Positions 1 through 64,000 of a DNA stretch of 64,000 bases are shown here, piece by piece. Position 1 is the first letter of the stretch. Each line of letters opens with the position of its first letter. The translations under genes and the position numbers were made by a program. The stretch spans positions 1-64,000 of the forward strand of contig CANCER010000021.1 in assembly GCA_947375135.1 (NCBI GenBank), in the 5' to 3' direction. The notes beneath the pieces are model-generated. The model saw nothing but the letters and a program-made list of their open reading frames with translations. It was not told where the DNA came from and did not search any database. Origin of the DNA: Comamonadaceae bacterium. Lineage in GTDB: Bacteria > Pseudomonadota > Gammaproteobacteria > Burkholderiales > Burkholderiaceae_C.

Positions 1-195
1 TTGCAAATCACCATGACTCTGATAGTTTTGGCAGAGCAGGAAGTTTCAATTTCTGTGAGATCGGCAATTGAGGCTGGTCTCACATTTTATTGAAATATGA
101 TTGATTTTATTGGTAGTGAATTTCAACTTCTTCTGAGAACCTACAGATGCGCAACCACGCCCGGTTATGTCCCCGCCACAGCGCGACAGTTGCGA
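1..195. other. AT-rich stretch without a recognisable gene
   Basis: This lies downstream of the dimethylglycine dehydrogenase-like gene. It is clearly more AT-rich than the neighbouring coding DNA. I see no convincing coding frame, RNA gene or terminator with a T-run. The open plus-strand frame that enters here only mirrors the minus-strand gene. Confidence 0.5.
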
Positions 196-2760
196 TCAGG
201 AACGCGGCTTGATGTTCTCCGGGTCGTACAAGGCGCCGTAACCCACCGCCTCCACGGTGACCGGATAGATATCCTCAAAGTACTGGACCTGCAGCTGACG
301 ACCCACCTGGCAGTAGTCATAGGGCAGATAGGCCAGCGCAATGTTCTTGCCAATGGTCGGGCCAAAGGCGATGCTGGTGGTGTAGGAGCGGCGGCCCTGT
401 GCGTCGATCAGCGTGGCACCGGTGGCCGGGTCCATCACCGCCAGATTGCCCAGCGGATAGCGTGCCACACCCTGGCTGTCGAGGTTGTGGTCCATGGTCA
501 GCGTGCACAGCATGGCGGGCTGGTGCGCGCGCTCGCGGAAGGCCAGGTGCGCAGCCTTGCCGTGGAAGTCGGCGGCCTTGACCTTGGGGCGGGCCAGGTC
601 GGCTTCGAACAGGTTGTACTCGGTCAGCAGATCGCCGTTTTGCAGGCGCAGGCTCTTCTCCATGCGGCGGCTGTTGGCATAGGTTTCCACACCGACCGGG
701 GTCACGCCCAGGGCGTAGAGTGCATCCCACAGGGCCAGGCCGTCCTCGTACTTGAAGTGCAGCTCCCAGCCCTGCTCGCCCACATAGGAAATGTGGAAGG
801 CCAGCACCGGCACGCCGCCGACCTTCAGGTTGCGCAGGGCCGCAAACGGGAATGCCTCATTGGTCCAGGCCTCGGGCTCGTCGGCAATCTTCTGGATGGT
901 GCTGCGGGCGTTCGGCCCCCACAGCCCCAAGCAGCCGTATACCGTGGTGGTGTCGGTAACAGAAACGTTGGCACCGCGGTCCTGCGCCATGCGGCGCACC
1001 CAGGTCAGGTCGCGGTGGCCGGCGTCGGCGCCGTCCACGATGCGGTAATGGTCGGTTCCCAAGCGCAACACGGTCAGGTCTGCGCGCACACCGCCCTTGG
1101 CATCCAGGAAGTGGGTGTACACACCCTTGCCCACGGGGGTGTCGCCACCCACCTTGGCCACGCAGATGTATTCCAGCAGCTCGGCCGCGTCCGGGCCCAC
1201 CACATCCATCTCGGCAAAGTGCGAGACGTTGATCATGCCCACGTCTTCCGTCATCTTGAGATGCTCGGCGTTCGACACGCGCCAGAAATGGCGGTTGTCC
1301 CACTCGTTGGCGCGCACCGGCACCTTGTCGCCATAGACCTCGAACAAATGCTCGTTGCTGGCGTAGCCGTGCGCACGCTCCCAGCCACTCAGCTCCATGA
1401 AGTAGGCGCCCAGCGCCTTCTCACGTTCGTAGAAAGGGCTCTTGAAGATGCCGCGCCCGGCACTGTAGGGCTCGCGGTTGTGCACCGGCGGGTTGTAGAT
1501 TTTGAAGGCGCCCTCGTAGCAGCGGTCGTGGATGTACTGCTCCTCCTGCTGGTAGGGGTAGAAGCGGGCCACGTCGATGCGGGCATGGTCTAAATGGGTG
1601 TATCCGTCGGTCATCCAGTCGGCCACGATCTTGCCCACGCCGGGCGCGTCTTTCACCCACACGGCTTCGGCGTACCAGAGGCCACGCACCTTGCTGGATT
1701 CGCCAATCGACGGGTTGCCGTCGGTGGTCACCTGCAGCAGGCCGTTGAACGAATATTTGTCGTCATAGCCCAGCTCGGCGAGTATGGGCGTGAGCTCCAT
1801 GGCCCGCTCCAGCGGCGCCATGATTTGTTCCAGCTCCAGGTCGCGCTGCGAAGGGCTCAGGCGCGCCTGCTCTTTTTCGAGGATGTCGCGCGGGTGGCAC
1901 ATGCGCGGGTTTTTCTCTTCGTAATAGCCCCATTCGATCTGGCCGCCTTCGGGCGTTTTCGGGTCGCCCGTGTCACGCAGGTAAGCCGAGTTGCCCTGGT
2001 CGCGCAGCAGCGGGTAGCCGATGTCCTTGCCGGTGCCGGCAAATTCCAGATAGGGTTTGAAGAAGGTCAGCGGGTGGTCCACCGGCATGATGGGCAGGTC
2101 TTCACCGGCCATGTTGGCAATCAGGCGGCCCCACAGGCCGGCGCAGACCACCACGTAGTCGGCGGCAATAAAGCCCTTGGTGGTTTCCACGCCCTGGATG
2201 CGGCCGTTCTCAATGCGCAGGCCGGTGCAGGCGGTGTTGGCAAAGGATTGCAGCTTGCCGGATGCGATGGCAGCATCCACCAGCTCGCCCGCCACCATTT
2301 GGGAGCGGGGCTTGACCAGACCGGCATCCGGGTCCCACAGGGCGCCCTGGATCATGCTTTCTTCGAGCAGCGGGAACAGGGCCTTGGCCTCGGCCGGTGT
2401 GATCATCTTGACCCGGTTGCCAAAGGCCTTGCCGGAGGCCACGCGGCGCTTGAGTTCGACCATGCGTTCGTCGTCGCCCACACGGGCCACTTCGATGCCG
2501 CCTATGCGCTCGTAGCGACCCAGCTTGTCGTAGAAGTCGATGCTGTACTTGGTGGTGAAGATGGTCATCTGATCGTGCATCGTGTTGAAGCAGAAATCAG
2601 AGGCATGGGCGGTGGAACCCACGTCGGTGGGGACGGCAGACTTGTCGATGCCGACGATGTCGTCCCAGCCGCGTTCAATCAGGTGGTGCACCACCGAGGC
2701 GCCGACGATGCCGCCAAGGCCGATGATGACGACCCGGGCTCGTTCAGGAAATGTGGCCAT
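196..2760 (-). CDS. Dimethylglycine/sarcosine dehydrogenase-type FAD flavoprotein with GcvT domain
   Basis: The 854-aa protein matches the size and layout of dimethylglycine dehydrogenase (about 860 aa). An N-terminal FAD Rossmann motif (VVIIGLGGIVGASVV, residues 10-24) is followed by GSTAHASDF, where His52 sits at the place of the covalent FAD histidine. A D-amino-acid-oxidase-type catalytic half follows, then a C-terminal aminomethyltransferase (GcvT) folate domain from about residue 430. The expected reaction is oxidative N-demethylation of dimethylglycine (or sarcosine), with formaldehyde passed to THF. The other genes here make dimethylglycine to sarcosine the most economical role, since soxBDAG covers sarcosine. 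The ATG at 2760 has an AGGAG upstream, but 12 nt away. Sarcosine dehydrogenase or dimethylglycine oxidase are alternatives that sequence alone does not separate. Confidence 0.85.
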   Translation of the reverse strand: MATFPERARVVIIGLGGIVGASVVHHLIERGWDDIVGIDKSAVPTDVGSTAHASDFCFNTMHDQMTIFTTKYSIDFYDKLGRYERIGGIEVARVGDDERMVELKRRVASGKAFGNRVKMITPAEAKALFPLLEESMIQGALWDPDAGLVKPRSQMVAGELVDAAIASGKLQSFANTACTGLRIENGRIQGVETTKGFIAADYVVVCAGLWGRLIANMAGEDLPIMPVDHPLTFFKPYLEFAGTGKDIGYPLLRDQGNSAYLRDTGDPKTPEGGQIEWGYYEEKNPRMCHPRDILEKEQARLSPSQRDLELEQIMAPLERAMELTPILAELGYDDKYSFNGLLQVTTDGNPSIGESSKVRGLWYAEAVWVKDAPGVGKIVADWMTDGYTHLDHARIDVARFYPYQQEEQYIHDRCYEGAFKIYNPPVHNREPYSAGRGIFKSPFYEREKALGAYFMELSGWERAHGYASNEHLFEVYGDKVPVRANEWDNRHFWRVSNAEHLKMTEDVGMINVSHFAEMDVVGPDAAELLEYICVAKVGGDTPVGKGVYTHFLDAKGGVRADLTVLRLGTDHYRIVDGADAGHRDLTWVRRMAQDRGANVSVTDTTTVYGCLGLWGPNARSTIQKIADEPEAWTNEAFPFAALRNLKVGGVPVLAFHISYVGEQGWELHFKYEDGLALWDALYALGVTPVGVETYANSRRMEKSLRLQNGDLLTEYNLFEADLARPKVKAADFHGKAAHLAFRERAHQPAMLCTLTMDHNLDSQGVARYPLGNLAVMDPATGATLIDAQGRRSYTTSIAFGPTIGKNIALAYLPYDYCQVGRQLQVQYFEDIYPVTVEAVGYGALYDPENIKPRS

Positions 2761-2834
2761 GTGTGCGCTTAGCTCCTAGGGGGAATGGGAAGAGAGGGAT
2801 ATTGCCTGAAAGTGTATTCACCCTTGGGGGTGTC

Positions 2835-2875
2835 GGCGCCGTAATTGCGACTATCGTTTTCGCAATAACGGCGCT
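2835..2875. repeat. Inverted repeat between histidine kinase gene and flavoprotein gene
   Basis: GGCGCCGTAATTGCGA (2835-2850) and TCGCAATAACGGCGCT (2860-2875) are complementary at 14 of 16 positions around a 9-nt spacer. The dyad lies 18 bp beyond the kinase stop and about 75 bp upstream of the flavoprotein ATG. No T-run follows on either strand, so an operator is as likely as a terminator. Confidence 0.5.
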
Positions 2876-2892
2876 GGGAACTCGCCGCAACC

Positions 2893-4809
2893 TCAGGCTT
2901 TCATGTGCCGCAGCAGGCTGCGCAGCTTGGCCGGGCGTACCGGCTTGTGCAGCAGGGGCAGGTCTGCGCTGAGCACGGCCTGCAGGAAGGCTTCGTGCGT
3001 GTCGCCACTCATCAGGCAGGCGGGAATGGGCTGGCCGGCTGCAGTGCGCAGGGCCTGTATGCAGGCAATGCCGTCTTCTGCGGCACCGAGGTGAAAGTCG
3101 CTGAGGATCAGGTCCGGCACCCCGGTGTTGCGCAACTGCTCCAGCGCCCCGGCCAGCGAGGACGCCACATGCACCGTGCACCCCCAGGACTGCAGCAAGC
3201 CCTCCACTGCTTCCAGCGCCTGGAGGTTGTCTTCTATTATCAGCAGGCGCATGCCCCGGACATCGCCCGGCATCGCCTGCGCACGGGTGGCCGCACCGCG
3301 CGGCACCTTGGGCGCGGGGCTGGCTGCCTCCATCGCCAGGGAAAAGCGGCTGCCGCAGCCAGGCTGTGAGCGCAGTGCCACCGTATGCCCCAGCAGCGCG
3401 GCACTGCGCTGCACAATGTTCAGGCCCAGGCCCATGCCGAAGTTACGGTCTCCTGCGCGGTTGGTGAGCTGGTAAAACTCCTTGAAGATGTCTTCATGGT
3501 ATTGGGGCGGGATGCCGATGCCACTGTCCCGGACCTCAATGCGCACATTCCGGCCCCCGTCCTGCGGGCGGCAGGCCACCAACACGGTGCCGCGCTCGGT
3601 GTAGCGAATGGCGTTGATCACCAGGTTGACCACGATGCGTTGCAGCAGACCGGCATCGCTGAAGGCGCACAGGCGGGTGGGCCGGATGACCAGGCGCAGG
3701 CCCTTGGCCTGTGCCACGCTCTCCAGTGCGCTGCGCACCGCGCCCAACAGCTCATTCAAATCCACCACGCTGATACGCACCTGCGTGCTGCCCGAGTCCA
3801 GACGCGACAGGTCCAGCAAGCCGTCCAGCAAATCCTGCATGGCCTGCACGGACACCTCCAGGTTGTCCACCAGCTGGCGCATCTGCGCATCCATGGGCAA
3901 CTGGCCCATGCGCGCTACAAACATGCCCAGGGCGTGCGAGGGTTGGCGCAAGTCGTGGCTGGCGGCCGCCAGAAAGCGCGACTTGGCCAGGGTGGCCGTT
4001 TCGGCCTGTTCCTTCTTCAGGCGCAATTCCTGCGTCACGGTCTGTACCTGGCGCTCCAGGTCATCGCGGCTCCAGGCCAGACGCGTGGCCATCTGGTTCA
4101 GAAGGGCCTGCAGTTCATGCAGCGGGTCGTCCTGTGCCACCGCTTCCTCAATCGCAAAGTTGCCCCGCCCGATGCGCTTGACCATTCTGGAGATCCGCAC
4201 CAGCGGCCTGACCACCCAGCTACCCAGCTGAAAGGCCAGCAGGCCGCCCAGCAGGATGCCGATGGCAGCAACCCATGTGGCAGTGAACAGGGCGTTGCGC
4301 TTTTTACCCTCCAGCTCCTCGCGCGACACTTCGATCATGGCACTGCCGAGCGCCAGGGGCTGTGCTGCCTTGCTTTGTTCGCCCGCGGAAAACAGATCTT
4401 CGATGGGCAGCACAGCGGGAACAATCTTTTCCACCCGCACATCTACCTTGCGCTGGCGTTGTTGTGCCGCATAGCCGGGGGCTGCCAGGGTCTCCCAGGT
4501 GGCGCTGGTCGGTGAACCGCTACTGGCCACGGCATCGCCCTTGGCATCAAAGACCCGAACCGCTTTGACGCCGGGCTCGCGCTGCATTTCCTGCACCACG
4601 CTTTGCAGGCTGACGGTGTTGCCTGAGAACAGGTCGTAGGCGCTGAAGATCGCGACCTGGTGCACCAGCAGGTCTACGCGTTGCTGGTGCGACGCCTCCA
4701 AGTCCTGCACCTGGTCTTGCCAGAAAATACTGACGGTGGTCACCACCACCAGCAACACCGGCAGGACCGAGGCCAGCGCCATGCGCGTGCGGATGCTGTG
4801 GGCTTTCAC
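2893..4809 (-). CDS. Hybrid sensor histidine kinase with C-terminal receiver
   Basis: The 638-aa membrane kinase starts at a GTG (4807-4809) that overlaps the stop of the preceding gene as GTGA. The open frame upstream of this is not protein-like. Order: membrane segment about 10-30, periplasmic sensor, second membrane segment about 173-197, HAMP, HisKA with SHDLRQP (His285), HATPase with NLVINAIRYTERG, DSGIGIPPQY and GMGLGLNIV, and a receiver (LLIIEDN, phospho-acceptor region LILSDFHLG, conserved Lys in HKPVRP). It is cotranscribed with a periplasmic binding protein and a TonB receptor, so it probably senses a ligand captured by those proteins. No separate output regulator is adjacent. The signal is unknown. 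Confidence 0.88.
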   Translation of the reverse strand: MKAHSIRTRMALASVLPVLLVVVTTVSIFWQDQVQDLEASHQQRVDLLVHQVAIFSAYDLFSGNTVSLQSVVQEMQREPGVKAVRVFDAKGDAVASSGSPTSATWETLAAPGYAAQQRQRKVDVRVEKIVPAVLPIEDLFSAGEQSKAAQPLALGSAMIEVSREELEGKKRNALFTATWVAAIGILLGGLLAFQLGSWVVRPLVRISRMVKRIGRGNFAIEEAVAQDDPLHELQALLNQMATRLAWSRDDLERQVQTVTQELRLKKEQAETATLAKSRFLAAASHDLRQPSHALGMFVARMGQLPMDAQMRQLVDNLEVSVQAMQDLLDGLLDLSRLDSGSTQVRISVVDLNELLGAVRSALESVAQAKGLRLVIRPTRLCAFSDAGLLQRIVVNLVINAIRYTERGTVLVACRPQDGGRNVRIEVRDSGIGIPPQYHEDIFKEFYQLTNRAGDRNFGMGLGLNIVQRSAALLGHTVALRSQPGCGSRFSLAMEAASPAPKVPRGAATRAQAMPGDVRGMRLLIIEDNLQALEAVEGLLQSWGCTVHVASSLAGALEQLRNTGVPDLILSDFHLGAAEDGIACIQALRTAAGQPIPACLMSGDTHEAFLQAVLSADLPLLHKPVRPAKLRSLLRHMKA

Positions 4810-5744
4810 GACTTTTTCTCCAGCCGCCGCAGGCGTTCCACCAGGACTTTGGCATCCAGCGCCAGGCCCAGCGAATGGGCGACGTAGGCATTGACGGTGA
4901 TACTGAAATCCAGCGGGTATTGGCTTGTCGGCAGGGCATTGTTTTGCAGAAACTGGCTTGCCATGGCGGCCAGTTGCACGCCGGCCTGCGTGGCGGTGCT
5001 GTGCACCGACAGCAGGGCCCCGGCCTTGACGTAGGCGGGCGAGAAGGCCATCACCGGTATCTTGGCGCGGTAACTGGTGAGCAGGATGTTGGACGCAGTG
5101 GACGGGTTGAAGGCGCTGCCGTCGGCCATTGCCAGCAGCACGTCCGCATCTTGCAACGCCGCGCGCAGGGGGCCTATCAAGGGTTGGCCCTCGGTGCAGG
5201 TGCCCTCGGACAGCTCCAGTCCTCGCGCGGACAGCGCAGCGGCGAACAGCGGCTGCTGGAGAACCGATTCCGGCCCCCACAGCACGCCGATGCGCCGTGC
5301 CGCCGGCAGGGCCAGGCGCAGCAGGTCGAGCTGGCGTCCCAGGGGCTGGTCCAGGTAGAGCGCCGCCATGGGGGACGGATTTTTACGGGAGCTGTCCTGC
5401 AATACGCGTTCAAACGCAATGCGGGGAATCAGCCCTGCCATGACCGCCGCTTTCAGGTTGCGGCTGCTCACCTGGCGCAAGGCGTCCGTGCCCAGGGTGA
5501 CAATCAGCCGGGAATCGAAGCAGCTACGGCCCGTGTCTGCAAGGTCTGCCGTGCTCAGCTGGGCAATGTCCTGACGCGCCATGCCGCCGTGCACCAGCTC
5601 CTGCACCAGGCTGTCGGCAGCGTCCTGAAATGCCGGGGCCTGGTCGCTGCTGACGACGCACACCAGCAGGGCATGCGCCGGGCCCAGCAGGCCGAGCAGC
5701 CCCGCAAAAATCCCTATCCTGATCCAGGCTCCCAAGCGCTGCAT
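4806..5744 (-). CDS. Periplasmic ABC-type substrate-binding protein (COG2984-like)
   Basis: This 312-aa protein has a clear signal peptide (hydrophobic stretch about 12-26, LLGPAHA before the mature part). The rest has the two-lobed layout of the ABC_sub_bind family, including RIGVLWGPES and a C-terminal hinge region. No ABC permease or ATPase is nearby. Instead the stop overlaps the start of the hybrid kinase by 4 bp, and the gene follows the TonB receptor by 10 bp. The most likely role is therefore ligand presentation to the kinase's periplasmic domain rather than uptake. The ligand cannot be read from the sequence. Confidence 0.8.
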   Translation of the reverse strand: MQRLGAWIRIGIFAGLLGLLGPAHALLVCVVSSDQAPAFQDAADSLVQELVHGGMARQDIAQLSTADLADTGRSCFDSRLIVTLGTDALRQVSSRNLKAAVMAGLIPRIAFERVLQDSSRKNPSPMAALYLDQPLGRQLDLLRLALPAARRIGVLWGPESVLQQPLFAAALSARGLELSEGTCTEGQPLIGPLRAALQDADVLLAMADGSAFNPSTASNILLTSYRAKIPVMAFSPAYVKAGALLSVHSTATQAGVQLAAMASQFLQNNALPTSQYPLDFSITVNAYVAHSLGLALDAKVLVERLRRLEKKS

Positions 5745-5754
5745 GGGCGCGGCT

Positions 5755-7713
5755 TTAGTTTTCGAACTTCAGGGAAACCAGGGCGCCGCGATTGAAGTGA
5801 AACTTCCAGTCGCCATCCTGGTAAGGCTCACCCAGGTTCTGCAGCACCAAGGACAACTCCGCTTTTTTACCGGCGATGCGAAAGTCTTTGGCCAGGCGCA
5901 GGTCGGTGCGTTGCATGGAGAACAGCCACTCGTTGCCCGAGATGGACATCAGCGCCACATCATCGGCCAATTGGTGCATGGCTGACAGATGCCAGCCCTC
6001 GTCAAAGCTGTGCATCACGGCCAGGCTGGCGGCGTAGCGGGGAGCTTCGTGTGTCATGCGAAAGCGGGACACTGTGCTTAGCGTGTCGTAGACGTGGATG
6101 TGGGTCCAATTTTGCGACAGGTACACCCGCGTCGCAGGGGTGGGCTCCCAATTCAGCTGCAGTTCGATGCCGCTGATGCTGCTGCGCTGGGCGTTGAGAC
6201 TGGCCAGCGGGTTGCTGCCGGGAACGATGTTCTCGGTGTGGCCTATGCCGTCGCTCACCAGTTCATCGAAGATGCGCACATCGCCGCGGAAACGGGATGC
6301 GTATGGAGCCAAGTGATAGCCCAGCTCGCTCGAAGACAATTTCTCAGAACGCAGGGTGCCGCTGTTGTAGGCGAAGTAGCCGGTGGCTTTCGTCCCGTCC
6401 ACGGAGTAGTACTGGACCCGGCCGAACTTTTCAAACGCACTGGGTGGCCTGAAGCCGGTGGACATGCCCGCACGCAGGGTGTGGCCTGGCAGCAGGTGCC
6501 AGTTCAGCATCAGGCGTGGCGAAAGGGAGTCGCCGGCAATATCGCTGCGCTCGGCCAGGGCTCCGGCATTCAACAACAGGGCATCGCTCAGATGCCATTC
6601 GGCGCTGCCGAACAGGCGGTAAAAGTCGGTGCTGACGCTGCCGAGCTGGTCAAACTGGGTGGCCGAGACAATTTTTTCGCGCCGCAGTTCGCCGCCCCAT
6701 ACGCCGCGCAGCGACGGGCTGATGCGAACCGTGTGCTGCGCCGTCAGGGTATCTGCCGTCTCCTTCCCGCTGGCGTCCACTGTTGCCAGATAAAAGTCGG
6801 GTAATGCAGACCCCATGTATTCGAAACGATCCCGTACCGAGTGCTCGTTGTGTGAGGCGGTGAAGGACAGGTCCGCGGCCTCGTTGAGCGTATTGCGCCA
6901 ATCCACCTGCAGAAATTGCGCGCCCATAAACCAGGGGCGTGCGGGGTTGCCCTCCGTATCCGTCACATCACCCCGCCCGGCATAGATGCCCAGGCCACCC
7001 GCGCGCAGATCCAGCTCGGCACCCCTCTCCAGCGCAAAGTGCGAGCTGAAGTTCATGCGCTCGGTATGATTTTTGCCAAATGCGCCTTGCAGACCATTGT
7101 CACTGACGCTGTCTGCGCTCAGGCGAAAGCTGGCATCTCCCGCAGTCCAACCGATACGCATGCCCACATCGGAGACGGCGTTTTCACCCCGGGTGACCTG
7201 TGCGGCAATACCTGTGGTTTCACGCACGTCGCGCGAGACAATGTTGACCACGCCCAGAAAGGCCCGTGCGCCATAGGTAGCGGAGTTGGAGCCGCGCAAG
7301 ACTTCAATGCGCTCAATGTCGTCCAGTGCCAGCGTTTGCCAGCCTATGCCGGCCGAGCCCTGCAGCAAGCCGGAATACACCGAACGGCCGTCGACCTGCA
7401 CCTGGATGCGGTTGGCCCAGTCATCGTTGCGGCCATGGTAGGTGGCCATGGGGGCGTCGGTCTCGAAGGACGAGGTGGTTTGAAAGCCGGGCACAAAACG
7501 CAACACATCGACGACGCCGCGCGCGCCGGTCAGGCGGATGAAGTCGCGGTCCAGGATGGTGACTGCGCCCGGCGTGTCTTCCAGCGTCTGGGCAATGCGG
7601 GACACCGAGATCACCGTGGGCACATCGGCCAGGTAGTCTGTCTCGGTCACGCCGGCACCTGCTGCTTGTGCGTACACGCAGGCCAGGGCCAGAAGAAATT
7701 TTGGATGAATCAA
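5755..7713 (-). CDS. TonB-dependent outer-membrane receptor
   Basis: The 652-aa receptor carries a plug domain with VISVSRIAQTLEDTPGAVT, VVDVLRFVPGFQT, the YHGRNDDWANRIQVQVDGR segment and IEVLRGSNSATYGARAF. A beta-barrel follows and ends in aromatic-rich LVSLKFEN. I place the start at a TTG (7711-7713) preceded by AGGGAG six bases upstream. It yields a normal signal peptide (IHPKFLLALACVYAQAAGAG), whereas the longer frame from 7794 adds non-signal sequence. It is first gene of the operon with the binding protein and hybrid kinase. The substrate is unknown. Cobalamin would suit the corrinoid pathway in this window, but no riboswitch is visible in the short leader. Confidence 0.88.
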   Translation of the reverse strand: MIHPKFLLALACVYAQAAGAGVTETDYLADVPTVISVSRIAQTLEDTPGAVTILDRDFIRLTGARGVVDVLRFVPGFQTTSSFETDAPMATYHGRNDDWANRIQVQVDGRSVYSGLLQGSAGIGWQTLALDDIERIEVLRGSNSATYGARAFLGVVNIVSRDVRETTGIAAQVTRGENAVSDVGMRIGWTAGDASFRLSADSVSDNGLQGAFGKNHTERMNFSSHFALERGAELDLRAGGLGIYAGRGDVTDTEGNPARPWFMGAQFLQVDWRNTLNEAADLSFTASHNEHSVRDRFEYMGSALPDFYLATVDASGKETADTLTAQHTVRISPSLRGVWGGELRREKIVSATQFDQLGSVSTDFYRLFGSAEWHLSDALLLNAGALAERSDIAGDSLSPRLMLNWHLLPGHTLRAGMSTGFRPPSAFEKFGRVQYYSVDGTKATGYFAYNSGTLRSEKLSSSELGYHLAPYASRFRGDVRIFDELVSDGIGHTENIVPGSNPLASLNAQRSSISGIELQLNWEPTPATRVYLSQNWTHIHVYDTLSTVSRFRMTHEAPRYAASLAVMHSFDEGWHLSAMHQLADDVALMSISGNEWLFSMQRTDLRLAKDFRIAGKKAELSLVLQNLGEPYQDGDWKFHFNRGALVSLKFEN

Positions 7714-7815
7714 AGCACACTCCCTGAGGCGCCAGTGACGCCTTCCCATTTGTATCAATCCATTAAACCTCAGTCTGTGCCCGGTTGTGCGCAACAGGCC
7801 ATGGCCTTCTGTATT

Positions 7816-8556
7816 TCAATGCCGTTGGGCAAAGGCCTGCATGTGGAAGGCCGCGTGCTCCGGCGTGTAGCGCATGGCGGGCGCGACCGGGCAGGCGCGC
7901 CGCGCCAGACAGCCGGACTGCATGCAGTCCGCACCCTGGCCGGAATGCAAATGGCTGGCGCAGGCATCGCGCAAAAAAGTGTCTCCGGTGTAAGCGCCCA
8001 CCGGACAGGCCTGCAAGCAGGGTTGGCCGCTGCAGTGGGCGCAGAGGTCGGCCTGCATGCTCCGCGCAGGGCTGATGTGCGCTTGCACCGCCAGCATGTC
8101 TGCGTGGTCTGCATCCGGCCCGCTGCCGTGGCGCGCTGCGGGCAGCGCCAGCGCAAAGCGGTAGGCATGCCACAGGCCGTGCTCCGGGTGGATGCGCAGC
8201 ATCATGCGGCTGGGTTGCGTGGCCTCCGCGCGGTCGGCCCAGCGCTGGAACGGGTGGTAGGGCGGGCCGGTGAAGGGGAACAGGGCCAGGCCGCCACAAC
8301 GTGCCGCCAGTTCCTCGCCTATCGCGCGGCTCCAGCGGTCCAGCGGGTCGGGCAAGCCGTCGCTGTAAAACGAAGAGGCCTTGAAATACGGCCAGAAGCC
8401 CGAGCCGATCACGCCGACCATCCAGACGCTGGCGATGGGCTGGCCATCGGGCCGATGCGGCAGCTTGTCGTCGGTTGTGGGCGCAAAGCTGCCGCGCAGG
8501 TGCAGGCCGTGGAGCGAGAGGGCGGCTTGGAGATGCTGTGGCGTTGTCATGGACAT
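7816..8556 (-). CDS. 4Fe-4S ferredoxin-type protein coupled to HyuA-like ATPase
   Basis: The 246-aa protein ends in two cysteine clusters: C-x2-C-x4-C-x3-CP in CAHCSGQPCLQACP and a second in DCMQSGCLARRACPV. This is suited to iron-sulfur binding and resembles the tail of QueG-like epoxyqueuosine reductases. The N-terminal two thirds I do not recognise. The ATG at 8554-8556 lies four bases after the stop of the HyuA-like gene, and a second in-frame ATG follows at 8548-8550. This tight coupling suggests the two proteins work together. An electron-transfer role, possibly in corrinoid reactivation, is inference only. Confidence 0.7.
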   Translation of the reverse strand: MSMTTPQHLQAALSLHGLHLRGSFAPTTDDKLPHRPDGQPIASVWMVGVIGSGFWPYFKASSFYSDGLPDPLDRWSRAIGEELAARCGGLALFPFTGPPYHPFQRWADRAEATQPSRMMLRIHPEHGLWHAYRFALALPAARHGSGPDADHADMLAVQAHISPARSMQADLCAHCSGQPCLQACPVGAYTGDTFLRDACASHLHSGQGADCMQSGCLARRACPVAPAMRYTPEHAAFHMQAFAQRH

Positions 8557-8560
8557 GGAC

Positions 8561-10678
8561 TCAGGGTGCCCGCATGCAGGGCGCGCCGGATGCCGTGGCC
8601 GTGACGATGGCCTCAAAAAACATATTGCCGTCGATGTCGTTGTTGACCGTGTTGTCGGTCTGGCTGAAGGCGACCGTCACCCCGTCTGCACCTGCGCTCA
8701 AGGCATTCTGTGTGGCCTCCGTGGCGGCGAGTTCTTTGGCGTGGACGATGGCTGCATCCACGCCGGCAAAGTCCTTGGGGCCACCCTTGGTGTAGAGGCG
8801 GAAGGTGCCGCGCACCGGCTGCGTCACCGTGATGTGGATGCGTTGGGACACCTCGCCCAGCACCGCGCCCACGGCGTTGGCGACTTCGGCGTAGGGCGGC
8901 ACGCGCAGCTGCATGCCCAGCGCATCGGCCACGGCCGGGTAGTAGCTGGAGGCCGGCGCGCCCACGGCGACCAGCGGCATGTCGGGGGCGAAGCGCAGGG
9001 AGAAGACGGAGGCGGGTGCTGCAGTGGGTGGCGTTGTGGTGGTCTGGGCACTGGCTGCTGCCCCGGAGTTGGCGGCTGCATCGGCACTCACGATGGCCGT
9101 CGGCTTGTTGCTGCCGCTCGGGCTGCGGCCCTGCAGCGCCATTTGCGTCAGCAGTGCCGCCATGTTGCTGGCGCGGTCCTCGTTCATCTGCCCGGCGTCG
9201 TTCAGTCCGGCCTCGATCAGCTTCTGGCAGATGGTGGACAGCACCAGATCCACCACCTGGCGCGAGGGCCCCACGGCGTCGCCCAAGGTCCAGGTGCCCA
9301 GGCCGTACATGTAGCGCATCTGCCGCGCCCAGACCCGCGCGGCCAGCGTGGCCGCGTCTTGGCTCCAGTGTGTGGCCATGCCCAGCACATGCGCCGCATC
9401 GCTGGGCGTGAAGCCGCTGTAAATCGCCAGGCCCTTGCGCTCCAGCCGCGCCAGTGCGCGGGATAGCGGCCGGTCTTCGATATTGCTGCGCTCCAGATCC
9501 ACCGGGCCCTTGGCCAGGCGCTCCCATGCGCGTAACTCGTCGTCCGGCAGGCGGCTGATCAGCGCCTCGTCGCTGTGCAGGCGCAGCGCAAAGCGGATCT
9601 GGCTGCCATGCGGTGATTCGTTCTGCTGGCGCTCCAGCACCGGCAAGACTTCGGGGTGCGCATGCGCCAGCAGGCTGATGGGCACCACGCGGCGCGGGCC
9701 TATGGCCAGGCCCTTGCCACCCAGAAAGCGCACCTCGCTGTCGCCGCCCAGGCCAATCGAATACACCTTGACCGCCTCCACCATGGGCCGCCAGTCGCCG
9801 ATTAGGGCGCCGTCCACGCTCAGCTCGGGCCGCCCGTTGCGCACTACCGCAATATCCGTGGTGGTGCCGCCCATGTCGGCGACGATGGCGTTTTGCACAC
9901 CGCTCAAGGCGCAGGCACCGATCACGCTGGCCGCCGGGCCACTGAGCACCGTGCCCACGGGCCGTGCCAGCGCACTGGCCGCATTGATCAGCGTGCCATC
10001 GCCCTTGACGATCATCAGCGGAGCGTCGATTTTGCGCAGATGCAGCGTGCGCTGCACCGAATCAATCAGCGCCTTCACATGCGTGATCATGCGGGCATTG
10101 AGCGCCACCGTCATCGCCCGGCGCGGCGCGCCCAGACTCGACGCCAACTCATGGCCGCAGGTGACCGGCTTGTCGGTGAGCGCCGTGACCCATTCGCGCA
10201 ACTGCAACTCATGCGCCGGATTGCGCACCGCAAAACTGGCAGAAATCGCGAAGGCAGAAACGCGCGGCGCGTTTTTCAAAATGCCGGCTTTTGAAGCCTC
10301 TTCATCCAGCGGCGTGATGGCGTTGCCCCCCGCATCGTGCCCGCCCGGCAGCGACACAATCGCCTCCGCCCCCAGCAGCTCCACCATCCCGCTGGCCTTG
10401 ATCTGCGCCGCGTCGTAACCGGCCAGCAGCACGCACACGGGCGAGCCCTTGCCCTCAACCACCGAGTTGGTGGTCAGCGTGGTGGACAGTGAAACCAGCG
10501 CCACCCGGTCTAGCGCCGCCTGCGGCAACTTGTCCAGCGCCCCGTCAATGCCGACCGCCAGATCAAAGCGCGTCGTCAAACTCTTGGCCGCCGCGATGAC
10601 CTGTTTGCGGTCGTCCAGCAACACCGCATCGGTAAACGTGCCGCCGGTGTCTATGCCGAGAAAGTAGTGTTGGGACAT
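8561..10678 (-). CDS. HyuA-type hydantoinase/oxoprolinase family ATPase (copy 1)
   Basis: The 705-aa protein belongs to the HyuA family of actin-like (ASKHA) ATPases. It has GIDTGGTFTDAVLL at the N-terminus, ADMGGTTTDIAVV near residue 260 and YSIGLGGDSEVRF. HyuA proteins normally pair with HyuB for ATP-dependent opening of hydantoin or oxoproline rings, but no hyuB is present here. The gene is followed at 4 bp by an Fe-S protein and preceded by a repeat-bearing gap after soxG. A second, divergent copy lies at 27009-29069. Its substrate is unknown. Given the surrounding pathway, an N-methylated substrate or a chaperone-like ATPase role are both possible. Confidence 0.8.
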   Translation of the reverse strand: MSQHYFLGIDTGGTFTDAVLLDDRKQVIAAAKSLTTRFDLAVGIDGALDKLPQAALDRVALVSLSTTLTTNSVVEGKGSPVCVLLAGYDAAQIKASGMVELLGAEAIVSLPGGHDAGGNAITPLDEEASKAGILKNAPRVSAFAISASFAVRNPAHELQLREWVTALTDKPVTCGHELASSLGAPRRAMTVALNARMITHVKALIDSVQRTLHLRKIDAPLMIVKGDGTLINAASALARPVGTVLSGPAASVIGACALSGVQNAIVADMGGTTTDIAVVRNGRPELSVDGALIGDWRPMVEAVKVYSIGLGGDSEVRFLGGKGLAIGPRRVVPISLLAHAHPEVLPVLERQQNESPHGSQIRFALRLHSDEALISRLPDDELRAWERLAKGPVDLERSNIEDRPLSRALARLERKGLAIYSGFTPSDAAHVLGMATHWSQDAATLAARVWARQMRYMYGLGTWTLGDAVGPSRQVVDLVLSTICQKLIEAGLNDAGQMNEDRASNMAALLTQMALQGRSPSGSNKPTAIVSADAAANSGAAASAQTTTTPPTAAPASVFSLRFAPDMPLVAVGAPASSYYPAVADALGMQLRVPPYAEVANAVGAVLGEVSQRIHITVTQPVRGTFRLYTKGGPKDFAGVDAAIVHAKELAATEATQNALSAGADGVTVAFSQTDNTVNNDIDGNMFFEAIVTATASGAPCMRAP

Positions 10679-11039
10679 GGGTGTGGTGCTTATAGGTTAG
10701 CTGGCATGAAGCCCAGCGATGCGCAGCGAGCGTACGCGCGAGTGGAAGTTGCGATGCGAAGCGAGCGGCTGTTGGGCTTCGGTTGTTGGATGCCCCAACG
10801 CCATGGGGAGAGCGCCGAGCAGCGCAGCAGCGGGCGGAGCAGGCTGGCGCATGTTTGAGGCGCAGCCGAGTTTGCGCCAGACCCGCCTGCTGTGAGCAGC
10901 GCAGGGAACCCCGCAGGGGCGCTGTCCCGGCTCGCCTTTTCTTGGGCTACTTTCTTTTGGCGAAGCAAAAGAAAGTAGATCGGCCGCCGGGCCGAGACCC
11001 GGCTTGCCACCGGAGCCAGCCCAGAGGACAAAGAGGGAC
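10679..11039. repeat. Intergenic repeat region with a 13-bp perfect hairpin
   Basis: No gene is seen in these 361 bases. The stretch contains CTACTTTCTTTTG (10947-10959) and its exact complement CAAAAGAAAGTAG (10966-10978) around a 6-base loop, followed by a GC-rich CCGGG/CCCGG dyad. It resembles the interspersed hairpin repeats common in Comamonadaceae genomes (my recollection of that family). Both flanking genes are on the minus strand, so it lies after soxG and before the HyuA-like gene and could end or trim the sox transcript. Confidence 0.6.
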
Positions 11040-11621
11040 CTAAGACCCCGCCTCACACAACCACTTAAACAAATACTCCGCAAAGCTACGCCGCACCGTA
11101 ATCTCAAACGAAGTCTCCGCCTGCAAGCAATACAGCACCACATTCGCCTTGGAAATATGCGACTGCGCCAAGGAGCCATCCGGGAAAGACCGCGCATGCA
11201 AATCCAAAGGACATCCGCGAGAAATCAGATCCGCAGCAGCAGCCCCTTGCAGGGAAAAAGTCGTGTTGCCACTTCCCACCTGCACCACCGAGAAATGCTT
11301 CCCGGCAAGCGCAGCCCGCAAGGCAGCTTCAATCGCATCACCAGTGCCGGCAGCCGTCTTCAACAACCATTCATCCGGCCCAAGCCAGAACAACTGCCGC
11401 TGATTTCCCACACTTGCGGTATTCGCAACCACAGGCAAGGCCAGTCCGGTGGACACAAACACCGCTTTGGCAAACGCCGGGTCCGCAGCATCGCCGCGCA
11501 GATTCAGCATATCCAGCAAACCAATCTCATCAAGCAGACAGCTACGTCCATCGACAACCAGTTCGCGCTTGCCCAAACGCGCAATATTCACCAAGGGAGT
11601 TTCAAGCGTCACATTAGTCAT
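11040..11621 (-). CDS. soxG: Sarcosine oxidase gamma subunit
   Basis: The 193-aa subunit of heterotetrameric sarcosine oxidase has the GcvT-like small-subunit fold, with LFWLGPDEWLL and VVQVGSGNTTFSLQG. The gamma family is poorly conserved, so the call rests on this pattern and on its place as last gene of soxBDAG. The ATG at 11619-11621 overlaps the soxA stop by 8 bp and has GGAAGGA upstream; the longer frame to 11687 runs inside soxA and is not used. Gamma has no cofactor and is thought to stabilise the complex. Confidence 0.88.
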   Translation of the reverse strand: MTNVTLETPLVNIARLGKRELVVDGRSCLLDEIGLLDMLNLRGDAADPAFAKAVFVSTGLALPVVANTASVGNQRQLFWLGPDEWLLKTAAGTGDAIEAALRAALAGKHFSVVQVGSGNTTFSLQGAAAADLISRGCPLDLHARSFPDGSLAQSHISKANVVLYCLQAETSFEITVRRSFAEYLFKWLCEAGS

Positions 11622-14600
11622 GGTGGTGTTTTCCTTCCGGGTCATAGAAGACAGGGCTGGCAATCGTGGCGGCCACATGGCGTCCATCTGCTAGCGCCGC
11701 GTAAATCTTCTGGCCCATTTTGTGTTGACCGTCACGCACCACCGCCATGGCGATGGAGCGGTTCAGTGTGGGGCTGTAATAGCTGGAGGTCACGTGGCCG
11801 ATCATGGGCACGGAGTGGGTCACCGTGGGCGTGGCCGTGATCTGCGCCAGCGCGGTGAGCTGCGCGCCTTCGGGCAACACGGTTTGCGCATCATCGGTGA
11901 GCAGGCCGACCAGTTGCTTGCGTCCCTTGCCCTCACCGCCGGCAGTGTGGCTGCGTGACAGCGATCTGCGGCCCAGGAAGTCCTTGGTCTTGGAGACCAT
12001 GCCGCCCATGCCCAGATCGTGCGGCGTGATCGAGCCATCGGTGTCCTGGCCCACGATGATGTAGCCCTTCTCGCCGCGCAGCACGTGCATGGCTTCTGTC
12101 CCGTAGGGCGTGATGTTGAACTCCGCGCCTGCCGCCATCAAGGCCTTCCAGACATGGGCGCCGGCATTGCTGGGTACATTGATTTCAAACGACAACTCGC
12201 CCGAGAAGCTGATGCGCATGATGCGCGCTTTCACATCCGCCACCGTGCCTTCGCGGTAGCTCATGAAGGGGAAGGCTTTGACAGACAGGTCCACGTCCTT
12301 GCACAGCTTCTCCACCACGGCGCGGCTCTTGGGGCCGACCACCGCAAAGGTGCTCCACTGGTCGGTGACCGTGGTCATGTAGACCTTCATGTCCGGCCAC
12401 TCGGTCTGCACCCAGCGCTCCATCCAGGTCAGCACGCGCGCCGCGCCGCCGGTGGTGGTGGTCATTAGGAAGCGGTCTTCGGCCAGGCGCACGGTCACAC
12501 CGTCATCAAACACCATGCCGTTTTCGTCCAGCATCAGGCCGTAGCGGGCCTTGCCGACTTCCAGCTTGAGCCAGGGGTTGGTGTAGAGCCAGTTCAGCAG
12601 TTTCGCGGCGTCCGGGCCCTGGATGTCGATCTTGCCTAGCGTCGATGCATCCATGATGCCGACGCCCGAGCGCACGGCCAGCACTTCGCGGTTGACGGCG
12701 GCGTGCATGTCCTCGCCCGCCTTGGGGAAGTACCAGGGGCGCTTCCACTGGCCCACGTCTTCAAACGGGGAGCCGGCGGCCACGTGCGATGCGTGGGCGC
12801 TGGTCTTGCGCTCCGGGTCGAACAGCTCGCCGCGCTCCAGTCCCGCAAACAGGCCGAAGCTGATGGGCACGTAGTTGGGGCGGAAGGTGGTGGTGCCGAC
12901 CTGGGGAATCGTGCGCCCAAGAGCCCGTGCCGCCAATGCCATGCCGTTGATATTGCCCAGCTTGCCCTGGTCGGTGCCAAAGCCCATGGCGGTATAGCGC
13001 TTGATGTGTTCGATGGATTCAAAGCCTTCGCGGATCGCCAGCTCGATGTCGGCAGCACCGACGTCGTTTTGCCAGTCGACAAAAGCCTTGGCGCGGCGTG
13101 ACACCTTCTCGCCGGTCTCGGCAATCCAGAAAGCAGCGATGGCCTCGTTGCTGGGCTCGACCACGGTGTGGCGGGACTCAGCGGCCGCAAAGCCGGCCTT
13201 GGTGGCAGCGGCTGCTCCGGCGCGCACGGCTTCGTCCATGGTATGGGCCAAGGTGCCGGTGGCGTTGCAGGCACCGACGCTGAACTGATTCGGCATCGAT
13301 GCACCCGGCTTGAAGCATTCCAGCGCCTCGCTCCACAGGGCTTTGCCGCCGCTGTGCGAATACAAATGAATGGCAGGGTTCCAGCCGCCCGCCATGCCGA
13401 CGGCATCCACGCTGAGGGTGCGGCGCTGCCCGTTGGCCTTGTCGCCCACCTGTTGGCACACCGTGACCGAGGTCACCATGGCACCGCCATCGGCCTGCAC
13501 CGGCACATAGCCGCGCAGCACTTCGATGCCGGCCGCATGCGCCTTCTGCGCCGTGCCGCCTGCAACCGAGTGGCCGGCACGCACATCGACCACGGTCACA
13601 GAAGCACCGGCCGCTTTGAGCGTCAGCGCATCGGCATAGGCCGTATCGTTGTTGGTCAGCAGCGCAATCTGCTTGCCCACCAGCACGCCATACAGCTGCG
13701 CGTAATCGGCCAGGGCGCTGGACAGCATGATGTTGGGCAGGTCGTTGTTGCTGAACACCATGGGGCGCTCATGCGCACCGGTGGCCAGCACCACTTGGCT
13801 TGCGCGCACGCGCCACAGGCGTTCGCGAAAGCCCTTGCGTGCGCTGAGCGGCAGATGGTCGGTGAGCGACTCGCGGATGGTCAGGAAGTTGTGGTCGTGG
13901 TAACCGAACACCACGCCGCGCTTGATGATCTTGACGGTCGGCAGGGTCGCCAGTTCGGCCTCGGCCTTCTTCACCCATTCAGAAGCGCTGATGCCGTCGA
14001 TCGTGCCCAGCAGGCGGTGCGCCGTGCCACCCAGCGTGCTTTGCAGCTCGGCCAGGATGACGCGGGCGCCACTGCGGCCTGCGGCCAGGGCTGCTGCCAG
14101 ACCGGCCACACCGCCGCCGGCCACCAGCACATCGCAATGGGTGTTCTGGTGGATGTAGCGGGCGGTGTCTTCCACTTCAGGAGAAGCCCCCAGGCCGCCG
14201 GACTTGCGGATGATGCGCTCGTAAAACATCCAGGCCTTGGCCGGCCACATGAAGGTCTTGTAATAGAAACCGGCCGGGAACAGGAAGGAGAAATTGCGGT
14301 TCAGGCTCAGCGCCCGGCTGAGCGCGTTCGGCCAGGGATTGACGGCCTCGGATTGCAGGCCTTCGTACAACTCGACCTCAGGCATCTTGGCATTCGGAAT
14401 CGTGTCCTTGCCGGACTCCAGCTGCACCAGGGCCGAAGGCTCCTCGATGCCGCTGGTGATGATGCCGCGCGGGCGGTGGTATTTCCAGGAGTGACTCAGC
14501 ACGCTCTCGCCGGCAGCCAGCAGGGCGGAGGCCAGGGTGTCGCCCTGGAAGCCGCTGTAGCTGCGACCGTTGAACTGGAAGGAAACCTTCTTGGTGCGGT

Positions 14601-14640
14601 CAATGCGCGCACCCAAGGTGTTGATACGGTTGGCGGTCAC
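11614..14640 (-). CDS. soxA: Sarcosine oxidase alpha subunit
   Basis: The 1008-aa subunit has the full alpha architecture: an N-terminal ferredoxin-like fold (FQFNGRSYSGFQGDTLA), a dinucleotide-binding domain with DVLVAGGGVAGLAAALAAG near residue 170, and a C-terminal GcvT-type folate domain from about residue 610. The complex oxidises sarcosine to glycine and passes the methyl carbon to THF as methylene-THF, with H2O2 as by-product. It starts at an ATGA overlap with soxD and ends overlapping soxG, so the subunits are translationally coupled. Confidence 0.96.
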   Translation of the reverse strand: MTANRINTLGARIDRTKKVSFQFNGRSYSGFQGDTLASALLAAGESVLSHSWKYHRPRGIITSGIEEPSALVQLESGKDTIPNAKMPEVELYEGLQSEAVNPWPNALSRALSLNRNFSFLFPAGFYYKTFMWPAKAWMFYERIIRKSGGLGASPEVEDTARYIHQNTHCDVLVAGGGVAGLAAALAAGRSGARVILAELQSTLGGTAHRLLGTIDGISASEWVKKAEAELATLPTVKIIKRGVVFGYHDHNFLTIRESLTDHLPLSARKGFRERLWRVRASQVVLATGAHERPMVFSNNDLPNIMLSSALADYAQLYGVLVGKQIALLTNNDTAYADALTLKAAGASVTVVDVRAGHSVAGGTAQKAHAAGIEVLRGYVPVQADGGAMVTSVTVCQQVGDKANGQRRTLSVDAVGMAGGWNPAIHLYSHSGGKALWSEALECFKPGASMPNQFSVGACNATGTLAHTMDEAVRAGAAAATKAGFAAAESRHTVVEPSNEAIAAFWIAETGEKVSRRAKAFVDWQNDVGAADIELAIREGFESIEHIKRYTAMGFGTDQGKLGNINGMALAARALGRTIPQVGTTTFRPNYVPISFGLFAGLERGELFDPERKTSAHASHVAAGSPFEDVGQWKRPWYFPKAGEDMHAAVNREVLAVRSGVGIMDASTLGKIDIQGPDAAKLLNWLYTNPWLKLEVGKARYGLMLDENGMVFDDGVTVRLAEDRFLMTTTTGGAARVLTWMERWVQTEWPDMKVYMTTVTDQWSTFAVVGPKSRAVVEKLCKDVDLSVKAFPFMSYREGTVADVKARIMRISFSGELSFEINVPSNAGAHVWKALMAAGAEFNITPYGTEAMHVLRGEKGYIIVGQDTDGSITPHDLGMGGMVSKTKDFLGRRSLSRSHTAGGEGKGRKQLVGLLTDDAQTVLPEGAQLTALAQITATPTVTHSVPMIGHVTSSYYSPTLNRSIAMAVVRDGQHKMGQKIYAALADGRHVAATIASPVFYDPEGKHHHD

Positions 14641-14945
14641 GCTTGACCTCCTGTCGTGTTGGCGTCGGATGCGGGCGCATCGGGGTTCTCACCGACCTTG
14701 TAAAACTTGCTGAATTGGTAGGTCACGGTGTGGCGCTCGGCGTTGAACCAGCGGCGGCAACCGGCTGCATGCAGCCACTGTTCGCGGTGCACACCCTTGG
14801 GGTTCTTGCGCATGAAGAGGTAGTCGCCCCACTGTTCGTCGGTGAGGGCATCGGTGTCCAGCGGGCGCGCGATGTGCGCTTCGCCGCCGCAGGAGAATTC
14901 GCTTTCGGCGCGGGGGCCGCAATAGGGGCAGGTAATTTGAAGCAT
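14637..14945 (-). CDS. soxD: Sarcosine oxidase delta subunit (zinc)
   Basis: The 102-aa subunit shows the complete zinc set of this family: Cys6 and Cys9 in ITCPYCGPR, His59 and Cys63 in LHAAGCRRWF. The family motif DYLFMRKNPKGVHREQW is present. It lies 10 bp after soxB, and its stop overlaps the soxA start as ATGA. The zinc is structural, tying delta to the alpha and beta subunits. Confidence 0.96.
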   Translation of the reverse strand: MLQITCPYCGPRAESEFSCGGEAHIARPLDTDALTDEQWGDYLFMRKNPKGVHREQWLHAAGCRRWFNAERHTVTYQFSKFYKVGENPDAPASDANTTGGQA

Positions 14946-14955
14946 CTTTATGTTC

Positions 14956-16203
14956 TCAATGGGCGACGGCGGCAGCGCCGTGTTCGTCGATGAGGTGGCC
15001 GCTGGTGAAGCGGTTCAGCGAGAAGGCCGCGTTCAACGGATGCGGGTTGTCCTGCGCCATCGTGTGCGCCATGACCCAGCCCGAGCCCGGTGTGGCCTTG
15101 AAACCGCCCGTGCCCCAACCGCAGTTGAAGTACAGGCCCTTGATATGCGTCTTGCTGATGATGGGGCAGGCGTCCGGTGACACGTCCACAATCCCGCCCC
15201 ACTGGCGGTTCATGCGTACACGGCGGAAGATGGGGAACATCTCGCAGATGGCCTGCAGCGTGTGTTCGATGACGGGGAAGCTGCCGCGCTGGCCGTAGCC
15301 TACGTAGGAGTCGATGCCGGCGCCAATCACCAGGTCGCCCTTGTCGCTCTGGCTGACATAGGCGTGGATGGCATTGCTCATGATCACGGTGTGGACGACG
15401 GGCTTGAGTGGCTCGGACACCAGGGCCTGCAGCGGATGGCTTTCCAGCGGCAGGCGGATACCGGCCATGTCGGCCAGCACGCTGCTGTGGCCGGCGGCCA
15501 CTACACCGATCTTCTTGGATTTGATGGTGCCGCGCGAGGTCTCGATGCCCACGATCTGATCCCCTTCGCGCTGGAAGCCCACCACTTCGCAGTTCTGGAT
15601 GATGTCTACACCCAGACGGTCTGCCGCGCGGGCAAAGCCCCAGGCGATGGCATCGTGGCGTGCCACACCGCCGCGCGGCTGGAAGGACGCGCCCATGACG
15701 GGGTAGCGCAGCGAGTGCTGGTTCATGATCGGCACCCTCTCGAACACCTGGGCCGGTGTCAGCACCAGGCCGTCCACGCCGTTGAGGCGGTTGGCATTGA
15801 CCCGGCGCTCGATGTCACGCATGTCCTGCAAGGAGTGGCCCACGTTCATCACGCCGCGCTGGCTGAACATGGTGTTGTAGTTCAGGTCCTGCGACAGGCC
15901 TTCCCATAGTTCCATGGCTTTTTCATACAAGTGGGCCGACTCGTCCCACAGGTAGTTGGAGCGCACGATGGTGGTGTTGCGCGCCGTGTTGCCGCCGCCG
16001 AGCCAGCCGCGTTCCACGACCGCGATATTGCGCATGCCGTGTTCCTTGGCCATGTAGTAGGCCGTGGCCAGGCCGTGGCCGCCGCCACCGACGATGATGG
16101 CGTCGTACTCGCGTTTGGGGGCCGGGCTGCGCCACTGCTTCTGCCAGTCCTCGTGGTAGGACATGGCGTTGCGGGCCAGGGAAAAAATTGAAAAGTTACT
16201 CAT
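14956..16203 (-). CDS. soxB: Sarcosine oxidase beta subunit
   Basis: The 415-aa flavoprotein subunit has the FAD motif [19 protein letters not shown] (about residues 34-52) and [16 protein letters not shown]. The histidine of [15 protein letters not shown] corresponds to the site that carries covalent FMN in characterised heterotetrameric sarcosine oxidases. The subunit holds the amine-oxidising site. It begins 10 bp after sdaA and continues into soxD, so sarcosine oxidation is cotranscribed with glycine-to-pyruvate conversion. Confidence 0.96.
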
Positions 16204-16212
16204 ATTGTTTCT

Positions 16213-17604
<1,392 letters not shown>

Positions 17605-17644
17605 GGGGTGCGTGCTCCGGTGGGGATGCGCTTGCTACAAACAA

Positions 17645-18919
17645 TCAGGCGGGCGCGGGGAAGGTGCGGCACAGGGCGGTGATGCGCCCGGCCACTTCCT
17701 GTTCCACAGCAGCCTGGTCACCCTTGGCGGCCAGGCAGTCCATTACATCGCACATGGCGGTGGCCACCTGCTCGCACTCGGCCACGCCAAAGCCGCGCGT
17801 GGTGATGGCCGGGGTGCCGACACGGATGCCGCTGGTGACAAACGGGCTTTGCGGGTCGTTGGGCACCGAGTTCTTGTTGACCGTGATGTGGGCACGGCCC
17901 AGGGCGGCGTCGGCATCCTTGCCGGTCAGGCCCTTGGCCACCAGGCTGACCAGCATCAGGTGGTTGTCGGTACCGCCGGAGATGACGTCATAGCCACGCG
18001 CCATGAAGACGGCGGCCATGGCGCGGGCGTTGGCAATCACTTGCGCTTGATACGTTTTGAACTCGGGTTGCAGCGCTTCCAGAAAGGCCACGGCCTTGGC
18101 GGCGATTACGTGCATCAGGGGCCCGCCCTGGGTGCCGGGGAAAACCATGGAGTTGAGCTTCTTCTCGATGTCCGCGTTGGCGCGGCACAGAATCATGCCC
18201 CCGCGCGGGCCGCGCAAGGTCTTGTGCGTGGTGGTGGTGACCACGTCGGCAAAGGGAACCGGGTTGGGGTACAGGCCGGCCGCGACCAGACCGGCGAAGT
18301 GGGCCATGTCCACCCACAGTAGCGCGCCGACCTTGTCGGCAATTTCGCGGAAACGGGCGAAGTTCAGGTGGCGGCTGTACGCGGAGTAACCGGCCACAAT
18401 CATCTTGGGCTTGACGGCAATGGCCTGGGCTTCCAGCGCGTCGTAATCGATCAGGCCGGTGGCGGTGTCAATGCCGTACTGCTCGGCGTGGTAAATCTTG
18501 CCGGAGAAGCTGACCTTGGCGCCATGCGTCAGGTGGCCGCCGTGGGCCAGGCTCATGCCCAGAATGGTTTCGCCCGGCTGCATCAGCGCCATGTAGACGG
18601 CGGAGTTGGCACTCGAGCCGGAATGCGGCTGCACATTGGCCCAATCGGCACCGAAGAGCTGCTTGGCGCGGTCGATGGCCAACTGCTCGGCCACATCCAC
18701 AAACTCGCAGCCGCCGTAGTAGCGCTTGCCCGGATAACCTTCGGCGTACTTGTTGGTCAGCACGCTGCCCTGGGCAGCCAGTACGCGGGCGCTGGTGTAG
18801 TTCTCGGAGGCGATCAGCTCCAGATGGTCCTGCTGGCGGGCCGCTTCAGAAGCGATGGCTGCGCCGATTTCCGGGTCAAATTCGTTGAGCGAAGCGTTCG
18901 AGGACGGGTTCAATGCCAT
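17645..18919 (-). CDS. glyA: Serine hydroxymethyltransferase
   Basis: The 424-aa PLP enzyme interconverts glycine plus methylene-THF with serine plus THF. The PLP-lysine motif [18 protein letters not shown] is intact, as are [10 protein letters not shown] and [13 protein letters not shown]. The start at 18917-18919 has AAGG seven bases upstream. It is the first gene of glyA-sdaA-soxBDAG, so this copy is probably dedicated to betaine/sarcosine catabolism and consumes both products of sarcosine oxidase. A candidate operator lies at 18958-19000. Confidence 0.97.
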
Positions 18920-18957
18920 GGCTAACCTTCATGTAGGGGGAAATGCGGGGGTGAATC

Positions 18958-19000
18958 GATTGTCGAGACTGGCCCTGCCGGCGGTGTCGGTATTACGACA
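18958..19000 (-). promoter_or_regulatory. Candidate AraC/GbdR-type operator upstream of glyA
   Basis: Read toward glyA, TGTCGTAATACCGACA (complement of 18985-19000) is a near-perfect dyad. It is preceded by ATTCCCCCG, and a second CGACAATC half-site lies at 18958-18965. The same arrangement, with nearly the same bases, occurs upstream of the corrinoid protein gene (53793-53823). No such pair was noticed elsewhere in the window. Confidence 0.45.
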
Positions 19001-19022
19001 CGGGGGAATGTGGGGGCGACAC

Positions 19023-19415
19023 CTACCCTTTGGACTGCCACAGAGACTCAAAGTCGAAGGAGAGCTGGCGGTGGTGCTTGATGGACAGCAGATACACCGT
19101 GGCATCCAAGCGCGCGTACAGCACCAGGTAGTTGCTCATCACGTATTCGCGCAGCTCGCCATCCTGTGCCAGGGCTTGCAGCTTGGCACCCAGGCGTTCG
19201 GCGGCCGTGGAGGCTTCCACGGAGCGCCTGGCCCGCTCAAGAAACAGCCTGCCCATGGCAGGGAAGCGTTCCAGGTTGGGGATGACGGTTTCGAGCAGTT
19301 CGTCGATGAGCGCATCAAAGGCCTGCGGCGCATCGGCGTCCGCCCAGAATGCCTCGATGCTTTCCAGGTTGTGCTCGAAGTTGGTGCTGAGTTTGACGCG
19401 GGTTTTTGTCGCCAT
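19023..19415 (-). CDS. ParE/RelE-superfamily toxin
   Basis: The 130-aa protein looks like a ParE/RelE toxin: an N-terminal helical hairpin (FEHNLESIEAFW) and a C-terminal sheet with YVMSNYLVLYARLDATVYLLSIKHHRQLSF. It is longer than the usual 95-105 aa, with extra helical sequence in the middle. It follows the antitoxin gene by 16 bp on the same strand. The target (gyrase or mRNA) cannot be assigned from sequence. Confidence 0.75.
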   Translation of the reverse strand: MATKTRVKLSTNFEHNLESIEAFWADADAPQAFDALIDELLETVIPNLERFPAMGRLFLERARRSVEASTAAERLGAKLQALAQDGELREYVMSNYLVLYARLDATVYLLSIKHHRQLSFDFESLWQSKG

Positions 19416-19431
19416 GCTTGCGCGCCCGGGC

Positions 19432-19734
19432 TCAGTTGCCGGCCTTGGCGGCGCGGCGGTTTTTCAGTGCGGTCAGGGCGCTGCGTGCGTCCTTGACCTT
19501 GCCAGCAGCCACATCGTCCAGCCCTTGGGACGCCTCATCTATCAGCAGCAGATGCACGCGCTCGCGCTCCAGTTGGTGGTAATAGTCAAGCCGCGCGGAG
19601 TCTATGAGTGCCACATAGCTTTCACCGTTTTTGGTGATGATTTTTTCCGCCCCGGCCTTGACCTGCTCCACCAGCTCAGACAGGGTGGAGCGGGCCTGGG
19701 TCAGAGGAATGACATCGGCGGTAGAAAATGCCAT
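19432..19734 (-). CDS. Phd/YefM-type antitoxin
   Basis: The 100-aa protein has the Phd/YefM DNA-binding start, VIPLTQARSTLSELVEQVKAG, then KIITKNGESYVALID. It ends in a charged tail (KNRRAAKAGN) suited to toxin binding. It is the first gene of the pair, and a direct repeat that should be its operator lies about 20 bp upstream. Antitoxin-first order and adjacency to a ParE/RelE toxin support the call. Confidence 0.82.
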   Translation of the reverse strand: MAFSTADVIPLTQARSTLSELVEQVKAGAEKIITKNGESYVALIDSARLDYYHQLERERVHLLLIDEASQGLDDVAAGKVKDARSALTALKNRRAAKAGN

Positions 19735-19754
19735 GGCGGTCTCCGTGGGTTTTT

Positions 19755-19798
19755 AATAACGTACAGAATAACGTGCATTATGCGTCTAATTTTGTCAA
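19755..19798 (-). promoter_or_regulatory. Toxin-antitoxin promoter and direct-repeat operator
   Basis: Two copies of AATAACGT(A/G)CA lie at 19755-19765 and 19767-19777, 12 bp apart, just upstream of the antitoxin start. A TTGACA hexamer reads on the minus strand at 19793-19798. The spacing suits an autoregulated toxin-antitoxin promoter. The -10 is not clear. Confidence 0.45.
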
Positions 19799-20179
19799 CG
19801 CGGGATACGCGCTAAAGTCCGCTTCACCATGCGGGTTGGCTGGCGTCATCCCTGCCAATAGTTGGCCAAGTTTGTCCGAGCGTTCGCTCGCCCGCTTCGC
19901 CGCCTGAATCGTGTTGTGCACCAGCATGGTTATGGTCATGGGCCCCACGCCGCCAGGCACCGGGGAGATATACGAGGCCTTTTGCCGCACGCCCTCAAAG
20001 TCCACATCGCCCACCAGGCGGCCGTCCGGCAGGCGGTTGATGCCCACGTCGATCACCACCGCGCCCACGTTGTAGAGGTGAAAACCGTCCACATCCTTGT
20101 CCACTGAGATCGCGGCCAGCACGCGCTTGGCGTCGAAGTGCTGGGCCACGGCCTTGCCGTCTATGATTTTCGCGACCAT
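19778..20179 (-). pseudogene. folD remnant with internal deletions
   Basis: The frame begins like FolD ([13 protein letters not shown]) and jumps to [16 protein letters not shown], which belongs near residue 120. It then continues directly with [20 protein letters not shown] and [19 protein letters not shown] from the FolD C-terminus. The catalytic lysine region and the NADP-binding GRSxxVGKP segment are gone, so it cannot be an active methylene-THF dehydrogenase/cyclohydrolase. The remaining 133 codons stay open. The tail after KRASE is not FolD-like. Its presence beside mttB suggests that a dedicated folD once belonged to this C1 cluster. Confidence 0.8.
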
Positions 20180-20436
20180 ATTTCCGACATTCTGTAGGGG
20201 TTTGAAGACTGGCCGGATGCTAGGGTGCAGGCCTGTATTCGGGGATGTGGCAGGCGACCCGGCGCACCGCATTTGTGACAAACACCGGCCGGCTGTAAAG
20301 CCTGCGGCGTTGGCATGCAAAAGCGTGTCGCAAACAGGTCAAAGCTCTGCGCGGCGGCTGCAATACTATGAGGATTCATCCCGCGGACCATGCGCATTCC
20401 CCATGGCCGCAGACATCAGGCACTGGAGACACCCGC

Positions 20437-22038
20437 ATGACCGACACCGTTGTACCAACTGAGACCGTAGCCCCCGAGGCGCCAGAAGCCCCACGTGGTC
20501 GCCGCGCCGGTGGCGGCCGCGAGGCCAAACGCGCCGCGCGCTCGGCCCGCAGCGCCCAGTCGGTGCCCTACATCACACGCAAGATTCCCTACTTCGAGGT
20601 GATTGACGAAGAAGGCCTGGAGATCATCGAGCGCAATGCCGACACCATCCTGGAAGAAGTCGGTATCGACTTCCGCGACGATCCGGAAGCACTGGACCTG
20701 TTCCGCAAAGCCGGCTGCGACGTCAAGGGCGAGCGGGTGCGCTTCCCGCGCGGCCTGGCGCGCAAGCTGGTGCAGGACACCGCCCCCCGTGAATTCACCC
20801 AATACGCCCGCAACCCGGCGCACAACGTGGTCATAGGCGGCAAGAACACCGTGTTCGCCCCGGCCTACGGCTCGCCCTTTGTGCGCGACCTCGACAAGGG
20901 CCGCCGCTACGCCACCATTGAAGACTTCCAGAATTTTGTGAAGCTGACCTACATGGCCAATTCGCTGCACCACAGCGGTGGCACGATTTGCGAGCCGGTC
21001 GATCTGCCGGTGAACAAACGCCATTTCGACATGGTGTATGCGCACATGAAGTACAGCGACAAGCCCTTCATGGGCTCGGTCACGCACCCCGAGCGCGCGC
21101 AGGACACGGTCGAGATGACCAAGATCCTGTTTGGCGACAACTGGATGGATCCGCTCACCGGCAAGCCACGCACCGCCGTGATCAACCTGATCAACGCCAA
21201 CTCGCCCATGACCTTTGACGAGACCATGCTGGGTGCCGCCAAGGTTTATGCGCGCGCCAACCAGGCCTGCATCGTCACCCCCTTCATCCTGGCCGGCGCC
21301 ATGTCGCCCGTCACCGTGGCCGGTACCGCCGCGCAAACCCTGGCCGAGGCCCTGGCCGGCATGGCCTTTGTGCAACTGTGCAACCCCGGCGCGCCGGTGG
21401 TGCTGGGCAGCTTTGCCTCTTCCATCTCTATGCAGTCCGGTGCGCCCACCTTCGGCACGCCCGAACCGGCTTTGGTGCTGTACGTGATGGCCGCGCTGGC
21501 GCGCCGTCTGGGCGTGCCCTTCCGCTCCGGCGGCGGCCTGTGCGGCTCCAAGATCTCAGACGCGCAAGCCGCGTCCGAATCCGCCAACACCCTGATCCCC
21601 ACCTGCCTAGGCGGTGTCAACTTTGTGCTGCACACGGCCGGTTGGCTGGAAGGCGGTCTGTCCATGGGTTACGAAAAGTTCATCATGGACGTGGACCAGG
21701 CCGGCATGATGCACACCCTGCTGAACGGTGTGGATCTGACCGAAAACGGCCAGGCCATGGACGCCATCCGCGAGGTCGGCCCCGGCAAGCACTTCCTGGG
21801 TTGCGCGCACACCCAGGCCAACTTCGAGAGCGCCTTCTACCGCTCGCCGATTACCGACAACAACAGCTTTGAGCAGTGGGAAGCCGAAGGCTCGCGCGAC
21901 CTGACCCAGCGCGCCAACGCCATGTGGAAGAAGCAGCTGGCCGAGTACGAGGCGCCGGCCATGGATGTGGCGGTGGATGAGGGTATTCTGGATTACGTGA
22001 ATCGGCGCAAGGCATCATTTCCCGACTCGAACATTTAG
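20437..22038 (+). CDS. Non-pyrrolysine MttB-family methyltransferase (probable glycine betaine:corrinoid)
   Basis: The 533-aa protein is a trimethylamine methyltransferase (MttB) family member with the TIM-barrel core over about residues 60-500. The frame has no in-frame amber codon, so it belongs to the non-pyrrolysine branch, whose characterised members demethylate glycine betaine or other quaternary amines onto a corrinoid protein. The start at 20437 follows GGAGAC by 6 bases. Residues 20-38 form an Arg/Gly-rich segment beginning RGRR; the same tag appears on three partner proteins. A strong terminator follows. Carnitine, proline betaine or trimethylamine-type substrates are alternatives, but the bet, pro, sox and DMGDH genes favour betaine. 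Confidence 0.85.
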   Translation: MTDTVVPTETVAPEAPEAPRGRRAGGGREAKRAARSARSAQSVPYITRKIPYFEVIDEEGLEIIERNADTILEEVGIDFRDDPEALDLFRKAGCDVKGERVRFPRGLARKLVQDTAPREFTQYARNPAHNVVIGGKNTVFAPAYGSPFVRDLDKGRRYATIEDFQNFVKLTYMANSLHHSGGTICEPVDLPVNKRHFDMVYAHMKYSDKPFMGSVTHPERAQDTVEMTKILFGDNWMDPLTGKPRTAVINLINANSPMTFDETMLGAAKVYARANQACIVTPFILAGAMSPVTVAGTAAQTLAEALAGMAFVQLCNPGAPVVLGSFASSISMQSGAPTFGTPEPALVLYVMAALARRLGVPFRSGGGLCGSKISDAQAASESANTLIPTCLGGVNFVLHTAGWLEGGLSMGYEKFIMDVDQAGMMHTLLNGVDLTENGQAMDAIREVGPGKHFLGCAHTQANFESAFYRSPITDNNSFEQWEAEGSRDLTQRANAMWKKQLAEYEAPAMDVAVDEGILDYVNRRKASFPDSNI

Positions 22039-22104
22039 TGAAGCCAGCGCTGAGCCGCCCTGAGCTGGCTTGCGTGGGGGCTGGTTCAGCGCTTAACATC
22101 ACCT

Positions 22105-22139
22105 GGCGCACTGCTTCCCGGCAGTGCGCCTTTCTTTTT
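22105..22139 (+). terminator. Rho-independent terminator after the mttB-like gene
   Basis: The perfect 10-bp stem GGCGCACTGC/GCAGTGCGCC has a 6-base loop and is followed by TTTCTTTTT. It ends 8 bases before the ATG of the next gene, so the MFS gene either has an alternative start or depends on read-through. Confidence 0.88.
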
Positions 22140-22147
22140 GGGATGGT

Positions 22148-23431
22148 ATGGGCGTCAACAAGCTTCTGATTCCACTGGCCTCGCTGCTCAGCGGCCTGGC
22201 CCTGCTGGTGGTGGGCACGGGCCTGATGTTTGCCGCCATTGGCGCGCAGGCCGGTTCGGCCAAGTTCTCGTCCCTGGTGACCGGTCTGGTGATGTCGGCC
22301 TACTTTGCCGGCTTTGTCTACGGCACCTATGCCTGCCCGAAGATGATCCGTGCGGTCGGCCACATCCGCGCCTTCGCCACGCTGGCCTCACTGGTCTCGG
22401 CCCTGCCCATGTTCCACGCGCTGTGGACCAATGCCTTGGCCTGGGGTCTGTTGCGCTTTATCACCGGCGTCTGTCTGGTGGGCCTGTACATCGTGGTGGA
22501 AAGCTGGCTCAACGTGGTGGCCACCACGGCGCAGCGCGGCAAGGTGTTTGCGGCGTATATGGCGGTGAGCGGCATTTCCATGGCGCTGGGCCAGTGGCTG
22601 ATTCTGGTGGGTGACCGCTTCGGCTTTGTGCCCTTTGCCCTGGCGTCCATCCTGTTTTCCTTTGCGCTGATCCCGATCACGCTCACTCCGGTGAGCGAAC
22701 CCGAGGCCATGGAGGTGCCGCGCTTTGTGCTCAAGGAGTTGTTCTACATCTCGCCGATTGGTGTGATCGGCACCATCGGTTCGGGCCTGCTGGGTGGCGC
22801 GTTCTACAGTCTGGGCCATGTGTTCGGCCAGGGCGTGGGCTTTAGCGAGCGCGGCATCGCCACCTTCATGGCAGCCACCATTCTGGGCGGCGCGGCCTTC
22901 CAGTGGCCGGTGGGGCATTTGTCCGACAAGCACGACCGGCGCTGGGTGCTGTTCTGGGTATGCGCCCTGTGTGCGGGTGTGGCGGGCTTGGGCTTTTACC
23001 TGGCGCGCGAGTACGAGGGCTCGTTGATCTTTTTGGGCATTGTGTATGGCGGTCTGTCGTTTACGGTGTATGGGCTGAGCGTGGCCCACGTCAATGACCT
23101 GATCGACTCCAAGCGGGTGGTCGAAGTCTCCAGCGGCCTTTTGCTGTTGTACGGCATCGGCTCGACTTTTGGCCCCACCCTGGCCGGCGGCGTGATGGAC
23201 TGGTTTGGCCCGGAAGCGCTGATGCTGTACTTCGCCATCGTGCTGGGGCTGATGGCGGTGAGCGTGTGGGCCTTTGCCCCGGCCAAATACATGCATGCCG
23301 AAGCCAGCAGCCACAAGACCGACTACGTGGTCATGGGCAGCGGCTCGCAGGCCGTGCTGCAGATGGACCCGCGCGGCCCGGACTTCCGCCATGGCCACAG
23401 TGTGCCGCCCCTGGTGGACCCGGGTCGGTAG
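22148..23431 (+). CDS. MFS transporter
   Basis: The 427-aa protein has twelve predicted membrane segments in two halves, starting at KLLIPLASLLSGLALLVVGTGL. It has the YcaD-like motif GLYIVVESWLNVVATTAQRG and an inter-half region near residue 190. The C-terminal tail carries QAVLQMDPRGPDF. The substrate is unknown; its position behind mttB hints at a methylated amine or product efflux, without proof. The chosen ATG (22148) has only a weak GGGATGG upstream and lies against the terminator. A start further inside the leader is unlikely because it would fall in the hairpin. Confidence 0.82.
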   Translation: MGVNKLLIPLASLLSGLALLVVGTGLMFAAIGAQAGSAKFSSLVTGLVMSAYFAGFVYGTYACPKMIRAVGHIRAFATLASLVSALPMFHALWTNALAWGLLRFITGVCLVGLYIVVESWLNVVATTAQRGKVFAAYMAVSGISMALGQWLILVGDRFGFVPFALASILFSFALIPITLTPVSEPEAMEVPRFVLKELFYISPIGVIGTIGSGLLGGAFYSLGHVFGQGVGFSERGIATFMAATILGGAAFQWPVGHLSDKHDRRWVLFWVCALCAGVAGLGFYLAREYEGSLIFLGIVYGGLSFTVYGLSVAHVNDLIDSKRVVEVSSGLLLLYGIGSTFGPTLAGGVMDWFGPEALMLYFAIVLGLMAVSVWAFAPAKYMHAEASSHKTDYVVMGSGSQAVLQMDPRGPDFRHGHSVPPLVDPGR

Positions 23432-23446
23432 CCGCAGAGGCGGCGT

Positions 23447-23752
23447 TCAATCCGCCCGCTCAAAGAGCGAGGTGCGCAGCAGGGCGGCCACATCGCGCGC
23501 ATCGAACGCGATGACGCACCCCGGCACATCGACCCGGTACACGCGCGCACTGTAGGGCCCGCGCACATTCAGTGGTGCATGGCCCAGGTAGCGCAGAGGC
23601 TGGGTGCCAGCCGCTGAAGCGCTTGCAGCCCCCGTCGCATCACCCACGGAAGCAGGCGCCGTGGTTGGCCAGGGCGTGCGCGATGCCGCCACTGCGGCGC
23701 GCAAGGGCACGGTGGTCGAGAGGGCCTCGCGGCGCTGTGAGCAGCAGGACAT
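23447..23752 (-). CDS. Hypothetical 101-aa protein, last gene of an unrecognised trio
   Basis: From the ATG at 23752 (AAAGG upstream, 17 bp after the previous stop) the protein has a low-complexity Ala/Thr half. A conserved-looking C-terminal domain follows: LRYLGHAPLNVRGPYSARVY, then VIAFDARDVAALLRT. This half resembles small phage-derived structural proteins with an R-Y-x-G...V-x-G-P-x-S pattern, a weak resemblance from memory. It is the third gene of an operon with the DUF1360 protein and the 712-aa protein. Confidence 0.55.
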   Translation of the reverse strand: MSCCSQRREALSTTVPLRAAVAASRTPWPTTAPASVGDATGAASASAAGTQPLRYLGHAPLNVRGPYSARVYRVDVPGCVIAFDARDVAALLRTSLFERAD

Positions 23753-23768
23753 GCACAACAACCTTTCT

Positions 23769-24065
23769 TCAAAGTGGCGCGCGCAAGGCGGTGCTGAGGT
23801 ATTCCAGCAGGCAGGCGCCGCCCGAGATCGCCAGCCACAACACCACACCGGTAGCGAAGCTGTTTGCCATCCACCCGCTCAGGGGTGCGGCGGCCCACAT
23901 GCTCAGGCAGTAGGGGCAGTCCATCAAACGCCCCAACCCGCCCGGGCCGGCGCGCACACGCAGGGCAACCACGGCACCCCAGGGCCCATCTTCATGCGCC
24001 ACCAGATGGGCCACCCGCCACGCCGCCAGCACCGCCAGCACCAGTTGAAACCAGGGGCTATCCAC
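23769..24065 (-). CDS. DUF1360-type small membrane protein
   Basis: The 98-aa protein has an N-terminal membrane segment (FQLVLAVLAAWRVAHLV), a central MDCPYCLSMWAA motif and a second membrane segment (TGVVLWLAISGGACLLEYL). The Cys-x2-Cys-x3-W pattern and the R-x-x-H-L-V start fit DUF1360, a family of unknown function known from sporulation-associated genes in Firmicutes. It lies 18 bp after the 712-aa gene. Confidence 0.65.
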   Translation of the reverse strand: MDSPWFQLVLAVLAAWRVAHLVAHEDGPWGAVVALRVRAGPGGLGRLMDCPYCLSMWAAAPLSGWMANSFATGVVLWLAISGGACLLEYLSTALRAPL

Positions 24066-24083
24066 GGGCCGGACGCCGGCGCC

Positions 24084-26222
24084 TCAATTGGAGTCCACCA
24101 CCGAGAAGGCCACCCAGGGGTCGATCCAGATGTGGTCCGGGTCATACTGCCAGGTCGGCACTGCCAGGTGGCCTCCGTCCCAGCCGGTGGGACTGAAGGC
24201 ACGGCTCGATACGTGGGCTCCAAAGTGGTAGGTGCCTTCGGCTGCGCCGGACGGAAGTTTGCAGACCATCTGCAGCAGCTGGTGGTTGTTGGTGACGCTG
24301 TTATGCCAATGCCGGAAGTGCAGCGTACCGCCATCCACCACCGTCTCGCCGCCACTGCCGCTGACGTAGGTGAAGTCGCCCGCACCGCAGCCGGCCGCCC
24401 ACAGGTCTGCCGAACGCAGGTGGTGCGCAGACGCATCCAGTGTGACGCGGAAGTACACATCCACGGGCGTCGTCTTTCTGCGAACGACGGGGCAGACCGT
24501 ATCGATGGGCAGGAACGGCCCGGTGGCCGAGAAACTCCACTCCACCGTGATGGGTCCCAGCGGCGCGCTGTTGTCGACATTGAATGCCACCTCCGCGGAG
24601 CTGGACGTGACCACGCCTGCGCTGCCCAACTCCAGTTTCACGACATAGCGCCCATTGGCAAAGTTGTAGCTCGGCCAGTCCAGCAGCAGATTCTGTGGCA
24701 GCCAGGCATGTGGCCCACTGGGCAAGGCAATGGGGTACCAACCGGCAGGGTCGGCTGACGGGTAGTGCCACTCCCCGATGCCCACGCCATTGAGCCGGTA
24801 CAAGGGCCAGGTCAGGCCCACGAAGGGGGCGTACGCGGTATAGCTGGCACCGTCATCGCTGCTGTATTGGTAGCGCAGCCGGTAATGCGTGGCCTTGGCA
24901 TCCGTTTGGTTGCAGCCATACAGCGAGAGCACACCCTCCAGCGGGGACGCGGCAGCATGGGTCAGCGGCAACGGGTCTACATACATGCCGGAGGGGTGGG
25001 GGCGGTTGGTGCGCACGGCGTAGCCGTTGGCCTGGTCATACACATCCGGGGCGCCACTTACCGGCAGGCGACCGGCCATGACGATGGCGGGCTTGTCGGT
25101 ACAGGGGATGTTCTGGGGGCCGCACAGGTTGCCGGCGCGGGCGTTGGGCCCGGCGTGCAGGGTCAGCGGGCCGGTGATGTTGGCATCCCAGCGCACCTGG
25201 AACAGCCCCTCGCCATAGATCTGCTCTTCCACGCCATCGCCGTTGGTGTCCTGCAGGACGCGGAAGGTGATATCGGGCACATCCAGCATGGGCACCCACT
25301 CGGGAACGAAGACATCAAAGCAGCGTTTGAAGGGCCCGATGGAGCGACGCAAATCCAGGTTCTGCAGGTCGTCGGCGTTGAGGTGCAGGCGGCTGGCAAG
25401 GGTGTGCACCGCGGGGTCCAATGCCGTGGCGCTTGCTTTGCCGCGCACCGGCTCCACGGACTTGGCGGTTTTCATCTGCAATTCCGGCGGAAGCGGCGGC
25501 CGCATATGGGGCAGGGCGGCCGGGGCATCGAGCATGGCGTCCAAGGTGACGGTACTCGCCCCAAATCCCACCTGCGATTGGGCACGGTTGATCCGTACGG
25601 CGATATCGCGTCCCAGGCTTTGCTCGACCTTTGCGATCAGGCGCGAGCGGTCAAAGTCATAAAAAGGCTCAGGGTCGGGCCCGGGGCCGTGGCGCGGGAT
25701 GTGCGGAATGTCGATGGGGATCAGGTCATCCAGCAGGTCACGCAGGTTGGGCCGCTCGAAGATGATGGGGAAGCAATGGCGCTCCCGCCGGAAGCGCAGC
25801 ACCCAGTCGATGTCAAAGCGCGGGATCCAGACACAGAAGTCACCGCAGGCGTCGGTGGTGGCCGTGGCGATGACTTCGCGGTGGCAGTGGTAGGGGAAGT
25901 GCCACGCCCATTGGGACTTGGCGGGAAAGTACCCGAGCAGGGAGCAGTCGGTGTCTTCCACCTGCACCGTGGCGAAGGGAACGGGGTAGTCCACGCCGGT
26001 CACCGGGTCGGTCTTGACCACCGTGCCGCAGACCTTGCGGAACAGCAGCAGCATCGGGTCAATGGCAAAACGGAATTTTTCGGCCGCTTCCGCCAAGGTG
26101 AGCCCCAGCAGTTTCTCTGCTGGTGCATCGCTCATGGCGGCGAGCCGCTGTGCGGAACTGCGTCCGATTTTGAATTGCGAAGGATCGGCGCCGTGCGACG
26201 GCTTTGTATTGGACTGGCTCAT
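24084..26222 (-). CDS. Unrecognised 712-aa cysteine-rich protein with carboxypeptidase-regulatory-like domain
   Basis: I do not recognise this protein as a named family. No signal peptide is visible. Residues about 62-152 look like a beta-sandwich of the carboxypeptidase-regulatory type: CGTVVKTDPVTGVDYPVP, a W-W-H-F-P-Y-H-C-H stretch, then EVIATATTDACGDFCVWIPR. This domain is rich in cysteines (65, 93, 113, 126, 130, 150). A helical linker around 200-310 and two more beta-rich parts follow; the last ends RAFSPTGWDGGHLA. Start at 26222 has CAGGAG eight bases upstream. It heads the operon with the DUF1360 and 101-aa genes. A structural or surface role is a guess. Confidence 0.6.
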   Translation of the reverse strand: MSQSNTKPSHGADPSQFKIGRSSAQRLAAMSDAPAEKLLGLTLAEAAEKFRFAIDPMLLLFRKVCGTVVKTDPVTGVDYPVPFATVQVEDTDCSLLGYFPAKSQWAWHFPYHCHREVIATATTDACGDFCVWIPRFDIDWVLRFRRERHCFPIIFERPNLRDLLDDLIPIDIPHIPRHGPGPDPEPFYDFDRSRLIAKVEQSLGRDIAVRINRAQSQVGFGASTVTLDAMLDAPAALPHMRPPLPPELQMKTAKSVEPVRGKASATALDPAVHTLASRLHLNADDLQNLDLRRSIGPFKRCFDVFVPEWVPMLDVPDITFRVLQDTNGDGVEEQIYGEGLFQVRWDANITGPLTLHAGPNARAGNLCGPQNIPCTDKPAIVMAGRLPVSGAPDVYDQANGYAVRTNRPHPSGMYVDPLPLTHAAASPLEGVLSLYGCNQTDAKATHYRLRYQYSSDDGASYTAYAPFVGLTWPLYRLNGVGIGEWHYPSADPAGWYPIALPSGPHAWLPQNLLLDWPSYNFANGRYVVKLELGSAGVVTSSSAEVAFNVDNSAPLGPITVEWSFSATGPFLPIDTVCPVVRRKTTPVDVYFRVTLDASAHHLRSADLWAAGCGAGDFTYVSGSGGETVVDGGTLHFRHWHNSVTNNHQLLQMVCKLPSGAAEGTYHFGAHVSSRAFSPTGWDGGHLAVPTWQYDPDHIWIDPWVAFSVVDSN

Positions 26223-26293
26223 AGTGTGAACTCCTGACAATTGAGGGACTGGCGCACGCGTCCCTGCAAAAAGGACAGTCGCCAGCGTTACCG

Positions 26294-26372
26294 GGTTGTC
26301 AGGCACAGGCACGACAACCACCCGTTTATTGAAAGGGTGGAGCGCAGGCGCAGGCTTGAGAATTCGCAAGCC
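26294..26372. promoter_or_regulatory. Two dyads upstream of the 712-aa gene
   Basis: GGTTGTC/GACAACC (26294-26300 and 26313-26319, 12-bp spacer) and the 20-bp near-palindrome GGCTTGAGAATTCGCAAGCC (26353-26372) lie in the 201-bp gap between rluE and the 712-aa gene. Both may be operators for that operon. No promoter hexamers were clear. Confidence 0.35.
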
Positions 26373-26423
26373 GCAGGGCAGCTTGTTTGCGCGGCAGCGC
26401 ATACTGCCCGGCTGGCCCGTGGG

Positions 26424-27002
26424 CTAGATGGGCGCGCCCTGCACAGCAATTGCCTGTTCTTGCCAACTGCCTGGCGCCAGGCTGTCCAGCGTGTAGGGGC
26501 CGATGGCGGCGCGGATCAGGCGCAGGGTGGGGTAGCCCACGGCTGCGGTCATGCGGCGCACCTGGCGGTTGCGGCCTTCACGAATCACCAACTCGATCCA
26601 CGCCGTCGGCTTGTTCAGGCGCACACGGATCGGCGGTTCGCGCTCCCACACTGCGGGCGGCAGCTCCAGCAGGCGCGCGCGCGCCGGCCGGGTGAGGCCG
26701 TCGTTGAGCTGCACGCCCTGGCACAGAGCCTGCAGCGCATTCACATCGGGCACGCCCTCCACCTGGGCCCAGTAGGTTTTCTCCATCTTGAAGCGCGGGT
26801 CGGCGATGCGGGCCTGCAGCTTGCCGTCGCTGGTGAGCAGCAGCAGGCCTTCGCTGTCGGCATCCAGCCGGCCGGCCACATACACGCCCGGCAGATCAAT
26901 GAAATCCTGGAGCCCGCGCCAGCGCCCTTCCGGCGTGAACTGGCTGAGCACGCCGTAGGGCTTGTTGCAGCGGATCAGCAGGGGGCTGCCGGGGGCCTGC
27001 AT
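26424..27002 (-). CDS. rluE: 23S rRNA pseudouridine synthase E-like
   Basis: The 192-aa RsuA/RluE-type pseudouridine synthase has the catalytic-aspartate motif GRLDADSEGLLLLT, NKPYGVLSQF near the N-terminus and EGRNRQVRRMTAAVGYPTLRLIR. It lacks an S4 domain, as RluE does. It begins 6 bp after the HyuA-like gene and rides in its operon, with no evident link to C1 metabolism. Confidence 0.9.
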   Translation of the reverse strand: MQAPGSPLLIRCNKPYGVLSQFTPEGRWRGLQDFIDLPGVYVAGRLDADSEGLLLLTSDGKLQARIADPRFKMEKTYWAQVEGVPDVNALQALCQGVQLNDGLTRPARARLLELPPAVWEREPPIRVRLNKPTAWIELVIREGRNRQVRRMTAAVGYPTLRLIRAAIGPYTLDSLAPGSWQEQAIAVQGAPI

Positions 27003-27008
27003 CGCGGG

Positions 27009-29069
27009 TCAGCTGGCCGCGTTGGGCCGGCCAATGGCCTCGGCCACGATGGTGGCCTGCAGCAGGCCGGTGTCGTCGCGCGCGTTGGGCATGTATTGCT
27101 TGCTGATGCTGAGCTTGACCTGCGGATGCGGCGCACCCATTTCCACCACCGCGTCATGCGCCAGCTGCTTCGCCAGAGCCTGCGCCGTTTCCAGCGCTTC
27201 CATGGCGTTGGTGAACTGCTGTGTGCTGGCAGCAGAGTGCATGCGGAACAAGCCGGTGCCGTCGCCCATCACCTCCACCGTCACGCTGTGCGCCACCACG
27301 CCGGTGGCGGCGCCCACGGCATTCGCCACTTCGCAAAATGCGGGGAACAGCACTTCGCAGCCCAGGCGGCGTTGCACCTCTTCGTAATACACCTTGACCG
27401 GCCCGCCCACGGCGACCACCGGGATGACGGGCTTGAGGCTGACCGAGGCCAGCCCGAGCGCGCCCTTACCCGAGCAGACGGCGTGGATCAGCGGGTTGTC
27501 CGCCATCTCCACGCCAAAGGCGGTTTGCAAAATGGCCAGGCCGGTCAGGCGCACGGTCTCGTTCCAGACGTCCTGCGCGAACGCATGGGTGCGCTCCGCA
27601 GTGGGCAGCTTCATGTCGCGCAGGCGGCAGGCCAGCTGGGTGGCCATGGTGGCCGCTTCAACCGACCAGTTGGCCTGCAGGCCCAGCACATGCGAAACGT
27701 CCGAAGGCGTGAGGCTGCTGACCTGCACCAGGCCCTTGCGTTGCAGGCTGGCGATGGAGCGCTGGGAGCTCAGCGACGTGGCCAGTTTGCGCAAAGGTTT
27801 GGGCGCATGCGTGATGGTTTGCAGCGTCTCCAGCTCGCGGGCTGTGAGTCCGTTGTGTTCCTTGTCGCTGTCGGCAGAAAACGGCAGCAGCACAAACTTG
27901 CCGTGCATGGAGCCGCCGCCCTGTACATCATCCAGATCGGCGCGCAGCATGGCCAGCACCTGCGGATAGCGCGCCGCCACCAGCGACACCGGCGCCACGC
28001 GCTGCGGCCCGACCTGGATGCGGCCGTTGGCATGCAGCGTGATTTCGCTGTCGCCCCCTAAGCCAATGGTGCGCACGTCGATGGCGCGCACCATGGTGCG
28101 CCAGCCGCCGACTTCGGCGCCTTCTTCTTTGATCTTGGGGCGCCCGTCCATCAGCAGGCCCAGATCGGTGGTGGTGCCGCCCATGTCGGACAGGATGAAG
28201 CTGTCCAGGCCGCTCAGCCATTGCGCGCCGACCAGGCTGGCGGCGGGGCCGGACAGCACGGTCTCGATCGGGCGCGTGGCCACCGATTCGGCCAGCGCCA
28301 GCGAGCCGTCACCCTTGACGATCATCAGCGGGCACTGGATGGACAGATGGGCCATGGCACGCTGCACCGCGGCGATCAGGCCGGAGATGCGGGGGATCAG
28401 ACGTGCATTGAGCACAGCCGTCAGCGCGCGGCGCGGCGCGTCCAGCGCGGAAGACAGTTCGGTCGACAGCGTCACCGGTTTGCCGGTCAGGGCCACGATC
28501 AAGTCGCGCGCCTGGTGTTCATGGTCGGCATTGCGGGTGGCAAAGCTGGAGGCCACGGCAAAGGCATCCACCCGGGCGTTCATGCCGGTCAGCGCGGCTT
28601 CCAGCGCCTCTGCATCCAGCGGGCAGATGGCGTCGCCGTTGTGGTGATGGCCGCCGGCAACCACGGCAATCGGAATCTCGGGGAAGGCTTTGGCAATGCC
28701 GGTGCGCTCCACCATGGCGGCGTCAAAGCCGATCAGCACCACGCCGGTGGCGCCGCCATGGCCTTCGACCACGGCATTGGTGGCCAAGGTGGTGGACACC
28801 GACACCATGGCTATGTCTTGTGGCGGGATGTCATGCGACAGCTTGGCCAAAGCTTGCGTGATGGCCTCGGTCACGCCCACGGCCAGGTCGCCCTTGGTCG
28901 TGATGGCCTTGGCCGTGGCCAGGATGCGGTGGCCGCGCGCCTCGATGATGGCGGCGTCCGTATAGGTGCCGCCGGTGTCCACGCCAATCAGGTAGGTGGT
29001 CTTGGTGTCCGCCTTGGCCAGGTCAGGCCCACCCTCCGGCTGAGCGGTCTGCCCTGCCTGGCCGGCCAT
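27009..29069 (-). CDS. HyuA-type hydantoinase/oxoprolinase family ATPase (copy 2)
   Basis: The 686-aa protein is a second HyuA-like ASKHA ATPase: GVDTGGTYTDAAII at about residue 28, SDMGGTTTDLGLL and RTIGLGGDSEITL. The chosen ATG (29067-29069) shares one base with the TGA of the S-methyltransferase gene (TGATG), so translation is probably coupled. Sequence upstream of that ATG in the longer frame is the arginine-rich shadow of the upstream gene. As with copy 1, no HyuB partner exists. Its link to a betaine/homocysteine methyltransferase suggests a role in the methyl-transfer pathway, not ring opening, but this is not proven. Confidence 0.8.
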   Translation of the reverse strand: MAGQAGQTAQPEGGPDLAKADTKTTYLIGVDTGGTYTDAAIIEARGHRILATAKAITTKGDLAVGVTEAITQALAKLSHDIPPQDIAMVSVSTTLATNAVVEGHGGATGVVLIGFDAAMVERTGIAKAFPEIPIAVVAGGHHHNGDAICPLDAEALEAALTGMNARVDAFAVASSFATRNADHEHQARDLIVALTGKPVTLSTELSSALDAPRRALTAVLNARLIPRISGLIAAVQRAMAHLSIQCPLMIVKGDGSLALAESVATRPIETVLSGPAASLVGAQWLSGLDSFILSDMGGTTTDLGLLMDGRPKIKEEGAEVGGWRTMVRAIDVRTIGLGGDSEITLHANGRIQVGPQRVAPVSLVAARYPQVLAMLRADLDDVQGGGSMHGKFVLLPFSADSDKEHNGLTARELETLQTITHAPKPLRKLATSLSSQRSIASLQRKGLVQVSSLTPSDVSHVLGLQANWSVEAATMATQLACRLRDMKLPTAERTHAFAQDVWNETVRLTGLAILQTAFGVEMADNPLIHAVCSGKGALGLASVSLKPVIPVVAVGGPVKVYYEEVQRRLGCEVLFPAFCEVANAVGAATGVVAHSVTVEVMGDGTGLFRMHSAASTQQFTNAMEALETAQALAKQLAHDAVVEMGAPHPQVKLSISKQYMPNARDDTGLLQATIVAEAIGRPNAAS

Positions 29070-30172
29070 CACGATGCGGACTTGTCGGTGTCGCCCGCGG
29101 CGGCTGCACCACCCGAGCGGCGGCCCCGGCCGCGGTTCAGGTTGGCACCCGCGGCGGCGCCACCGGCACGGCTTTGCTCGCCACCCCATTGGGCGCGTGC
29201 GCCGGTGGAGATCTCGCCCAGGGCGCTGACCACTTCTTCCAGTTCCGGTGCCCGGCCCTTGGTGTGCGCGTCCAATGCGTCCTTCATGGCGCGCAAATGC
29301 TTAGGGCTGGTGCCGCAGCAGCCGCCGATGATGCGCGCGCCCGAGTCCAGCGCCATCTTGGCGTAAATGCTCATCAATTCGGGCGTGCCGTTGTACACAA
29401 TGCTGCCGTCCACATACTGGGGGATGCCGCAGTTGCCCTTGGCCACCAGCACCACGTCCGGGCCCATGGCCACCGACAGGTTGTGGATGCAGGCCACCAT
29501 TTCGGAGGCACCCACACCGCAGTTGCTGCCGCAGGCCGCCAGGCGGGGCGACAGGGTCTTTTCGATCTCGGAGAAGTCGCTGGGCGATATGCCCATCATG
29601 GAGCGGCCATTGGTGTCAAAGGAGAGGGTGCAGACCACCGGCAGACCAACCGAGCCGGCACCGGCCACAGCGGCTTCCACCTCTTCGCGCGAGGACATGG
29701 TTTCAATCCACAGCACATCGGCGCCACCGGCGGCCAGGGCGCGCGCCTGCTCGGCAAAGGCCTCTTGTGCCAGTTCCTTGGTCAGCGGGCCTATGGGCTC
29801 CATGATTTCGCCGGTGGGGCCGATGCTGCCGGCCACGACGACGGTGCGGCCGCTGGCGTCAGCAACGGAGCGTGCTATTGCGGCAGCGGCGGTGTTGAGT
29901 TCGGCTACGCGATCCTGCGCCTTGTGCAATTTGAGGCGGTACTGGGTGCCGCCGAAGCTGTTGGTCAGGATGATGTCGGCACCGGCATCGACAAAACTCT
30001 GGTGCAGCTTGGCAATGCGGTCGGGGTGCTCGGTGTTCCACAGCTCGGGGGCGTCGCCCGACATCAGGCCCATGTCAAACAGGTTGCTGCCGGTGGCGCC
30101 GTCGGCCAGCAGCCAGGGGCGGGTGGCGAGAAGGTGGGTAAAGCGGTTATCGGAGGGCTTGGTGGTGGTCAT
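29069..30172 (-). CDS. bmt: Betaine/homocysteine S-methyltransferase (zinc family)
   Basis: The 367-aa protein belongs to the zinc-dependent homocysteine methyltransferase family. DGATGSNLFDMGL begins the barrel, and zinc cysteines appear in CGSNCGVGASE and ARIIGGCCGTSPKHL. It is similar in size and context to the Bmt enzyme reported from Sinorhizobium meliloti betaine catabolism. Substrates would be homocysteine and a methyl donor, either betaine directly or a methylated corrinoid protein. The last 40 residues are a Gly/Ala/Arg tail with RGRR at 349-352, the tag shared with three corrinoid-pathway proteins. Start at 30172; the frame further upstream is not protein-like. Confidence 0.85.
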   Translation of the reverse strand: MTTTKPSDNRFTHLLATRPWLLADGATGSNLFDMGLMSGDAPELWNTEHPDRIAKLHQSFVDAGADIILTNSFGGTQYRLKLHKAQDRVAELNTAAAAIARSVADASGRTVVVAGSIGPTGEIMEPIGPLTKELAQEAFAEQARALAAGGADVLWIETMSSREEVEAAVAGAGSVGLPVVCTLSFDTNGRSMMGISPSDFSEIEKTLSPRLAACGSNCGVGASEMVACIHNLSVAMGPDVVLVAKGNCGIPQYVDGSIVYNGTPELMSIYAKMALDSGARIIGGCCGTSPKHLRAMKDALDAHTKGRAPELEEVVSALGEISTGARAQWGGEQSRAGGAAAGANLNRGRGRRSGGAAAAGDTDKSAS

Positions 30173-30401
30173 GAAAGCGGTGCACGCACAGGCGTACAGA
30201 ATGGGTAAGGCGGACCTGCGATTTTGCCTGAGGCCGCAAGACCCTGCGCAGCGGGCCCATCGCCATTCGGCGGCCTGGTGCTGAAGCCCCACGCCAGTTC
30301 GAAAGTCCAGGCGACCGGTGCCCTGCGCGCACAATATCCGGTGACGGACTTCGGACGCCCTTCGGACGCCCGATTGTTGGCTTCGTTCCAGAAAGCACGC
30401 C

Positions 30402-33020
30402 ATGTCTCTCGACCCACTCAGCAACCCTCCTGTGCTGCAGGAGCGCGCGCCCGCATCCACGGGCTTGACCTCCGCACAAGCCGCGCAGCGCCTGCAGCAG
30501 GACGGCCCCAACAGCCTGCCCGGCGACCAGCGCCGCAGCCTGCGCGATATCGCCGCCGAGACCCTGCAGGACCCGATGTTCGTGCTCCTGCTGGCGGCGG
30601 GCGTGCTGTACCTGGTGCTGGGCGATTGGCAGGAGGGTGTGGTGCTGTTCGGCCTGGTGCTGGTGGTGCTGGCGCTCACGCTGTACCAGGAGGGCCGCAC
30701 CGAAAACGCACTGGCCGCCTTGCGCAAGCTGAGCAGTCCGCGCGCCTTGGTCGTGCGTGACGGAGCACGCCTGCGCATTGCCGGGCGCGAAGTGGTGTGC
30801 GGCGACGTGCTGGTGCTCAGTGAAGGCGACCGCATTGCCGCAGATGCCGTGCTGCTGGAGGGCAGCGATGTGCAGGTGGACGAATCGTTGCTGACCGGCG
30901 AAGCGCTTGCCGTGGGCAAGGTGCCCGAATCCGACGACACAAGGGGCCTGCCGCCGCACCCCGGCGGCGAGGGCCAGTCTTATCTGTATTCCGGCACGCT
31001 GCTGGTGCGCGGCCACGGCACGGCGCGGGTATATGCCACCGGCGCGCAGACCGAGATCGGCCGCATCGGCAGCGCGCTGGAGTCGCTGGGCCATGAGCAG
31101 TCGCCGCTCAAGCTGCAAATGGGCGCGCTGGTCCAGGTGCTGGCCCTTATTGCCCTGGGTGCCAGCCTGTTGATGGTGGCGGCCGTTGGCCTGTTGGGTG
31201 GCGACTGGCTGGCCGCGCTGCTTTCCGGCATTGCCCTGGCGATGGCGCTGTTGCCGCAGGAGTTCACGGTGGTGCTGACCGTGATCCCGGCGCTGGGTGC
31301 CTGGCGCTTGTCCCAACAGCAGGTGCTGACCCGCCGCATTGCCGCCATCGAGACCCTGGGCGCCACCTCGGTGCTGTGCGCCGACAAAACCGGCACCTTG
31401 ACCGAAAACCGCATGACGGTGGCGCAGTTGTACGTGCCCTCAGACAGCGTCCCGGCCGGCGCGAGCCTGGCGGTGGACTACGCGGCCAGCATGGAGTTGC
31501 CGGAGGCCTTTCATTTGCTGGTGGAGTACTCGATTCTGGCCAGCCTGAGTGATCCCTATGACCCGATGGAAAAGGCCTTTCACCGGCTGGGCCAACACTT
31601 TTTGCAGGGCACCGAACACCTGCACCGCGACTGGAGCCTGGTGCAGGAATACGCACTGAGCACGCAGTTGCGTGCCATGTCCCATGTCTGGCGCGCCGCG
31701 CTGGTCCAGGGCGTCGATGGCGTGCACAGTGTGGCCGCCAAGGGCGCACCCGAAGCCATCTTCGATTTGTGCCACCTGGACGCCGAGACCCAGGCCCGGT
31801 TGAACGCGGCGGTGGACGCCATGGCCGCGCAGGGGCTGCGCGTGCTGGGCGTGGCGCAGGCGCGGTTTACGGGGGATGACTGGCCGGCCCTTGCGCATGA
31901 CTTTGCATTTGAATTTGTCGGCCTGCTGGGTCTGGCCGACCCGCTGCGCGCCGGCATGCCCGAGGCCGTGCAGCAATGCCGCGATGCCGGTATCCGGGTG
32001 GTGATGATTACCGGTGACTACGCCCTGACGGCCCGGGCGATTGCGCGTGCGGCCCATATCGATGTGACCCAAGCCGACCAGGTGCTGACCGGCAGCGACC
32101 TTGAGGCTTTGAGCCAGGCGCAACTGCAGCAGCGCATGCAGACCGTGCGCGTCTGTGCCCGCATCTCGCCACAACAAAAGCTGCGCATCGTGCAGGCCCT
32201 CAAAGCCAATGGCGAGGTCGTGGCCATGACGGGTGACGGCGTGAACGATGCGCCGGCCCTCAAGGCCGCGCATGTGGGCGTGGCCATGGGCGGACGCGGC
32301 ACCGATGTGGCGCGCGAGGCCGCGTCCCTGGTGCTGCTGGATGACAACTTTGCTTCCATCGTGGGTGCGGTGCGGCTGGGGCGGCGCATTTTTGACAATC
32401 TGCGCAAGTCCATGAGCTACATCCTGGCGGTGCATGTGCCGATTGCCGGCGCGGCGCTGTTGCCGGTGCTGCTGGGCTGGCCCACGCTGATGTACCCGCT
32501 GCACATCGCCTTTCTGGAACTGGTGATTGACCCGGCCTGTTCCCTGGTGTTTGAGAACGAGCCCTCTGAGGCGGACGTGATGCAGCGGCCCCCGCGTGAC
32601 CCGCAAGCGCCGCTGTTTGCCGGCACCACCTTGGTCGGGTCCTTGTTGCAGGGTTTGGGCGTGCTGCTGGCGGTAATGGGCGCCTACGCCTGGAGCGCCA
32701 CCTGGTTGACGGAACCGGCAGCGCGTGCCTTTGCGTTCACCACGCTGGTGATGGGCAATCTGGCGCTGATCTTTTCCAACCGCAGCAGCACGGCCTCGCT
32801 CTGGACCAGCTTGCGTGTGCCCAACCGGACGCTGTGGCGGGTGACGGGTTTTACGGCCGGCTTACTGGCTTTGGCGCTGTACCAGCCCTGGGTGTCCGGC
32901 TTGTTTCTGTTTGCGCCGCTGCAAGCCCGGGATGTGCTGAGCGCCGCTGCCATGGGGCTCTCCAGCGTGGTCTGGTTTGAAGCCATCAAGTTCGCCAGAC
33001 GCCGGAAGAAACAGCCCTAG
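30402..33020 (+). CDS. P-type cation-transporting ATPase
   Basis: The 872-aa P-type ATPase has an N-terminal cation domain, actuator motif TGEA (165-168; TGES in most), phosphorylation motif DKTGTLT (Asp328), and MTGDGVNDAPALK in the hinge. Three or four C-terminal membrane segments follow, including IAFLELVIDPACSLVFENEP. There is no heavy-metal CxxC domain, so it belongs with the Ca2+/Mg2+-like (P2/P3) types. The membrane-4 ion motif reads LPQEF (284-288) instead of PEGL, so the ion cannot be named. It is transcribed away from the bmt operon across a 229-bp gap. Confidence 0.88.
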   Translation: MSLDPLSNPPVLQERAPASTGLTSAQAAQRLQQDGPNSLPGDQRRSLRDIAAETLQDPMFVLLLAAGVLYLVLGDWQEGVVLFGLVLVVLALTLYQEGRTENALAALRKLSSPRALVVRDGARLRIAGREVVCGDVLVLSEGDRIAADAVLLEGSDVQVDESLLTGEALAVGKVPESDDTRGLPPHPGGEGQSYLYSGTLLVRGHGTARVYATGAQTEIGRIGSALESLGHEQSPLKLQMGALVQVLALIALGASLLMVAAVGLLGGDWLAALLSGIALAMALLPQEFTVVLTVIPALGAWRLSQQQVLTRRIAAIETLGATSVLCADKTGTLTENRMTVAQLYVPSDSVPAGASLAVDYAASMELPEAFHLLVEYSILASLSDPYDPMEKAFHRLGQHFLQGTEHLHRDWSLVQEYALSTQLRAMSHVWRAALVQGVDGVHSVAAKGAPEAIFDLCHLDAETQARLNAAVDAMAAQGLRVLGVAQARFTGDDWPALAHDFAFEFVGLLGLADPLRAGMPEAVQQCRDAGIRVVMITGDYALTARAIARAAHIDVTQADQVLTGSDLEALSQAQLQQRMQTVRVCARISPQQKLRIVQALKANGEVVAMTGDGVNDAPALKAAHVGVAMGGRGTDVAREAASLVLLDDNFASIVGAVRLGRRIFDNLRKSMSYILAVHVPIAGAALLPVLLGWPTLMYPLHIAFLELVIDPACSLVFENEPSEADVMQRPPRDPQAPLFAGTTLVGSLLQGLGVLLAVMGAYAWSATWLTEPAARAFAFTTLVMGNLALIFSNRSSTASLWTSLRVPNRTLWRVTGFTAGLLALALYQPWVSGLFLFAPLQARDVLSAAAMGLSSVVWFEAIKFARRRKKQP

Positions 33021-33038
33021 GACGGGGCTGGCCAACGG

Positions 33039-33332
33039 CTACTTGTCGGCCACACAACGGAACACAAGCTCCGCATAGGCGGGCTCACCGCGCGATGACA
33101 CTTCGCTGGTGATGGTCTGCATCTCTTTGCCACTGGCCATACAAAACGCATGGGACTTCTCGTACGCCTTGGTCTTTTGCGCCCCCCGCGTTGACCAGCC
33201 GTTTTTTGCTTGGGACGTCACCAGGTAGGTGTCATTTCCAATCGAACGCACATCGGATACAGCCGCAAAACATCCCCCGCAGCAGGTGATGCATGCGAGC
33301 AGTGCGGCTTTTTGAAGTGGGGTGGGCTTCAT
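33039..33332 (-). CDS. Small exported hypothetical protein
   Basis: From the ATG at 33332 this is a 97-aa protein with a signal sequence (KAALLACITCCGGCFAA) that could be cut by signal peptidase I or, at LLAC, by the lipoprotein peptidase. The mature part (IGNDTYLVTSQAKNGWSTRG and a late FRCVADK) resembles small secreted proteins that I cannot name. It converges on the P-type ATPase gene and is divergent from the cytochrome b561 gene. Confidence 0.6.
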   Translation of the reverse strand: MKPTPLQKAALLACITCCGGCFAAVSDVRSIGNDTYLVTSQAKNGWSTRGAQKTKAYEKSHAFCMASGKEMQTITSEVSSRGEPAYAELVFRCVADK

Positions 33333-33350
33333 GGATAAAGCGCCATGAGT

Positions 33351-33526
33351 CACAGAAATGGGCAATAACTGACAAAAGCCAAAAACACCGCATGCAAACA
33401 TATCCCTCAAAACAAAACTCCCGACAACAATAAGTGCATTAGATAAATGTGATCCATATCAACAGTTGGTTTGGTAAAACGATATTTTTATCAATTTGTC
33501 TAATTTTTTCATTTTAGGAAATTTAT
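33351..33526 (+). promoter_or_regulatory. Promoter region of the first b561 gene with FNR-like box
   Basis: GTGATCCATATCAA (33449-33462) matches the FNR/ANR consensus TTGAT-N4-ATCAA at 9 of 10 positions and lies 64 bp upstream of the ATG. The element GGGCAATAACTGACAAAA at 33360-33377 recurs at 37660-37677, the same distance from the second b561 start. This shows that the promoter region was duplicated along with the gene. Confidence 0.5.
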
Positions 33527-34222
33527 ATGAATCACGCAAATACAAACTCTGCAGGTACATCCAAAGCGACCGATCCGGTCCAGCGTTACTCACGCTTGAC
33601 CATCGCCACCCACTGGATGTCGGCCTTGGCCATGGCCATCCTCTTTGGCTGTATCTGGTCGCGCGAATACATCGAAGAGTACGCCCTGCGCGTGAACCTG
33701 TTCGAGATGCACCGCCAGATGGGCTTGGCAATCTTCGTCCTGTTTTTTGTGCGTGTGGCCGCCAAGAAGTTTTTACCCAAGAAGAAACCGTCCGGTCCGC
33801 AGATGGGCAAGCTCGAACACCTCGCTGCGACGTGCAGCCATATCGCGCTGTACATCGTTCTGTTTGTGATGCCGGTGGTCGGCTGGCTCATCACCAATGC
33901 CCAAGGCCACGCAGTGCACTTCATGGGCTCGTTCACATTGCCGCAACTGGTTGGCAAGGATGAAGACATCGAAGACGTTTTGCTGATGGTCCACGAATAC
34001 GGTGCCGACCTGTTGGTCGGGATGATCGGTCTGCACTTCGCCGCCGCCCTGTTTCACCACTTCGTCAAGAAAGACCACGTGCTGGCCTCCATGGTTCCGC
34101 TGATCGGCGAAACCGCTGTGAATGAACATCCAACGGAAACACCTGCGCTCGGGCACAACGTGACCGTCCTGGATGCGAGCTTCATGGAAACCATGCCCTC
34201 AGGCCTGGATGACGTTCGATAA
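33527..34222 (+). CDS. Cytochrome b561-family membrane protein (copy 1)
   Basis: The 231-aa protein has four membrane segments with the b561 pattern: RLTIATHWMSALAMAILF, LHRQ-type loop (EMHRQMGLAIFVLFF), HIALYIVLFVMPVVGWLI and VGMIGLHFAAALFHHFV. These supply the two heme-b histidine pairs. It should pass electrons between the quinone pool and a periplasmic acceptor, probably the cytochromes encoded at 38638-40033. The ATG follows AGGA by 7 bases. Its C-terminal tail differs from copy 2. Confidence 0.9.
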   Translation: MNHANTNSAGTSKATDPVQRYSRLTIATHWMSALAMAILFGCIWSREYIEEYALRVNLFEMHRQMGLAIFVLFFVRVAAKKFLPKKKPSGPQMGKLEHLAATCSHIALYIVLFVMPVVGWLITNAQGHAVHFMGSFTLPQLVGKDEDIEDVLLMVHEYGADLLVGMIGLHFAAALFHHFVKKDHVLASMVPLIGETAVNEHPTETPALGHNVTVLDASFMETMPSGLDDVR

Positions 34223-34268
34223 ATCAGAAAGTGGTGACCGTTTGCTGCGTCTGCCGAATGAAAGAAGT

Positions 34269-35006
34269 TCAGGCCAAGGAGATCGGGATGCAGAGCTGAT
34301 AGCCCTCCAGCCGAACAGACCGGATGGTCAAGCATTCAAAGCCCACCCGCCTGAGCAAGTGGCGCAGGCGCACCACCCGCACGCCGAGTGCGGCCGTGGT
34401 GTACGTGGAGGCATTCTCGCCCAGCGCCTCGATCAATTGCAAGTGCTCCAGTCGCATGCCCGGGGCCAAAGCCAGGGCCGACAGGACGGTCGCTGCAGCA
34501 TCGCCGACGGCGACCATACCAGCGGGCCCGCTCAGCGTCATGCGGCGCAGGTTGAGCGTAGCACTGGGGATGCTGGTGCTTGCAGAGGGGCTGGCTTCCT
34601 CGAAGGAGGCGTTTCGCCGACGTGCATGAGCCTGGATAATGGCCAGCAGTTCATCCGGGTGCGTTGGCTTGGCGATGAAGGCGTCGGCGCCTGCTTTGTA
34701 GCAGGCCAGTCGATCCTCAATCTGGTCACGCGAACTGATCACGATCACCGTGAGCCCCGGGTAGGCCGCGCGGTAGCGATGCACGAGGCTGAAGCCGTCT
34801 TCGCCTGGCAGGTTCAGGTCTACCAGCAGCACGTCCATCAGCCCGGTGGCCTGTTCGTCACTCAGGGCTTCCGCGCTGGTCACGCCCACCGCTCTGTGCC
34901 CGTATTGTTGCAGCAGCTCTACCGTCACGGCACACAGGCTCTCATTGTCCTCCACCACGACAATGCACAGGCGGGAAGACAAAGAGGGGCAAATGTTAGA
35001 GGGCAT
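34269..35006 (-). CDS. Response regulator with winged-helix output
   Basis: The 245-aa regulator has a receiver (VVVEDNESLC, phospho-acceptor in LLVDLNLPGEDGF, Lys in FIAKPTHPDE). The OmpR-like C-terminal domain includes VRVVRLRHLLRRVGFECLTIRSVRLEGYQL. It is transcribed with the sensor kinase 46 bp upstream and placed between the two b561 genes, so it probably controls the electron-transfer locus. Confidence 0.88.
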   Translation of the reverse strand: MPSNICPSLSSRLCIVVVEDNESLCAVTVELLQQYGHRAVGVTSAEALSDEQATGLMDVLLVDLNLPGEDGFSLVHRYRAAYPGLTVIVISSRDQIEDRLACYKAGADAFIAKPTHPDELLAIIQAHARRRNASFEEASPSASTSIPSATLNLRRMTLSGPAGMVAVGDAAATVLSALALAPGMRLEHLQLIEALGENASTYTTAALGVRVVRLRHLLRRVGFECLTIRSVRLEGYQLCIPISLA

Positions 35007-35052
35007 GGGTGTGGACGCTAACGTAAGCGATCATGGATGAGCCTACAGAAGC

Positions 35053-37095
35053 CTACGAATCTGCCGCAGCCGAGCGGCGCGATTCCGGCAACACCAGGGT
35101 GAACGTGATCCAGGAGTCCTCAGGCTGGTACAGCAGATCTCCGCCCTGACGGCGCGCCAGCAGGCGAGACAAATGCAAGCCCAGGCCCGAGCCGTTGATG
35201 CGCTGTACTCCCTCGCCACGGTAGTATTTTTGAAATAGCTGTGCCGCGTCCGGCATGGGCCCGTCTGGCGCATGGTTGCTGATACGGACCCGCTGCATGG
35301 CTCCCTCCGGGGTGCGCTCACGCACAACCCCTACGTGGATGGGCGAACCCTTGGGCGCGTATTTGAAGGCGTTGTCGAGCAGGTTATTAAAGATGACGGC
35401 GAGCATGCGCGGGTCCGCCAGGATCTGCGGCATGGGGTCTGCAGTGGCATTGCGCAGGCGGGATTTGTCGACCTGGGCTTCGCATCGCAACTTCAGTTCC
35501 ACCGCAAGCGAACACGCTACCTGCTGAGGCGGCGCGCAGTTGTCTTCGATATGCGCCGACTGCGCACAGTGTTCAATTACCTGGCGCATGGATGCCAGGG
35601 CCATCACGGCATGGCGCTGCATGGTGCTGCTGGCGGCGGGCGAGCCTATCACCATACCCAGGGTCGACAAGGGTCCTTTGAGCTCATGCGTGAGCATGGC
35701 CATGAATTCCTGCTGCCGCTGCCGCTCGCCGCGCTCAAAGTCCAAGGCGATTGCATTCAACTCGGCCTGGCGCTTGTGCTCCACCTGCAGTTGCCGGTCC
35801 GTCTGCATGCGCTGCCAGCCCACCAGCAGCAGCACGCCCAACGCGCACATGACGTATATCGGGGTGAGTAGCCCGAAAAAGGAAATATGTTGTGTCTTGT
35901 AAAACCCGGCTGAAAGAGAGGCGGTCCACGAAATCCCGATGACCAAGCTGAAGCCGGCCTGCTGCGCGCGCCTTTTTACCAAGCTGAATTTGCTGTTGCT
36001 AGGCAGAGGCTTTTGTTCAAAAGTCAGACTGCTGGCCACCAGACCCAGTGCTATCGTCATGTACAGGCCAAAGAAGACGAGTCTGAGCAGTGCCAACTGT
36101 CCGGCCCAAATCAGCAGCGGGCATAAGAGGATGACCGCAAGCAGCAGGCGCAGCAGAAGCAGGGCCCGGGGTGACGCCTTGAATAGCTGCTGTACCTTGA
36201 TGAAAAACCAGAGGCTGACTGCCAAATTCAAAAGCCGCATGCATTCCACCACAGGGCTGCCCATGCCCTCTCGTTGCCACGGCAGCATGTCGGTTCGGAT
36301 CGCCAGAAAAAGAAGATCCGCATTGGTAAGGGTCATGGTGAAGTTGAGCACCTGCTTGATGAGCAGCGCCTGGCCAATGCCTTTTCGATCTGCCAGCCAA
36401 ATGCCCAAACCAATAATGACCATGAAGGCCTGCCCGCCGATGAGCACGCCCTGCAGAACGCCGTCCGATAGCACTTTGGCCTTGTCTTCTTCAATCGATA
36501 ACACCATCGTCTTCAGGTAGGTTGAGCCGCCTGGATCCAGACGAAGCCAGAGATCGCGCGGTTCAGTTCCCACAGGGATGGCCAACGATTGCAATGCGTA
36601 GGGTCCTGAAGCTGGCTGGGTGTCCAAGCGACGCAAGTGTCCGCCAGCGTCCCGTTGCAAGGGGTCATACAGCGTGAGCGACTGGCTCCATATCGGCAGG
36701 ACCAGCAAACGCTCGGACGCACCAAACTCCGCAAAAGAGGAAGGCGCCACGCGCAGGCGCACCCAGACTACCGACGTGCTTAGCACCCGCGCTAGTGCTC
36801 CCGTGTAGCTTGTCTCCGGTTGTTGCCTGACCTGGTCGAGTGTCATTTGCCCGGACGTGTCGGACACAAAGGCCTGTTCCACGATCTGGCTGGACGCTGC
36901 AAAACAAGCGCCATTCCAAAGCGCGGTGAACAGCAGGAGCACAACACAGCATAAAGACAATGCCATGGGACGGCGTTGGGGCAAGTGCTTCTGTATCCAT
37001 GGGGGACTGGCGTGCAAGCGCTCAACGGGAGTAACACAGGGTGTTTGCAGTCCTGTTTTCAGCAGTGCTTGCTTGTTGTCGCAACGTAGCAACAT
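35053..37095 (-). CDS. Sensor histidine kinase with 7TMR-DISM-like sensor
   Basis: The product is up to 680 aa. A signal sequence (MALSLCCVVLLLFTAL) precedes an extracytoplasmic DISM-like sensor, about seven membrane helices (about 215-430), HisKA with LTHELKGPLSTLGM and an ATPase domain with NNLLDNAFKYAP and GSGLGLHLSRLL. The usual DxGxGI box is replaced by NHAPDGPMPDA. The start is uncertain: the first ATG is at 37095, and a later one at 36966 directly begins the signal peptide; neither has a good ribosome site. Paired with the response regulator downstream. Confidence 0.82.
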   Translation of the reverse strand: MLLRCDNKQALLKTGLQTPCVTPVERLHASPPWIQKHLPQRRPMALSLCCVVLLLFTALWNGACFAASSQIVEQAFVSDTSGQMTLDQVRQQPETSYTGALARVLSTSVVWVRLRVAPSSFAEFGASERLLVLPIWSQSLTLYDPLQRDAGGHLRRLDTQPASGPYALQSLAIPVGTEPRDLWLRLDPGGSTYLKTMVLSIEEDKAKVLSDGVLQGVLIGGQAFMVIIGLGIWLADRKGIGQALLIKQVLNFTMTLTNADLLFLAIRTDMLPWQREGMGSPVVECMRLLNLAVSLWFFIKVQQLFKASPRALLLLRLLLAVILLCPLLIWAGQLALLRLVFFGLYMTIALGLVASSLTFEQKPLPSNSKFSLVKRRAQQAGFSLVIGISWTASLSAGFYKTQHISFFGLLTPIYVMCALGVLLLVGWQRMQTDRQLQVEHKRQAELNAIALDFERGERQRQQEFMAMLTHELKGPLSTLGMVIGSPAASSTMQRHAVMALASMRQVIEHCAQSAHIEDNCAPPQQVACSLAVELKLRCEAQVDKSRLRNATADPMPQILADPRMLAVIFNNLLDNAFKYAPKGSPIHVGVVRERTPEGAMQRVRISNHAPDGPMPDAAQLFQKYYRGEGVQRINGSGLGLHLSRLLARRQGGDLLYQPEDSWITFTLVLPESRRSAAADS

Positions 37096-37825
37096 AAATA
37101 ATTGTAATAATTGAAAAATTCAGAACTACCCATTTTGGGGTCTTCCACAAAATACCGATCCCAATAGCCGTACTTTGCCCGGCCCGTCGGTACGCGCTGC
37201 CCTTTGGCAATTGACCACAGTCCTCCCACCGTTGCTTGGACAAACCCACCGGCAGAGCAGCCCACTGAAGAAGTACAACTTAGCACCGCATGGTTGTGAA
37301 GGCATGTGTTGTAAGTGCCCCAACGCCAACGGCCAAAATCCCTATCGCTTTGTTGATCTGAATCAAAAAACCTAAATCATTGAATTTCGTTGATTTTAAT
37401 ATGTGGAAGCTTTTTTCGTGATGAAAAAAGTTGCAGCAGATGGCCTGGGCGTTAAGGATCCGGTCCGGCGTGTCGCCCGCGTGGGCAATAGCACCTCGCC
37501 TGCTGCACGTCCTGGCTTGTTCATCCACCCTTTGTCGGAGACGTTACCAGGGAGGCGCTATCCCCAATCGATTTCCCCCGCACACCGTGATGCTTGCGCC
37601 CGGACGGCCCGCCGAAGTCGTGTGGGCGTGGTTGAAAAACTACGATTAGTTACAAAAACGGGCAATAACTGACAAAACCCGGGAGCGCCGCCTTTAGACG
37701 TATGCGTGGAAATGCTAAGTCCGACCACAATGGATGTATCAAACGCTTTGATACATATAAATTGATAGTTCAATAAACTATTATTTTTATCAAATTAACT
37801 ATTTTTGGCATTTCAGGGAATGCAC
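37096..37825. promoter_or_regulatory. AT-rich divergent region with perfect palindrome
   Basis: No convincing gene lies in these 730 bases. The last 170 bases repeat the layout upstream of the first b561 gene. ATGTATCAAA-CGC-TTTGATACAT (37734-37756) is a perfect dyad with 10-bp arms, about 70 bp before the second b561 start, and a likely operator. TTGATAGTTCAA just after it resembles a weak FNR box. Short frames such as 37431-37649 have no recognisable protein features. Confidence 0.5.
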
Positions 37826-38506
37826 ATGACGCATGAATATAAAAAATCAGCAGGTGGCCCCGTATTGAACGAGCCGGTTCAGCGTTTCTCGCGCTTGACC
37901 ATCGCAACGCACTGGATGTCGGCCTTGGCCATGGCGATTCTCTTTGCTTGTATCTGGTCGCGCGAGTACATTGAAGAGTACGCCCTGCGCGTAAACCTGT
38001 TCGAACTGCACCGCCAGATGGGCCTGGCAATCTTGATCTTGTTTTTTGTGCGCCTGGCCGCCAAGAAGTTGTGCCCCAAGAAGAAACCGTCCGGCCCGCA
38101 GATGGGCAAGCTCGAATACCTTGCCGGCACGTGCAGCCATATCGCGCTGTACATCGTCCTGTTTGTAATGCCTGTGGTTGGCTGGCTCATCACCAACGCC
38201 CAAGGCCATGCGGTGCACTTCATGGGCTCGTTCACGTTGCCGCAACTGGTTGGCAAGGACGAAGACATGGAAGACGTTTTGCTCGTGGTTCACGAATTCG
38301 GCGCTTACCTGTTGGTCGGCATGATTGGCTTGCACTTCGCCGCCGCCCTGTTTCACCACTTCGTCAAGAAAGACCATGTGCTGGCATCCATGCTCCCGCT
38401 GATCGGCGAAACCGCCGTAGACCTTGACCAAACGAGCTCGCCCCTGCGTATCTACAACGAAAGCGCAATGGAATGCATCAACCAGGCTCTGAACGAGCCC
38501 GAATGA
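37826..38506 (+). CDS. Cytochrome b561-family membrane protein (copy 2)
   Basis: The 226-aa paralogue of the protein at 33527-34222 is nearly identical across the four membrane segments (RLTIATHWMSALAMAILF, SREYIEEYALRVNLFE, VVGWLITNAQGHAVHFMGSF). Its N-terminus and C-terminal tail differ. The ATG at 37826 is chosen because CAGGGA lies 6 bases upstream. It heads b561, cytochrome c, decaheme and porin genes, all on the plus strand. Predicted function: quinol-linked electron exchange with the downstream cytochromes. Confidence 0.9.
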   Translation: MTHEYKKSAGGPVLNEPVQRFSRLTIATHWMSALAMAILFACIWSREYIEEYALRVNLFELHRQMGLAILILFFVRLAAKKLCPKKKPSGPQMGKLEYLAGTCSHIALYIVLFVMPVVGWLITNAQGHAVHFMGSFTLPQLVGKDEDMEDVLLVVHEFGAYLLVGMIGLHFAAALFHHFVKKDHVLASMLPLIGETAVDLDQTSSPLRIYNESAMECINQALNEPE

Positions 38507-38637
38507 CGCGGACCACGCCTGAGAAAAAGCTTGCTGTTTCTCACGTGATGCGCGCGCGTTCAGTAGCTTCCCGTCGCCGATGACGAAGAAAATTTTTCTG
38601 ATATTTACCCATCCAATTTGATTTTGAAAGGCACTTC

Positions 38638-39006
38638 ATGATTTTTACCGCTCCCACATCCTTCAAACTTTCCGCCCTCCTGGCGCCTTTGGCGATGGCC
38701 GCCGTCCTAGGCCTCTCCAGCTCCGCCATGGCGGCTGACATCGATGCAGACGGTGCGCAAGCCCTGGCCAAGAAGAACGATTGCTTCAAATGCCATGCCA
38801 TCGACAAGACCAAAAAGGGCCCTTCCTACAAGAAGGTCGCTGCCAAATACAAGGGCAAGGCCGATGGCGAGGAAAAAGTCATCCTTAACTTCACCACCGG
38901 CCCCAAGGTCAAGCTCGAAGACGGGACCGAAGAGGACCACAAAATCATTGATACCAAAGACCCCAAGGCACTGAAGAACCTGGCCCAGTGGATCCTTGCC
39001 CAGTAG
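38638..39006 (+). CDS. Small periplasmic class I cytochrome c
   Basis: The 122-aa protein has a signal peptide (to about AMAADI), one heme site CFKCH (Cys49, Cys52, His53) and a Met-poor C-terminal domain ending LKNLAQWILAQ. The length and KKGPSYKKVAAKY segment resemble cytochrome c-552-type shuttles. The axial methionine is not obvious. Placed between the b561 and decaheme genes, it probably carries electrons across the periplasm. Confidence 0.88.
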   Translation: MIFTAPTSFKLSALLAPLAMAAVLGLSSSAMAADIDADGAQALAKKNDCFKCHAIDKTKKGPSYKKVAAKYKGKADGEEKVILNFTTGPKVKLEDGTEEDHKIIDTKDPKALKNLAQWILAQ

Positions 39007-39040
39007 TACGCATCCAGGCAAAAAATTAAAGCGATACGTG

Positions 39041-40033
39041 ATGAAAAAATTATCAAAAATCAAACAACTGGTTGCGCGCACCTTGCAATGCGTCGCGCTG
39101 GGAGCGGCCTTGCTGGGCGGTGCGGCTTTTGCTGCTGACGCACCTGCAGACCTGGTGCTTAACGGCGACGCCAAGTGCACCGCCTGCCATGATGAGGCAG
39201 ACGCACCCGGACTTCTGGCCATCGGCAAAACCCGCCACGGTGTACGCGCGGATGGCCGCACGCCCACCTGCGCCAGTTGCCATGGCGAAAGTGTGGCCCA
39301 CCTCGGCTACAAAGGCAGTGGCAAGCCGCCGGCACCGGATGTGGGTTTTGGCAAGAAGAGCAAGAACACGGCTGCACAGAAAAATGTGGCGTGCTTGAGC
39401 TGCCATGGAAAAGACAACAAGCACCAGCAATGGGATGGCAGCGCCCATGCGACCAATGGCGTGGCCTGCTCTTCCTGCCATGAGACGCATAACGGCCACG
39501 ACAAGGTGCGCGACAAACGAACGCAACCGGAAGTCTGCTACGCCTGCCACAAAGACCAGCGCGCCGATAGCAAGAAAGCTTCGCACCACGCGATTGGCGA
39601 GGGCAAGGTGACATGTTCCGATTGCCACAATCCGCACGGATCGACCGGCCCCAAGATGCTGAAAAAGAACACGCTCAATGAGACCTGTTTCACCTGCCAC
39701 GCTGAAAAGCGCGGACCGTTCCTGTTCGAGCACCAACCCGCGGTTGAAAGCTGCAGCAACTGCCACAACCCCCATGGCTCCAACATCAAGCCCTTGCTGA
39801 AGTCACGCGCACCCTTCATGTGCCAGGAGTGCCACGATGCACCGCACGCCAGCGGCACGCCCGTAGGTCCTAATGCTGCGGGTTACCAGGGTGGCCTGTC
39901 GCGGGTGAACGCCGCTACGCCGACCCCTGCTGCGGTGTACCCCAGCAAGAACGCGGTAGGCAATGCCTGCATGAATTGCCACACGCTCATTCACGGTTCG
40001 AATAGCCCCGCAGGCGGCTACTTCCAGCGCTAA
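39041..40033 (+). CDS. mtrA: MtrA/DmsE-family decaheme cytochrome c
   Basis: From the ATG at 39041 the 330-aa protein has a signal peptide (to AFAADAP) and ten CxxCH heme sites at about 46, 77, 118, 143, 166, 192, 216, 238, 261 and 310. The count and spacing match MtrA, PioA, MtoA and DmsE. In those systems the decaheme protein sits inside the outer-membrane porin and carries electrons through it. mtrB follows after 16 bp. Whether electrons run outward (metal reduction) or inward (Fe(II) oxidation) cannot be told from sequence. Confidence 0.93.
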   Translation: MKKLSKIKQLVARTLQCVALGAALLGGAAFAADAPADLVLNGDAKCTACHDEADAPGLLAIGKTRHGVRADGRTPTCASCHGESVAHLGYKGSGKPPAPDVGFGKKSKNTAAQKNVACLSCHGKDNKHQQWDGSAHATNGVACSSCHETHNGHDKVRDKRTQPEVCYACHKDQRADSKKASHHAIGEGKVTCSDCHNPHGSTGPKMLKKNTLNETCFTCHAEKRGPFLFEHQPAVESCSNCHNPHGSNIKPLLKSRAPFMCQECHDAPHASGTPVGPNAAGYQGGLSRVNAATPTPAAVYPSKNAVGNACMNCHTLIHGSNSPAGGYFQR

Positions 40034-40049
40034 GCACAGGGGATACATC

Positions 40050-42404
40050 ATGAAAACGAACAAACCATTTTTTGCCTTGAACCCCCTGGCCCTGGCACTC
40101 CATGGCGCACTGGTCGCCCTGTGTGCCCTGCCTCTCTGTGCTGTTGCGGCAGACGATGCGGTGCAGGAGCTGATTCAACCCGCCAACACCGTTGAAATAG
40201 GTGCTGCTTTCACCACCCAGAAGTCTGCCAAGTTTGGCGAATACAACGGCCTGAACAAGGCAGAGGGCGTTGTCCTGGGTGGCTTTGAAATCCATGGCGG
40301 CGACGCACATGATGGCCGCAATGGCCTGACTTCCTGGCAGTTGCGGGGCCGGGATCTTGGCACCACGAGCCGCGAACTCACAGCCCAGTTCAGCAAGCAG
40401 GGGCAATGGGATATCGGCTTTGGCTACGACGAGTTGACGCATCACTTGACGGACACCTACCAGACCCCCTACGTCAGCAGCAGTCCCAATAGCTTTCGTT
40501 TGCCCGCTGGCTTTGGCACCATTGCCAATACCAATAACGCAGTCACTGCCGCGCAACAAGCGGCATTCCATACGGTGGACGACGTAGGACCCGGCAGGAA
40601 AGACACCTCGCTGAGTGCCGCCTACCAAATGGATGCACGCTGGAACGTCAAGCTGGATTTCAATCACCTGGACCAAACCGGCACCAGGATCATGTCGGTA
40701 GGCTCAGCGAAGTTGAAGTTCGCAACGGATGCGACACTGCCCACGGGTGAGGCCATTTCGTACCTCACCGTGCCCACCCAATACACCACCGACACCACGA
40801 CGCTGGCCCTCAATTGGGCAGGCGACGGCACGCATGTGACTGCTTCCTACTTTTTATCCCTCTTCAAGGACGGGTACAACAGCTTGGGTTTCCAGACCTA
40901 CGCGGGTGCCAACAACATGCAGACCGTGAGCACGGCGCCCAGCAACAGCTTTGAGCAGTTCAATGTCTCGGGCGATTACAAACTGGCTGCAAAGACCAGG
41001 CTGAGTGGCGGTCTGTCCTATGGCTTGAACCAGCAGAACGAAGCCTTTGCGGTGGACTCTTTCATGTACGTGACGCCCAGCGCGGCCCTCGGGAACCTAC
41101 TCACTTCCTTGAACGGCTCGGTGGAGTCCACCCACGCAGACTTGAAGATCAGTGACCAAAGTGTGGCCCACTGGAACTTGGCTGCCGGCGTGAAATACGA
41201 CGATCGCCACAACAGGACGCCTTCCAACATCTACAACGTGCCAGCCATTGACGGTAGCAACATCTACAACTACCCGAACACGCCGTTGAGCACGGAAAAG
41301 ACGCAGTGGGAATTGTCGGGTGATTACTGGATGTCGGATGATCAGCGCATTCACTTGGCCTACAACAACGACGACGTACGCCGTTTTTGCAGCCAGTACG
41401 CCGTAGGGGGTTCCAATTACCCGGCTGGAACCAACTGCGTGGTGGCCAAACATAGCACCGACGACAAGCTGAGTGCAGGCTACAAGCTCCGGGCCAGCGA
41501 CACCGTGGATATGCAGGTGGGCTATTCCTACAGCGTCCGAAAGACCGACTCGGATGTGAATGCAATTGTGGCCATGATTGGCATACGTGGCGGTGACGTG
41601 GGCGCGACGGCTGGAACCATCAAGGGCCTCAATGGCGGTGACTATCGCGGGTTCTATCCATACTTTGATGCATCCCGCACGCAGCAGGCCGTCAAAGCAG
41701 GCTTCAATTGGGAGGCCAACGACAAGCTCACGCTGGGCGTGACCGGTCGCTATACCGATGACAATTACGACTCCCCATACGGCGTGAAAAATGGCAATAC
41801 CTGGGGCGCGAGTCTGGATGCCGCTTACAACTACAGCGATACCGCTTCCGTCACCGCCTACATTTCCCAGCAAAGCCGCTATCGCCAACTGACGGACGAG
41901 CAGCGCAGCCAGGCGCAGGGCGCTGGCGCTGCCACTGCCACAGCCATCGCAATCCCGATGGGTGCAAGCTGGACCAACACGCTCACCGATGAAGACCTGA
42001 CAGTGGGAATCGGAAGCAAAAAGTCCGGCTTGTTGGGTGGCAAATTGGCGTTGGAAGGCGATCTGTCCTACTCGCTGGGCACCAGCAAGTACGCCACTGC
42101 CTTGAACTACAGCACGACCACCACGGGTGGCGTGGGGTGTGCCGATCCCCGTATCTTTACCTGTGGTGCACTGCCCACGGTGAGCAACGAAATGGTGAGC
42201 CTGAAGCTCAAGGGAACCTACCAGCAAGACAAGCAAACCAAGATAGCCATCGCCTACCAGTTCCAACAATTGGTGTCGAGCGACTATTACTTCAATGGTT
42301 TGCAGGCGGGAGCGAATCCCAGTGCACTGCTGGCAACCAACGAGCAGGCGCCGAACTATGCCCTCAGCGTTATTTCGGCAACCTACATCTACACGTTCCG
42401 CTAG
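40050..42404 (+). CDS. mtrB: MtrB/PioB-family outer-membrane porin of the decaheme cytochrome
   Basis: The 784-aa protein has a signal peptide (about LCALPLCAVAA) and the family start NTVEIGAAFTTQKSAKFGEYNGL. A large beta-barrel with alternating aromatic strands ends ALSVISATYIYTFR. The N-terminal CxxC that marks Shewanella MtrB is absent from the mature part. It should surround the decaheme protein as a trans-outer-membrane conduit. No MtrC/OmcA-like outer-surface cytochrome follows; the next gene is betA on the other strand. Confidence 0.92.
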   Translation: MKTNKPFFALNPLALALHGALVALCALPLCAVAADDAVQELIQPANTVEIGAAFTTQKSAKFGEYNGLNKAEGVVLGGFEIHGGDAHDGRNGLTSWQLRGRDLGTTSRELTAQFSKQGQWDIGFGYDELTHHLTDTYQTPYVSSSPNSFRLPAGFGTIANTNNAVTAAQQAAFHTVDDVGPGRKDTSLSAAYQMDARWNVKLDFNHLDQTGTRIMSVGSAKLKFATDATLPTGEAISYLTVPTQYTTDTTTLALNWAGDGTHVTASYFLSLFKDGYNSLGFQTYAGANNMQTVSTAPSNSFEQFNVSGDYKLAAKTRLSGGLSYGLNQQNEAFAVDSFMYVTPSAALGNLLTSLNGSVESTHADLKISDQSVAHWNLAAGVKYDDRHNRTPSNIYNVPAIDGSNIYNYPNTPLSTEKTQWELSGDYWMSDDQRIHLAYNNDDVRRFCSQYAVGGSNYPAGTNCVVAKHSTDDKLSAGYKLRASDTVDMQVGYSYSVRKTDSDVNAIVAMIGIRGGDVGATAGTIKGLNGGDYRGFYPYFDASRTQQAVKAGFNWEANDKLTLGVTGRYTDDNYDSPYGVKNGNTWGASLDAAYNYSDTASVTAYISQQSRYRQLTDEQRSQAQGAGAATATAIAIPMGASWTNTLTDEDLTVGIGSKKSGLLGGKLALEGDLSYSLGTSKYATALNYSTTTTGGVGCADPRIFTCGALPTVSNEMVSLKLKGTYQQDKQTKIAIAYQFQQLVSSDYYFNGLQAGANPSALLATNEQAPNYALSVISATYIYTFR

Positions 42405-42425
42405 TACAGGGTGACTTGAGGATCG

Positions 42426-42452
42426 AAAAGGCCGCCTTGAGCGGCCTTTTTT
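42426..42452. terminator. Bidirectional terminator between mtrB and betA
   Basis: GGCCGC/GCGGCC stem (42430-42435 and 42441-42446, 5-base loop) is flanked by AAAA on the left and TTTTTT on the right. It can therefore stop both the plus-strand mtrB transcript and the minus-strand betA transcript, which converge here. Confidence 0.85.
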
Positions 42453-42467
42453 GATGCCCGGCCGGGG

Positions 42468-44141
42468 CTAACGTTGCCGGGTCTCCCAGTTCGGGTGTAC
42501 CCAGGCCGGCGCCGTGGAAGGCGGCAGGGCCTGGCCTTTGATGGCATCGGCAATCTTCTCGGCCATCATGATGGTGGGCACGTTGAGGTTGCCGCTGACG
42601 ATCAGCGGCATGATGGACGCGTCCACCACGCGCAGGCCTTGCACGCCATGTACGCGGCCCTGGCCGTCCACCACCGCCATCTCGCCGGTGCCCATGGCGC
42701 AGGTGCAGCTCGGGTGGTAAGCGGTCTCGGCGCTGGCGCGGATGTGGGCGTCGATCTGCGCATCGGTCTGCACGTCCTTGCCCGGTGAAATCTCTTCGCC
42801 CCGGAAAGCGTCGAAGGCCTTTTGCGCAAACACCTCGCGCGTCAGGCGGATGGCGGCGCGGAACTCCTTTTTGTCCTGTTCGGTGCGCATGTAGTTGAAC
42901 AGGATGGTGGGCGCGTCCAGCGCGCTTTTTGTTCGGATGCGCACATGGCCGCGGCTGCCTGAACGCATGGGGCCCACATGGGCCTGGAAGCCGTGGCCTT
43001 CGACCGGCGAGTTGCCGTCGTAGCGCACCGCCATGGGCAGGAAGTGGTATTGCAAATCCGGATGCTTCACGCCGGCCGCACTGCGGATAAAGCCGCCGGA
43101 CTCAAAGTGATTGGTCGCGCCCAGGCCGGTGCCGAACAACACCCACTCGGCGCCGATGGCGGCCATCTTGAGGGGCTTGGTGGCGGCATACAGGGTGATG
43201 GGCTGCTTGCACCCGTATTGCACATAGGTTTCCAGATGGTCCTGCAGGTTCTCACCCACGCCGGGGAGGGTGGCCACCATCTCAATGCCCAGCGGCTGCA
43301 AATGCGCCGGGTTGCCGATGCCGGAGAGCTGCAGCAGTTGCGGCGAGTTGATGGCGCCGCCGCTCAGAATCACTTCGCGCCGGGCGCGGAAGGTGACGGG
43401 CTTGCCGTTCTGTTCCACTTCGACGCCGATCGCACGGGGCTGTGTATTGCCTTGGCCCTTGTCTTCAAACAGCAGCCGCGTGGCCAGCGTGTTGGGTTGC
43501 AGCATGACGTTGCCGCGCTTAAGAGCCGGACGCAGATAGCCCATGGCGGTACTCCAGCGCCGGCCCTTGTAGGTCGTCATGTCCATGGGGCCGAAGCCCT
43601 CCTGCTGGTAACCGTTCATGTCTGCGGTATACGGGTAACCGGCCTGTTGCCCGGCTTCAATGAAAGCGTTGTACAGCGGGTTGGTGCAGTCGCCCGTGTG
43701 CACATGCAGCGGGCCGTCAGCGCCGCGGTAGTCGTCGCCACCCACCTCCCGCGTCTCGGCCTTTTTGAAGTAGGGCAGGCAATGGGCATAGGTCCATTCC
43801 GGCAGGCCGTGCTTCTCGGCCCAGCCGTTGTAGTCCTGGGCGTTGCCGCGGATATAGACCATGCCGTTGATGCTGCTCGATCCCCCCATGGTTTTGCCGC
43901 GCGGGCAGTGCACGCGGCGGTTGTCCATACCGGGTTCGGGCTCGGACTCGTACATCCACGTGTAACGCGGGTTCGCCATGGGGTAGGCGAAGCCGCTGGG
44001 CATGTGGATAAACAGGTTGTGGTCCATGGGGCCGGCCTCGAGCACCAGGATTTTCGTGTTGAGGTCTTCGCCCAGGCGGTAGGCCAGCACACTGCCGGCC
44101 GAGCCGGCGCCGATGATGATGTAGTCGTATTCTGTTTGCAT
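42468..44141 (-). CDS. betA: Choline dehydrogenase
   Basis: The 557-aa GMC oxidoreductase has an N-terminal FAD motif ([19 protein letters not shown]), [18 protein letters not shown] and the C-terminal catalytic block [10 protein letters not shown] with [18 protein letters not shown]. It oxidises choline to betaine aldehyde at the inner membrane. betB lies 518 bp upstream on the same strand, with a repeat-filled gap between, so the two may be separately expressed. Other GMC alcohol dehydrogenases are possible, but context and motifs favour BetA. Confidence 0.94.
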
Positions 44142-44239
44142 GGACTTTATGCTCGTGAAAGCTAGTGTTTAGTTAGATAGCCGTGGCTGGAACGGGGGCA
44201 GATTTTTGTTCGCCAATATCACTGGGCTGAGTTTGTTCA

Positions 44240-44520
44240 CGCCGCTGCCAGCGGGGTGGACGGTTCCGTCCGTGTCCCCCGCCCGCTGCGCGGGCTCCTC
44301 CTTTACCTCCCGGAACCATCCACCCCACTGTCAGCGGCAGCCTGCAAGGTTTGCGCGCAATGGCCCGGGGCCCCATGCATGCAATCCTGTACACGCCTGC
44401 CGTGCTGGCGGAAAGAGAAGTACAAGTCCTTTGCACGCCAACCATGCAGGCGGACGCAGGACGGCGTAGCGCTCTGCGCCGGTAGGTAAAGGAGGAGGCC
44501 GCAGGCCGGGGGACACGGAC
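44240..44520. repeat. Nested inverted-repeat element between betA and betB
   Basis: A 41-base arm (44268-44308) pairs almost fully with 44484-44520. Next to it a second pair, 44240-44267 against 44312-44339, forms a separate long hairpin (GGGGTGGACGGTTCC with GGAACCATCCACCCC). No gene is convincing here. The structure looks like a non-mobile or MITE-like intergenic repeat. Confidence 0.6.
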
Positions 44521-44538
44521 GGCGCAGAGTGCCATGGC

Positions 44539-44650
44539 GGCCTGTGTCCAGAAGTGACCTGGCTTCGTTGCGCGTGCAACTTCGGCCTGTGTCCCGAAGT
44601 GACTTGGTTTCGTCCCGCGTGTCATGGCAGTCAGTTTCCCGAAGTGACTG
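44539..44650. repeat. Three tandem copies of a 45-bp unit upstream of betA
   Basis: GAAGTGAC recurs at 44551, 44596 and 44641, exactly 45 bp apart, within a GGCCTGTGTCC-GAAGTGAC...TTCGT-GCGTG unit (the third partly diverged). It directly abuts the betB stop. A period divisible by three gives an open minus-strand frame with HFGTQ-like repeats, but no start signal or known family supports a protein. Confidence 0.7.
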
Positions 44651-44659
44651 AAGACCGGA

Positions 44660-46117
44660 TCAACGGTAACCCGTCGCCACCTCGCCCATTTCCACATACA
44701 CCGTCTTCAACTGCGTGTAGTGGTCCAGCGCGGCCATGCTGTTCTCGGAGCCTATGCCGGACTCACCCACACCGCCAAACGGCATCTCAATCGGCGTGAT
44801 GTTGTAGTTGTTGATCCAGCAAATACCAGCCTTGATCGCAGCCGCCACACGGTGGCCTTTTTGCAGGTTGGTGGTGAAGACACCGGCGGCCAAACCGAAG
44901 CGGGAATGGTTGGCGCGCGCAATCGCTTCTGCTTCGGTGTCGAAGGTCAGCATGGACAGCACCGGGCCGAAGATCTCTTCGCGCACGATCCGCATGTCAT
45001 CCGTGCAATCGGCAAAGATGGTGGGCTCGACAAAGTTGCCAGACTGGCCTGCCACCTGCGCCAGCTTGCCGCCGGTTACCAGCGTGGCGCCTTCGCGCAG
45101 TCCGCTGGCAATGTAGTCCATCACCTTGGCGGTGTGGGCCTCGGAAATCAGCGCGCCGACTTCGGTCTCGGGGTTCATCGGGTCGCCCACGCGCAGCAGC
45201 AGTGTGCGCTCCTTCAGGCGCGCCAGGAACTTGTCGGCCAGGCCCCGCTGCACGAAGACGCGGGTGCAGTTGGTGCAGACTTCGCCCTGCGTGTAGAAGT
45301 TGCCCATCATGGCAGCAGTCACGGCCTGCTCCAGATCGGCATCGTCAAAAATCACCAGCGGCGACTTGCCGCCCAGTTCCATGGTCACGCGCTTCAAGGT
45401 GCCGGCGGCCGTCTGCATCACCTTCTTGCCGGTGGGCACCGAGCCGGTGACGGACACCTTGGCCACACCCGGGTGCGCCGCCAGCATGGCGCCGGTGGCG
45501 CCGCGGCCCTGCAGCACATTGAAGACACCGGGGGGCACACCGGCCTCCAGATAAATCTCGGCCAGCTTGACGGCGGTGGCCGGTGTCAGCTCCGAGGGTT
45601 TGAAAATCATGGCGTTGCCAGCGGCGAGCGCGGGCGCGGATTTCCAGCAGGCGATCTGGATGGGATAGTTCCAGGCGCCTATGCCCACGCACACGCCCAG
45701 CGGCTCCTTGCGGGTGTAGGCAAAGGCGTTTTTGAGCGGGTATTGCTGACCGGTTAGCGTGGCGGCCGCGCCGGCAAAGTATTCTATGCAGTCGGCACCA
45801 CTGGCCACGTCCACCACCAGGGCTTCCTGCAGCGGCTTGCCGCAGTCCTGCACTTCCAGCGCGGCGAGTTCATCGTTGCGGCTGCGCAATAGGTCCACGG
45901 CGCGGCGCAGGATGCGGCCGCGCTCGGTGGCGGTCATCGCGGACCAGACCAGGAAACCAGCCTGCGCGGCGGCGACTGCCGCGTCCACATCGGCCTGCGA
46001 CGCGTCATACACGGCGGCAAAGGCCTGGCCCGTAGCCGGGTTGATGGATTCAAAGCGTACGCCGCTGCCTTGCACGTGCAGGCCGTTCACGAAACTGGAG
46101 ATGGTGACTTCGCTCAT
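44660..46117 (-). CDS. betB: Betaine aldehyde dehydrogenase
   Basis: The 485-aa aldehyde dehydrogenase has the NAD site [18 protein letters not shown], catalytic glutamate in [16 protein letters not shown] and catalytic cysteine in [17 protein letters not shown]. The sequence follows the BetB pattern, including [19 protein letters not shown]. It makes glycine betaine from betaine aldehyde. A terminator-like hairpin lies 35-72 bases upstream of the ATG, between proX and betB. Confidence 0.95.
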
Positions 46118-46151
46118 TACTTTCCTTGCGCGGGCTGCTCAACTGCAAGCC

Positions 46152-46189
46152 CAAAAAACAACTCCGACCCAGCCAGGCTGCGTCGGAGT
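46152..46189 (-). terminator. Rho-independent terminator/attenuator ahead of betB
   Basis: On the minus strand ACTCCGACGCAGCC and GGCTGGGTCGGAGT form a 14-bp stem with one mismatch, followed by TTGTTTTTT. It ends about 35 bases before the betB ATG and 139 bases after the proX stop. It may end the proX message. If a betB promoter lies in 46190-46327, it would be inside the betB leader. Confidence 0.85.
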
Positions 46190-46327
46190 GGTGGCGGCAG
46201 ACGCCCGTACGGGAATCCGCCGCGTTTTCCGCTTCACCATCAGGTGTGAACGCGAAGGGCTGGCGCAGACAGTGCGAACGCACGGCCAGGCTGCCCAACA
46301 AGGTGCACGCTTGATTGGGAAGTGGAA

Positions 46328-47266
46328 TTACTTCGCCAACGCCGCCTTCACCGCATCCGCACCGGGCTTGCCGTCCAGCGTAGTCACACCGGCCAGCCAC
46401 TTGTCCACCGTGCCGGGGTTCTTCTTCAGGAAGTCCTTGGCGGCGGTATTGGGCTTGACCTTCTTGAGGATCGGGCCCATTACCTGGTTTTCGATGTCGG
46501 TGGTGAACTGCAGGTTCTTCAGGAAGCTGTAGACGTTGGGGCACTTCTTCTCATACGACGGAGGAATGGCGGTGTAGACCTTGGCTTCGCCCAGGTTGGG
46601 GCCGAAGACATCGTCGCCGCCGGACAGGTAGCTCATCTTCATCTGCACGTTCATGGGGTGCGGCTCCCAGCCCAGGAACACGATCGCTTTGTTCGCCTTG
46701 ATGGCGCGCTGGGCTTCGATCAGCATGCCTGCCTCCGACGACTCGACCATCTTGAAGCTCTTGAGGCCAAACTTGTTGTCCTTGATCATGCCGGCGATGA
46801 GCGCATTGCCATCGTTGCCGGGCTCGATGCCGTAAATCTTGCCGCCCAGGTCCTTCTCGAACTTGGCGATGTCGGCAAAGGTCTTCAGGCCCTTGTCAAA
46901 CAGGTAGGTGGGCACGGCCAGCGTGTACTTGGCACCGACCAGGTTGGGAGTGTCCAGCACCTTGATGCTGCCGTCCTTCACAAAGGGCTCGATCTGCGGC
47001 GTCATGGACGGGTTCCAGTAACCCAGGAAGACGTCGATCTGTTTCTTCTTCATGCCGGCAAAAGCGATCGGGATGGAGGCGATGGTGACTGTGGGCTTGT
47101 AGCCCAGGCCTTCGAGCACCACCGAGGCCATGCCGGTGGTGGCGGCGATGTCGCTCCAGCCCACGTCGGCAAAACGCACGGTCTTGCAGCTGGCGTCATC
47201 GGCCAATGCGGATTGGGCAGCCAGGGCCGCGATGGCGGCAATGATTCCTACGGTCTTCATCTTCAT
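46328..47266 (-). CDS. proX: Glycine betaine/choline-binding protein of the ProU transporter
   Basis: The 312-aa protein has a signal peptide (GIIAAIAALAAQSALA) and the OpuAC/ProX fold with KTVRFADVGWSDIAATTG, FLGYWNP and VFLGWEPHPMN, whose tryptophans form the trimethylammonium cage. It is likely the periplasmic partner of ProVW, coded 9 kb away at 56292-58377. It follows the corrinoid activator gene by 33 bp, so uptake and breakdown of betaine share a transcript. Choline specificity (ChoX-like) is possible. Confidence 0.92.
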   Translation of the reverse strand: MKMKTVGIIAAIAALAAQSALADDASCKTVRFADVGWSDIAATTGMASVVLEGLGYKPTVTIASIPIAFAGMKKKQIDVFLGYWNPSMTPQIEPFVKDGSIKVLDTPNLVGAKYTLAVPTYLFDKGLKTFADIAKFEKDLGGKIYGIEPGNDGNALIAGMIKDNKFGLKSFKMVESSEAGMLIEAQRAIKANKAIVFLGWEPHPMNVQMKMSYLSGGDDVFGPNLGEAKVYTAIPPSYEKKCPNVYSFLKNLQFTTDIENQVMGPILKKVKPNTAAKDFLKKNPGTVDKWLAGVTTLDGKPGADAVKAALAK

Positions 47267-47299
47267 ACTTACGCTCCTGTGAACAAGGGACTAACGCAC

Positions 47300-49348
47300 T
47301 TACTGAATCGGGTCTGTTTGCACCGGCTTGGGGTCACGCCGCGAGGGGCGGCGCCCCCGCTGGCCCGTGTCGGTGCTGGACATGGTACGCACTGGCAGAT
47401 CCACTTCCTTGCGCAGTTCGTCAAACGGCGCGTTGAGGTGCGGAATGGCCATGGCTTCAACAAAGAATTCCTGGAAGCGCGGCTCCACCGCAGTTTCGAT
47501 TTTTTCCACGCGGCGTACCAGCGCCTCGATGTCCTTGCGCGAGCGCTGATCCAGCAGCGCAATGCGGGCACCGGTACCGGCGGCATTGCCGGCGGAGGAC
47601 ACGTTTTCGAGTTTGCAGTCAGGGATCATGCCCAGCACCATGGCGTATTTCACGTCGATGTGGCTGCCAAAGGCTCCCGCCAGGCGGATGCGGTCCACGC
47701 TCTGGATGTTGAGCCGCTCCATCAGCAGGCGCACACCGGCATACAGCGCAGCCTTGCCGAGCTGGATGGCGCGCACATCGTTCTGCATGATCTTCAAGGG
47801 CCTGGCTTCCGCCGTGGCCTTGAACAACTCATACGAAAACGTGCGTCCGTCTTCCTGGATGCGCGGGTTGCGCGCGGCACAGGCCCCGTCGATGGTGCCA
47901 TCGTGGCGGATGATGCCGGCCAGGTACATCTCGGCCAGGGCCTCGATGATGCCGGAGCCGCAGACGCCCGTGACACCGGAGCCGGCCACGGCCTCGGCAA
48001 AGCCGGGCTCGTCCGACCACAGGTCCGATCCGATCACCTTGAAGCGCGGCTCCAGGGTTTCGGGGTTGATGCGCACGCGCTCGATGGCGCCGGGCGCGGC
48101 GCGCTGGCCGCAGCTGATCTGCGCACCTTCAAAGGCCGGTCCGGTGGGGCTGGAGCAGGCCAGCATGCGCTGGTTGTTGCCCAGCACGATTTCGGCATTC
48201 GTCCCCACGTCGACGACCAGTGTCATCTTGTCGGTCAGGTCCGGGCGCTCGGCCAGCAAGACGCCAGCCGTGTCTGCCCCTACGTGGCCGGCAATACAGG
48301 GCAGCACATAAATGCGGGCGTTGCGGTGGATGGCAAAGTCGATCTCTACCGCCCACAGCGTGATGGCGCGGTCGGTCGCCAGCGCAAAGGGGGCGCCACC
48401 CAGCTCGGTCGGATCGATCCCGAGCAGCAAGTGGTGCATGATGGGATTGCCCACGAAGGTGGCTTCCAGAATGTCCTGCGGTGTGATGCCGGCCTGGGCG
48501 GCCACATCGTGCGCCAGGGTGTTCAAGGCCTCACGCACTGCGGCGGTCATTTCCTTCTCGCCGCCGGGGTTCATCATCACGTAGGAGACGCGGCTCATCA
48601 GGTCTTCGCCGAAGCGAATCTGCGGGTTCATCAGGCCGGCCGAGGCCACCACCTCACCGGAGGCCAGGTTGCACAGGTGGGCTGCAATGGTGGTGGAGCC
48701 GATGTCCACCGCCAGGCCATACACGGTTTCCTTGAAGCCGGGCCACACGGCCACGATCTGCTTGCCGGCATGCACCGCTACGGTGACCTTCCAGTCGCCG
48801 GCGCGCAGAGCTTTTTGCAGCTGCTGCAGCACGATGACGTCGCAGGCCAGCTCGGTCAGCCGCCATTCAAATTCGAGCGCGTCTTCCAGACGGCGCAGGT
48901 CGCCGCTGGGGTCGTGCATATCGGGTTGCTGCACCTCCACATAGTGCAGGCGAATCAGCGGGTCGAGCTCCACATCATGCGCTTCGGCCTCCTTGCGCAC
49001 CACCTGCTTGTGCACCTGGCTGGAGGAGGGTACGTCGATGACGACATCACCCAGCACCTGGGCCGAGCAGGACAGGCGACGCCCATCCACGAGTGGCTGC
49101 GTGACGCAATACTCCTCTTCCACCTTGCCAAACGGGCTGAGGTGGTCGAGCTTGGAGGTCAGGCCGTGTTTGGGGAACTCGCCCTCGGACACCAGCACCT
49201 GGCAGCGCCCGCAGATGCCGCGTCCGCCGCAGACTGAATCGATGTCCACGCCCAGCGAGCGGGCTGCCTGCAGCACCGGGGTGCCTAGCGGAAAACGGCC
49301 GCGACGGCCGGAAGGGGTAAATACGACCAGGGGGTCTTTTTGGCTCAC
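47300..49348 (-). CDS. RACo-type reductive activator of the corrinoid protein (DUF4445 ASKHA ATPase)
   Basis: The 682-aa protein has an N-terminal plant-type [2Fe-2S] ferredoxin domain (Cys40, Cys46, Cys49 in CGGRGICGRC, and Cys94). A linker and a large C-terminal ASKHA ATPase (DUF4445) follow, with AVDIGSTTIAAHL and LVVDVGTNAEIVLG. This is the RACo layout, not the two-[4Fe-4S] RamA layout. The protein would use ATP and an electron donor to bring Co(II) corrinoid back to Co(I). The tail (RGRR 664-667, then PSRRDPKP) carries the basic tag shared with the methyltransferases. It closes the corrinoid operon. Confidence 0.9.
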   Translation of the reverse strand: MSQKDPLVVFTPSGRRGRFPLGTPVLQAARSLGVDIDSVCGGRGICGRCQVLVSEGEFPKHGLTSKLDHLSPFGKVEEEYCVTQPLVDGRRLSCSAQVLGDVVIDVPSSSQVHKQVVRKEAEAHDVELDPLIRLHYVEVQQPDMHDPSGDLRRLEDALEFEWRLTELACDVIVLQQLQKALRAGDWKVTVAVHAGKQIVAVWPGFKETVYGLAVDIGSTTIAAHLCNLASGEVVASAGLMNPQIRFGEDLMSRVSYVMMNPGGEKEMTAAVREALNTLAHDVAAQAGITPQDILEATFVGNPIMHHLLLGIDPTELGGAPFALATDRAITLWAVEIDFAIHRNARIYVLPCIAGHVGADTAGVLLAERPDLTDKMTLVVDVGTNAEIVLGNNQRMLACSSPTGPAFEGAQISCGQRAAPGAIERVRINPETLEPRFKVIGSDLWSDEPGFAEAVAGSGVTGVCGSGIIEALAEMYLAGIIRHDGTIDGACAARNPRIQEDGRTFSYELFKATAEARPLKIMQNDVRAIQLGKAALYAGVRLLMERLNIQSVDRIRLAGAFGSHIDVKYAMVLGMIPDCKLENVSSAGNAAGTGARIALLDQRSRKDIEALVRRVEKIETAVEPRFQEFFVEAMAIPHLNAPFDELRKEVDLPVRTMSSTDTGQRGRRPSRRDPKPVQTDPIQ

Positions 49349-49438
49349 ACATCACTCCAATAATTCAAACACGCCCTGCGCGCCGGTTCACGACTGCGGC
49401 ACGCAAGCTTGCCCGCATACATCGGGCAGGCCAACCGC

Positions 49439-50353
49439 TTAGTCGCGCTTGCGGCGGCTGCCGCCTTCGCGGCGACCGCGGCCCATTTCGCCGTCGGCAC
49501 CCATGACCGGGTCTGCCCGGAACTTGCGGATCCAGCGCATGCAGTCGGGGTCGTGGCCCATCATCACGTCGGCACCCATGATGGCTTTGACCACCTCGGC
49601 GTGCAGCGGGTTGGTGATGGCCGAGGTCATGCCGGCGGCAATGGCCATGGTCAGGAAGGCGGAGTTCACGCCGTTGCGCTCGGGCAGGCCGAAGCTGACG
49701 TTGGAGGCGCCACAGGTGGTGTTGACCTTGAGCTCGGTGCGCAGACGGTGGACCAGCTGCATGACCTGCACGCCGGCCTGGTTGATGGCGCCAATCGGCA
49801 TCACCAGCGGGTCGACCACGATGTCGCAGGCGGGGATGCCGTAGTCGGAGGCGCGGTTCACAATTTTGCGGGCCACTTCAAAGCGCACGTCCGGGTCCTG
49901 TGAAATGCCGGTTTCGTCATTGGAGATGGCAACCACGGCGGCGCCGTATTTCTTCACCAGCGGCAGCACGGTTTCCAGGCGGTCTTCCTCGCCGGTGACC
50001 GAGTTCACCAAAGCCTTGCCCTTGTAGACGGCGAGACCTGCTTCCAGGGCGGCGACGATGGAGGAGTCGATAGACAGTGGCACATCCGTGACCGACTGCA
50101 CCAGCTGTATCGCCTTGGCCAGCATGCCGGGCTCGTCCGCCAGCGGGATGCCGGCGTTGACGTCCAGCATATGGGCACCGGCCTCGACCTGGGCCAGGGC
50201 ATCGGCGATGACGCGGCTGTAGTCGCCGGCCATCATTTCGGCGGCCATGATCTTGCGGCCGGTGGGGTTGATGCGCTCGCCGATGATGACGAAGGGGCGG
50301 TCAAAGCCAATGACCACTTCACGGGTGGCGGAGCTGATAACGGTATCGGTCAC
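49439..50353 (-). CDS. DHPS-like methyl-THF:corrinoid methyltransferase
   Basis: The 304-aa protein is a dihydropteroate-synthase-like TIM barrel of the MeTr/AcsE/MtgA type: IGERINPTGRKIMAAEMMAG, MLDVNAGIPLADEP, LSIDSS, IVVDPLVMPIG and NTTCGASNVSFGLPERNGVN. It should move methyl groups between the corrinoid protein and THF, here toward methyl-THF. The GTG start (50351-50353) overlaps the metF stop as GTGA. The C-terminus MGRGRREGGSRRKRD holds the RGRR tag at 292-295. Confidence 0.9.
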   Translation of the reverse strand: MTDTVISSATREVVIGFDRPFVIIGERINPTGRKIMAAEMMAGDYSRVIADALAQVEAGAHMLDVNAGIPLADEPGMLAKAIQLVQSVTDVPLSIDSSIVAALEAGLAVYKGKALVNSVTGEEDRLETVLPLVKKYGAAVVAISNDETGISQDPDVRFEVARKIVNRASDYGIPACDIVVDPLVMPIGAINQAGVQVMQLVHRLRTELKVNTTCGASNVSFGLPERNGVNSAFLTMAIAAGMTSAITNPLHAEVVKAIMGADVMMGHDPDCMRWIRKFRADPVMGADGEMGRGRREGGSRRKRD

Positions 50354-51381
50354 ATTGATTCCTTGGTTTCTGTTTTGAGGGTATCGCGTTCGGGGTACCA
50401 CGGCACACGGCCTTGCAGCACCCCTGATCTATCAATAATTTCAGCCACAGACTCTTCCTGACGGAAGGCCATGACATGCACGCCGGACACACCCTTGATC
50501 TCTTTGATCTCCTGGATCAGGTCGATGCAGATCTGGCGGCCCTCTTGCGCCGGCTTTTCAGCACCGGCCATGCGTTTGACGACGGCGTCCGGGATATGGA
50601 TACCCGGCACATTGGTGCGCATCCAGTCGGCTGCCTTGGCGGTGCGCAAAGGCCCCACACCGATCAGAAAGAAGGCTTTTTTGGGCCCGTCTTCCAGGTG
50701 ACCCTGGTCTTCCATCTGCTGCATAAAGGTCTTCAGGCGCGGCACATCGTAGCAGTACTGGGTCTGCAAAAACTGGGCGCCGGCGGCAATCTTCTTGGCA
50801 ATGCGGTCGCCGCGCCATTCATAGGGCGGCACAAAAGGGTTGGCGGCGGCACCAAAGAAGACGCGCGGTGCAAAAGTGACCTTGCGTCCGCTCTGGAACT
50901 TGTGCTCGTCGCGCAGGGTGCGACCGATCTCCAGCAGGCTCATGCAGTCCAGGTCAAACACCGGTTTGGCCTGCGGGTGGTCACCCGACTGCACGCCGTC
51001 GCCCGAGAGGCACAGCATGTTGGCCACACCCATGGCTGCGCCTCCCAGGATGTCGCCCTGGATGGCAATGCGGTTCTTGTCGCGACACGATATCTGCATC
51101 ACTGGCGCATAGCCGATGCGCGTCAGCAGGGCGCAGACCGCCATGCTGGACATATGGCAGTTGGCGCCCGAACCGTCAGTGGCGTTGATGGCATCCACAT
51201 AGCCATCAAAAATGCGGGCGCGCTTGTACACGTCTTCCGGATCGGCCGAATCCGGCGGGTCCAGCTCAGACGTGACGGCAAAGGCGCCTGCGCGCAGCAC
51301 CCGTTCCAGGCGGCCGGGCGAGGTGTGGCCGGGCAGGATGGGCAGCGGATAACCCGGGACCGGTTCGTCGTCGAATTTCAT
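50350..51381 (-). CDS. metF: Methylenetetrahydrofolate reductase
   Basis: The 343-aa MetF-type flavoprotein (FAVTSELDPPDSADPEDVY, CLSGDGVQSGDHPQAKPVFD, FLQTQYCYDVPRL) interconverts methyl-THF and methylene-THF. In this context it must run as a methyl-THF oxidase. It is longer than E. coli MetF (about 296 aa) and overlaps by ATGA with a separate zinc MTHFR-C protein, which suggests a two-component, NAD(P)- or ferredoxin-linked form as in acetogens. Housekeeping MetF is probably elsewhere. Confidence 0.93.
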   Translation of the reverse strand: MKFDDEPVPGYPLPILPGHTSPGRLERVLRAGAFAVTSELDPPDSADPEDVYKRARIFDGYVDAINATDGSGANCHMSSMAVCALLTRIGYAPVMQISCRDKNRIAIQGDILGGAAMGVANMLCLSGDGVQSGDHPQAKPVFDLDCMSLLEIGRTLRDEHKFQSGRKVTFAPRVFFGAAANPFVPPYEWRGDRIAKKIAAGAQFLQTQYCYDVPRLKTFMQQMEDQGHLEDGPKKAFFLIGVGPLRTAKAADWMRTNVPGIHIPDAVVKRMAGAEKPAQEGRQICIDLIQEIKEIKGVSGVHVMAFRQEESVAEIIDRSGVLQGRVPWYPERDTLKTETKESM

Positions 51382-51938
51382 GGTGCTTTGGGTGGGGTGC
51401 TGGTGGCGGGGGCGGCGGCAGTCGTCGCAGGGATGGAGACGGCAGGCGCAGCCGGTTTGGCTGCTGGCGCTGCGGCAGGCTTGGGCGGCGGCGGGTTGCG
51501 GTCGCGCGCCACCTTGAGCCAGGAGGAGCGGCCTTCCAGGCGCCGGTCCACGGGGAGCTGCACGATGCGGATGGCTTTTTTACCTTCGACCATGCGCTCG
51601 CTACCGGCAAAGGCCTCGACCCAGACGCAGCGCATCTCGGGCTTGACTTCGCAGTTGCCGTTGGCACGCACGCCGCCGCAGGGGCCGTTGCGTATGTTCT
51701 TGGGGCAGTTCATGGAGCAGGACATGCCGGTGGCGCTCAGGGCACACTGGCCGCACATCTTGCAGTCAAACAAAAATCCCTTGGCGACCTTCTCGAATGC
51801 GGCCACCGGTTTTTCTACGCGCTCATAGCCAATCCAGTTCCAGACCGGATGCAGGGCGACAAAGGCCTTCTCAAAGGCGCTGTAGAAAATCTCCATGCCC
51901 CGGGCATGGCGCACGGACCAGCGGCGCACGGCGTACAT
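51378..51938 (-). CDS. metV: MTHFR C-terminal (MetV-like) zinc/iron-sulfur partner
   Basis: From the ATG at 51938, one base after the previous stop and with GGAG 9 bases upstream, the protein is 186 aa. A Cys-rich centre (CKMCGQCALSATGMSC, CPKNIRNGPCGG, CEVKPEMRC) matches the MTHFR_C (MetV) domain, which binds a metal cluster and partners MetF in acetogens. The C-terminal 45 residues are Pro/Ala-rich. Overlaps metF by 4 bp. A longer start (52019) would overlap the neighbour by 80 bp and is unlikely. Confidence 0.8.
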   Translation of the reverse strand: MYAVRRWSVRHARGMEIFYSAFEKAFVALHPVWNWIGYERVEKPVAAFEKVAKGFLFDCKMCGQCALSATGMSCSMNCPKNIRNGPCGGVRANGNCEVKPEMRCVWVEAFAGSERMVEGKKAIRIVQLPVDRRLEGRSSWLKVARDRNPPPPKPAAAPAAKPAAPAVSIPATTAAAPATSTPPKAP

Positions 51939-51939
51939 A

Positions 51940-52302
51940 TCAGGCGTCTCCAGCGTTATCGATGGTGGTGTCGCCGGCAGCTTCGGCGGGGGCGGCAGCT
52001 TGGGTCTCGTCCACGCCATGGGCTCGGATCAGGCGCAGCAGGTCTTCGTCGGAGTATTGCGCCTCGATCTTCGCGGCCTCGGCGTCGGCCTCGGCCTGCA
52101 TGTCGTCGCTGCAGGCGCGCGGCTCGCTGCGTTTCCAGTCGGCCAGGTAGTCGGCCGAGCCGGACTTGCCGGCCCGCATGGCGGCCCGGTCCACGGCCTC
52201 CTGGAAGCGGTGCGAGAGCTGCACCTTGCCGGTCTCGCGGCCCTTTTTCACCACCACTTGCGCGGGGATGTCGCGCCAGGAAATTACGATCAGTTTTGCC
52301 AT
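51940..52302 (-). CDS. PF13769-type 'virulence factor' small protein
   Basis: The 120-aa protein begins AKLIVISWRDIPAQVVVKKG, typical of the family annotated as virulence factor (PF13769), a name with no proven meaning. Here it lies inside the corrinoid C1 operon: it overlaps the DUF1638 gene by 13 bp and almost touches the MTHFR-C gene. The second half is acidic/Ala-rich. A role in assembling or regulating the methyl-transfer complex is the simplest inference. Confidence 0.75.
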   Translation of the reverse strand: MAKLIVISWRDIPAQVVVKKGRETGKVQLSHRFQEAVDRAAMRAGKSGSADYLADWKRSEPRACSDDMQAEADAEAAKIEAQYSDEDLLRLIRAHGVDETQAAAPAEAAGDTTIDNAGDA

Positions 52303-52931
52303 GTGATGATGCTTTCGGTCATGCTTGTTGTTGCCAAGGTGTGTGCACGCTCCAGGCTGGTGGCGAGCTCGCCGTAGCCCGTCACGTGGGACTCAAATTC
52401 CAGGCCCAGGCGCGCTGCGGCAGCGCGTCCGGCGGCCATCTTTTCTTCCGACGGCACCTGCGCCAGATACGCCAGCTTCTTGTAGTGGCCGAAGTACATG
52501 GGCAGCAGTTCGGGATGCTTGGCGATGCCCAGGCCGTGGATGATCAGTCGATCAAAGTGCTGCAGCAGGAAGTCGGTCAGGTAAAAGGTGCCGAGTTCGG
52601 CCTCGGCCAGCTCGGCAAACTGCGCGCTGCCGGCAAAAAATTCGTAGCAATGGGCGCCGGGGATGCGCTCCACGCCTTCTTCGGCCAGCACCGCGTCCAG
52701 CAGGCCGCCGGTGCCGCAGTCGGCATAGGCGACAAAGATGGAGGTGAAGCGACCGCGTGCCGCCCGGATCTTGGCGCGCACGCCTTCCGGGATTTTTTCC
52801 GGCCGGTTGTGCCAATCGGCGGGCAGGCATTGCACCACCATGTGCGGCCAGTGATTGAGCGTGCGCAGGGCGACGATTTCACGCGCCAGCGCACCGCAGG
52901 CAATAACAAGAATAGCTGGCTGGGCACCCAT
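52290..52931 (-). CDS. DUF1638 protein of the corrinoid operon
   Basis: The 213-aa protein (ATG at 52931; a TTG at 52949 would add 6 residues) has the DUF1638 pattern: ILVIACGALAREIVAL, FVAYADCGTGGLLDAVL, IPGAHCYEFFAGS. Conserved cysteines (in ACGA, ADCGTG and AHCYEF) suggest metal or cofactor binding. It is located directly after the corrinoid protein gene. DUF1638 members often neighbour corrinoid methyltransferases, and a methyltransferase or corrinoid-handling role is plausible but unproven. Confidence 0.82.
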   Translation of the reverse strand: MGAQPAILVIACGALAREIVALRTLNHWPHMVVQCLPADWHNRPEKIPEGVRAKIRAARGRFTSIFVAYADCGTGGLLDAVLAEEGVERIPGAHCYEFFAGSAQFAELAEAELGTFYLTDFLLQHFDRLIIHGLGIAKHPELLPMYFGHYKKLAYLAQVPSEEKMAAGRAAAARLGLEFESHVTGYGELATSLERAHTLATTSMTESIITWQN

Positions 52932-52980
52932 GGCTGCTACGGGGCTCAAACGGACAAGGGTGCCAGCTCTGGCGTGTCGC

Positions 52981-53685
52981 TTAGGCGGCAGCGGCGGCGC
53001 GGCGGGCGGCGATCAGCGTCTTGGCTGTTTCGACCGCAATGCCGGCATCGCGGCAGTAGGCGTCAGCGCCCACGGCCTTGCCGAACTCTTCGTTCAGCGG
53101 TGCGCCGCCAACCAGCACGATGTAGTCGTTGCGGATGCCCTTTTCCTTCAGGGTGTCGATCACGACCTTCATGTAGGGCATGGTGGTGGTCAGGAGCGCA
53201 GACAGACCCAGGATGTCGGGCTTGTGCTCTTCAATCGCGGCCAGGTATTTCTCGACGGGGTTGTTGATGCCCAGATCGATCACCTCAAAGCCCGCGCCTT
53301 CCATCATCATGCCGACCAGGTTTTTGCCGATGTCGTGGATGTCGCCCTTGACGGTGCCGATGACCATCTTGCCGATGGGCTCCACGCCGGTTTCGGCCAG
53401 CAGGGGACGCAGGATTTCCATGCCACCCTTCATGGCATTGGCCGCCAGCAGCACTTCGGGTACAAACAAAATGCCGTCGCGGAAGTCCACGCCAACGATG
53501 CGCATGCCTTCGACCAGGGCGTCATCCAGCACGCGGGCTGCGGTCCAGCCACGGCCCAGCAGGATGTTGGTGGCTTCCACCACCTCTTCGCGCAGGCCGT
53601 TGTACAGATCGTCATGGACTTGCTCTGTCAACTCCTCGTCGTTCAAGGTGTTCAGATCCAGATCGTCTTCAAATTCATTGGCCAC
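52981..53685 (-). CDS. Corrinoid methyltransferase protein (MttC/MtbC type)
   Basis: The 234-aa methyl carrier has an N-terminal helical bundle (B12-binding 2) and a cobalamin-binding domain with GDIHDIGKNLVG, where His117 should bind cobalt (Asp115-x-His117-x-x-Gly120). The GLSALLTTTMPYM and VGGAPLNEEFG segments complete the site. It accepts methyl from the MttB-like enzyme and gives it to the THF methyltransferase. The first 28 residues are strongly acidic (MANEFEDDLDLNTLNDEEL), opposite to the basic RGRR tags of its partners. It is first gene of the operon running to proX. Confidence 0.93.
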   Translation of the reverse strand: MANEFEDDLDLNTLNDEELTEQVHDDLYNGLREEVVEATNILLGRGWTAARVLDDALVEGMRIVGVDFRDGILFVPEVLLAANAMKGGMEILRPLLAETGVEPIGKMVIGTVKGDIHDIGKNLVGMMMEGAGFEVIDLGINNPVEKYLAAIEEHKPDILGLSALLTTTMPYMKVVIDTLKEKGIRNDYIVLVGGAPLNEEFGKAVGADAYCRDAGIAVETAKTLIAARRAAAAA

Positions 53686-53792
53686 CGCTAACTCCTGGTA
53701 AAAAATAATGTTCTGGCCCGTGGGTACACCACCAGAACGTGTTGAAAATGGTACGAGCCGCTACCTGCCCGGGCTGACACAATAGCGACTTT

Positions 53793-53823
53793 GGATTGTC
53801 GTCATACGACAGGGGGATTGTCG
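53793..53823 (-). promoter_or_regulatory. Candidate operator upstream of the corrinoid operon
   Basis: TGTCGTCATACGACA (53797-53811) is a perfect dyad with 6-bp arms around 3 bases, and GGATTGTCG occurs twice, at 53793-53801 and 53815-53823, exactly 22 bp (two helical turns) apart. Direct repeats on one helix face suit an AraC-family regulator. The same module is found upstream of glyA at 18958-19000. The divergent purU starts 140 bp away and may share it. Confidence 0.5.
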
Positions 53824-53962
53824 CGCAATTGGCCTGGTCGCTAGAGTCGAGTTCGCCGTCGCTGCAAGATAATTCGCGCCGCTGTCAATCCCTAAACTGC
53901 CTGCGTGGCAGCACCATTTGAGCCCATAAAACCTATTCGATAACTTCCGGAGCCCTATTCCC

Positions 53963-54838
53963 ATGACCGTCCATCTTGAAGGCAAGCCCCACTACATTCT
54001 CACGGCCACCTGCGACAGTCGCATGGGTACCGTGGCCCGCGTCTCGGGCTTTCTGGCCTCGCGCACCTGCTACATCACCGACATGCAGCAGTTTGATGAC
54101 GTGATCACCGGGCGTTTTTTCACCCGTATCAGCTTCTACGGCAACCCTGACAGCACACCGGAGCTGGAAGCGCTGCGCACGCAGTTCCAAGCGGTGGCCG
54201 ACATTGAAAAGATGGAATGGGCGATTGTGGACGCCGAGAAGAAGCAGCGCGTGATGATTCTGGTCTCCAAGTTCGACCATTGCCTGGTCGACCTGCTGTA
54301 CCGCAACCGCACCGGCGAGTTGAAGATGGACATCACCTGCGTGGTCTCCAACCACCCCGACTTGCGTGGTCTGGTAGAGGCACAGGGCTTGCGTTATGTG
54401 CACATTCCCGTGACGGCCGACACCAAGGCGGCGCAGGAAGACAAGCTGATGGCACTGGTGGAAGAAACCCAGAGCGAGCTGGTGGTGCTGGCGCGCTACA
54501 TGCAGGTGCTGTCCGATGACCTGTGCCGCCGTCTGCGTGGCCAGGCTATCAATATCCACCACAGCTTCCTGCCCGGTTTCAAGGGCGCCAAGCCCTACCA
54601 CCAGGCCCACGCCCGCGGCGTCAAGCTGACGGGTGCTACGGCCCACTATGTGACGGCGGATCTGGATGAAGGCCCGATCATCGAGCAGGTGGTTCAGCGG
54701 GTGGATCACACCTACACGCCGGAGAAGCTGGCGGCTGCGGGGCGGGATTCGGAGTGCCGTGCTTTGGCGACTGCAGTGCGGTTGCATGTGGAGCGGCGGG
54801 TGTTTTTGAATGACTCCAAGACGGTGATTTTTGGGTAA
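53963..54838 (+). CDS. purU: Formyltetrahydrofolate deformylase
   Basis: The 291-aa enzyme hydrolyses 10-formyl-THF to formate and THF. An N-terminal ACT domain (YILTATCDSRMGTVARVSGFL) is followed by the formyltransferase fold with NIHHSFLPGFKGAKPYHQA and VTADLDEGPIIEQ, carrying the Asn-His-Asp catalytic set. It is divergent from the corrinoid operon across 277 bp. It releases the C1 units from betaine methyl groups as formate and regenerates THF, a common solution in methylamine and sarcosine catabolism. Confidence 0.96.
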   Translation: MTVHLEGKPHYILTATCDSRMGTVARVSGFLASRTCYITDMQQFDDVITGRFFTRISFYGNPDSTPELEALRTQFQAVADIEKMEWAIVDAEKKQRVMILVSKFDHCLVDLLYRNRTGELKMDITCVVSNHPDLRGLVEAQGLRYVHIPVTADTKAAQEDKLMALVEETQSELVVLARYMQVLSDDLCRRLRGQAINIHHSFLPGFKGAKPYHQAHARGVKLTGATAHYVTADLDEGPIIEQVVQRVDHTYTPEKLAAAGRDSECRALATAVRLHVERRVFLNDSKTVIFG

Positions 54839-54860
54839 TTTTTTGGTGCTTGTTCTGGGT

Positions 54861-55195
54861 TTTTGACTCCCCCATTTTTAACTCCCCCATCCCCCCCGCC
54901 CCTTACCCCCCGTCGGGGTAAGGGGTGCCCAATACGGACAGCCGATTTGACCCTTGCGCGCCGAATACGGAATTACCGGCGGGGCGTTGCCACCGTGTTT
55001 GCTTGCACTGATCTCACGCCGATAGTTCCAAGCGCCGGTGGCGATGCGATGGAAGTGGGATGGGATTGGGGTTGGCCAGTGAGGGCGTAGCCGAAGCGAA
55101 GCAACCAAATGGGCTGTCCGATTCTGGCACCCCTTACCCCGACGGGGGGTAAGGGGCGGGGGGGATGGGGGAGTTAAAAAATGGGGGAGTCAAAA
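54861..55195. repeat. 335-bp MITE-like element with about 80-bp terminal inverted repeats
   Basis: Bases 54861-54941 (TTTTGACTCCCCCATTTTTAA... to ACGGACAGCC) are complementary to 55111-55195 with few mismatches. Inner and outer G/C-tract blocks and a CCCCGACGGGG core repeat within each arm. No protein in the interior is convincing. It lies between the convergent purU and gbdR-like genes and replaces an ordinary terminator. Direct target repeats were not clear. Confidence 0.75.
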
Positions 55196-55250
55196 CCAAG
55201 CTCCGCAGGAAAAAACATCCCTCTAAGCAAAGCCAAGCAACACCAAAAGT

Positions 55251-56276
55251 CTAAATTTCCAACTCAGCCTCACCCGGCTCCTCACCCAAAATCACCCGAC
55301 GACTATTACGCCGCTCCGCACTCGGCGTATGCCCGAACAAATCGCGATAGCACTTGGAAAAATGCGGCGGTGACTGGAAGCCGCAGGCCACCGCCACTTC
55401 CATGATCGACATCGAAGTCTGCAACAACAGACCACGCGCCCGCCGCAGCCGCATGTCCAGGTAGTACTTGGTCGGCACCTCACCCACATAGCGCTTGAAC
55501 AATCGCTCGATCTGGCGGCGCGAAACGCCTACCAGGTTGGCAATTTCGTCCAGCGACAAAGGCTCTTCCAGATTGGCCTCCATCAGCGCCGCAGCCTCGA
55601 TCAGGTTCTCGTGGAACAGGCCCACGCGAGCCAGCAGAGGCACATGCTGGCGGTCCTGGTCGCTGCGGATGCGGTCCAGGATGAACTGGTCGGAAATCTG
55701 CGGCGCAATGTCGCGGCCCAGGTGGTTCTTGATGATGTTGAGCATCAGGTCCAGCGGGGCCACGCCGCCGGAGCAGGTGTAGCGGTCACGGTCTATGGCG
55801 TAGAGCTGTTTGGAGAAGTGCACGGCCGGGAATTGCTCTTCCAGCGCCGACATGTTCTCCCAATGCACCACGGCCTTGTACTTGTCCAGCAGGCCGGCCT
55901 TGGCCAGGGCGTAGCCGCCGGTGCACAGCGAACCCAGGGGCACCAGGCGCTGGGCAAAACGGCGCAGCGCGGCAATCAGATCGGGCGTGACCGCCTGCTC
56001 GACGTTGATACCGCCGCAGACAAACACGATGTTGGCCGGTCCTATGTCCTCAATCGCCACCGTGGGTGACATGGACAGGCCATTGCTGGCCGCCACCGGC
56101 TTGCCGTCCAGGCTGGCCAGGGTCCACTCGTACACATCCTGCTCGGCCACGCGGTTGGCCATGCGCAGGGCCTCTACCGCGCTGGACAGTGCTATCAGCG
56201 AATAGTTCTGCAGCGTCAGGAAGACAAAGCGGTGCTTGGGCAGTGGGCCGGCGCGGCGGGGGGCGGTTAGATCCAT
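55251..56276 (-). CDS. gbdR: GbdR-like AraC-family regulator with GATase1-like sensor
   Basis: The 341-aa regulator has an N-terminal DJ-1/PfpI-type amidotransferase-like domain (FVFLTLQNYSLIALSSAVEAL, FVCGGINVEQAV, SLCTGGYALAKAGLL; about residues 14-185). A C-terminal AraC helix-turn-helix pair follows (LDEIANLVGVSRRQIERLF, IMEVAVACGFQSPPHFSKCY). This is the layout of GbdR, which responds to glycine betaine and dimethylglycine in pseudomonads. It is the third gene of proV-proW-gbdR, so its amount follows betaine uptake. Likely targets are the candidate operators upstream of glyA and the corrinoid gene. CdhR or SouR-like specificity cannot be excluded. Confidence 0.88.
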   Translation of the reverse strand: MDLTAPRRAGPLPKHRFVFLTLQNYSLIALSSAVEALRMANRVAEQDVYEWTLASLDGKPVAASNGLSMSPTVAIEDIGPANIVFVCGGINVEQAVTPDLIAALRRFAQRLVPLGSLCTGGYALAKAGLLDKYKAVVHWENMSALEEQFPAVHFSKQLYAIDRDRYTCSGGVAPLDLMLNIIKNHLGRDIAPQISDQFILDRIRSDQDRQHVPLLARVGLFHENLIEAAALMEANLEEPLSLDEIANLVGVSRRQIERLFKRYVGEVPTKYYLDMRLRRARGLLLQTSMSIMEVAVACGFQSPPHFSKCYRDLFGHTPSAERRNSRRVILGEEPGEAELEI

Positions 56277-56291
56277 CAGGGCAGTCGGTAG

Positions 56292-57170
56292 TCAGGAGCC
56301 ATTGTCTTTGGGGGCGAGGCCGAGTTTATCCCTCAGCGACTGGCGCTTTCCCTGAGCGCCGAAAGTTTCGGTGATGCGGTCCAGCATGATGGCCAGCAGC
56401 ACCACGGCCAGGCCGGATTCGAAGCCCAGGCCGATGTCCAGGCGCTGGATGCTGGCCAGCACATCGTTGCCCAGGCCTCCGGCCCCCACCATCGATGCGA
56501 TGATGACCATGCTGAGCGCCATCATGATCGTCTGGTTGATGCCGGCCATGATGGAGGGCAGGGCGCCGGGTATCTGCACCTTGAACAGCACCTGGGTGGG
56601 GGTGCAGCCAAAGGTGATGCCGGCTTCCACCTGCTCTTTGTTGACCTGCCGTATGCCCAGGGAGGTCAGGCGCACCACCGGCGGCATGGCGAAGATGACG
56701 GTAGCCAGCACGCCGGGCACCCGGCCCAGGCCGAACAGCATGGCCGCAGGAATCAGGTAGACAAAGGCCGGCATGGTCTGCATGAAGTCCAGCGTGGGCC
56801 GCACGATGGCCGCCACCCGGTCGCTGCGCGCGGCCCAGATGCCCAGGGGCAGGCCCAGCACCAAGCTGATGGCGGTGGCTGCAATGATGAGGGCCAGCGT
56901 CACCATGGTTTGCGGCCAGAAGCCGGTGGCGTTGATCACATAGCAGCAGGCCAGGCAGAACAGCGAGAACTTCCAGCCCACGCGCCAGAAGCCCAGGGCC
57001 ACCAGCAGGGTGGTGACCGCCGGCATGGGGATGGCCTGCAGGCCCAACTCGATGCCCTCGGTCAGGTCACCAATGCCCGAGCCCATGCGCTCCAGCGTCC
57101 CGCCGTCGTTGTCGACAATGAACTTGACGCCGCGGTCCACCCATTCACCCAGGGGCAATGCTTCACTCAT
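56292..57170 (-). CDS. proW: Glycine betaine ABC transporter permease
   Basis: The 292-aa permease has an N-terminal extension (EWVDRGVKFIVDNDGGTLERM) and about six membrane segments. The coupling motif GVLATVIFAMPPVVRLTSLGI and GCTPTQVLFKVQIPGALPSIMAG are typical of ProW/OpuAB. The ATG overlaps the proV stop by 8 bp. It works with ProV and a ProX-type binding protein (46328-47266). It is shorter than E. coli ProW, whose extra N-terminus is lacking. Confidence 0.94.
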   Translation of the reverse strand: MSEALPLGEWVDRGVKFIVDNDGGTLERMGSGIGDLTEGIELGLQAIPMPAVTTLLVALGFWRVGWKFSLFCLACCYVINATGFWPQTMVTLALIIAATAISLVLGLPLGIWAARSDRVAAIVRPTLDFMQTMPAFVYLIPAAMLFGLGRVPGVLATVIFAMPPVVRLTSLGIRQVNKEQVEAGITFGCTPTQVLFKVQIPGALPSIMAGINQTIMMALSMVIIASMVGAGGLGNDVLASIQRLDIGLGFESGLAVVLLAIMLDRITETFGAQGKRQSLRDKLGLAPKDNGS

Positions 57171-58377
57171 GGCTGCTCTCCTCGTCTTGCACCATCTTCT
57201 TCAACAAAATTGTCTGGGTCACGGCGCCCAGGTAGCGGTTGTCTGCGTCCACCACCGGCAGCGGCACCGGGTTTTTGACGATGCGGCCCACCAGTTCGCG
57301 CAACACCGTGGATGCAGGCACCGGCGTGATGTGTGCCAGAAAGGCAGCAGACAGCGCGCTGGCCTGGGCTTCCATGGCGCGGTACATGGAGTCAATGGAC
57401 ACGGCGCCTTGCAGGCGCCCGTCCGTGCTTACCACAAAGGCATACATGCGCTGGCTCTCGCGCAGTCGGGTGATGGCCGCGCGCATGTCCGCGTGGGCGT
57501 CTGTGCCGACCTGGATGACCAGCGTCTCGTCGGTGCTGGCCACGTCCCTCGCTACGAGGTATTTGTTGACATCAACGCCCTTGAAGAAGGCCCGTACATA
57601 TTCGTCGCTGGGGTTACGCAGGATTTCGTCCGGCGTGCCGATCTGCACAATGCGCCCGCCCTCCATGATGGCGATGCGGTTGCCGATGTGAAAGGCCTCG
57701 TCCAGATCGTGCGACACAAACACAATGGTGCGCTGCTGCTCAGCCTGCAGCTTGAGCAATAGTTCCTGCATCTCGGTGCGTTTGAGCGGGTCCAGGGCGG
57801 AGAAGGCCTCGTCCATCAGCATCAGTGAGGGGTCCACCGCCAGGGCGCGGGCCAGGCCCACGCGCTGCTGCATGCCGCCGGACAGTTCGGCCGGCATCCG
57901 GTTGGCAAAGGCCTTGAGGCCGACCTGGTCCAGCACTTCCATGGCACGCAGCTCGCGCACCTTGCGGTCGACGCCGGCCACTTCCAGGCCGAAGGCGGTG
58001 TTGCGCAGCACCGAGAGATGCGGCAACAGGGCGAAGGATTGGAACACCATGGCCAGGTCCTTGCGGCGCAGCTCAATCAGCGCCTTTTTGCCCAGGGTGG
58101 CTACGTCGTTGCCGCCGACCAGAATCTGGCCGTGCGTCGGGTCTACCAGGCGGTTCAGGAGGCGGATCAGGGTGGATTTGCCGGAGCCCGACAGACCCAT
58201 CAGGACAAAAATTTCGCCTTCATTGACGTGAAAGTTGGCGTCCTTGACGCCCACCACCATGCCGGTCTGCTGGAAGATTTCATCCTTGCCCAAGCCCCTT
58301 TTGAGCATTTGCATGGCCAGATCGGGGCTGTGGCCAAAGATTTTGTAGAGATTCTTGACGACGACTTTTTCAGCCAC
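57163..58377 (-). CDS. proV: Glycine betaine ABC transporter ATP-binding protein
   Basis: The 404-aa ATPase has Walker A GLSGSGKSTLIRLL, signature LSGGMQQRVGLARALA, Walker B LMLMDEAFSALDP and a C-terminal tandem CBS domain (from about residue 275) used for osmotic or ionic-strength sensing in ProV/OpuAA. I prefer a GTG (58375-58377) beginning AEKVVVKNLYKIFG, like other ProV starts. An ATG at 58455 would add 26 residues of unlikely N-terminus. First gene of proVW-gbdR. Confidence 0.93.
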   Translation of the reverse strand: MAEKVVVKNLYKIFGHSPDLAMQMLKRGLGKDEIFQQTGMVVGVKDANFHVNEGEIFVLMGLSGSGKSTLIRLLNRLVDPTHGQILVGGNDVATLGKKALIELRRKDLAMVFQSFALLPHLSVLRNTAFGLEVAGVDRKVRELRAMEVLDQVGLKAFANRMPAELSGGMQQRVGLARALAVDPSLMLMDEAFSALDPLKRTEMQELLLKLQAEQQRTIVFVSHDLDEAFHIGNRIAIMEGGRIVQIGTPDEILRNPSDEYVRAFFKGVDVNKYLVARDVASTDETLVIQVGTDAHADMRAAITRLRESQRMYAFVVSTDGRLQGAVSIDSMYRAMEAQASALSAAFLAHITPVPASTVLRELVGRIVKNPVPLPVVDADNRYLGAVTQTILLKKMVQDEESSHE

Positions 58378-58529
58378 GTGGGGTGCCCTCGGGTTTTGTT
58401 GTTCTCGTTGCAGCGCGGTGCCTTGCACTGTGCTTGTAAGCATGAAGCGGGCCATTCTGGCCGCACAAACAGCAGCTTAGCCCCCAAAAGCGCCGCCCGA
58501 TGGTCAATCTGCGACAGAAGACGGAAGCC

Positions 58530-58546
58530 CTAGGGAATCTCCCTAG
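58530..58546. promoter_or_regulatory. CTAGGGA/TCCCTAG dyad upstream of proV
   Basis: CTAGGGA-ATC-TCCCTAG is a perfect dyad with 7-bp arms, about 155 bp before the proV start and 16 bp after the corA stop. A TGCGACA half-site, similar to those near other betaine genes, lies at 58510-58516. It may be an operator of proVW-gbdR. Confidence 0.4.
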
Positions 58547-58561
58547 CCTCCCAGGCTGTCG

Positions 58562-59683
58562 TCAATGCGCCGTGCGCGAGATGTAGCGTTTGCGCCAGAA
58601 CACCAGGCTGAGCGTGGAAGCAATCATCAGCATGCTGCCCATGGCCCACCAGAAGCCGCTGTGCAGGTGCAACAGCGGTATGGAATCGAAGTTCATGCCA
58701 AAGATGGCAGCAATCAGGTTCAGCGGCAGAAAGATGGCGGTCAACGCGGTGAGGGTGCGCATGATGTCGTTGGTGCGGTGGCTTTGCGCGCTGAAGTGCA
58801 TTTGCACGGCGGTCTCGGCGCTCTGCTCCAGTCGCTGCACGTGGTGCACCACGCGTTCAATGTGCTCCAGTACATCGCGGCTGCGCACCTGCAGCAGTTC
58901 GCGCTCGCGGGCCTCGAGCGGACTGTCGGCCTCCGGCCAGGTCTTGACGGCCTCGATCCAGTCCTGGATACAGGAACGCTGGTCTTCGCAGATTTCATCG
59001 AGCTGGTGCAAGGCCAGGCGCGCATCCAGCAATGCGCCCCAGTTGGCAAAGCGTGCCTTGGGGTTGAGCAACTCAGTCTGCCAGTGGTCGAGCTGGTGCG
59101 TCAATTCGCGGCGTAAAGCCAGGTAGCCGTCCACCATCAGGTTGACGATGCGTAGCATGAGGTCGGCCGGGCTGGACGGGTAGCGCGCGCCGGTAGTGCG
59201 CAGGTCGGTGCTGGCGGCCTGCATTAGTTTGCTGGCATAGGCGTCGCGCACGGCACAGTCTGCCGGGTGTACGGTCAGTAGCAGGCGGTCGAACACGGCA
59301 AAACCGACGGGGCTGGTGTCTATGCGTCGCAGAATGGGCGGTCCGCCTTTGCCGGCGGAAAGGGCACGGGTGGATGCGGCTGCACCCGTATCGGTCGCCG
59401 CGCTGGCGGCTGCCAGCCGCCGGAACACCACCATGTCGTATTGAGAGGTGTAGTCGTAGTGCGAGGGCAGTTGCCGGTTCAGCAGGTCCGAGACATGCAG
59501 TTCCAAAAGGGGTTGACCGCACAACTGCTGCAGCCCTTCCTGGAGGGTGGCCAGATGGCGTTCAAAATCCTGGCTGGTGCAACTGATCCAGACAAAACCG
59601 CTGTCTGGCAAGCCGCGCTGCAACAGTGACTGCAAACCATCGCCTTCACTGGCGCCCGTGCTTTGAATCTGGAAGATGCGCAT
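58562..59683 (-). CDS. CorA-family Mg2+/divalent-cation channel
   Basis: The 373-aa protein has a long soluble N-terminal part and two C-terminal membrane segments with the CorA signature GMN (IAAIFGMNFDSIPLL). The ATG at 59683 is chosen because the protein-like sequence (RIFQIQSTG) starts there. It ends in a short charged tail (WRKRYISRTAH). The loop after GMN lacks the usual MPE, so divalent specificity (Mg2+, Co2+, Zn2+) is open. hemB lies 28 bp upstream on the same strand. Confidence 0.85.
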   Translation of the reverse strand: MRIFQIQSTGASEGDGLQSLLQRGLPDSGFVWISCTSQDFERHLATLQEGLQQLCGQPLLELHVSDLLNRQLPSHYDYTSQYDMVVFRRLAAASAATDTGAAASTRALSAGKGGPPILRRIDTSPVGFAVFDRLLLTVHPADCAVRDAYASKLMQAASTDLRTTGARYPSSPADLMLRIVNLMVDGYLALRRELTHQLDHWQTELLNPKARFANWGALLDARLALHQLDEICEDQRSCIQDWIEAVKTWPEADSPLEARERELLQVRSRDVLEHIERVVHHVQRLEQSAETAVQMHFSAQSHRTNDIMRTLTALTAIFLPLNLIAAIFGMNFDSIPLLHLHSGFWWAMGSMLMIASTLSLVFWRKRYISRTAH

Positions 59684-59711
59684 GGTGTGCAGCCGAGCCG
59701 GGTGCTGGCCT

Positions 59712-60797
<1,086 letters not shown>

Positions 60798-60857
60798 TTA
60801 TTTGTGCCCAATGCGTGGGCCGGTGGGTCTTCATCGGAAATATCAGACGCATATAAA

Positions 60858-61013
60858 TGGATTGTTTGATAAATCCACTTGTGCTTTTGGGAAAAGCTTG
60901 TTAAATTTGGACTTGGGTAGCTTGCTACCTCCCGCTTTTCCTCCCTGAGCGGGGCCTTGATGTGTGACAGCAAATAGGCTTACTACCCCAGCCCACGTGC
61001 TGGGGTTTTTTTT
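60858..61013 (+). ncRNA. Candidate small RNA upstream of hemJ
   Basis: TTCATC (60830-60835) and TATAAA (60852-60857), 16 bp apart, form a possible promoter. Downstream lie a weak hairpin (TGGATT/AATCCA, 60858-60877), GGTAGC/GCTACC (60916-60929), and CCCGCT/AGCGGG (60931-60953), whose loop exposes CCTCCC, an anti-Shine-Dalgarno sequence. A strong terminator completes it. A 110-156-nt transcript with a C-rich loop suits a base-pairing sRNA. I do not match it to a named family. Confidence 0.5.
60986..61013 (+). terminator. Rho-independent terminator
   Basis: CCCCAGC-CCACGT-GCTGGGG followed by eight T residues is a textbook intrinsic terminator. It ends 31 bp before the hemJ ATG. No protein gene precedes it on this strand, which is the main reason to infer a small RNA. 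Confidence 0.9.
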
Positions 61014-61043
61014 GTCGGTGCTTTTTGGGGTCAAATACAAATC

Positions 61044-61484
61044 ATGCTCTGGGTAAAGTCTTTCCACATCGTCTTTGTCACCAGCTGGTTTGCCGGCCTG
61101 TTCTACCTCCCCCGTATTTTTGTGAATCTGGCCATGGTGCCCCAGGGATCCATCGCCGAACGTGCACGGCTCCTGTTGATGGCCCGTAAGCTGATGCGCT
61201 TTAGCCATATGTTGGTGGTGCTTGCTTTGGGGTTCGGTCTTTGGATCTGGGGCCTGTACGGCTGGGCCTTCGGAATGGGGGACGGAAGTGGCCCGGGTTG
61301 GATGCATGTCAAGTTGCTGCTGGTGCTGTTCGCGGTGATGTACCACGTGGTTTGTGCTGGCACGTTGCGAAAGTTCGAGTCCGGGACTGAAGGCCGCAGC
61401 CATGTATGGTTTCGCTGGTTCAATGAAATCCCTGTGCTGCTGTTGATCGGCACCGTCATTCTGGTGGTCGTCAAACCGTTCTGA
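61044..61484 (+). CDS. hemJ: HemJ-type protoporphyrinogen oxidase
   Basis: The 146-aa membrane protein begins LWVKSFHIVFVTSWFAGLFYLPRIFV, the conserved HemJ (UPF0093) start whose histidine binds heme. Three further membrane segments follow, the last being LLLIGTVILVVVKPF. HemJ converts protoporphyrinogen IX to protoporphyrin IX. Divergent from hemB, so two heme steps flank one promoter region and the sRNA candidate. Confidence 0.9.
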   Translation: MLWVKSFHIVFVTSWFAGLFYLPRIFVNLAMVPQGSIAERARLLLMARKLMRFSHMLVVLALGFGLWIWGLYGWAFGMGDGSGPGWMHVKLLLVLFAVMYHVVCAGTLRKFESGTEGRSHVWFRWFNEIPVLLLIGTVILVVVKPF

Positions 61485-61495
61485 AGTACGAAGCC

Positions 61496-62590
61496 ATGCA
61501 CAAAACCGCTGCCTCGCCCCTGGCTTTGATTTACGCGGTGTTGATTGTGTATGCCAGTCTTTACCCATTCACCGATTGGCGGGATCAGGGTGTGGAAGTT
61601 TGGGCCTTTCTGCTGGCGCCACGCCCGCGTTACTGGACCGGCTTCGATGTGGCGGTCAATATCATCGGTTATGTGCCGTTTGGCGGACTGCTGGCGCTCA
61701 GTGCATTGCGCGCGGGGCGGTTGGATCGGCCCTTGCTTTTCTCTTTTTTGTGCGCAAGCGTTTTGTCACTCTGCATGGAAACTTTGCAAAGCTTTTTGCC
61801 GGTGCGGGTGGCTTCGCGTGAAGACTGGTTGCTCAATTCAGCGGGAGCCTGGGGCGGTGCGATTGCCACCTTGGCGTTGGAGCGCTTGGGCGCGATTGAC
61901 CGCTGGAGTAATTTCCGCCGTTTTTGGTTCATTAAAGACGCGCGTGGCGGCTTGGTGTTGCTGGCTACCTGGCCCCTGGCCTTGTTGTTTCCGCCGGCTG
62001 TGCCCTTTGGTTTGGGGCAAATTTATGAGCGCATTGAGGCCCAAGTGGCAGAACAACTCGCAGACACGCCGTTCCTGGATTGGCTGCCGGTGCGCGACAT
62101 CGAATTACAGCCACTGCTGCCCAGTGCCGAGCTGATCTGTGTTCTGTTGGGATTGCTGATTCCCTGCTTGTTGGGCTTTTGCGTAATCCGGCCCGGCATT
62201 CGCAGATTGTTGTTTGTGCCTCTGTATATCGGAGTGGGCGTGGCGGCTACAGCGCTTTCCGCATTGCTGAGCTGGGGGCCAGGGCACGCTTTGGCTTGGC
62301 TGGATCTGCCTGCGAAAGTGGCGCTGGTGACTGCCCTGATCCTGGCTCCATTGCTTGCACTGGTGCCTGGCCGCGCCTGCGCTGCACTGGTTCTGTTGGG
62401 GCTGGGTATACACCTTGGCATTCTGAACCAGGCGCCTGAGAGCCCCTATTTCGCCCAGACCCTGCAGGAGTGGGAGCAAGGACGTTTCATCCGTTTCAAC
62501 GGACTGGCCCAGTGGCTGGGCTGGATGTGGCCCTATGCCGTTTTAGGATACGCGCTGGCCTTGACCTGGCGGCACGACACAAAAAACTAA
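61496..62590 (+). CDS. VanZ-family membrane protein
   Basis: The 364-aa protein has an N-terminal VanZ-like domain (LIYAVLIVYASLYPFTDWR, FDVAVNIIGYVPFGGLLAL, METLQSFLPVRVASREDWLLN). At least four more membrane helices follow in the C-terminal half. The E-T-L-Q-x-F and R-x-x-x-x-x-D-x-x-x-N pattern is typical of VanZ. Its role here is unknown; VanZ relates to glycopeptide tolerance in Gram-positives only. It lies 11 bp after hemJ. Confidence 0.82.
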   Translation: MHKTAASPLALIYAVLIVYASLYPFTDWRDQGVEVWAFLLAPRPRYWTGFDVAVNIIGYVPFGGLLALSALRAGRLDRPLLFSFLCASVLSLCMETLQSFLPVRVASREDWLLNSAGAWGGAIATLALERLGAIDRWSNFRRFWFIKDARGGLVLLATWPLALLFPPAVPFGLGQIYERIEAQVAEQLADTPFLDWLPVRDIELQPLLPSAELICVLLGLLIPCLLGFCVIRPGIRRLLFVPLYIGVGVAATALSALLSWGPGHALAWLDLPAKVALVTALILAPLLALVPGRACAALVLLGLGIHLGILNQAPESPYFAQTLQEWEQGRFIRFNGLAQWLGWMWPYAVLGYALALTWRHDTKN

Positions 62591-62599
62591 AATGGAGGC

Positions 62600-62950
62600 A
62601 TGACTGAAACCACTGCCCCCACGCCCTCTTATTACGAGCGTCATATATTTTTCTGCCTGAACGAACGCAAGAACGGCGAAGCCTCCTGTGCCCAGTTCAA
62701 GGCGCAGGAGGCCTTTGACCGCTGCAAGGCACTGATCAAGGACGCCCACCTGAGTGGCCCGGGCCATGTACGCGTCAACAAAGCGGGCTGTCTGGACCGT
62801 TGCGCCGCCGGTCCAGTGGCGGTGGTCTATCCTGAAGCCGTCTGGTACAGCTATGTCGACAATGCCGATATCGACGAAATTGTGGAGTCCCACCTCAAGA
62901 ACGGCAAGGTGGTGGAGCGTTTGCTAACCCCCGCGCACCTGGGGCGCTAA
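62600..62950 (+). CDS. Thioredoxin-like [2Fe-2S] ferredoxin
   Basis: The 116-aa protein has the thioredoxin-like ferredoxin pattern: FFCLNERKNGEASCAQF with two cysteines, then KAGCLDRCAAGPVAVVYPE with two more, which bind one [2Fe-2S] cluster. GGAGG lies close to the ATG. It is translated immediately before the hydrolase gene (3-bp gap). Partner unknown. Confidence 0.88.
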   Translation: MTETTAPTPSYYERHIFFCLNERKNGEASCAQFKAQEAFDRCKALIKDAHLSGPGHVRVNKAGCLDRCAAGPVAVVYPEAVWYSYVDNADIDEIVESHLKNGKVVERLLTPAHLGR

Positions 62951-62953
62951 GCC

Positions 62954-63592
62954 ATGAAAGCATCGACCCGACGTTTTACCTTAACAGGCCCGGCGGGCGT
63001 GTTGGAGGCCGCTGTTGACGAGCCGCACGGCGCGGTGCGCGGTGTGGCGGTGATCGCCCACCCGCACCCCCTGTTTGGCGGGACCATGGACAACAAGGTG
63101 GTTCAAACGCTGGCACGCGCCTTTGTCCAATGCGGCTGGAGTGCAGTGCGCTTTAACTTCCGCGGCGTGGGCGGCAGTGAGGGTGTGCACGACCATGGTC
63201 AAGGCGAGTTGCAGGACTTGCTCGCGGTGGTTCAGGATCAGGCCCCAGAGGGCGCATTGGCGTTGGCCGGTTTCTCCTTTGGTGCTTTTGTGACCAGTAA
63301 CGCCATTGAGAGCCTTCGGCAACAGCGCCAACTCGACAAGGTCGTGCTCGTAGGTACGGCAGCCAGCCGCTTTAACGTGGCGCCGCTTGCGCCTGAACTG
63401 CACGAGCGGGCGTTGGTGGTGCATGGTGAAATGGATGACACGGTTCCACTGGCCGATGTGATGACCTGGGCCCGGCCACAAAAATTACCGGTGACGGTGC
63501 TCCCCGGGGTCGGGCATTTCTTTCATGGACAATTGCCGCTGTTGCGCGCACTCGTCGCCCGGCATCTGACGAGCGATATCTCCTCACTTTAA
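62954..63592 (+). CDS. Alpha/beta hydrolase (COG2945-like)
   Basis: The 212-aa protein has the nucleophile elbow LAGFSFGAFVTS (GxSxG), oxyanion-side AHPHPLFGGTMDNKVV and a late histidine in LPGVGHFFHGQLPLL, completing the Ser-Asp-His set. Members of this group act on esters or are of unknown substrate. It follows the ferredoxin gene. Confidence 0.88.
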   Translation: MKASTRRFTLTGPAGVLEAAVDEPHGAVRGVAVIAHPHPLFGGTMDNKVVQTLARAFVQCGWSAVRFNFRGVGGSEGVHDHGQGELQDLLAVVQDQAPEGALALAGFSFGAFVTSNAIESLRQQRQLDKVVLVGTAASRFNVAPLAPELHERALVVHGEMDDTVPLADVMTWARPQKLPVTVLPGVGHFFHGQLPLLRALVARHLTSDISSL

Positions 63593-63637
63593 GCGTTCCC
63601 TTTCAACGGTTCCCTTGCGGGCCCTTCTGTCAAACCC

Positions 63638-64000
63638 ATGAAATCATTTATTGCCATTTTGCTGGCTGCCCTTAGTTTTTCCGTTGCGGCGCAAATGCTG
63701 CAACCCCCTGAGGTAGCCGCACGCGCCTACCTGTTGATCGATGTGACGGCCAATCAGATCCTGGCGGGCAAAGACATTGATACGGCCGTGGAGCCCGCTT
63801 CGCTGACCAAGCTGATGACCGCGTATTTGGTATTTGATGCGCTTAAGTCCAAAAAGATCGACCTCAAGCAGACCTTCCCTGTCAGTGAGCGGGCCTGGAA
63901 GATGCCCGGATCGCGCATGTTTATCGATCCCAAGATGCAAGTGCCGGTAGAGGATCTGGTGCAGGGCATGATTGTGCAAAGCGGCAATGACGCGACCATG
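63638..64000 (+). CDS. D-alanyl-D-alanine carboxypeptidase, 5' part
   Basis: This is the first 121 codons of a penicillin-binding protein 5/6-type enzyme, cut by the window edge. A signal peptide (FIAILLAALSFSVAAQ) is followed by the catalytic SxxK in PASLTKLMTAYLVF and the SxN motif in VQSGNDATM. It should trim the terminal D-Ala from peptidoglycan pentapeptide. The ATG at 63638 begins the signal sequence. Confidence 0.92.
   Translation, partial: MKSFIAILLAALSFSVAAQMLQPPEVAARAYLLIDVTANQILAGKDIDTAVEPASLTKLMTAYLVFDALKSKKIDLKQTFPVSERAWKMPGSRMFIDPKMQVPVEDLVQGMIVQSGNDATM

What the first reader, a model, noticed from the sequence alone, without database searches (positions are those of the whole stretch)
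20494..50353. A shared RGRR basic tag on exactly the four enzymes that should dock to the corrinoid protein
RGRR in an Arg/Gly-rich tail occurs in the MttB-like protein (residues 20-23), the THF methyltransferase (292-295, C-terminal), the RACo activator (664-667, C-terminal) and the homocysteine methyltransferase (349-352, C-terminal). I noticed it in no other protein of the window. The corrinoid protein instead starts with a strongly acidic 28-residue segment. Inference: a charge-based docking tag that gathers the methyl-transfer complex, or a targeting/phase-separation signal.
Basis: partly seen in the sequence, partly recalled or inferred. Interest (0 to 1): 0.85.

Follow-up and report, generated by a model that had tools for sequence, protein, structure and literature searches.

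The report
Arginine tags on B12-protein partner enzymes
Four enzymes that must all touch one small vitamin-B12 carrier protein end in the same kind of loose arginine-rich tail, and the tails are kept across many bacteria, so they probably help the enzymes find or hold the carrier.

Summary
RGRR occurs in exactly four of 42 called window proteins: the MttB-like demethylase (MtgB), the THF methyltransferase (MtgD), the corrinoid reactivator (RamA/RACo) and the homocysteine methyltransferase (MtgE). RGRR is only the local spelling. The conserved unit is a terminal Arg-rich, mostly Arg/Gly tail: N-terminal on MtgB, C-terminal on the others. In 80 named loci, mostly proteobacterial, at least 4 Arg in 10 residues are found in 50/50 complete RamA, 58/58 MtgD, 10/10 MtgE orthologues and, after start-codon correction, 44/45 MttB proteins. 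C-termini of operon neighbours reach 5 Arg in 10 in 0/227. Arg is chosen over Lys (0.96 against 0.62 in protein bodies), also at low GC, with mixed codons. More distant corrinoid systems lack the tails and the leader motif of MtgC, though not always an acidic N-terminus. The pathway, MtgBCDE, is known (PMC12478193); I found no description of the tails. Best explanation: a shared tag that brings each client enzyme to the hub MtgC, replacing the linkers of fused MetH. Binding to MtgC is inferred, not shown.

The parts
20437..22038 (+). mtgB-like gene: MttB-family (PF06253) methyltransferase, 533 aa
   Evidence: Pfam MTTB E=2.6e-235
20494..20550 (+). N-terminal Arg/Gly tag of MtgB, residues 20-38 (RGRRAGGGREAKRAARSAR)
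29069..30172 (-). mtgE-like gene: homocysteine S-methyltransferase module of split methionine synthase, 367 aa from the upstream ATG
   Evidence: NF005718 and PF02574; start read
29117..29134 (-). C-terminal Arg/Gly tag of MtgE (RGRGRR)
47300..49348 (-). ramA/RACo gene: corrinoid reductive activator, 682 aa
   Evidence: RACo_C_ter, Raco_middle, RACo_linker, Fer2
47327..47359 (-). C-terminal Arg tag of RamA (RGRRPSRRDPK)
49439..50353 (-). mtgD-like gene: methyl-THF:corrinoid methyltransferase (Pterin_bind), about 304 aa
   Evidence: NF005719 and PF00809
49442..49480 (-). C-terminal Arg/Gly tag of MtgD (RGRREGGSRRKRD); within the stretch under pLDDT 50 of the model (residues 286-308)
52981..53685 (-). 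mtgC-like gene: corrinoid hub protein, 234 aa, pI 4.46
   Evidence: B12-binding and B12-binding_2
53602..53685 (-). acidic leader of MtgC, residues 1-28 (11 Asp/Glu, no Lys/Arg); residues 1-6 low confidence, 11-13 and 16-28 helical
50350..52949 (-). neighbours without the tag: MetF2, MTHFR C-terminal domain protein, small 'virulence factor' protein, DUF1638

Best explanation
The window encodes an MtgBCDE-type split methyltransferase. MtgB takes a methyl group from a betaine, the small corrinoid protein MtgC carries it, MtgD passes it to (or takes it from) tetrahydrofolate, MtgE passes it to homocysteine, and RamA re-reduces the cobalamin (roles from the families and PMC12478193). Shown: each client enzyme family ends in an Arg-rich tail whose Arg content is conserved against Lys. 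Inferred: the tails are a common docking tag. They bind reversibly to the acidic MtgC, perhaps at its leader, and keep several clients close to one hub while their catalytic domains take turns over the cobalamin. In this reading the tags do the job of the covalent linkers in one-chain MetH, and new MttB paralogues join the hub by keeping the tag.
For: Named loci: 50/50, 58/58 and 10/10. C-termini of neighbours that need not touch the cobalamin: at least 5 Arg in 10 in MetF2 0/36, MTHFR-C 0/40, VF 0/61, DUF1638 0/71, PurU 0/10, SHMT 0/6, ProX 0/3 (7 of 227 reach 4). Annotated background 3/208 CDS at 5. One genome has 8 MttB matches, one of them partial and untagged (L353), and one MtgC match (G055). 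Two fused MetH of tagged genomes lack terminal Arg clusters (2/2). MtgC is the one protein all four must meet (established chemistry; PMC12478193). RamA and MtgD tag strength co-vary after phylogenetic correction (r=0.37, p=0.0008; 0 of 5000 sign flips). Six of six distant RACo homologues lack the tag.
Against: No interaction was measured or modelled; only single chains were folded. Leader acidity does not clearly co-vary with tag strength after phylogenetic correction (r=0.14, p=0.22; sign-flip p=0.044; whole-MtgC charge r=0.20, p=0.067). Strong Arg preference suggests more than net charge and would also fit RNA, phosphate or condensate binding. Tagged and untagged systems may differ by one or few ancestral events, so joint presence of tag and leader is not many independent observations. 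Acidic N-termini also occur in untagged corrinoid proteins (L198, net -7 in 23 residues; L234), and an untagged-system MtgD-like protein ends with 4 Arg in 10 (L197). One control correlation was nominally significant (MtgD tag against RamA body r=0.25, p=0.035). In Paracoccus methylovorus the leader is less acidic though the tags are kept (L238). N-termini of the control neighbours were not counted systematically; one S. meliloti MetF2 has 5 Arg in 10 within its first 40 residues.
Confidence: 0.5

Rival explanations
1. The Arg/Gly tails are polyanion-binding or condensate-forming segments (RNA, polyphosphate, or multivalent contacts with acidic proteins) that co-localise the pathway without a specific MtgC site.
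For: Arg over Lys preference and Gly as second most common residue resemble RG-rich segments; tail of low confidence, probably disordered, in the MtgD model.
Against: Found on the four client families of MtgC and not on the C-termini of neighbours of the same metabolism; no reason why RNA binding should follow the client set so exactly.
Confidence: 0.23
2. The tag is read by another protein of the module (for example DUF1638 or the small VF protein), which acts as adaptor or scaffold.
For: DUF1638 is encoded beside mtgC, lacks the tag, and is needed for methionine synthesis in Phaeobacter with unknown role (PMC5764234, passages read).
Against: DUF1638 also occurs in an untagged haloarchaeal cluster (L234); MtgC is the more acidic partner.
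Confidence: 0.13
3. The tails target the enzymes to the inner membrane or another anionic surface.
For: Basic tails often do this (general knowledge).
Against: Few hydrophobic residues in the tag windows; localisation not tested here.
Confidence: 0.07
4. The tails are drift or GC-driven CGN repeats without function.
For: 101 of 150 tags lie in loci of 60% GC or more.
Against: Kept where locus GC is under 50% (20 tags, Arg share 0.89 against 0.57 in bodies), only 7 of 150 tags use a single Arg codon, tag Arg does not follow GC, neighbours lack it.
Confidence: 0.02

Closest known systems
MtgBCDE glycine betaine demethylase / split methionine synthase of Ruegeria pomeroyi and Phaeobacter inhibens (PMC12478193, PMC5764234)
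   Same: Same protein families, overlapping gene neighbours (DUF1638, MetF2, RamA), one hub MtgC for several clients
   Different: Terminal Arg tags and the acidic leader of MtgC are not mentioned in what I read: Results and Discussion of the first paper, term searches in both, passages of the second
Fused methionine synthase MetH
   Same: Same functions (homocysteine, folate, cobalamin, reactivation) meeting one cobalamin
   Different: Modules are one chain; two MetH of tagged genomes have no terminal Arg cluster (2 of 2)
Homologues of known structure: MtgB-type 2qne and 9yce, RACo 3zyy, corrinoid protein 1y80
   Same: Homologous catalytic cores
   Different: Alignments start or stop at the core and do not reach the tails or the leader; 4yyc, a putative trimethylamine methyltransferase, does keep the tail
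Charged short-linear-motif recruitment such as CsoS2-Rubisco in carboxysomes (recalled, not looked up)
   Same: A basic disordered segment recruits an enzyme
   Different: Here the tag is on the clients, the proposed hub is a small corrinoid carrier, and there is no shell; no relationship tested

Membership tests
MtgBCDE-type split corrinoid methyltransferase | MttB-family methyltransferase (PF06253) | tested here: met
   781.6 bits against a cut-off of 25
MtgBCDE-type split corrinoid methyltransferase | Stand-alone corrinoid protein with cap and B12-binding domains | tested here: met
   PF02607 and PF02310; best NCBIfam MtgC model 204.8 bits, under its cut-off of 370
MtgBCDE-type split corrinoid methyltransferase | Pterin-binding methyltransferase, homocysteine methyltransferase and RACo/RamA as separate genes | tested here: met
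MtgBCDE-type split corrinoid methyltransferase | Dual role in betaine demethylation and methionine synthesis | not testable with these tools
   Reported genetically for mtgC and mtgD in Ruegeria (PMC12478193)
RG/RGG-rich disordered segments | Arg and Gly the two commonest residues, disordered | tested here: met
   794 Arg and 280 Gly in 150 ten-residue windows; MtgD tail under pLDDT 50 (shallow alignment of 9); disorder of the other three tails not tested
RG/RGG-rich disordered segments | RNA binding or condensate formation | not testable with these tools
   none
Hub-docking tag | Present on the clients, absent from non-clients of the same operons | tested here: met
   (C-termini of non-clients only)
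Hub-docking tag | Binds the hub MtgC | not testable with these tools
   No multimer prediction or binding assay available
Hub-docking tag | Tag strength co-varies with acidity of the MtgC leader | tested here: inconclusive
   Raw rho 0.43; after phylogenetic correction r=0.14, p=0.22, sign-flip p=0.044

The most novel reading that the evidence does not exclude
A generic, exchangeable Arg/Gly client tag organises a hub-and-spoke methyl-transfer assembly or condensate around MtgC. It substitutes for the linkers of MetH and lets bacteria plug many MttB-family demethylases into one corrinoid carrier.
Probability: 0.43. Interest if true: 0.85.

Novelty: new variant of a known kind. Interest (0 to 1): 0.74.

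Why it matters
MtgBCDE is reported as a major route of betaine demethylation in the ocean and a methionine synthase at once (PMC12478193). How up to seven or eight separate methyltransferases share one carrier is open. A shared client tag gives a direct, testable answer, a sequence mark for finding further clients of the hub, and a possible portable tether for engineered methyl-transfer pathways.

Tried and rejected
Exact RGRR as the motif: rejected; orthologues show GGRRRRRR, RSRRGPRR, RRGRRR, RRRARGGGGAARRA and the like.

GC drift or CGN microsatellite: rejected by mixed codons, low-GC loci and untagged neighbours. Tag Arg does not follow GC (rho -0.02).

Raw correlation of leader acidity with tag strength (rho 0.47 in 49 loci; 0.43 in 79 taxa): not held after phylogenetic correction by t test, so not used as evidence.

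Acidity of the MtgC N-terminus as a mark of tagged systems: weakened. The leader motif is missing in the distant corrinoid proteins read, but L198 and L234 have acidic N-termini of their own.

Orphan MttB genomes as a test of tag loss: none found. In 299 sampled genomes the 28 with MttB hits at E<=1e-20 all lie within the 30 with RamA hits at E<=1e-60.

Intermediate homologues with only tag or only leader: none seen. RamA hits are, apart from the window's own, 58-71% identical and tagged, or 36% and untagged (one).

Other tagged proteins in the named loci: 14 of 729 other gene calls pass 5 Arg in 10 at the C-terminus; by composition most look like spurious shadow frames, not checked one by one.

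Structural comparison of MtgC: among 14 fused MetH rows the alignment starts at model residue 1-8 in 11 and at 18 in 3; among five stand-alone methyltransferase corrinoid proteins at 15 in three (4jgi, 7xcn_M, 3ezx), at 1 in MtaC (2i2x_B) and at 101 in 1y80. So part of the leader has counterparts; I claim no new fold.

Searches for earlier descriptions: arginine-rich/MttB/corrinoid 0 papers; poly-arginine/corrinoid protein/methyltransferase 0; a five-term docking search 0; a metabolon search 1, on RNA-binding proteins, listing only; one search listed 2, not read; led to PMC5764234; one search listed 6 papers on MtgB/MtgC, of which I read only PMC12478193.

Changed after re-checking: MttB count 45/45 to 44/45 at the threshold, the claim that distant systems lack acidic N-termini, and 'unrelated folds' dropped; best-explanation odds lowered from 0.55 to 0.5, novel case from 0.45 to 0.43, three rivals raised by 0.01 to 0.03.
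Full report
What is in the window. A cluster of betaine catabolism genes includes five proteins of a corrinoid methyl-transfer module: MtgB-like (20437-22038 +), MtgE-like (29069-30172 -), RamA/RACo (47300-49348 -), MtgD-like (49439-50353 -) and the corrinoid protein MtgC (52981-53685 -). Between MtgD and MtgC lie MetF2, an MTHFR C-terminal domain protein, a small 'virulence factor' protein (named after the annotation of relatives) and DUF1638. The best named matches of MtgC are MAGs titled beta proteobacterium, Comamonadaceae, Rhodoferax and Hydrogenophaga. The module is the known MtgBCDE system, described in Ruegeria pomeroyi as both betaine demethylase and split methionine synthase (PMC12478193, Results and Discussion read) and earlier in Phaeobacter as a split methionine synthase (PMC5764234, passages read).

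Checking the observation. RGRR is in exactly these four client proteins out of 42 called, and in no frame of the genes that my caller missed. Shuffling every protein gives 4 or more carriers in 0.1% of 2000 trials. MtgC residues 1-28 hold 11 acidic and no basic residues.

From four-letter motif to tag. Orthologues do not keep RGRR but keep an Arg-rich, mostly Arg/Gly tail behind a variable linker. Left out before this count: two cut and three remote RamA, one cut MtgD; close relatives are included. Two further MtgD read later are also tagged. Of 64 MttB N-termini 55 have at least 4 Arg in 10; eight of the other nine have three in the window plus more nearby, and L184 had a wrong start, with a tag upstream in frame. 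Of 38 further MttB N-termini 35 pass; two (L356, L361) are basic with 3 Arg plus Lys, and one, from a 432-aa frame (L353), has no tag. In 80 named loci around MtgC at least 4 Arg in 10 are found in 50 of 50 RamA (5 more incomplete), 58 of 58 MtgD (3 incomplete), 10 of 10 MtgE (two further hits at 24-27% identity, with no residues past the core, left out) and 41 of 45 MttB (2 incomplete). Read further upstream, L287, L283 and L277 also pass and L313 has 3 Arg in 10, making 44 of 45. Annotated examples are Azoarcus sp. KH32C, Sinorhizobium meliloti and Paracoccus methylovorus. Some loci are MAGs titled Acidimicrobiia, Actinomycetes or Chloroflexi; binning errors are not excluded.

Controls. In the same loci no control neighbour has 5 Arg in 10 in its last 30 residues: 0 of 227, with 7 of 227 reaching 4. 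Their N-termini were not counted. Among annotated CDS of named plasmids, clients and MtgC left out, the rate is 3 of 208 at the C-terminus (10 of 208 at 4 or more), and 11 of 208 have 4 or more in the first 40 residues, one of them a MetF2 with 5. Among 729 other gene calls in the loci 14 pass; by composition most look like spurious frames. Two fused MetH proteins from tagged genomes have no terminal Arg cluster (2 of 2).

Selection for arginine. In 150 tags (one window, of L287, is mis-started) Arg makes up 0.958 of Arg+Lys, against 0.619 in the bodies of the same families; in loci under 50% GC it is 0.89 against 0.57. Only 7 of 150 tags use one Arg codon throughout. Tag strength does not follow GC. 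This speaks against drift and against mere positive charge.

The hub. In the 80 MtgC proteins the stretch from my chosen start to the conserved Gln-Met/Val-His (about 24 residues) has a net charge of -5 to -14, mean -8.4; Leu11, Leu14 and Leu19 are invariant in 59 aligned sequences. In the model residues 1-6 are of low confidence and 11-13 and 16-28 helical at pLDDT near 96: the start of the cap domain with a short loose end, not a 28-residue floppy tail. Part of it has counterparts in MetH structures.

Where the tag is missing. Distant RACo homologues lack it in 6 of 6: L033, L047, L049 (33-35% identity) and those of a haloarchaeon (L234), Gemmatirosa (L235) and Acetoanaerobium (L237). MtgD-like proteins of L196, L197, L198 and L237 (29-37% identity) have no Arg/Gly tail, but L197 ends with 4 Arg in 10 and L198 with 3. 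The MtgE-like protein of L235 lacks it (1 of 1). Corrinoid proteins of L196 (two), L197, L198, L234 and L235 lack the leader motif, yet L198 (net -7 in 23 residues) and L234 have acidic N-termini, and L197 is mildly so (net -5 in 22). Relatives 2qne, 9yce, 3zyy and 1y80 align only from or to the core.

Co-variation. In 79 taxa with complete MtgC, RamA and MtgD, both tags (at least 4 Arg in 12) are present in 79 of 79. RamA and MtgD tag strengths co-vary after phylogenetic correction (r=0.37, p=0.0008; 0 of 5000 sign flips). Leader acidity and tag strength correlate in the raw data (rho 0.43) but not clearly after correction (r=0.14, p=0.22; sign-flip p=0.044); whole-MtgC charge gives r=0.20, p=0.067. 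Of five control pairs, MtgD tag against RamA body Arg gave r=0.25 (p=0.035) and RamA tag against RamA body r=0.19 (p=0.054); the other three were weaker.

Mechanism. Shown: a conserved, Arg-selected terminal tail on the protein families that must contact the cobalamin of MtgC, of low confidence and probably disordered in the one client modelled (MtgD, shallow alignment), together with a clade-specific leader on MtgC. Inferred: the tails bind MtgC and keep clients near the hub, as linkers do in MetH. A genome with 8 MttB matches (one partial and untagged) and one MtgC match (G055) fits a reusable tag. The main rival is a less specific polyanion or condensate role.

Novelty. The enzymes and pathway are known. 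I found no mention of the tags in the searches (listings) nor in the parts of the two papers read (term searches). The library holds open-licence papers only. I rate it a new variant of a known kind: recruitment by a shared short disordered tag.

Noticed in passing
L234:9748-15864 (Halomicrococcus gelatinilyticus plasmid): A haloarchaeal cluster of corrinoid protein, RACo-like activator (37.5% identity), DUF1638 and an MtrH-like protein beside FAD oxidoreductases; untagged, with no MttB-like gene among the annotated features of the stretch.
   Followed up: partly
window 38996-42404: A multihaem c-type cytochrome followed by a 784-aa MtrB-like outer-membrane protein, near two similar cytochrome b561-like genes (33527-34222 and 37805-38506): looks like an extracellular electron transfer module. 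Assignments from reading the sequence, no family search.
   Followed up: no
window 51940-52302, - strand: Small protein annotated 'virulence factor' in relatives (L233, L236) is a frequent member of the neighbourhood (61 complete hits in the 80 named loci), role unknown.
   Followed up: no
L277, L283, L292, L304, L354-L361: MttB-like proteins of only 23-28% identity to the window MtgB also carry a basic, mostly Arg/Gly-rich N-terminal tail, suggesting further uncharacterised clients of the same hub.
   Followed up: partly
window 8561-10678 and 27009-29189, - strand: Two hydantoinase/oxoprolinase-like proteins in the betaine cluster, with remote similarity to GlmL/MutL-type proteins.
   Followed up: no
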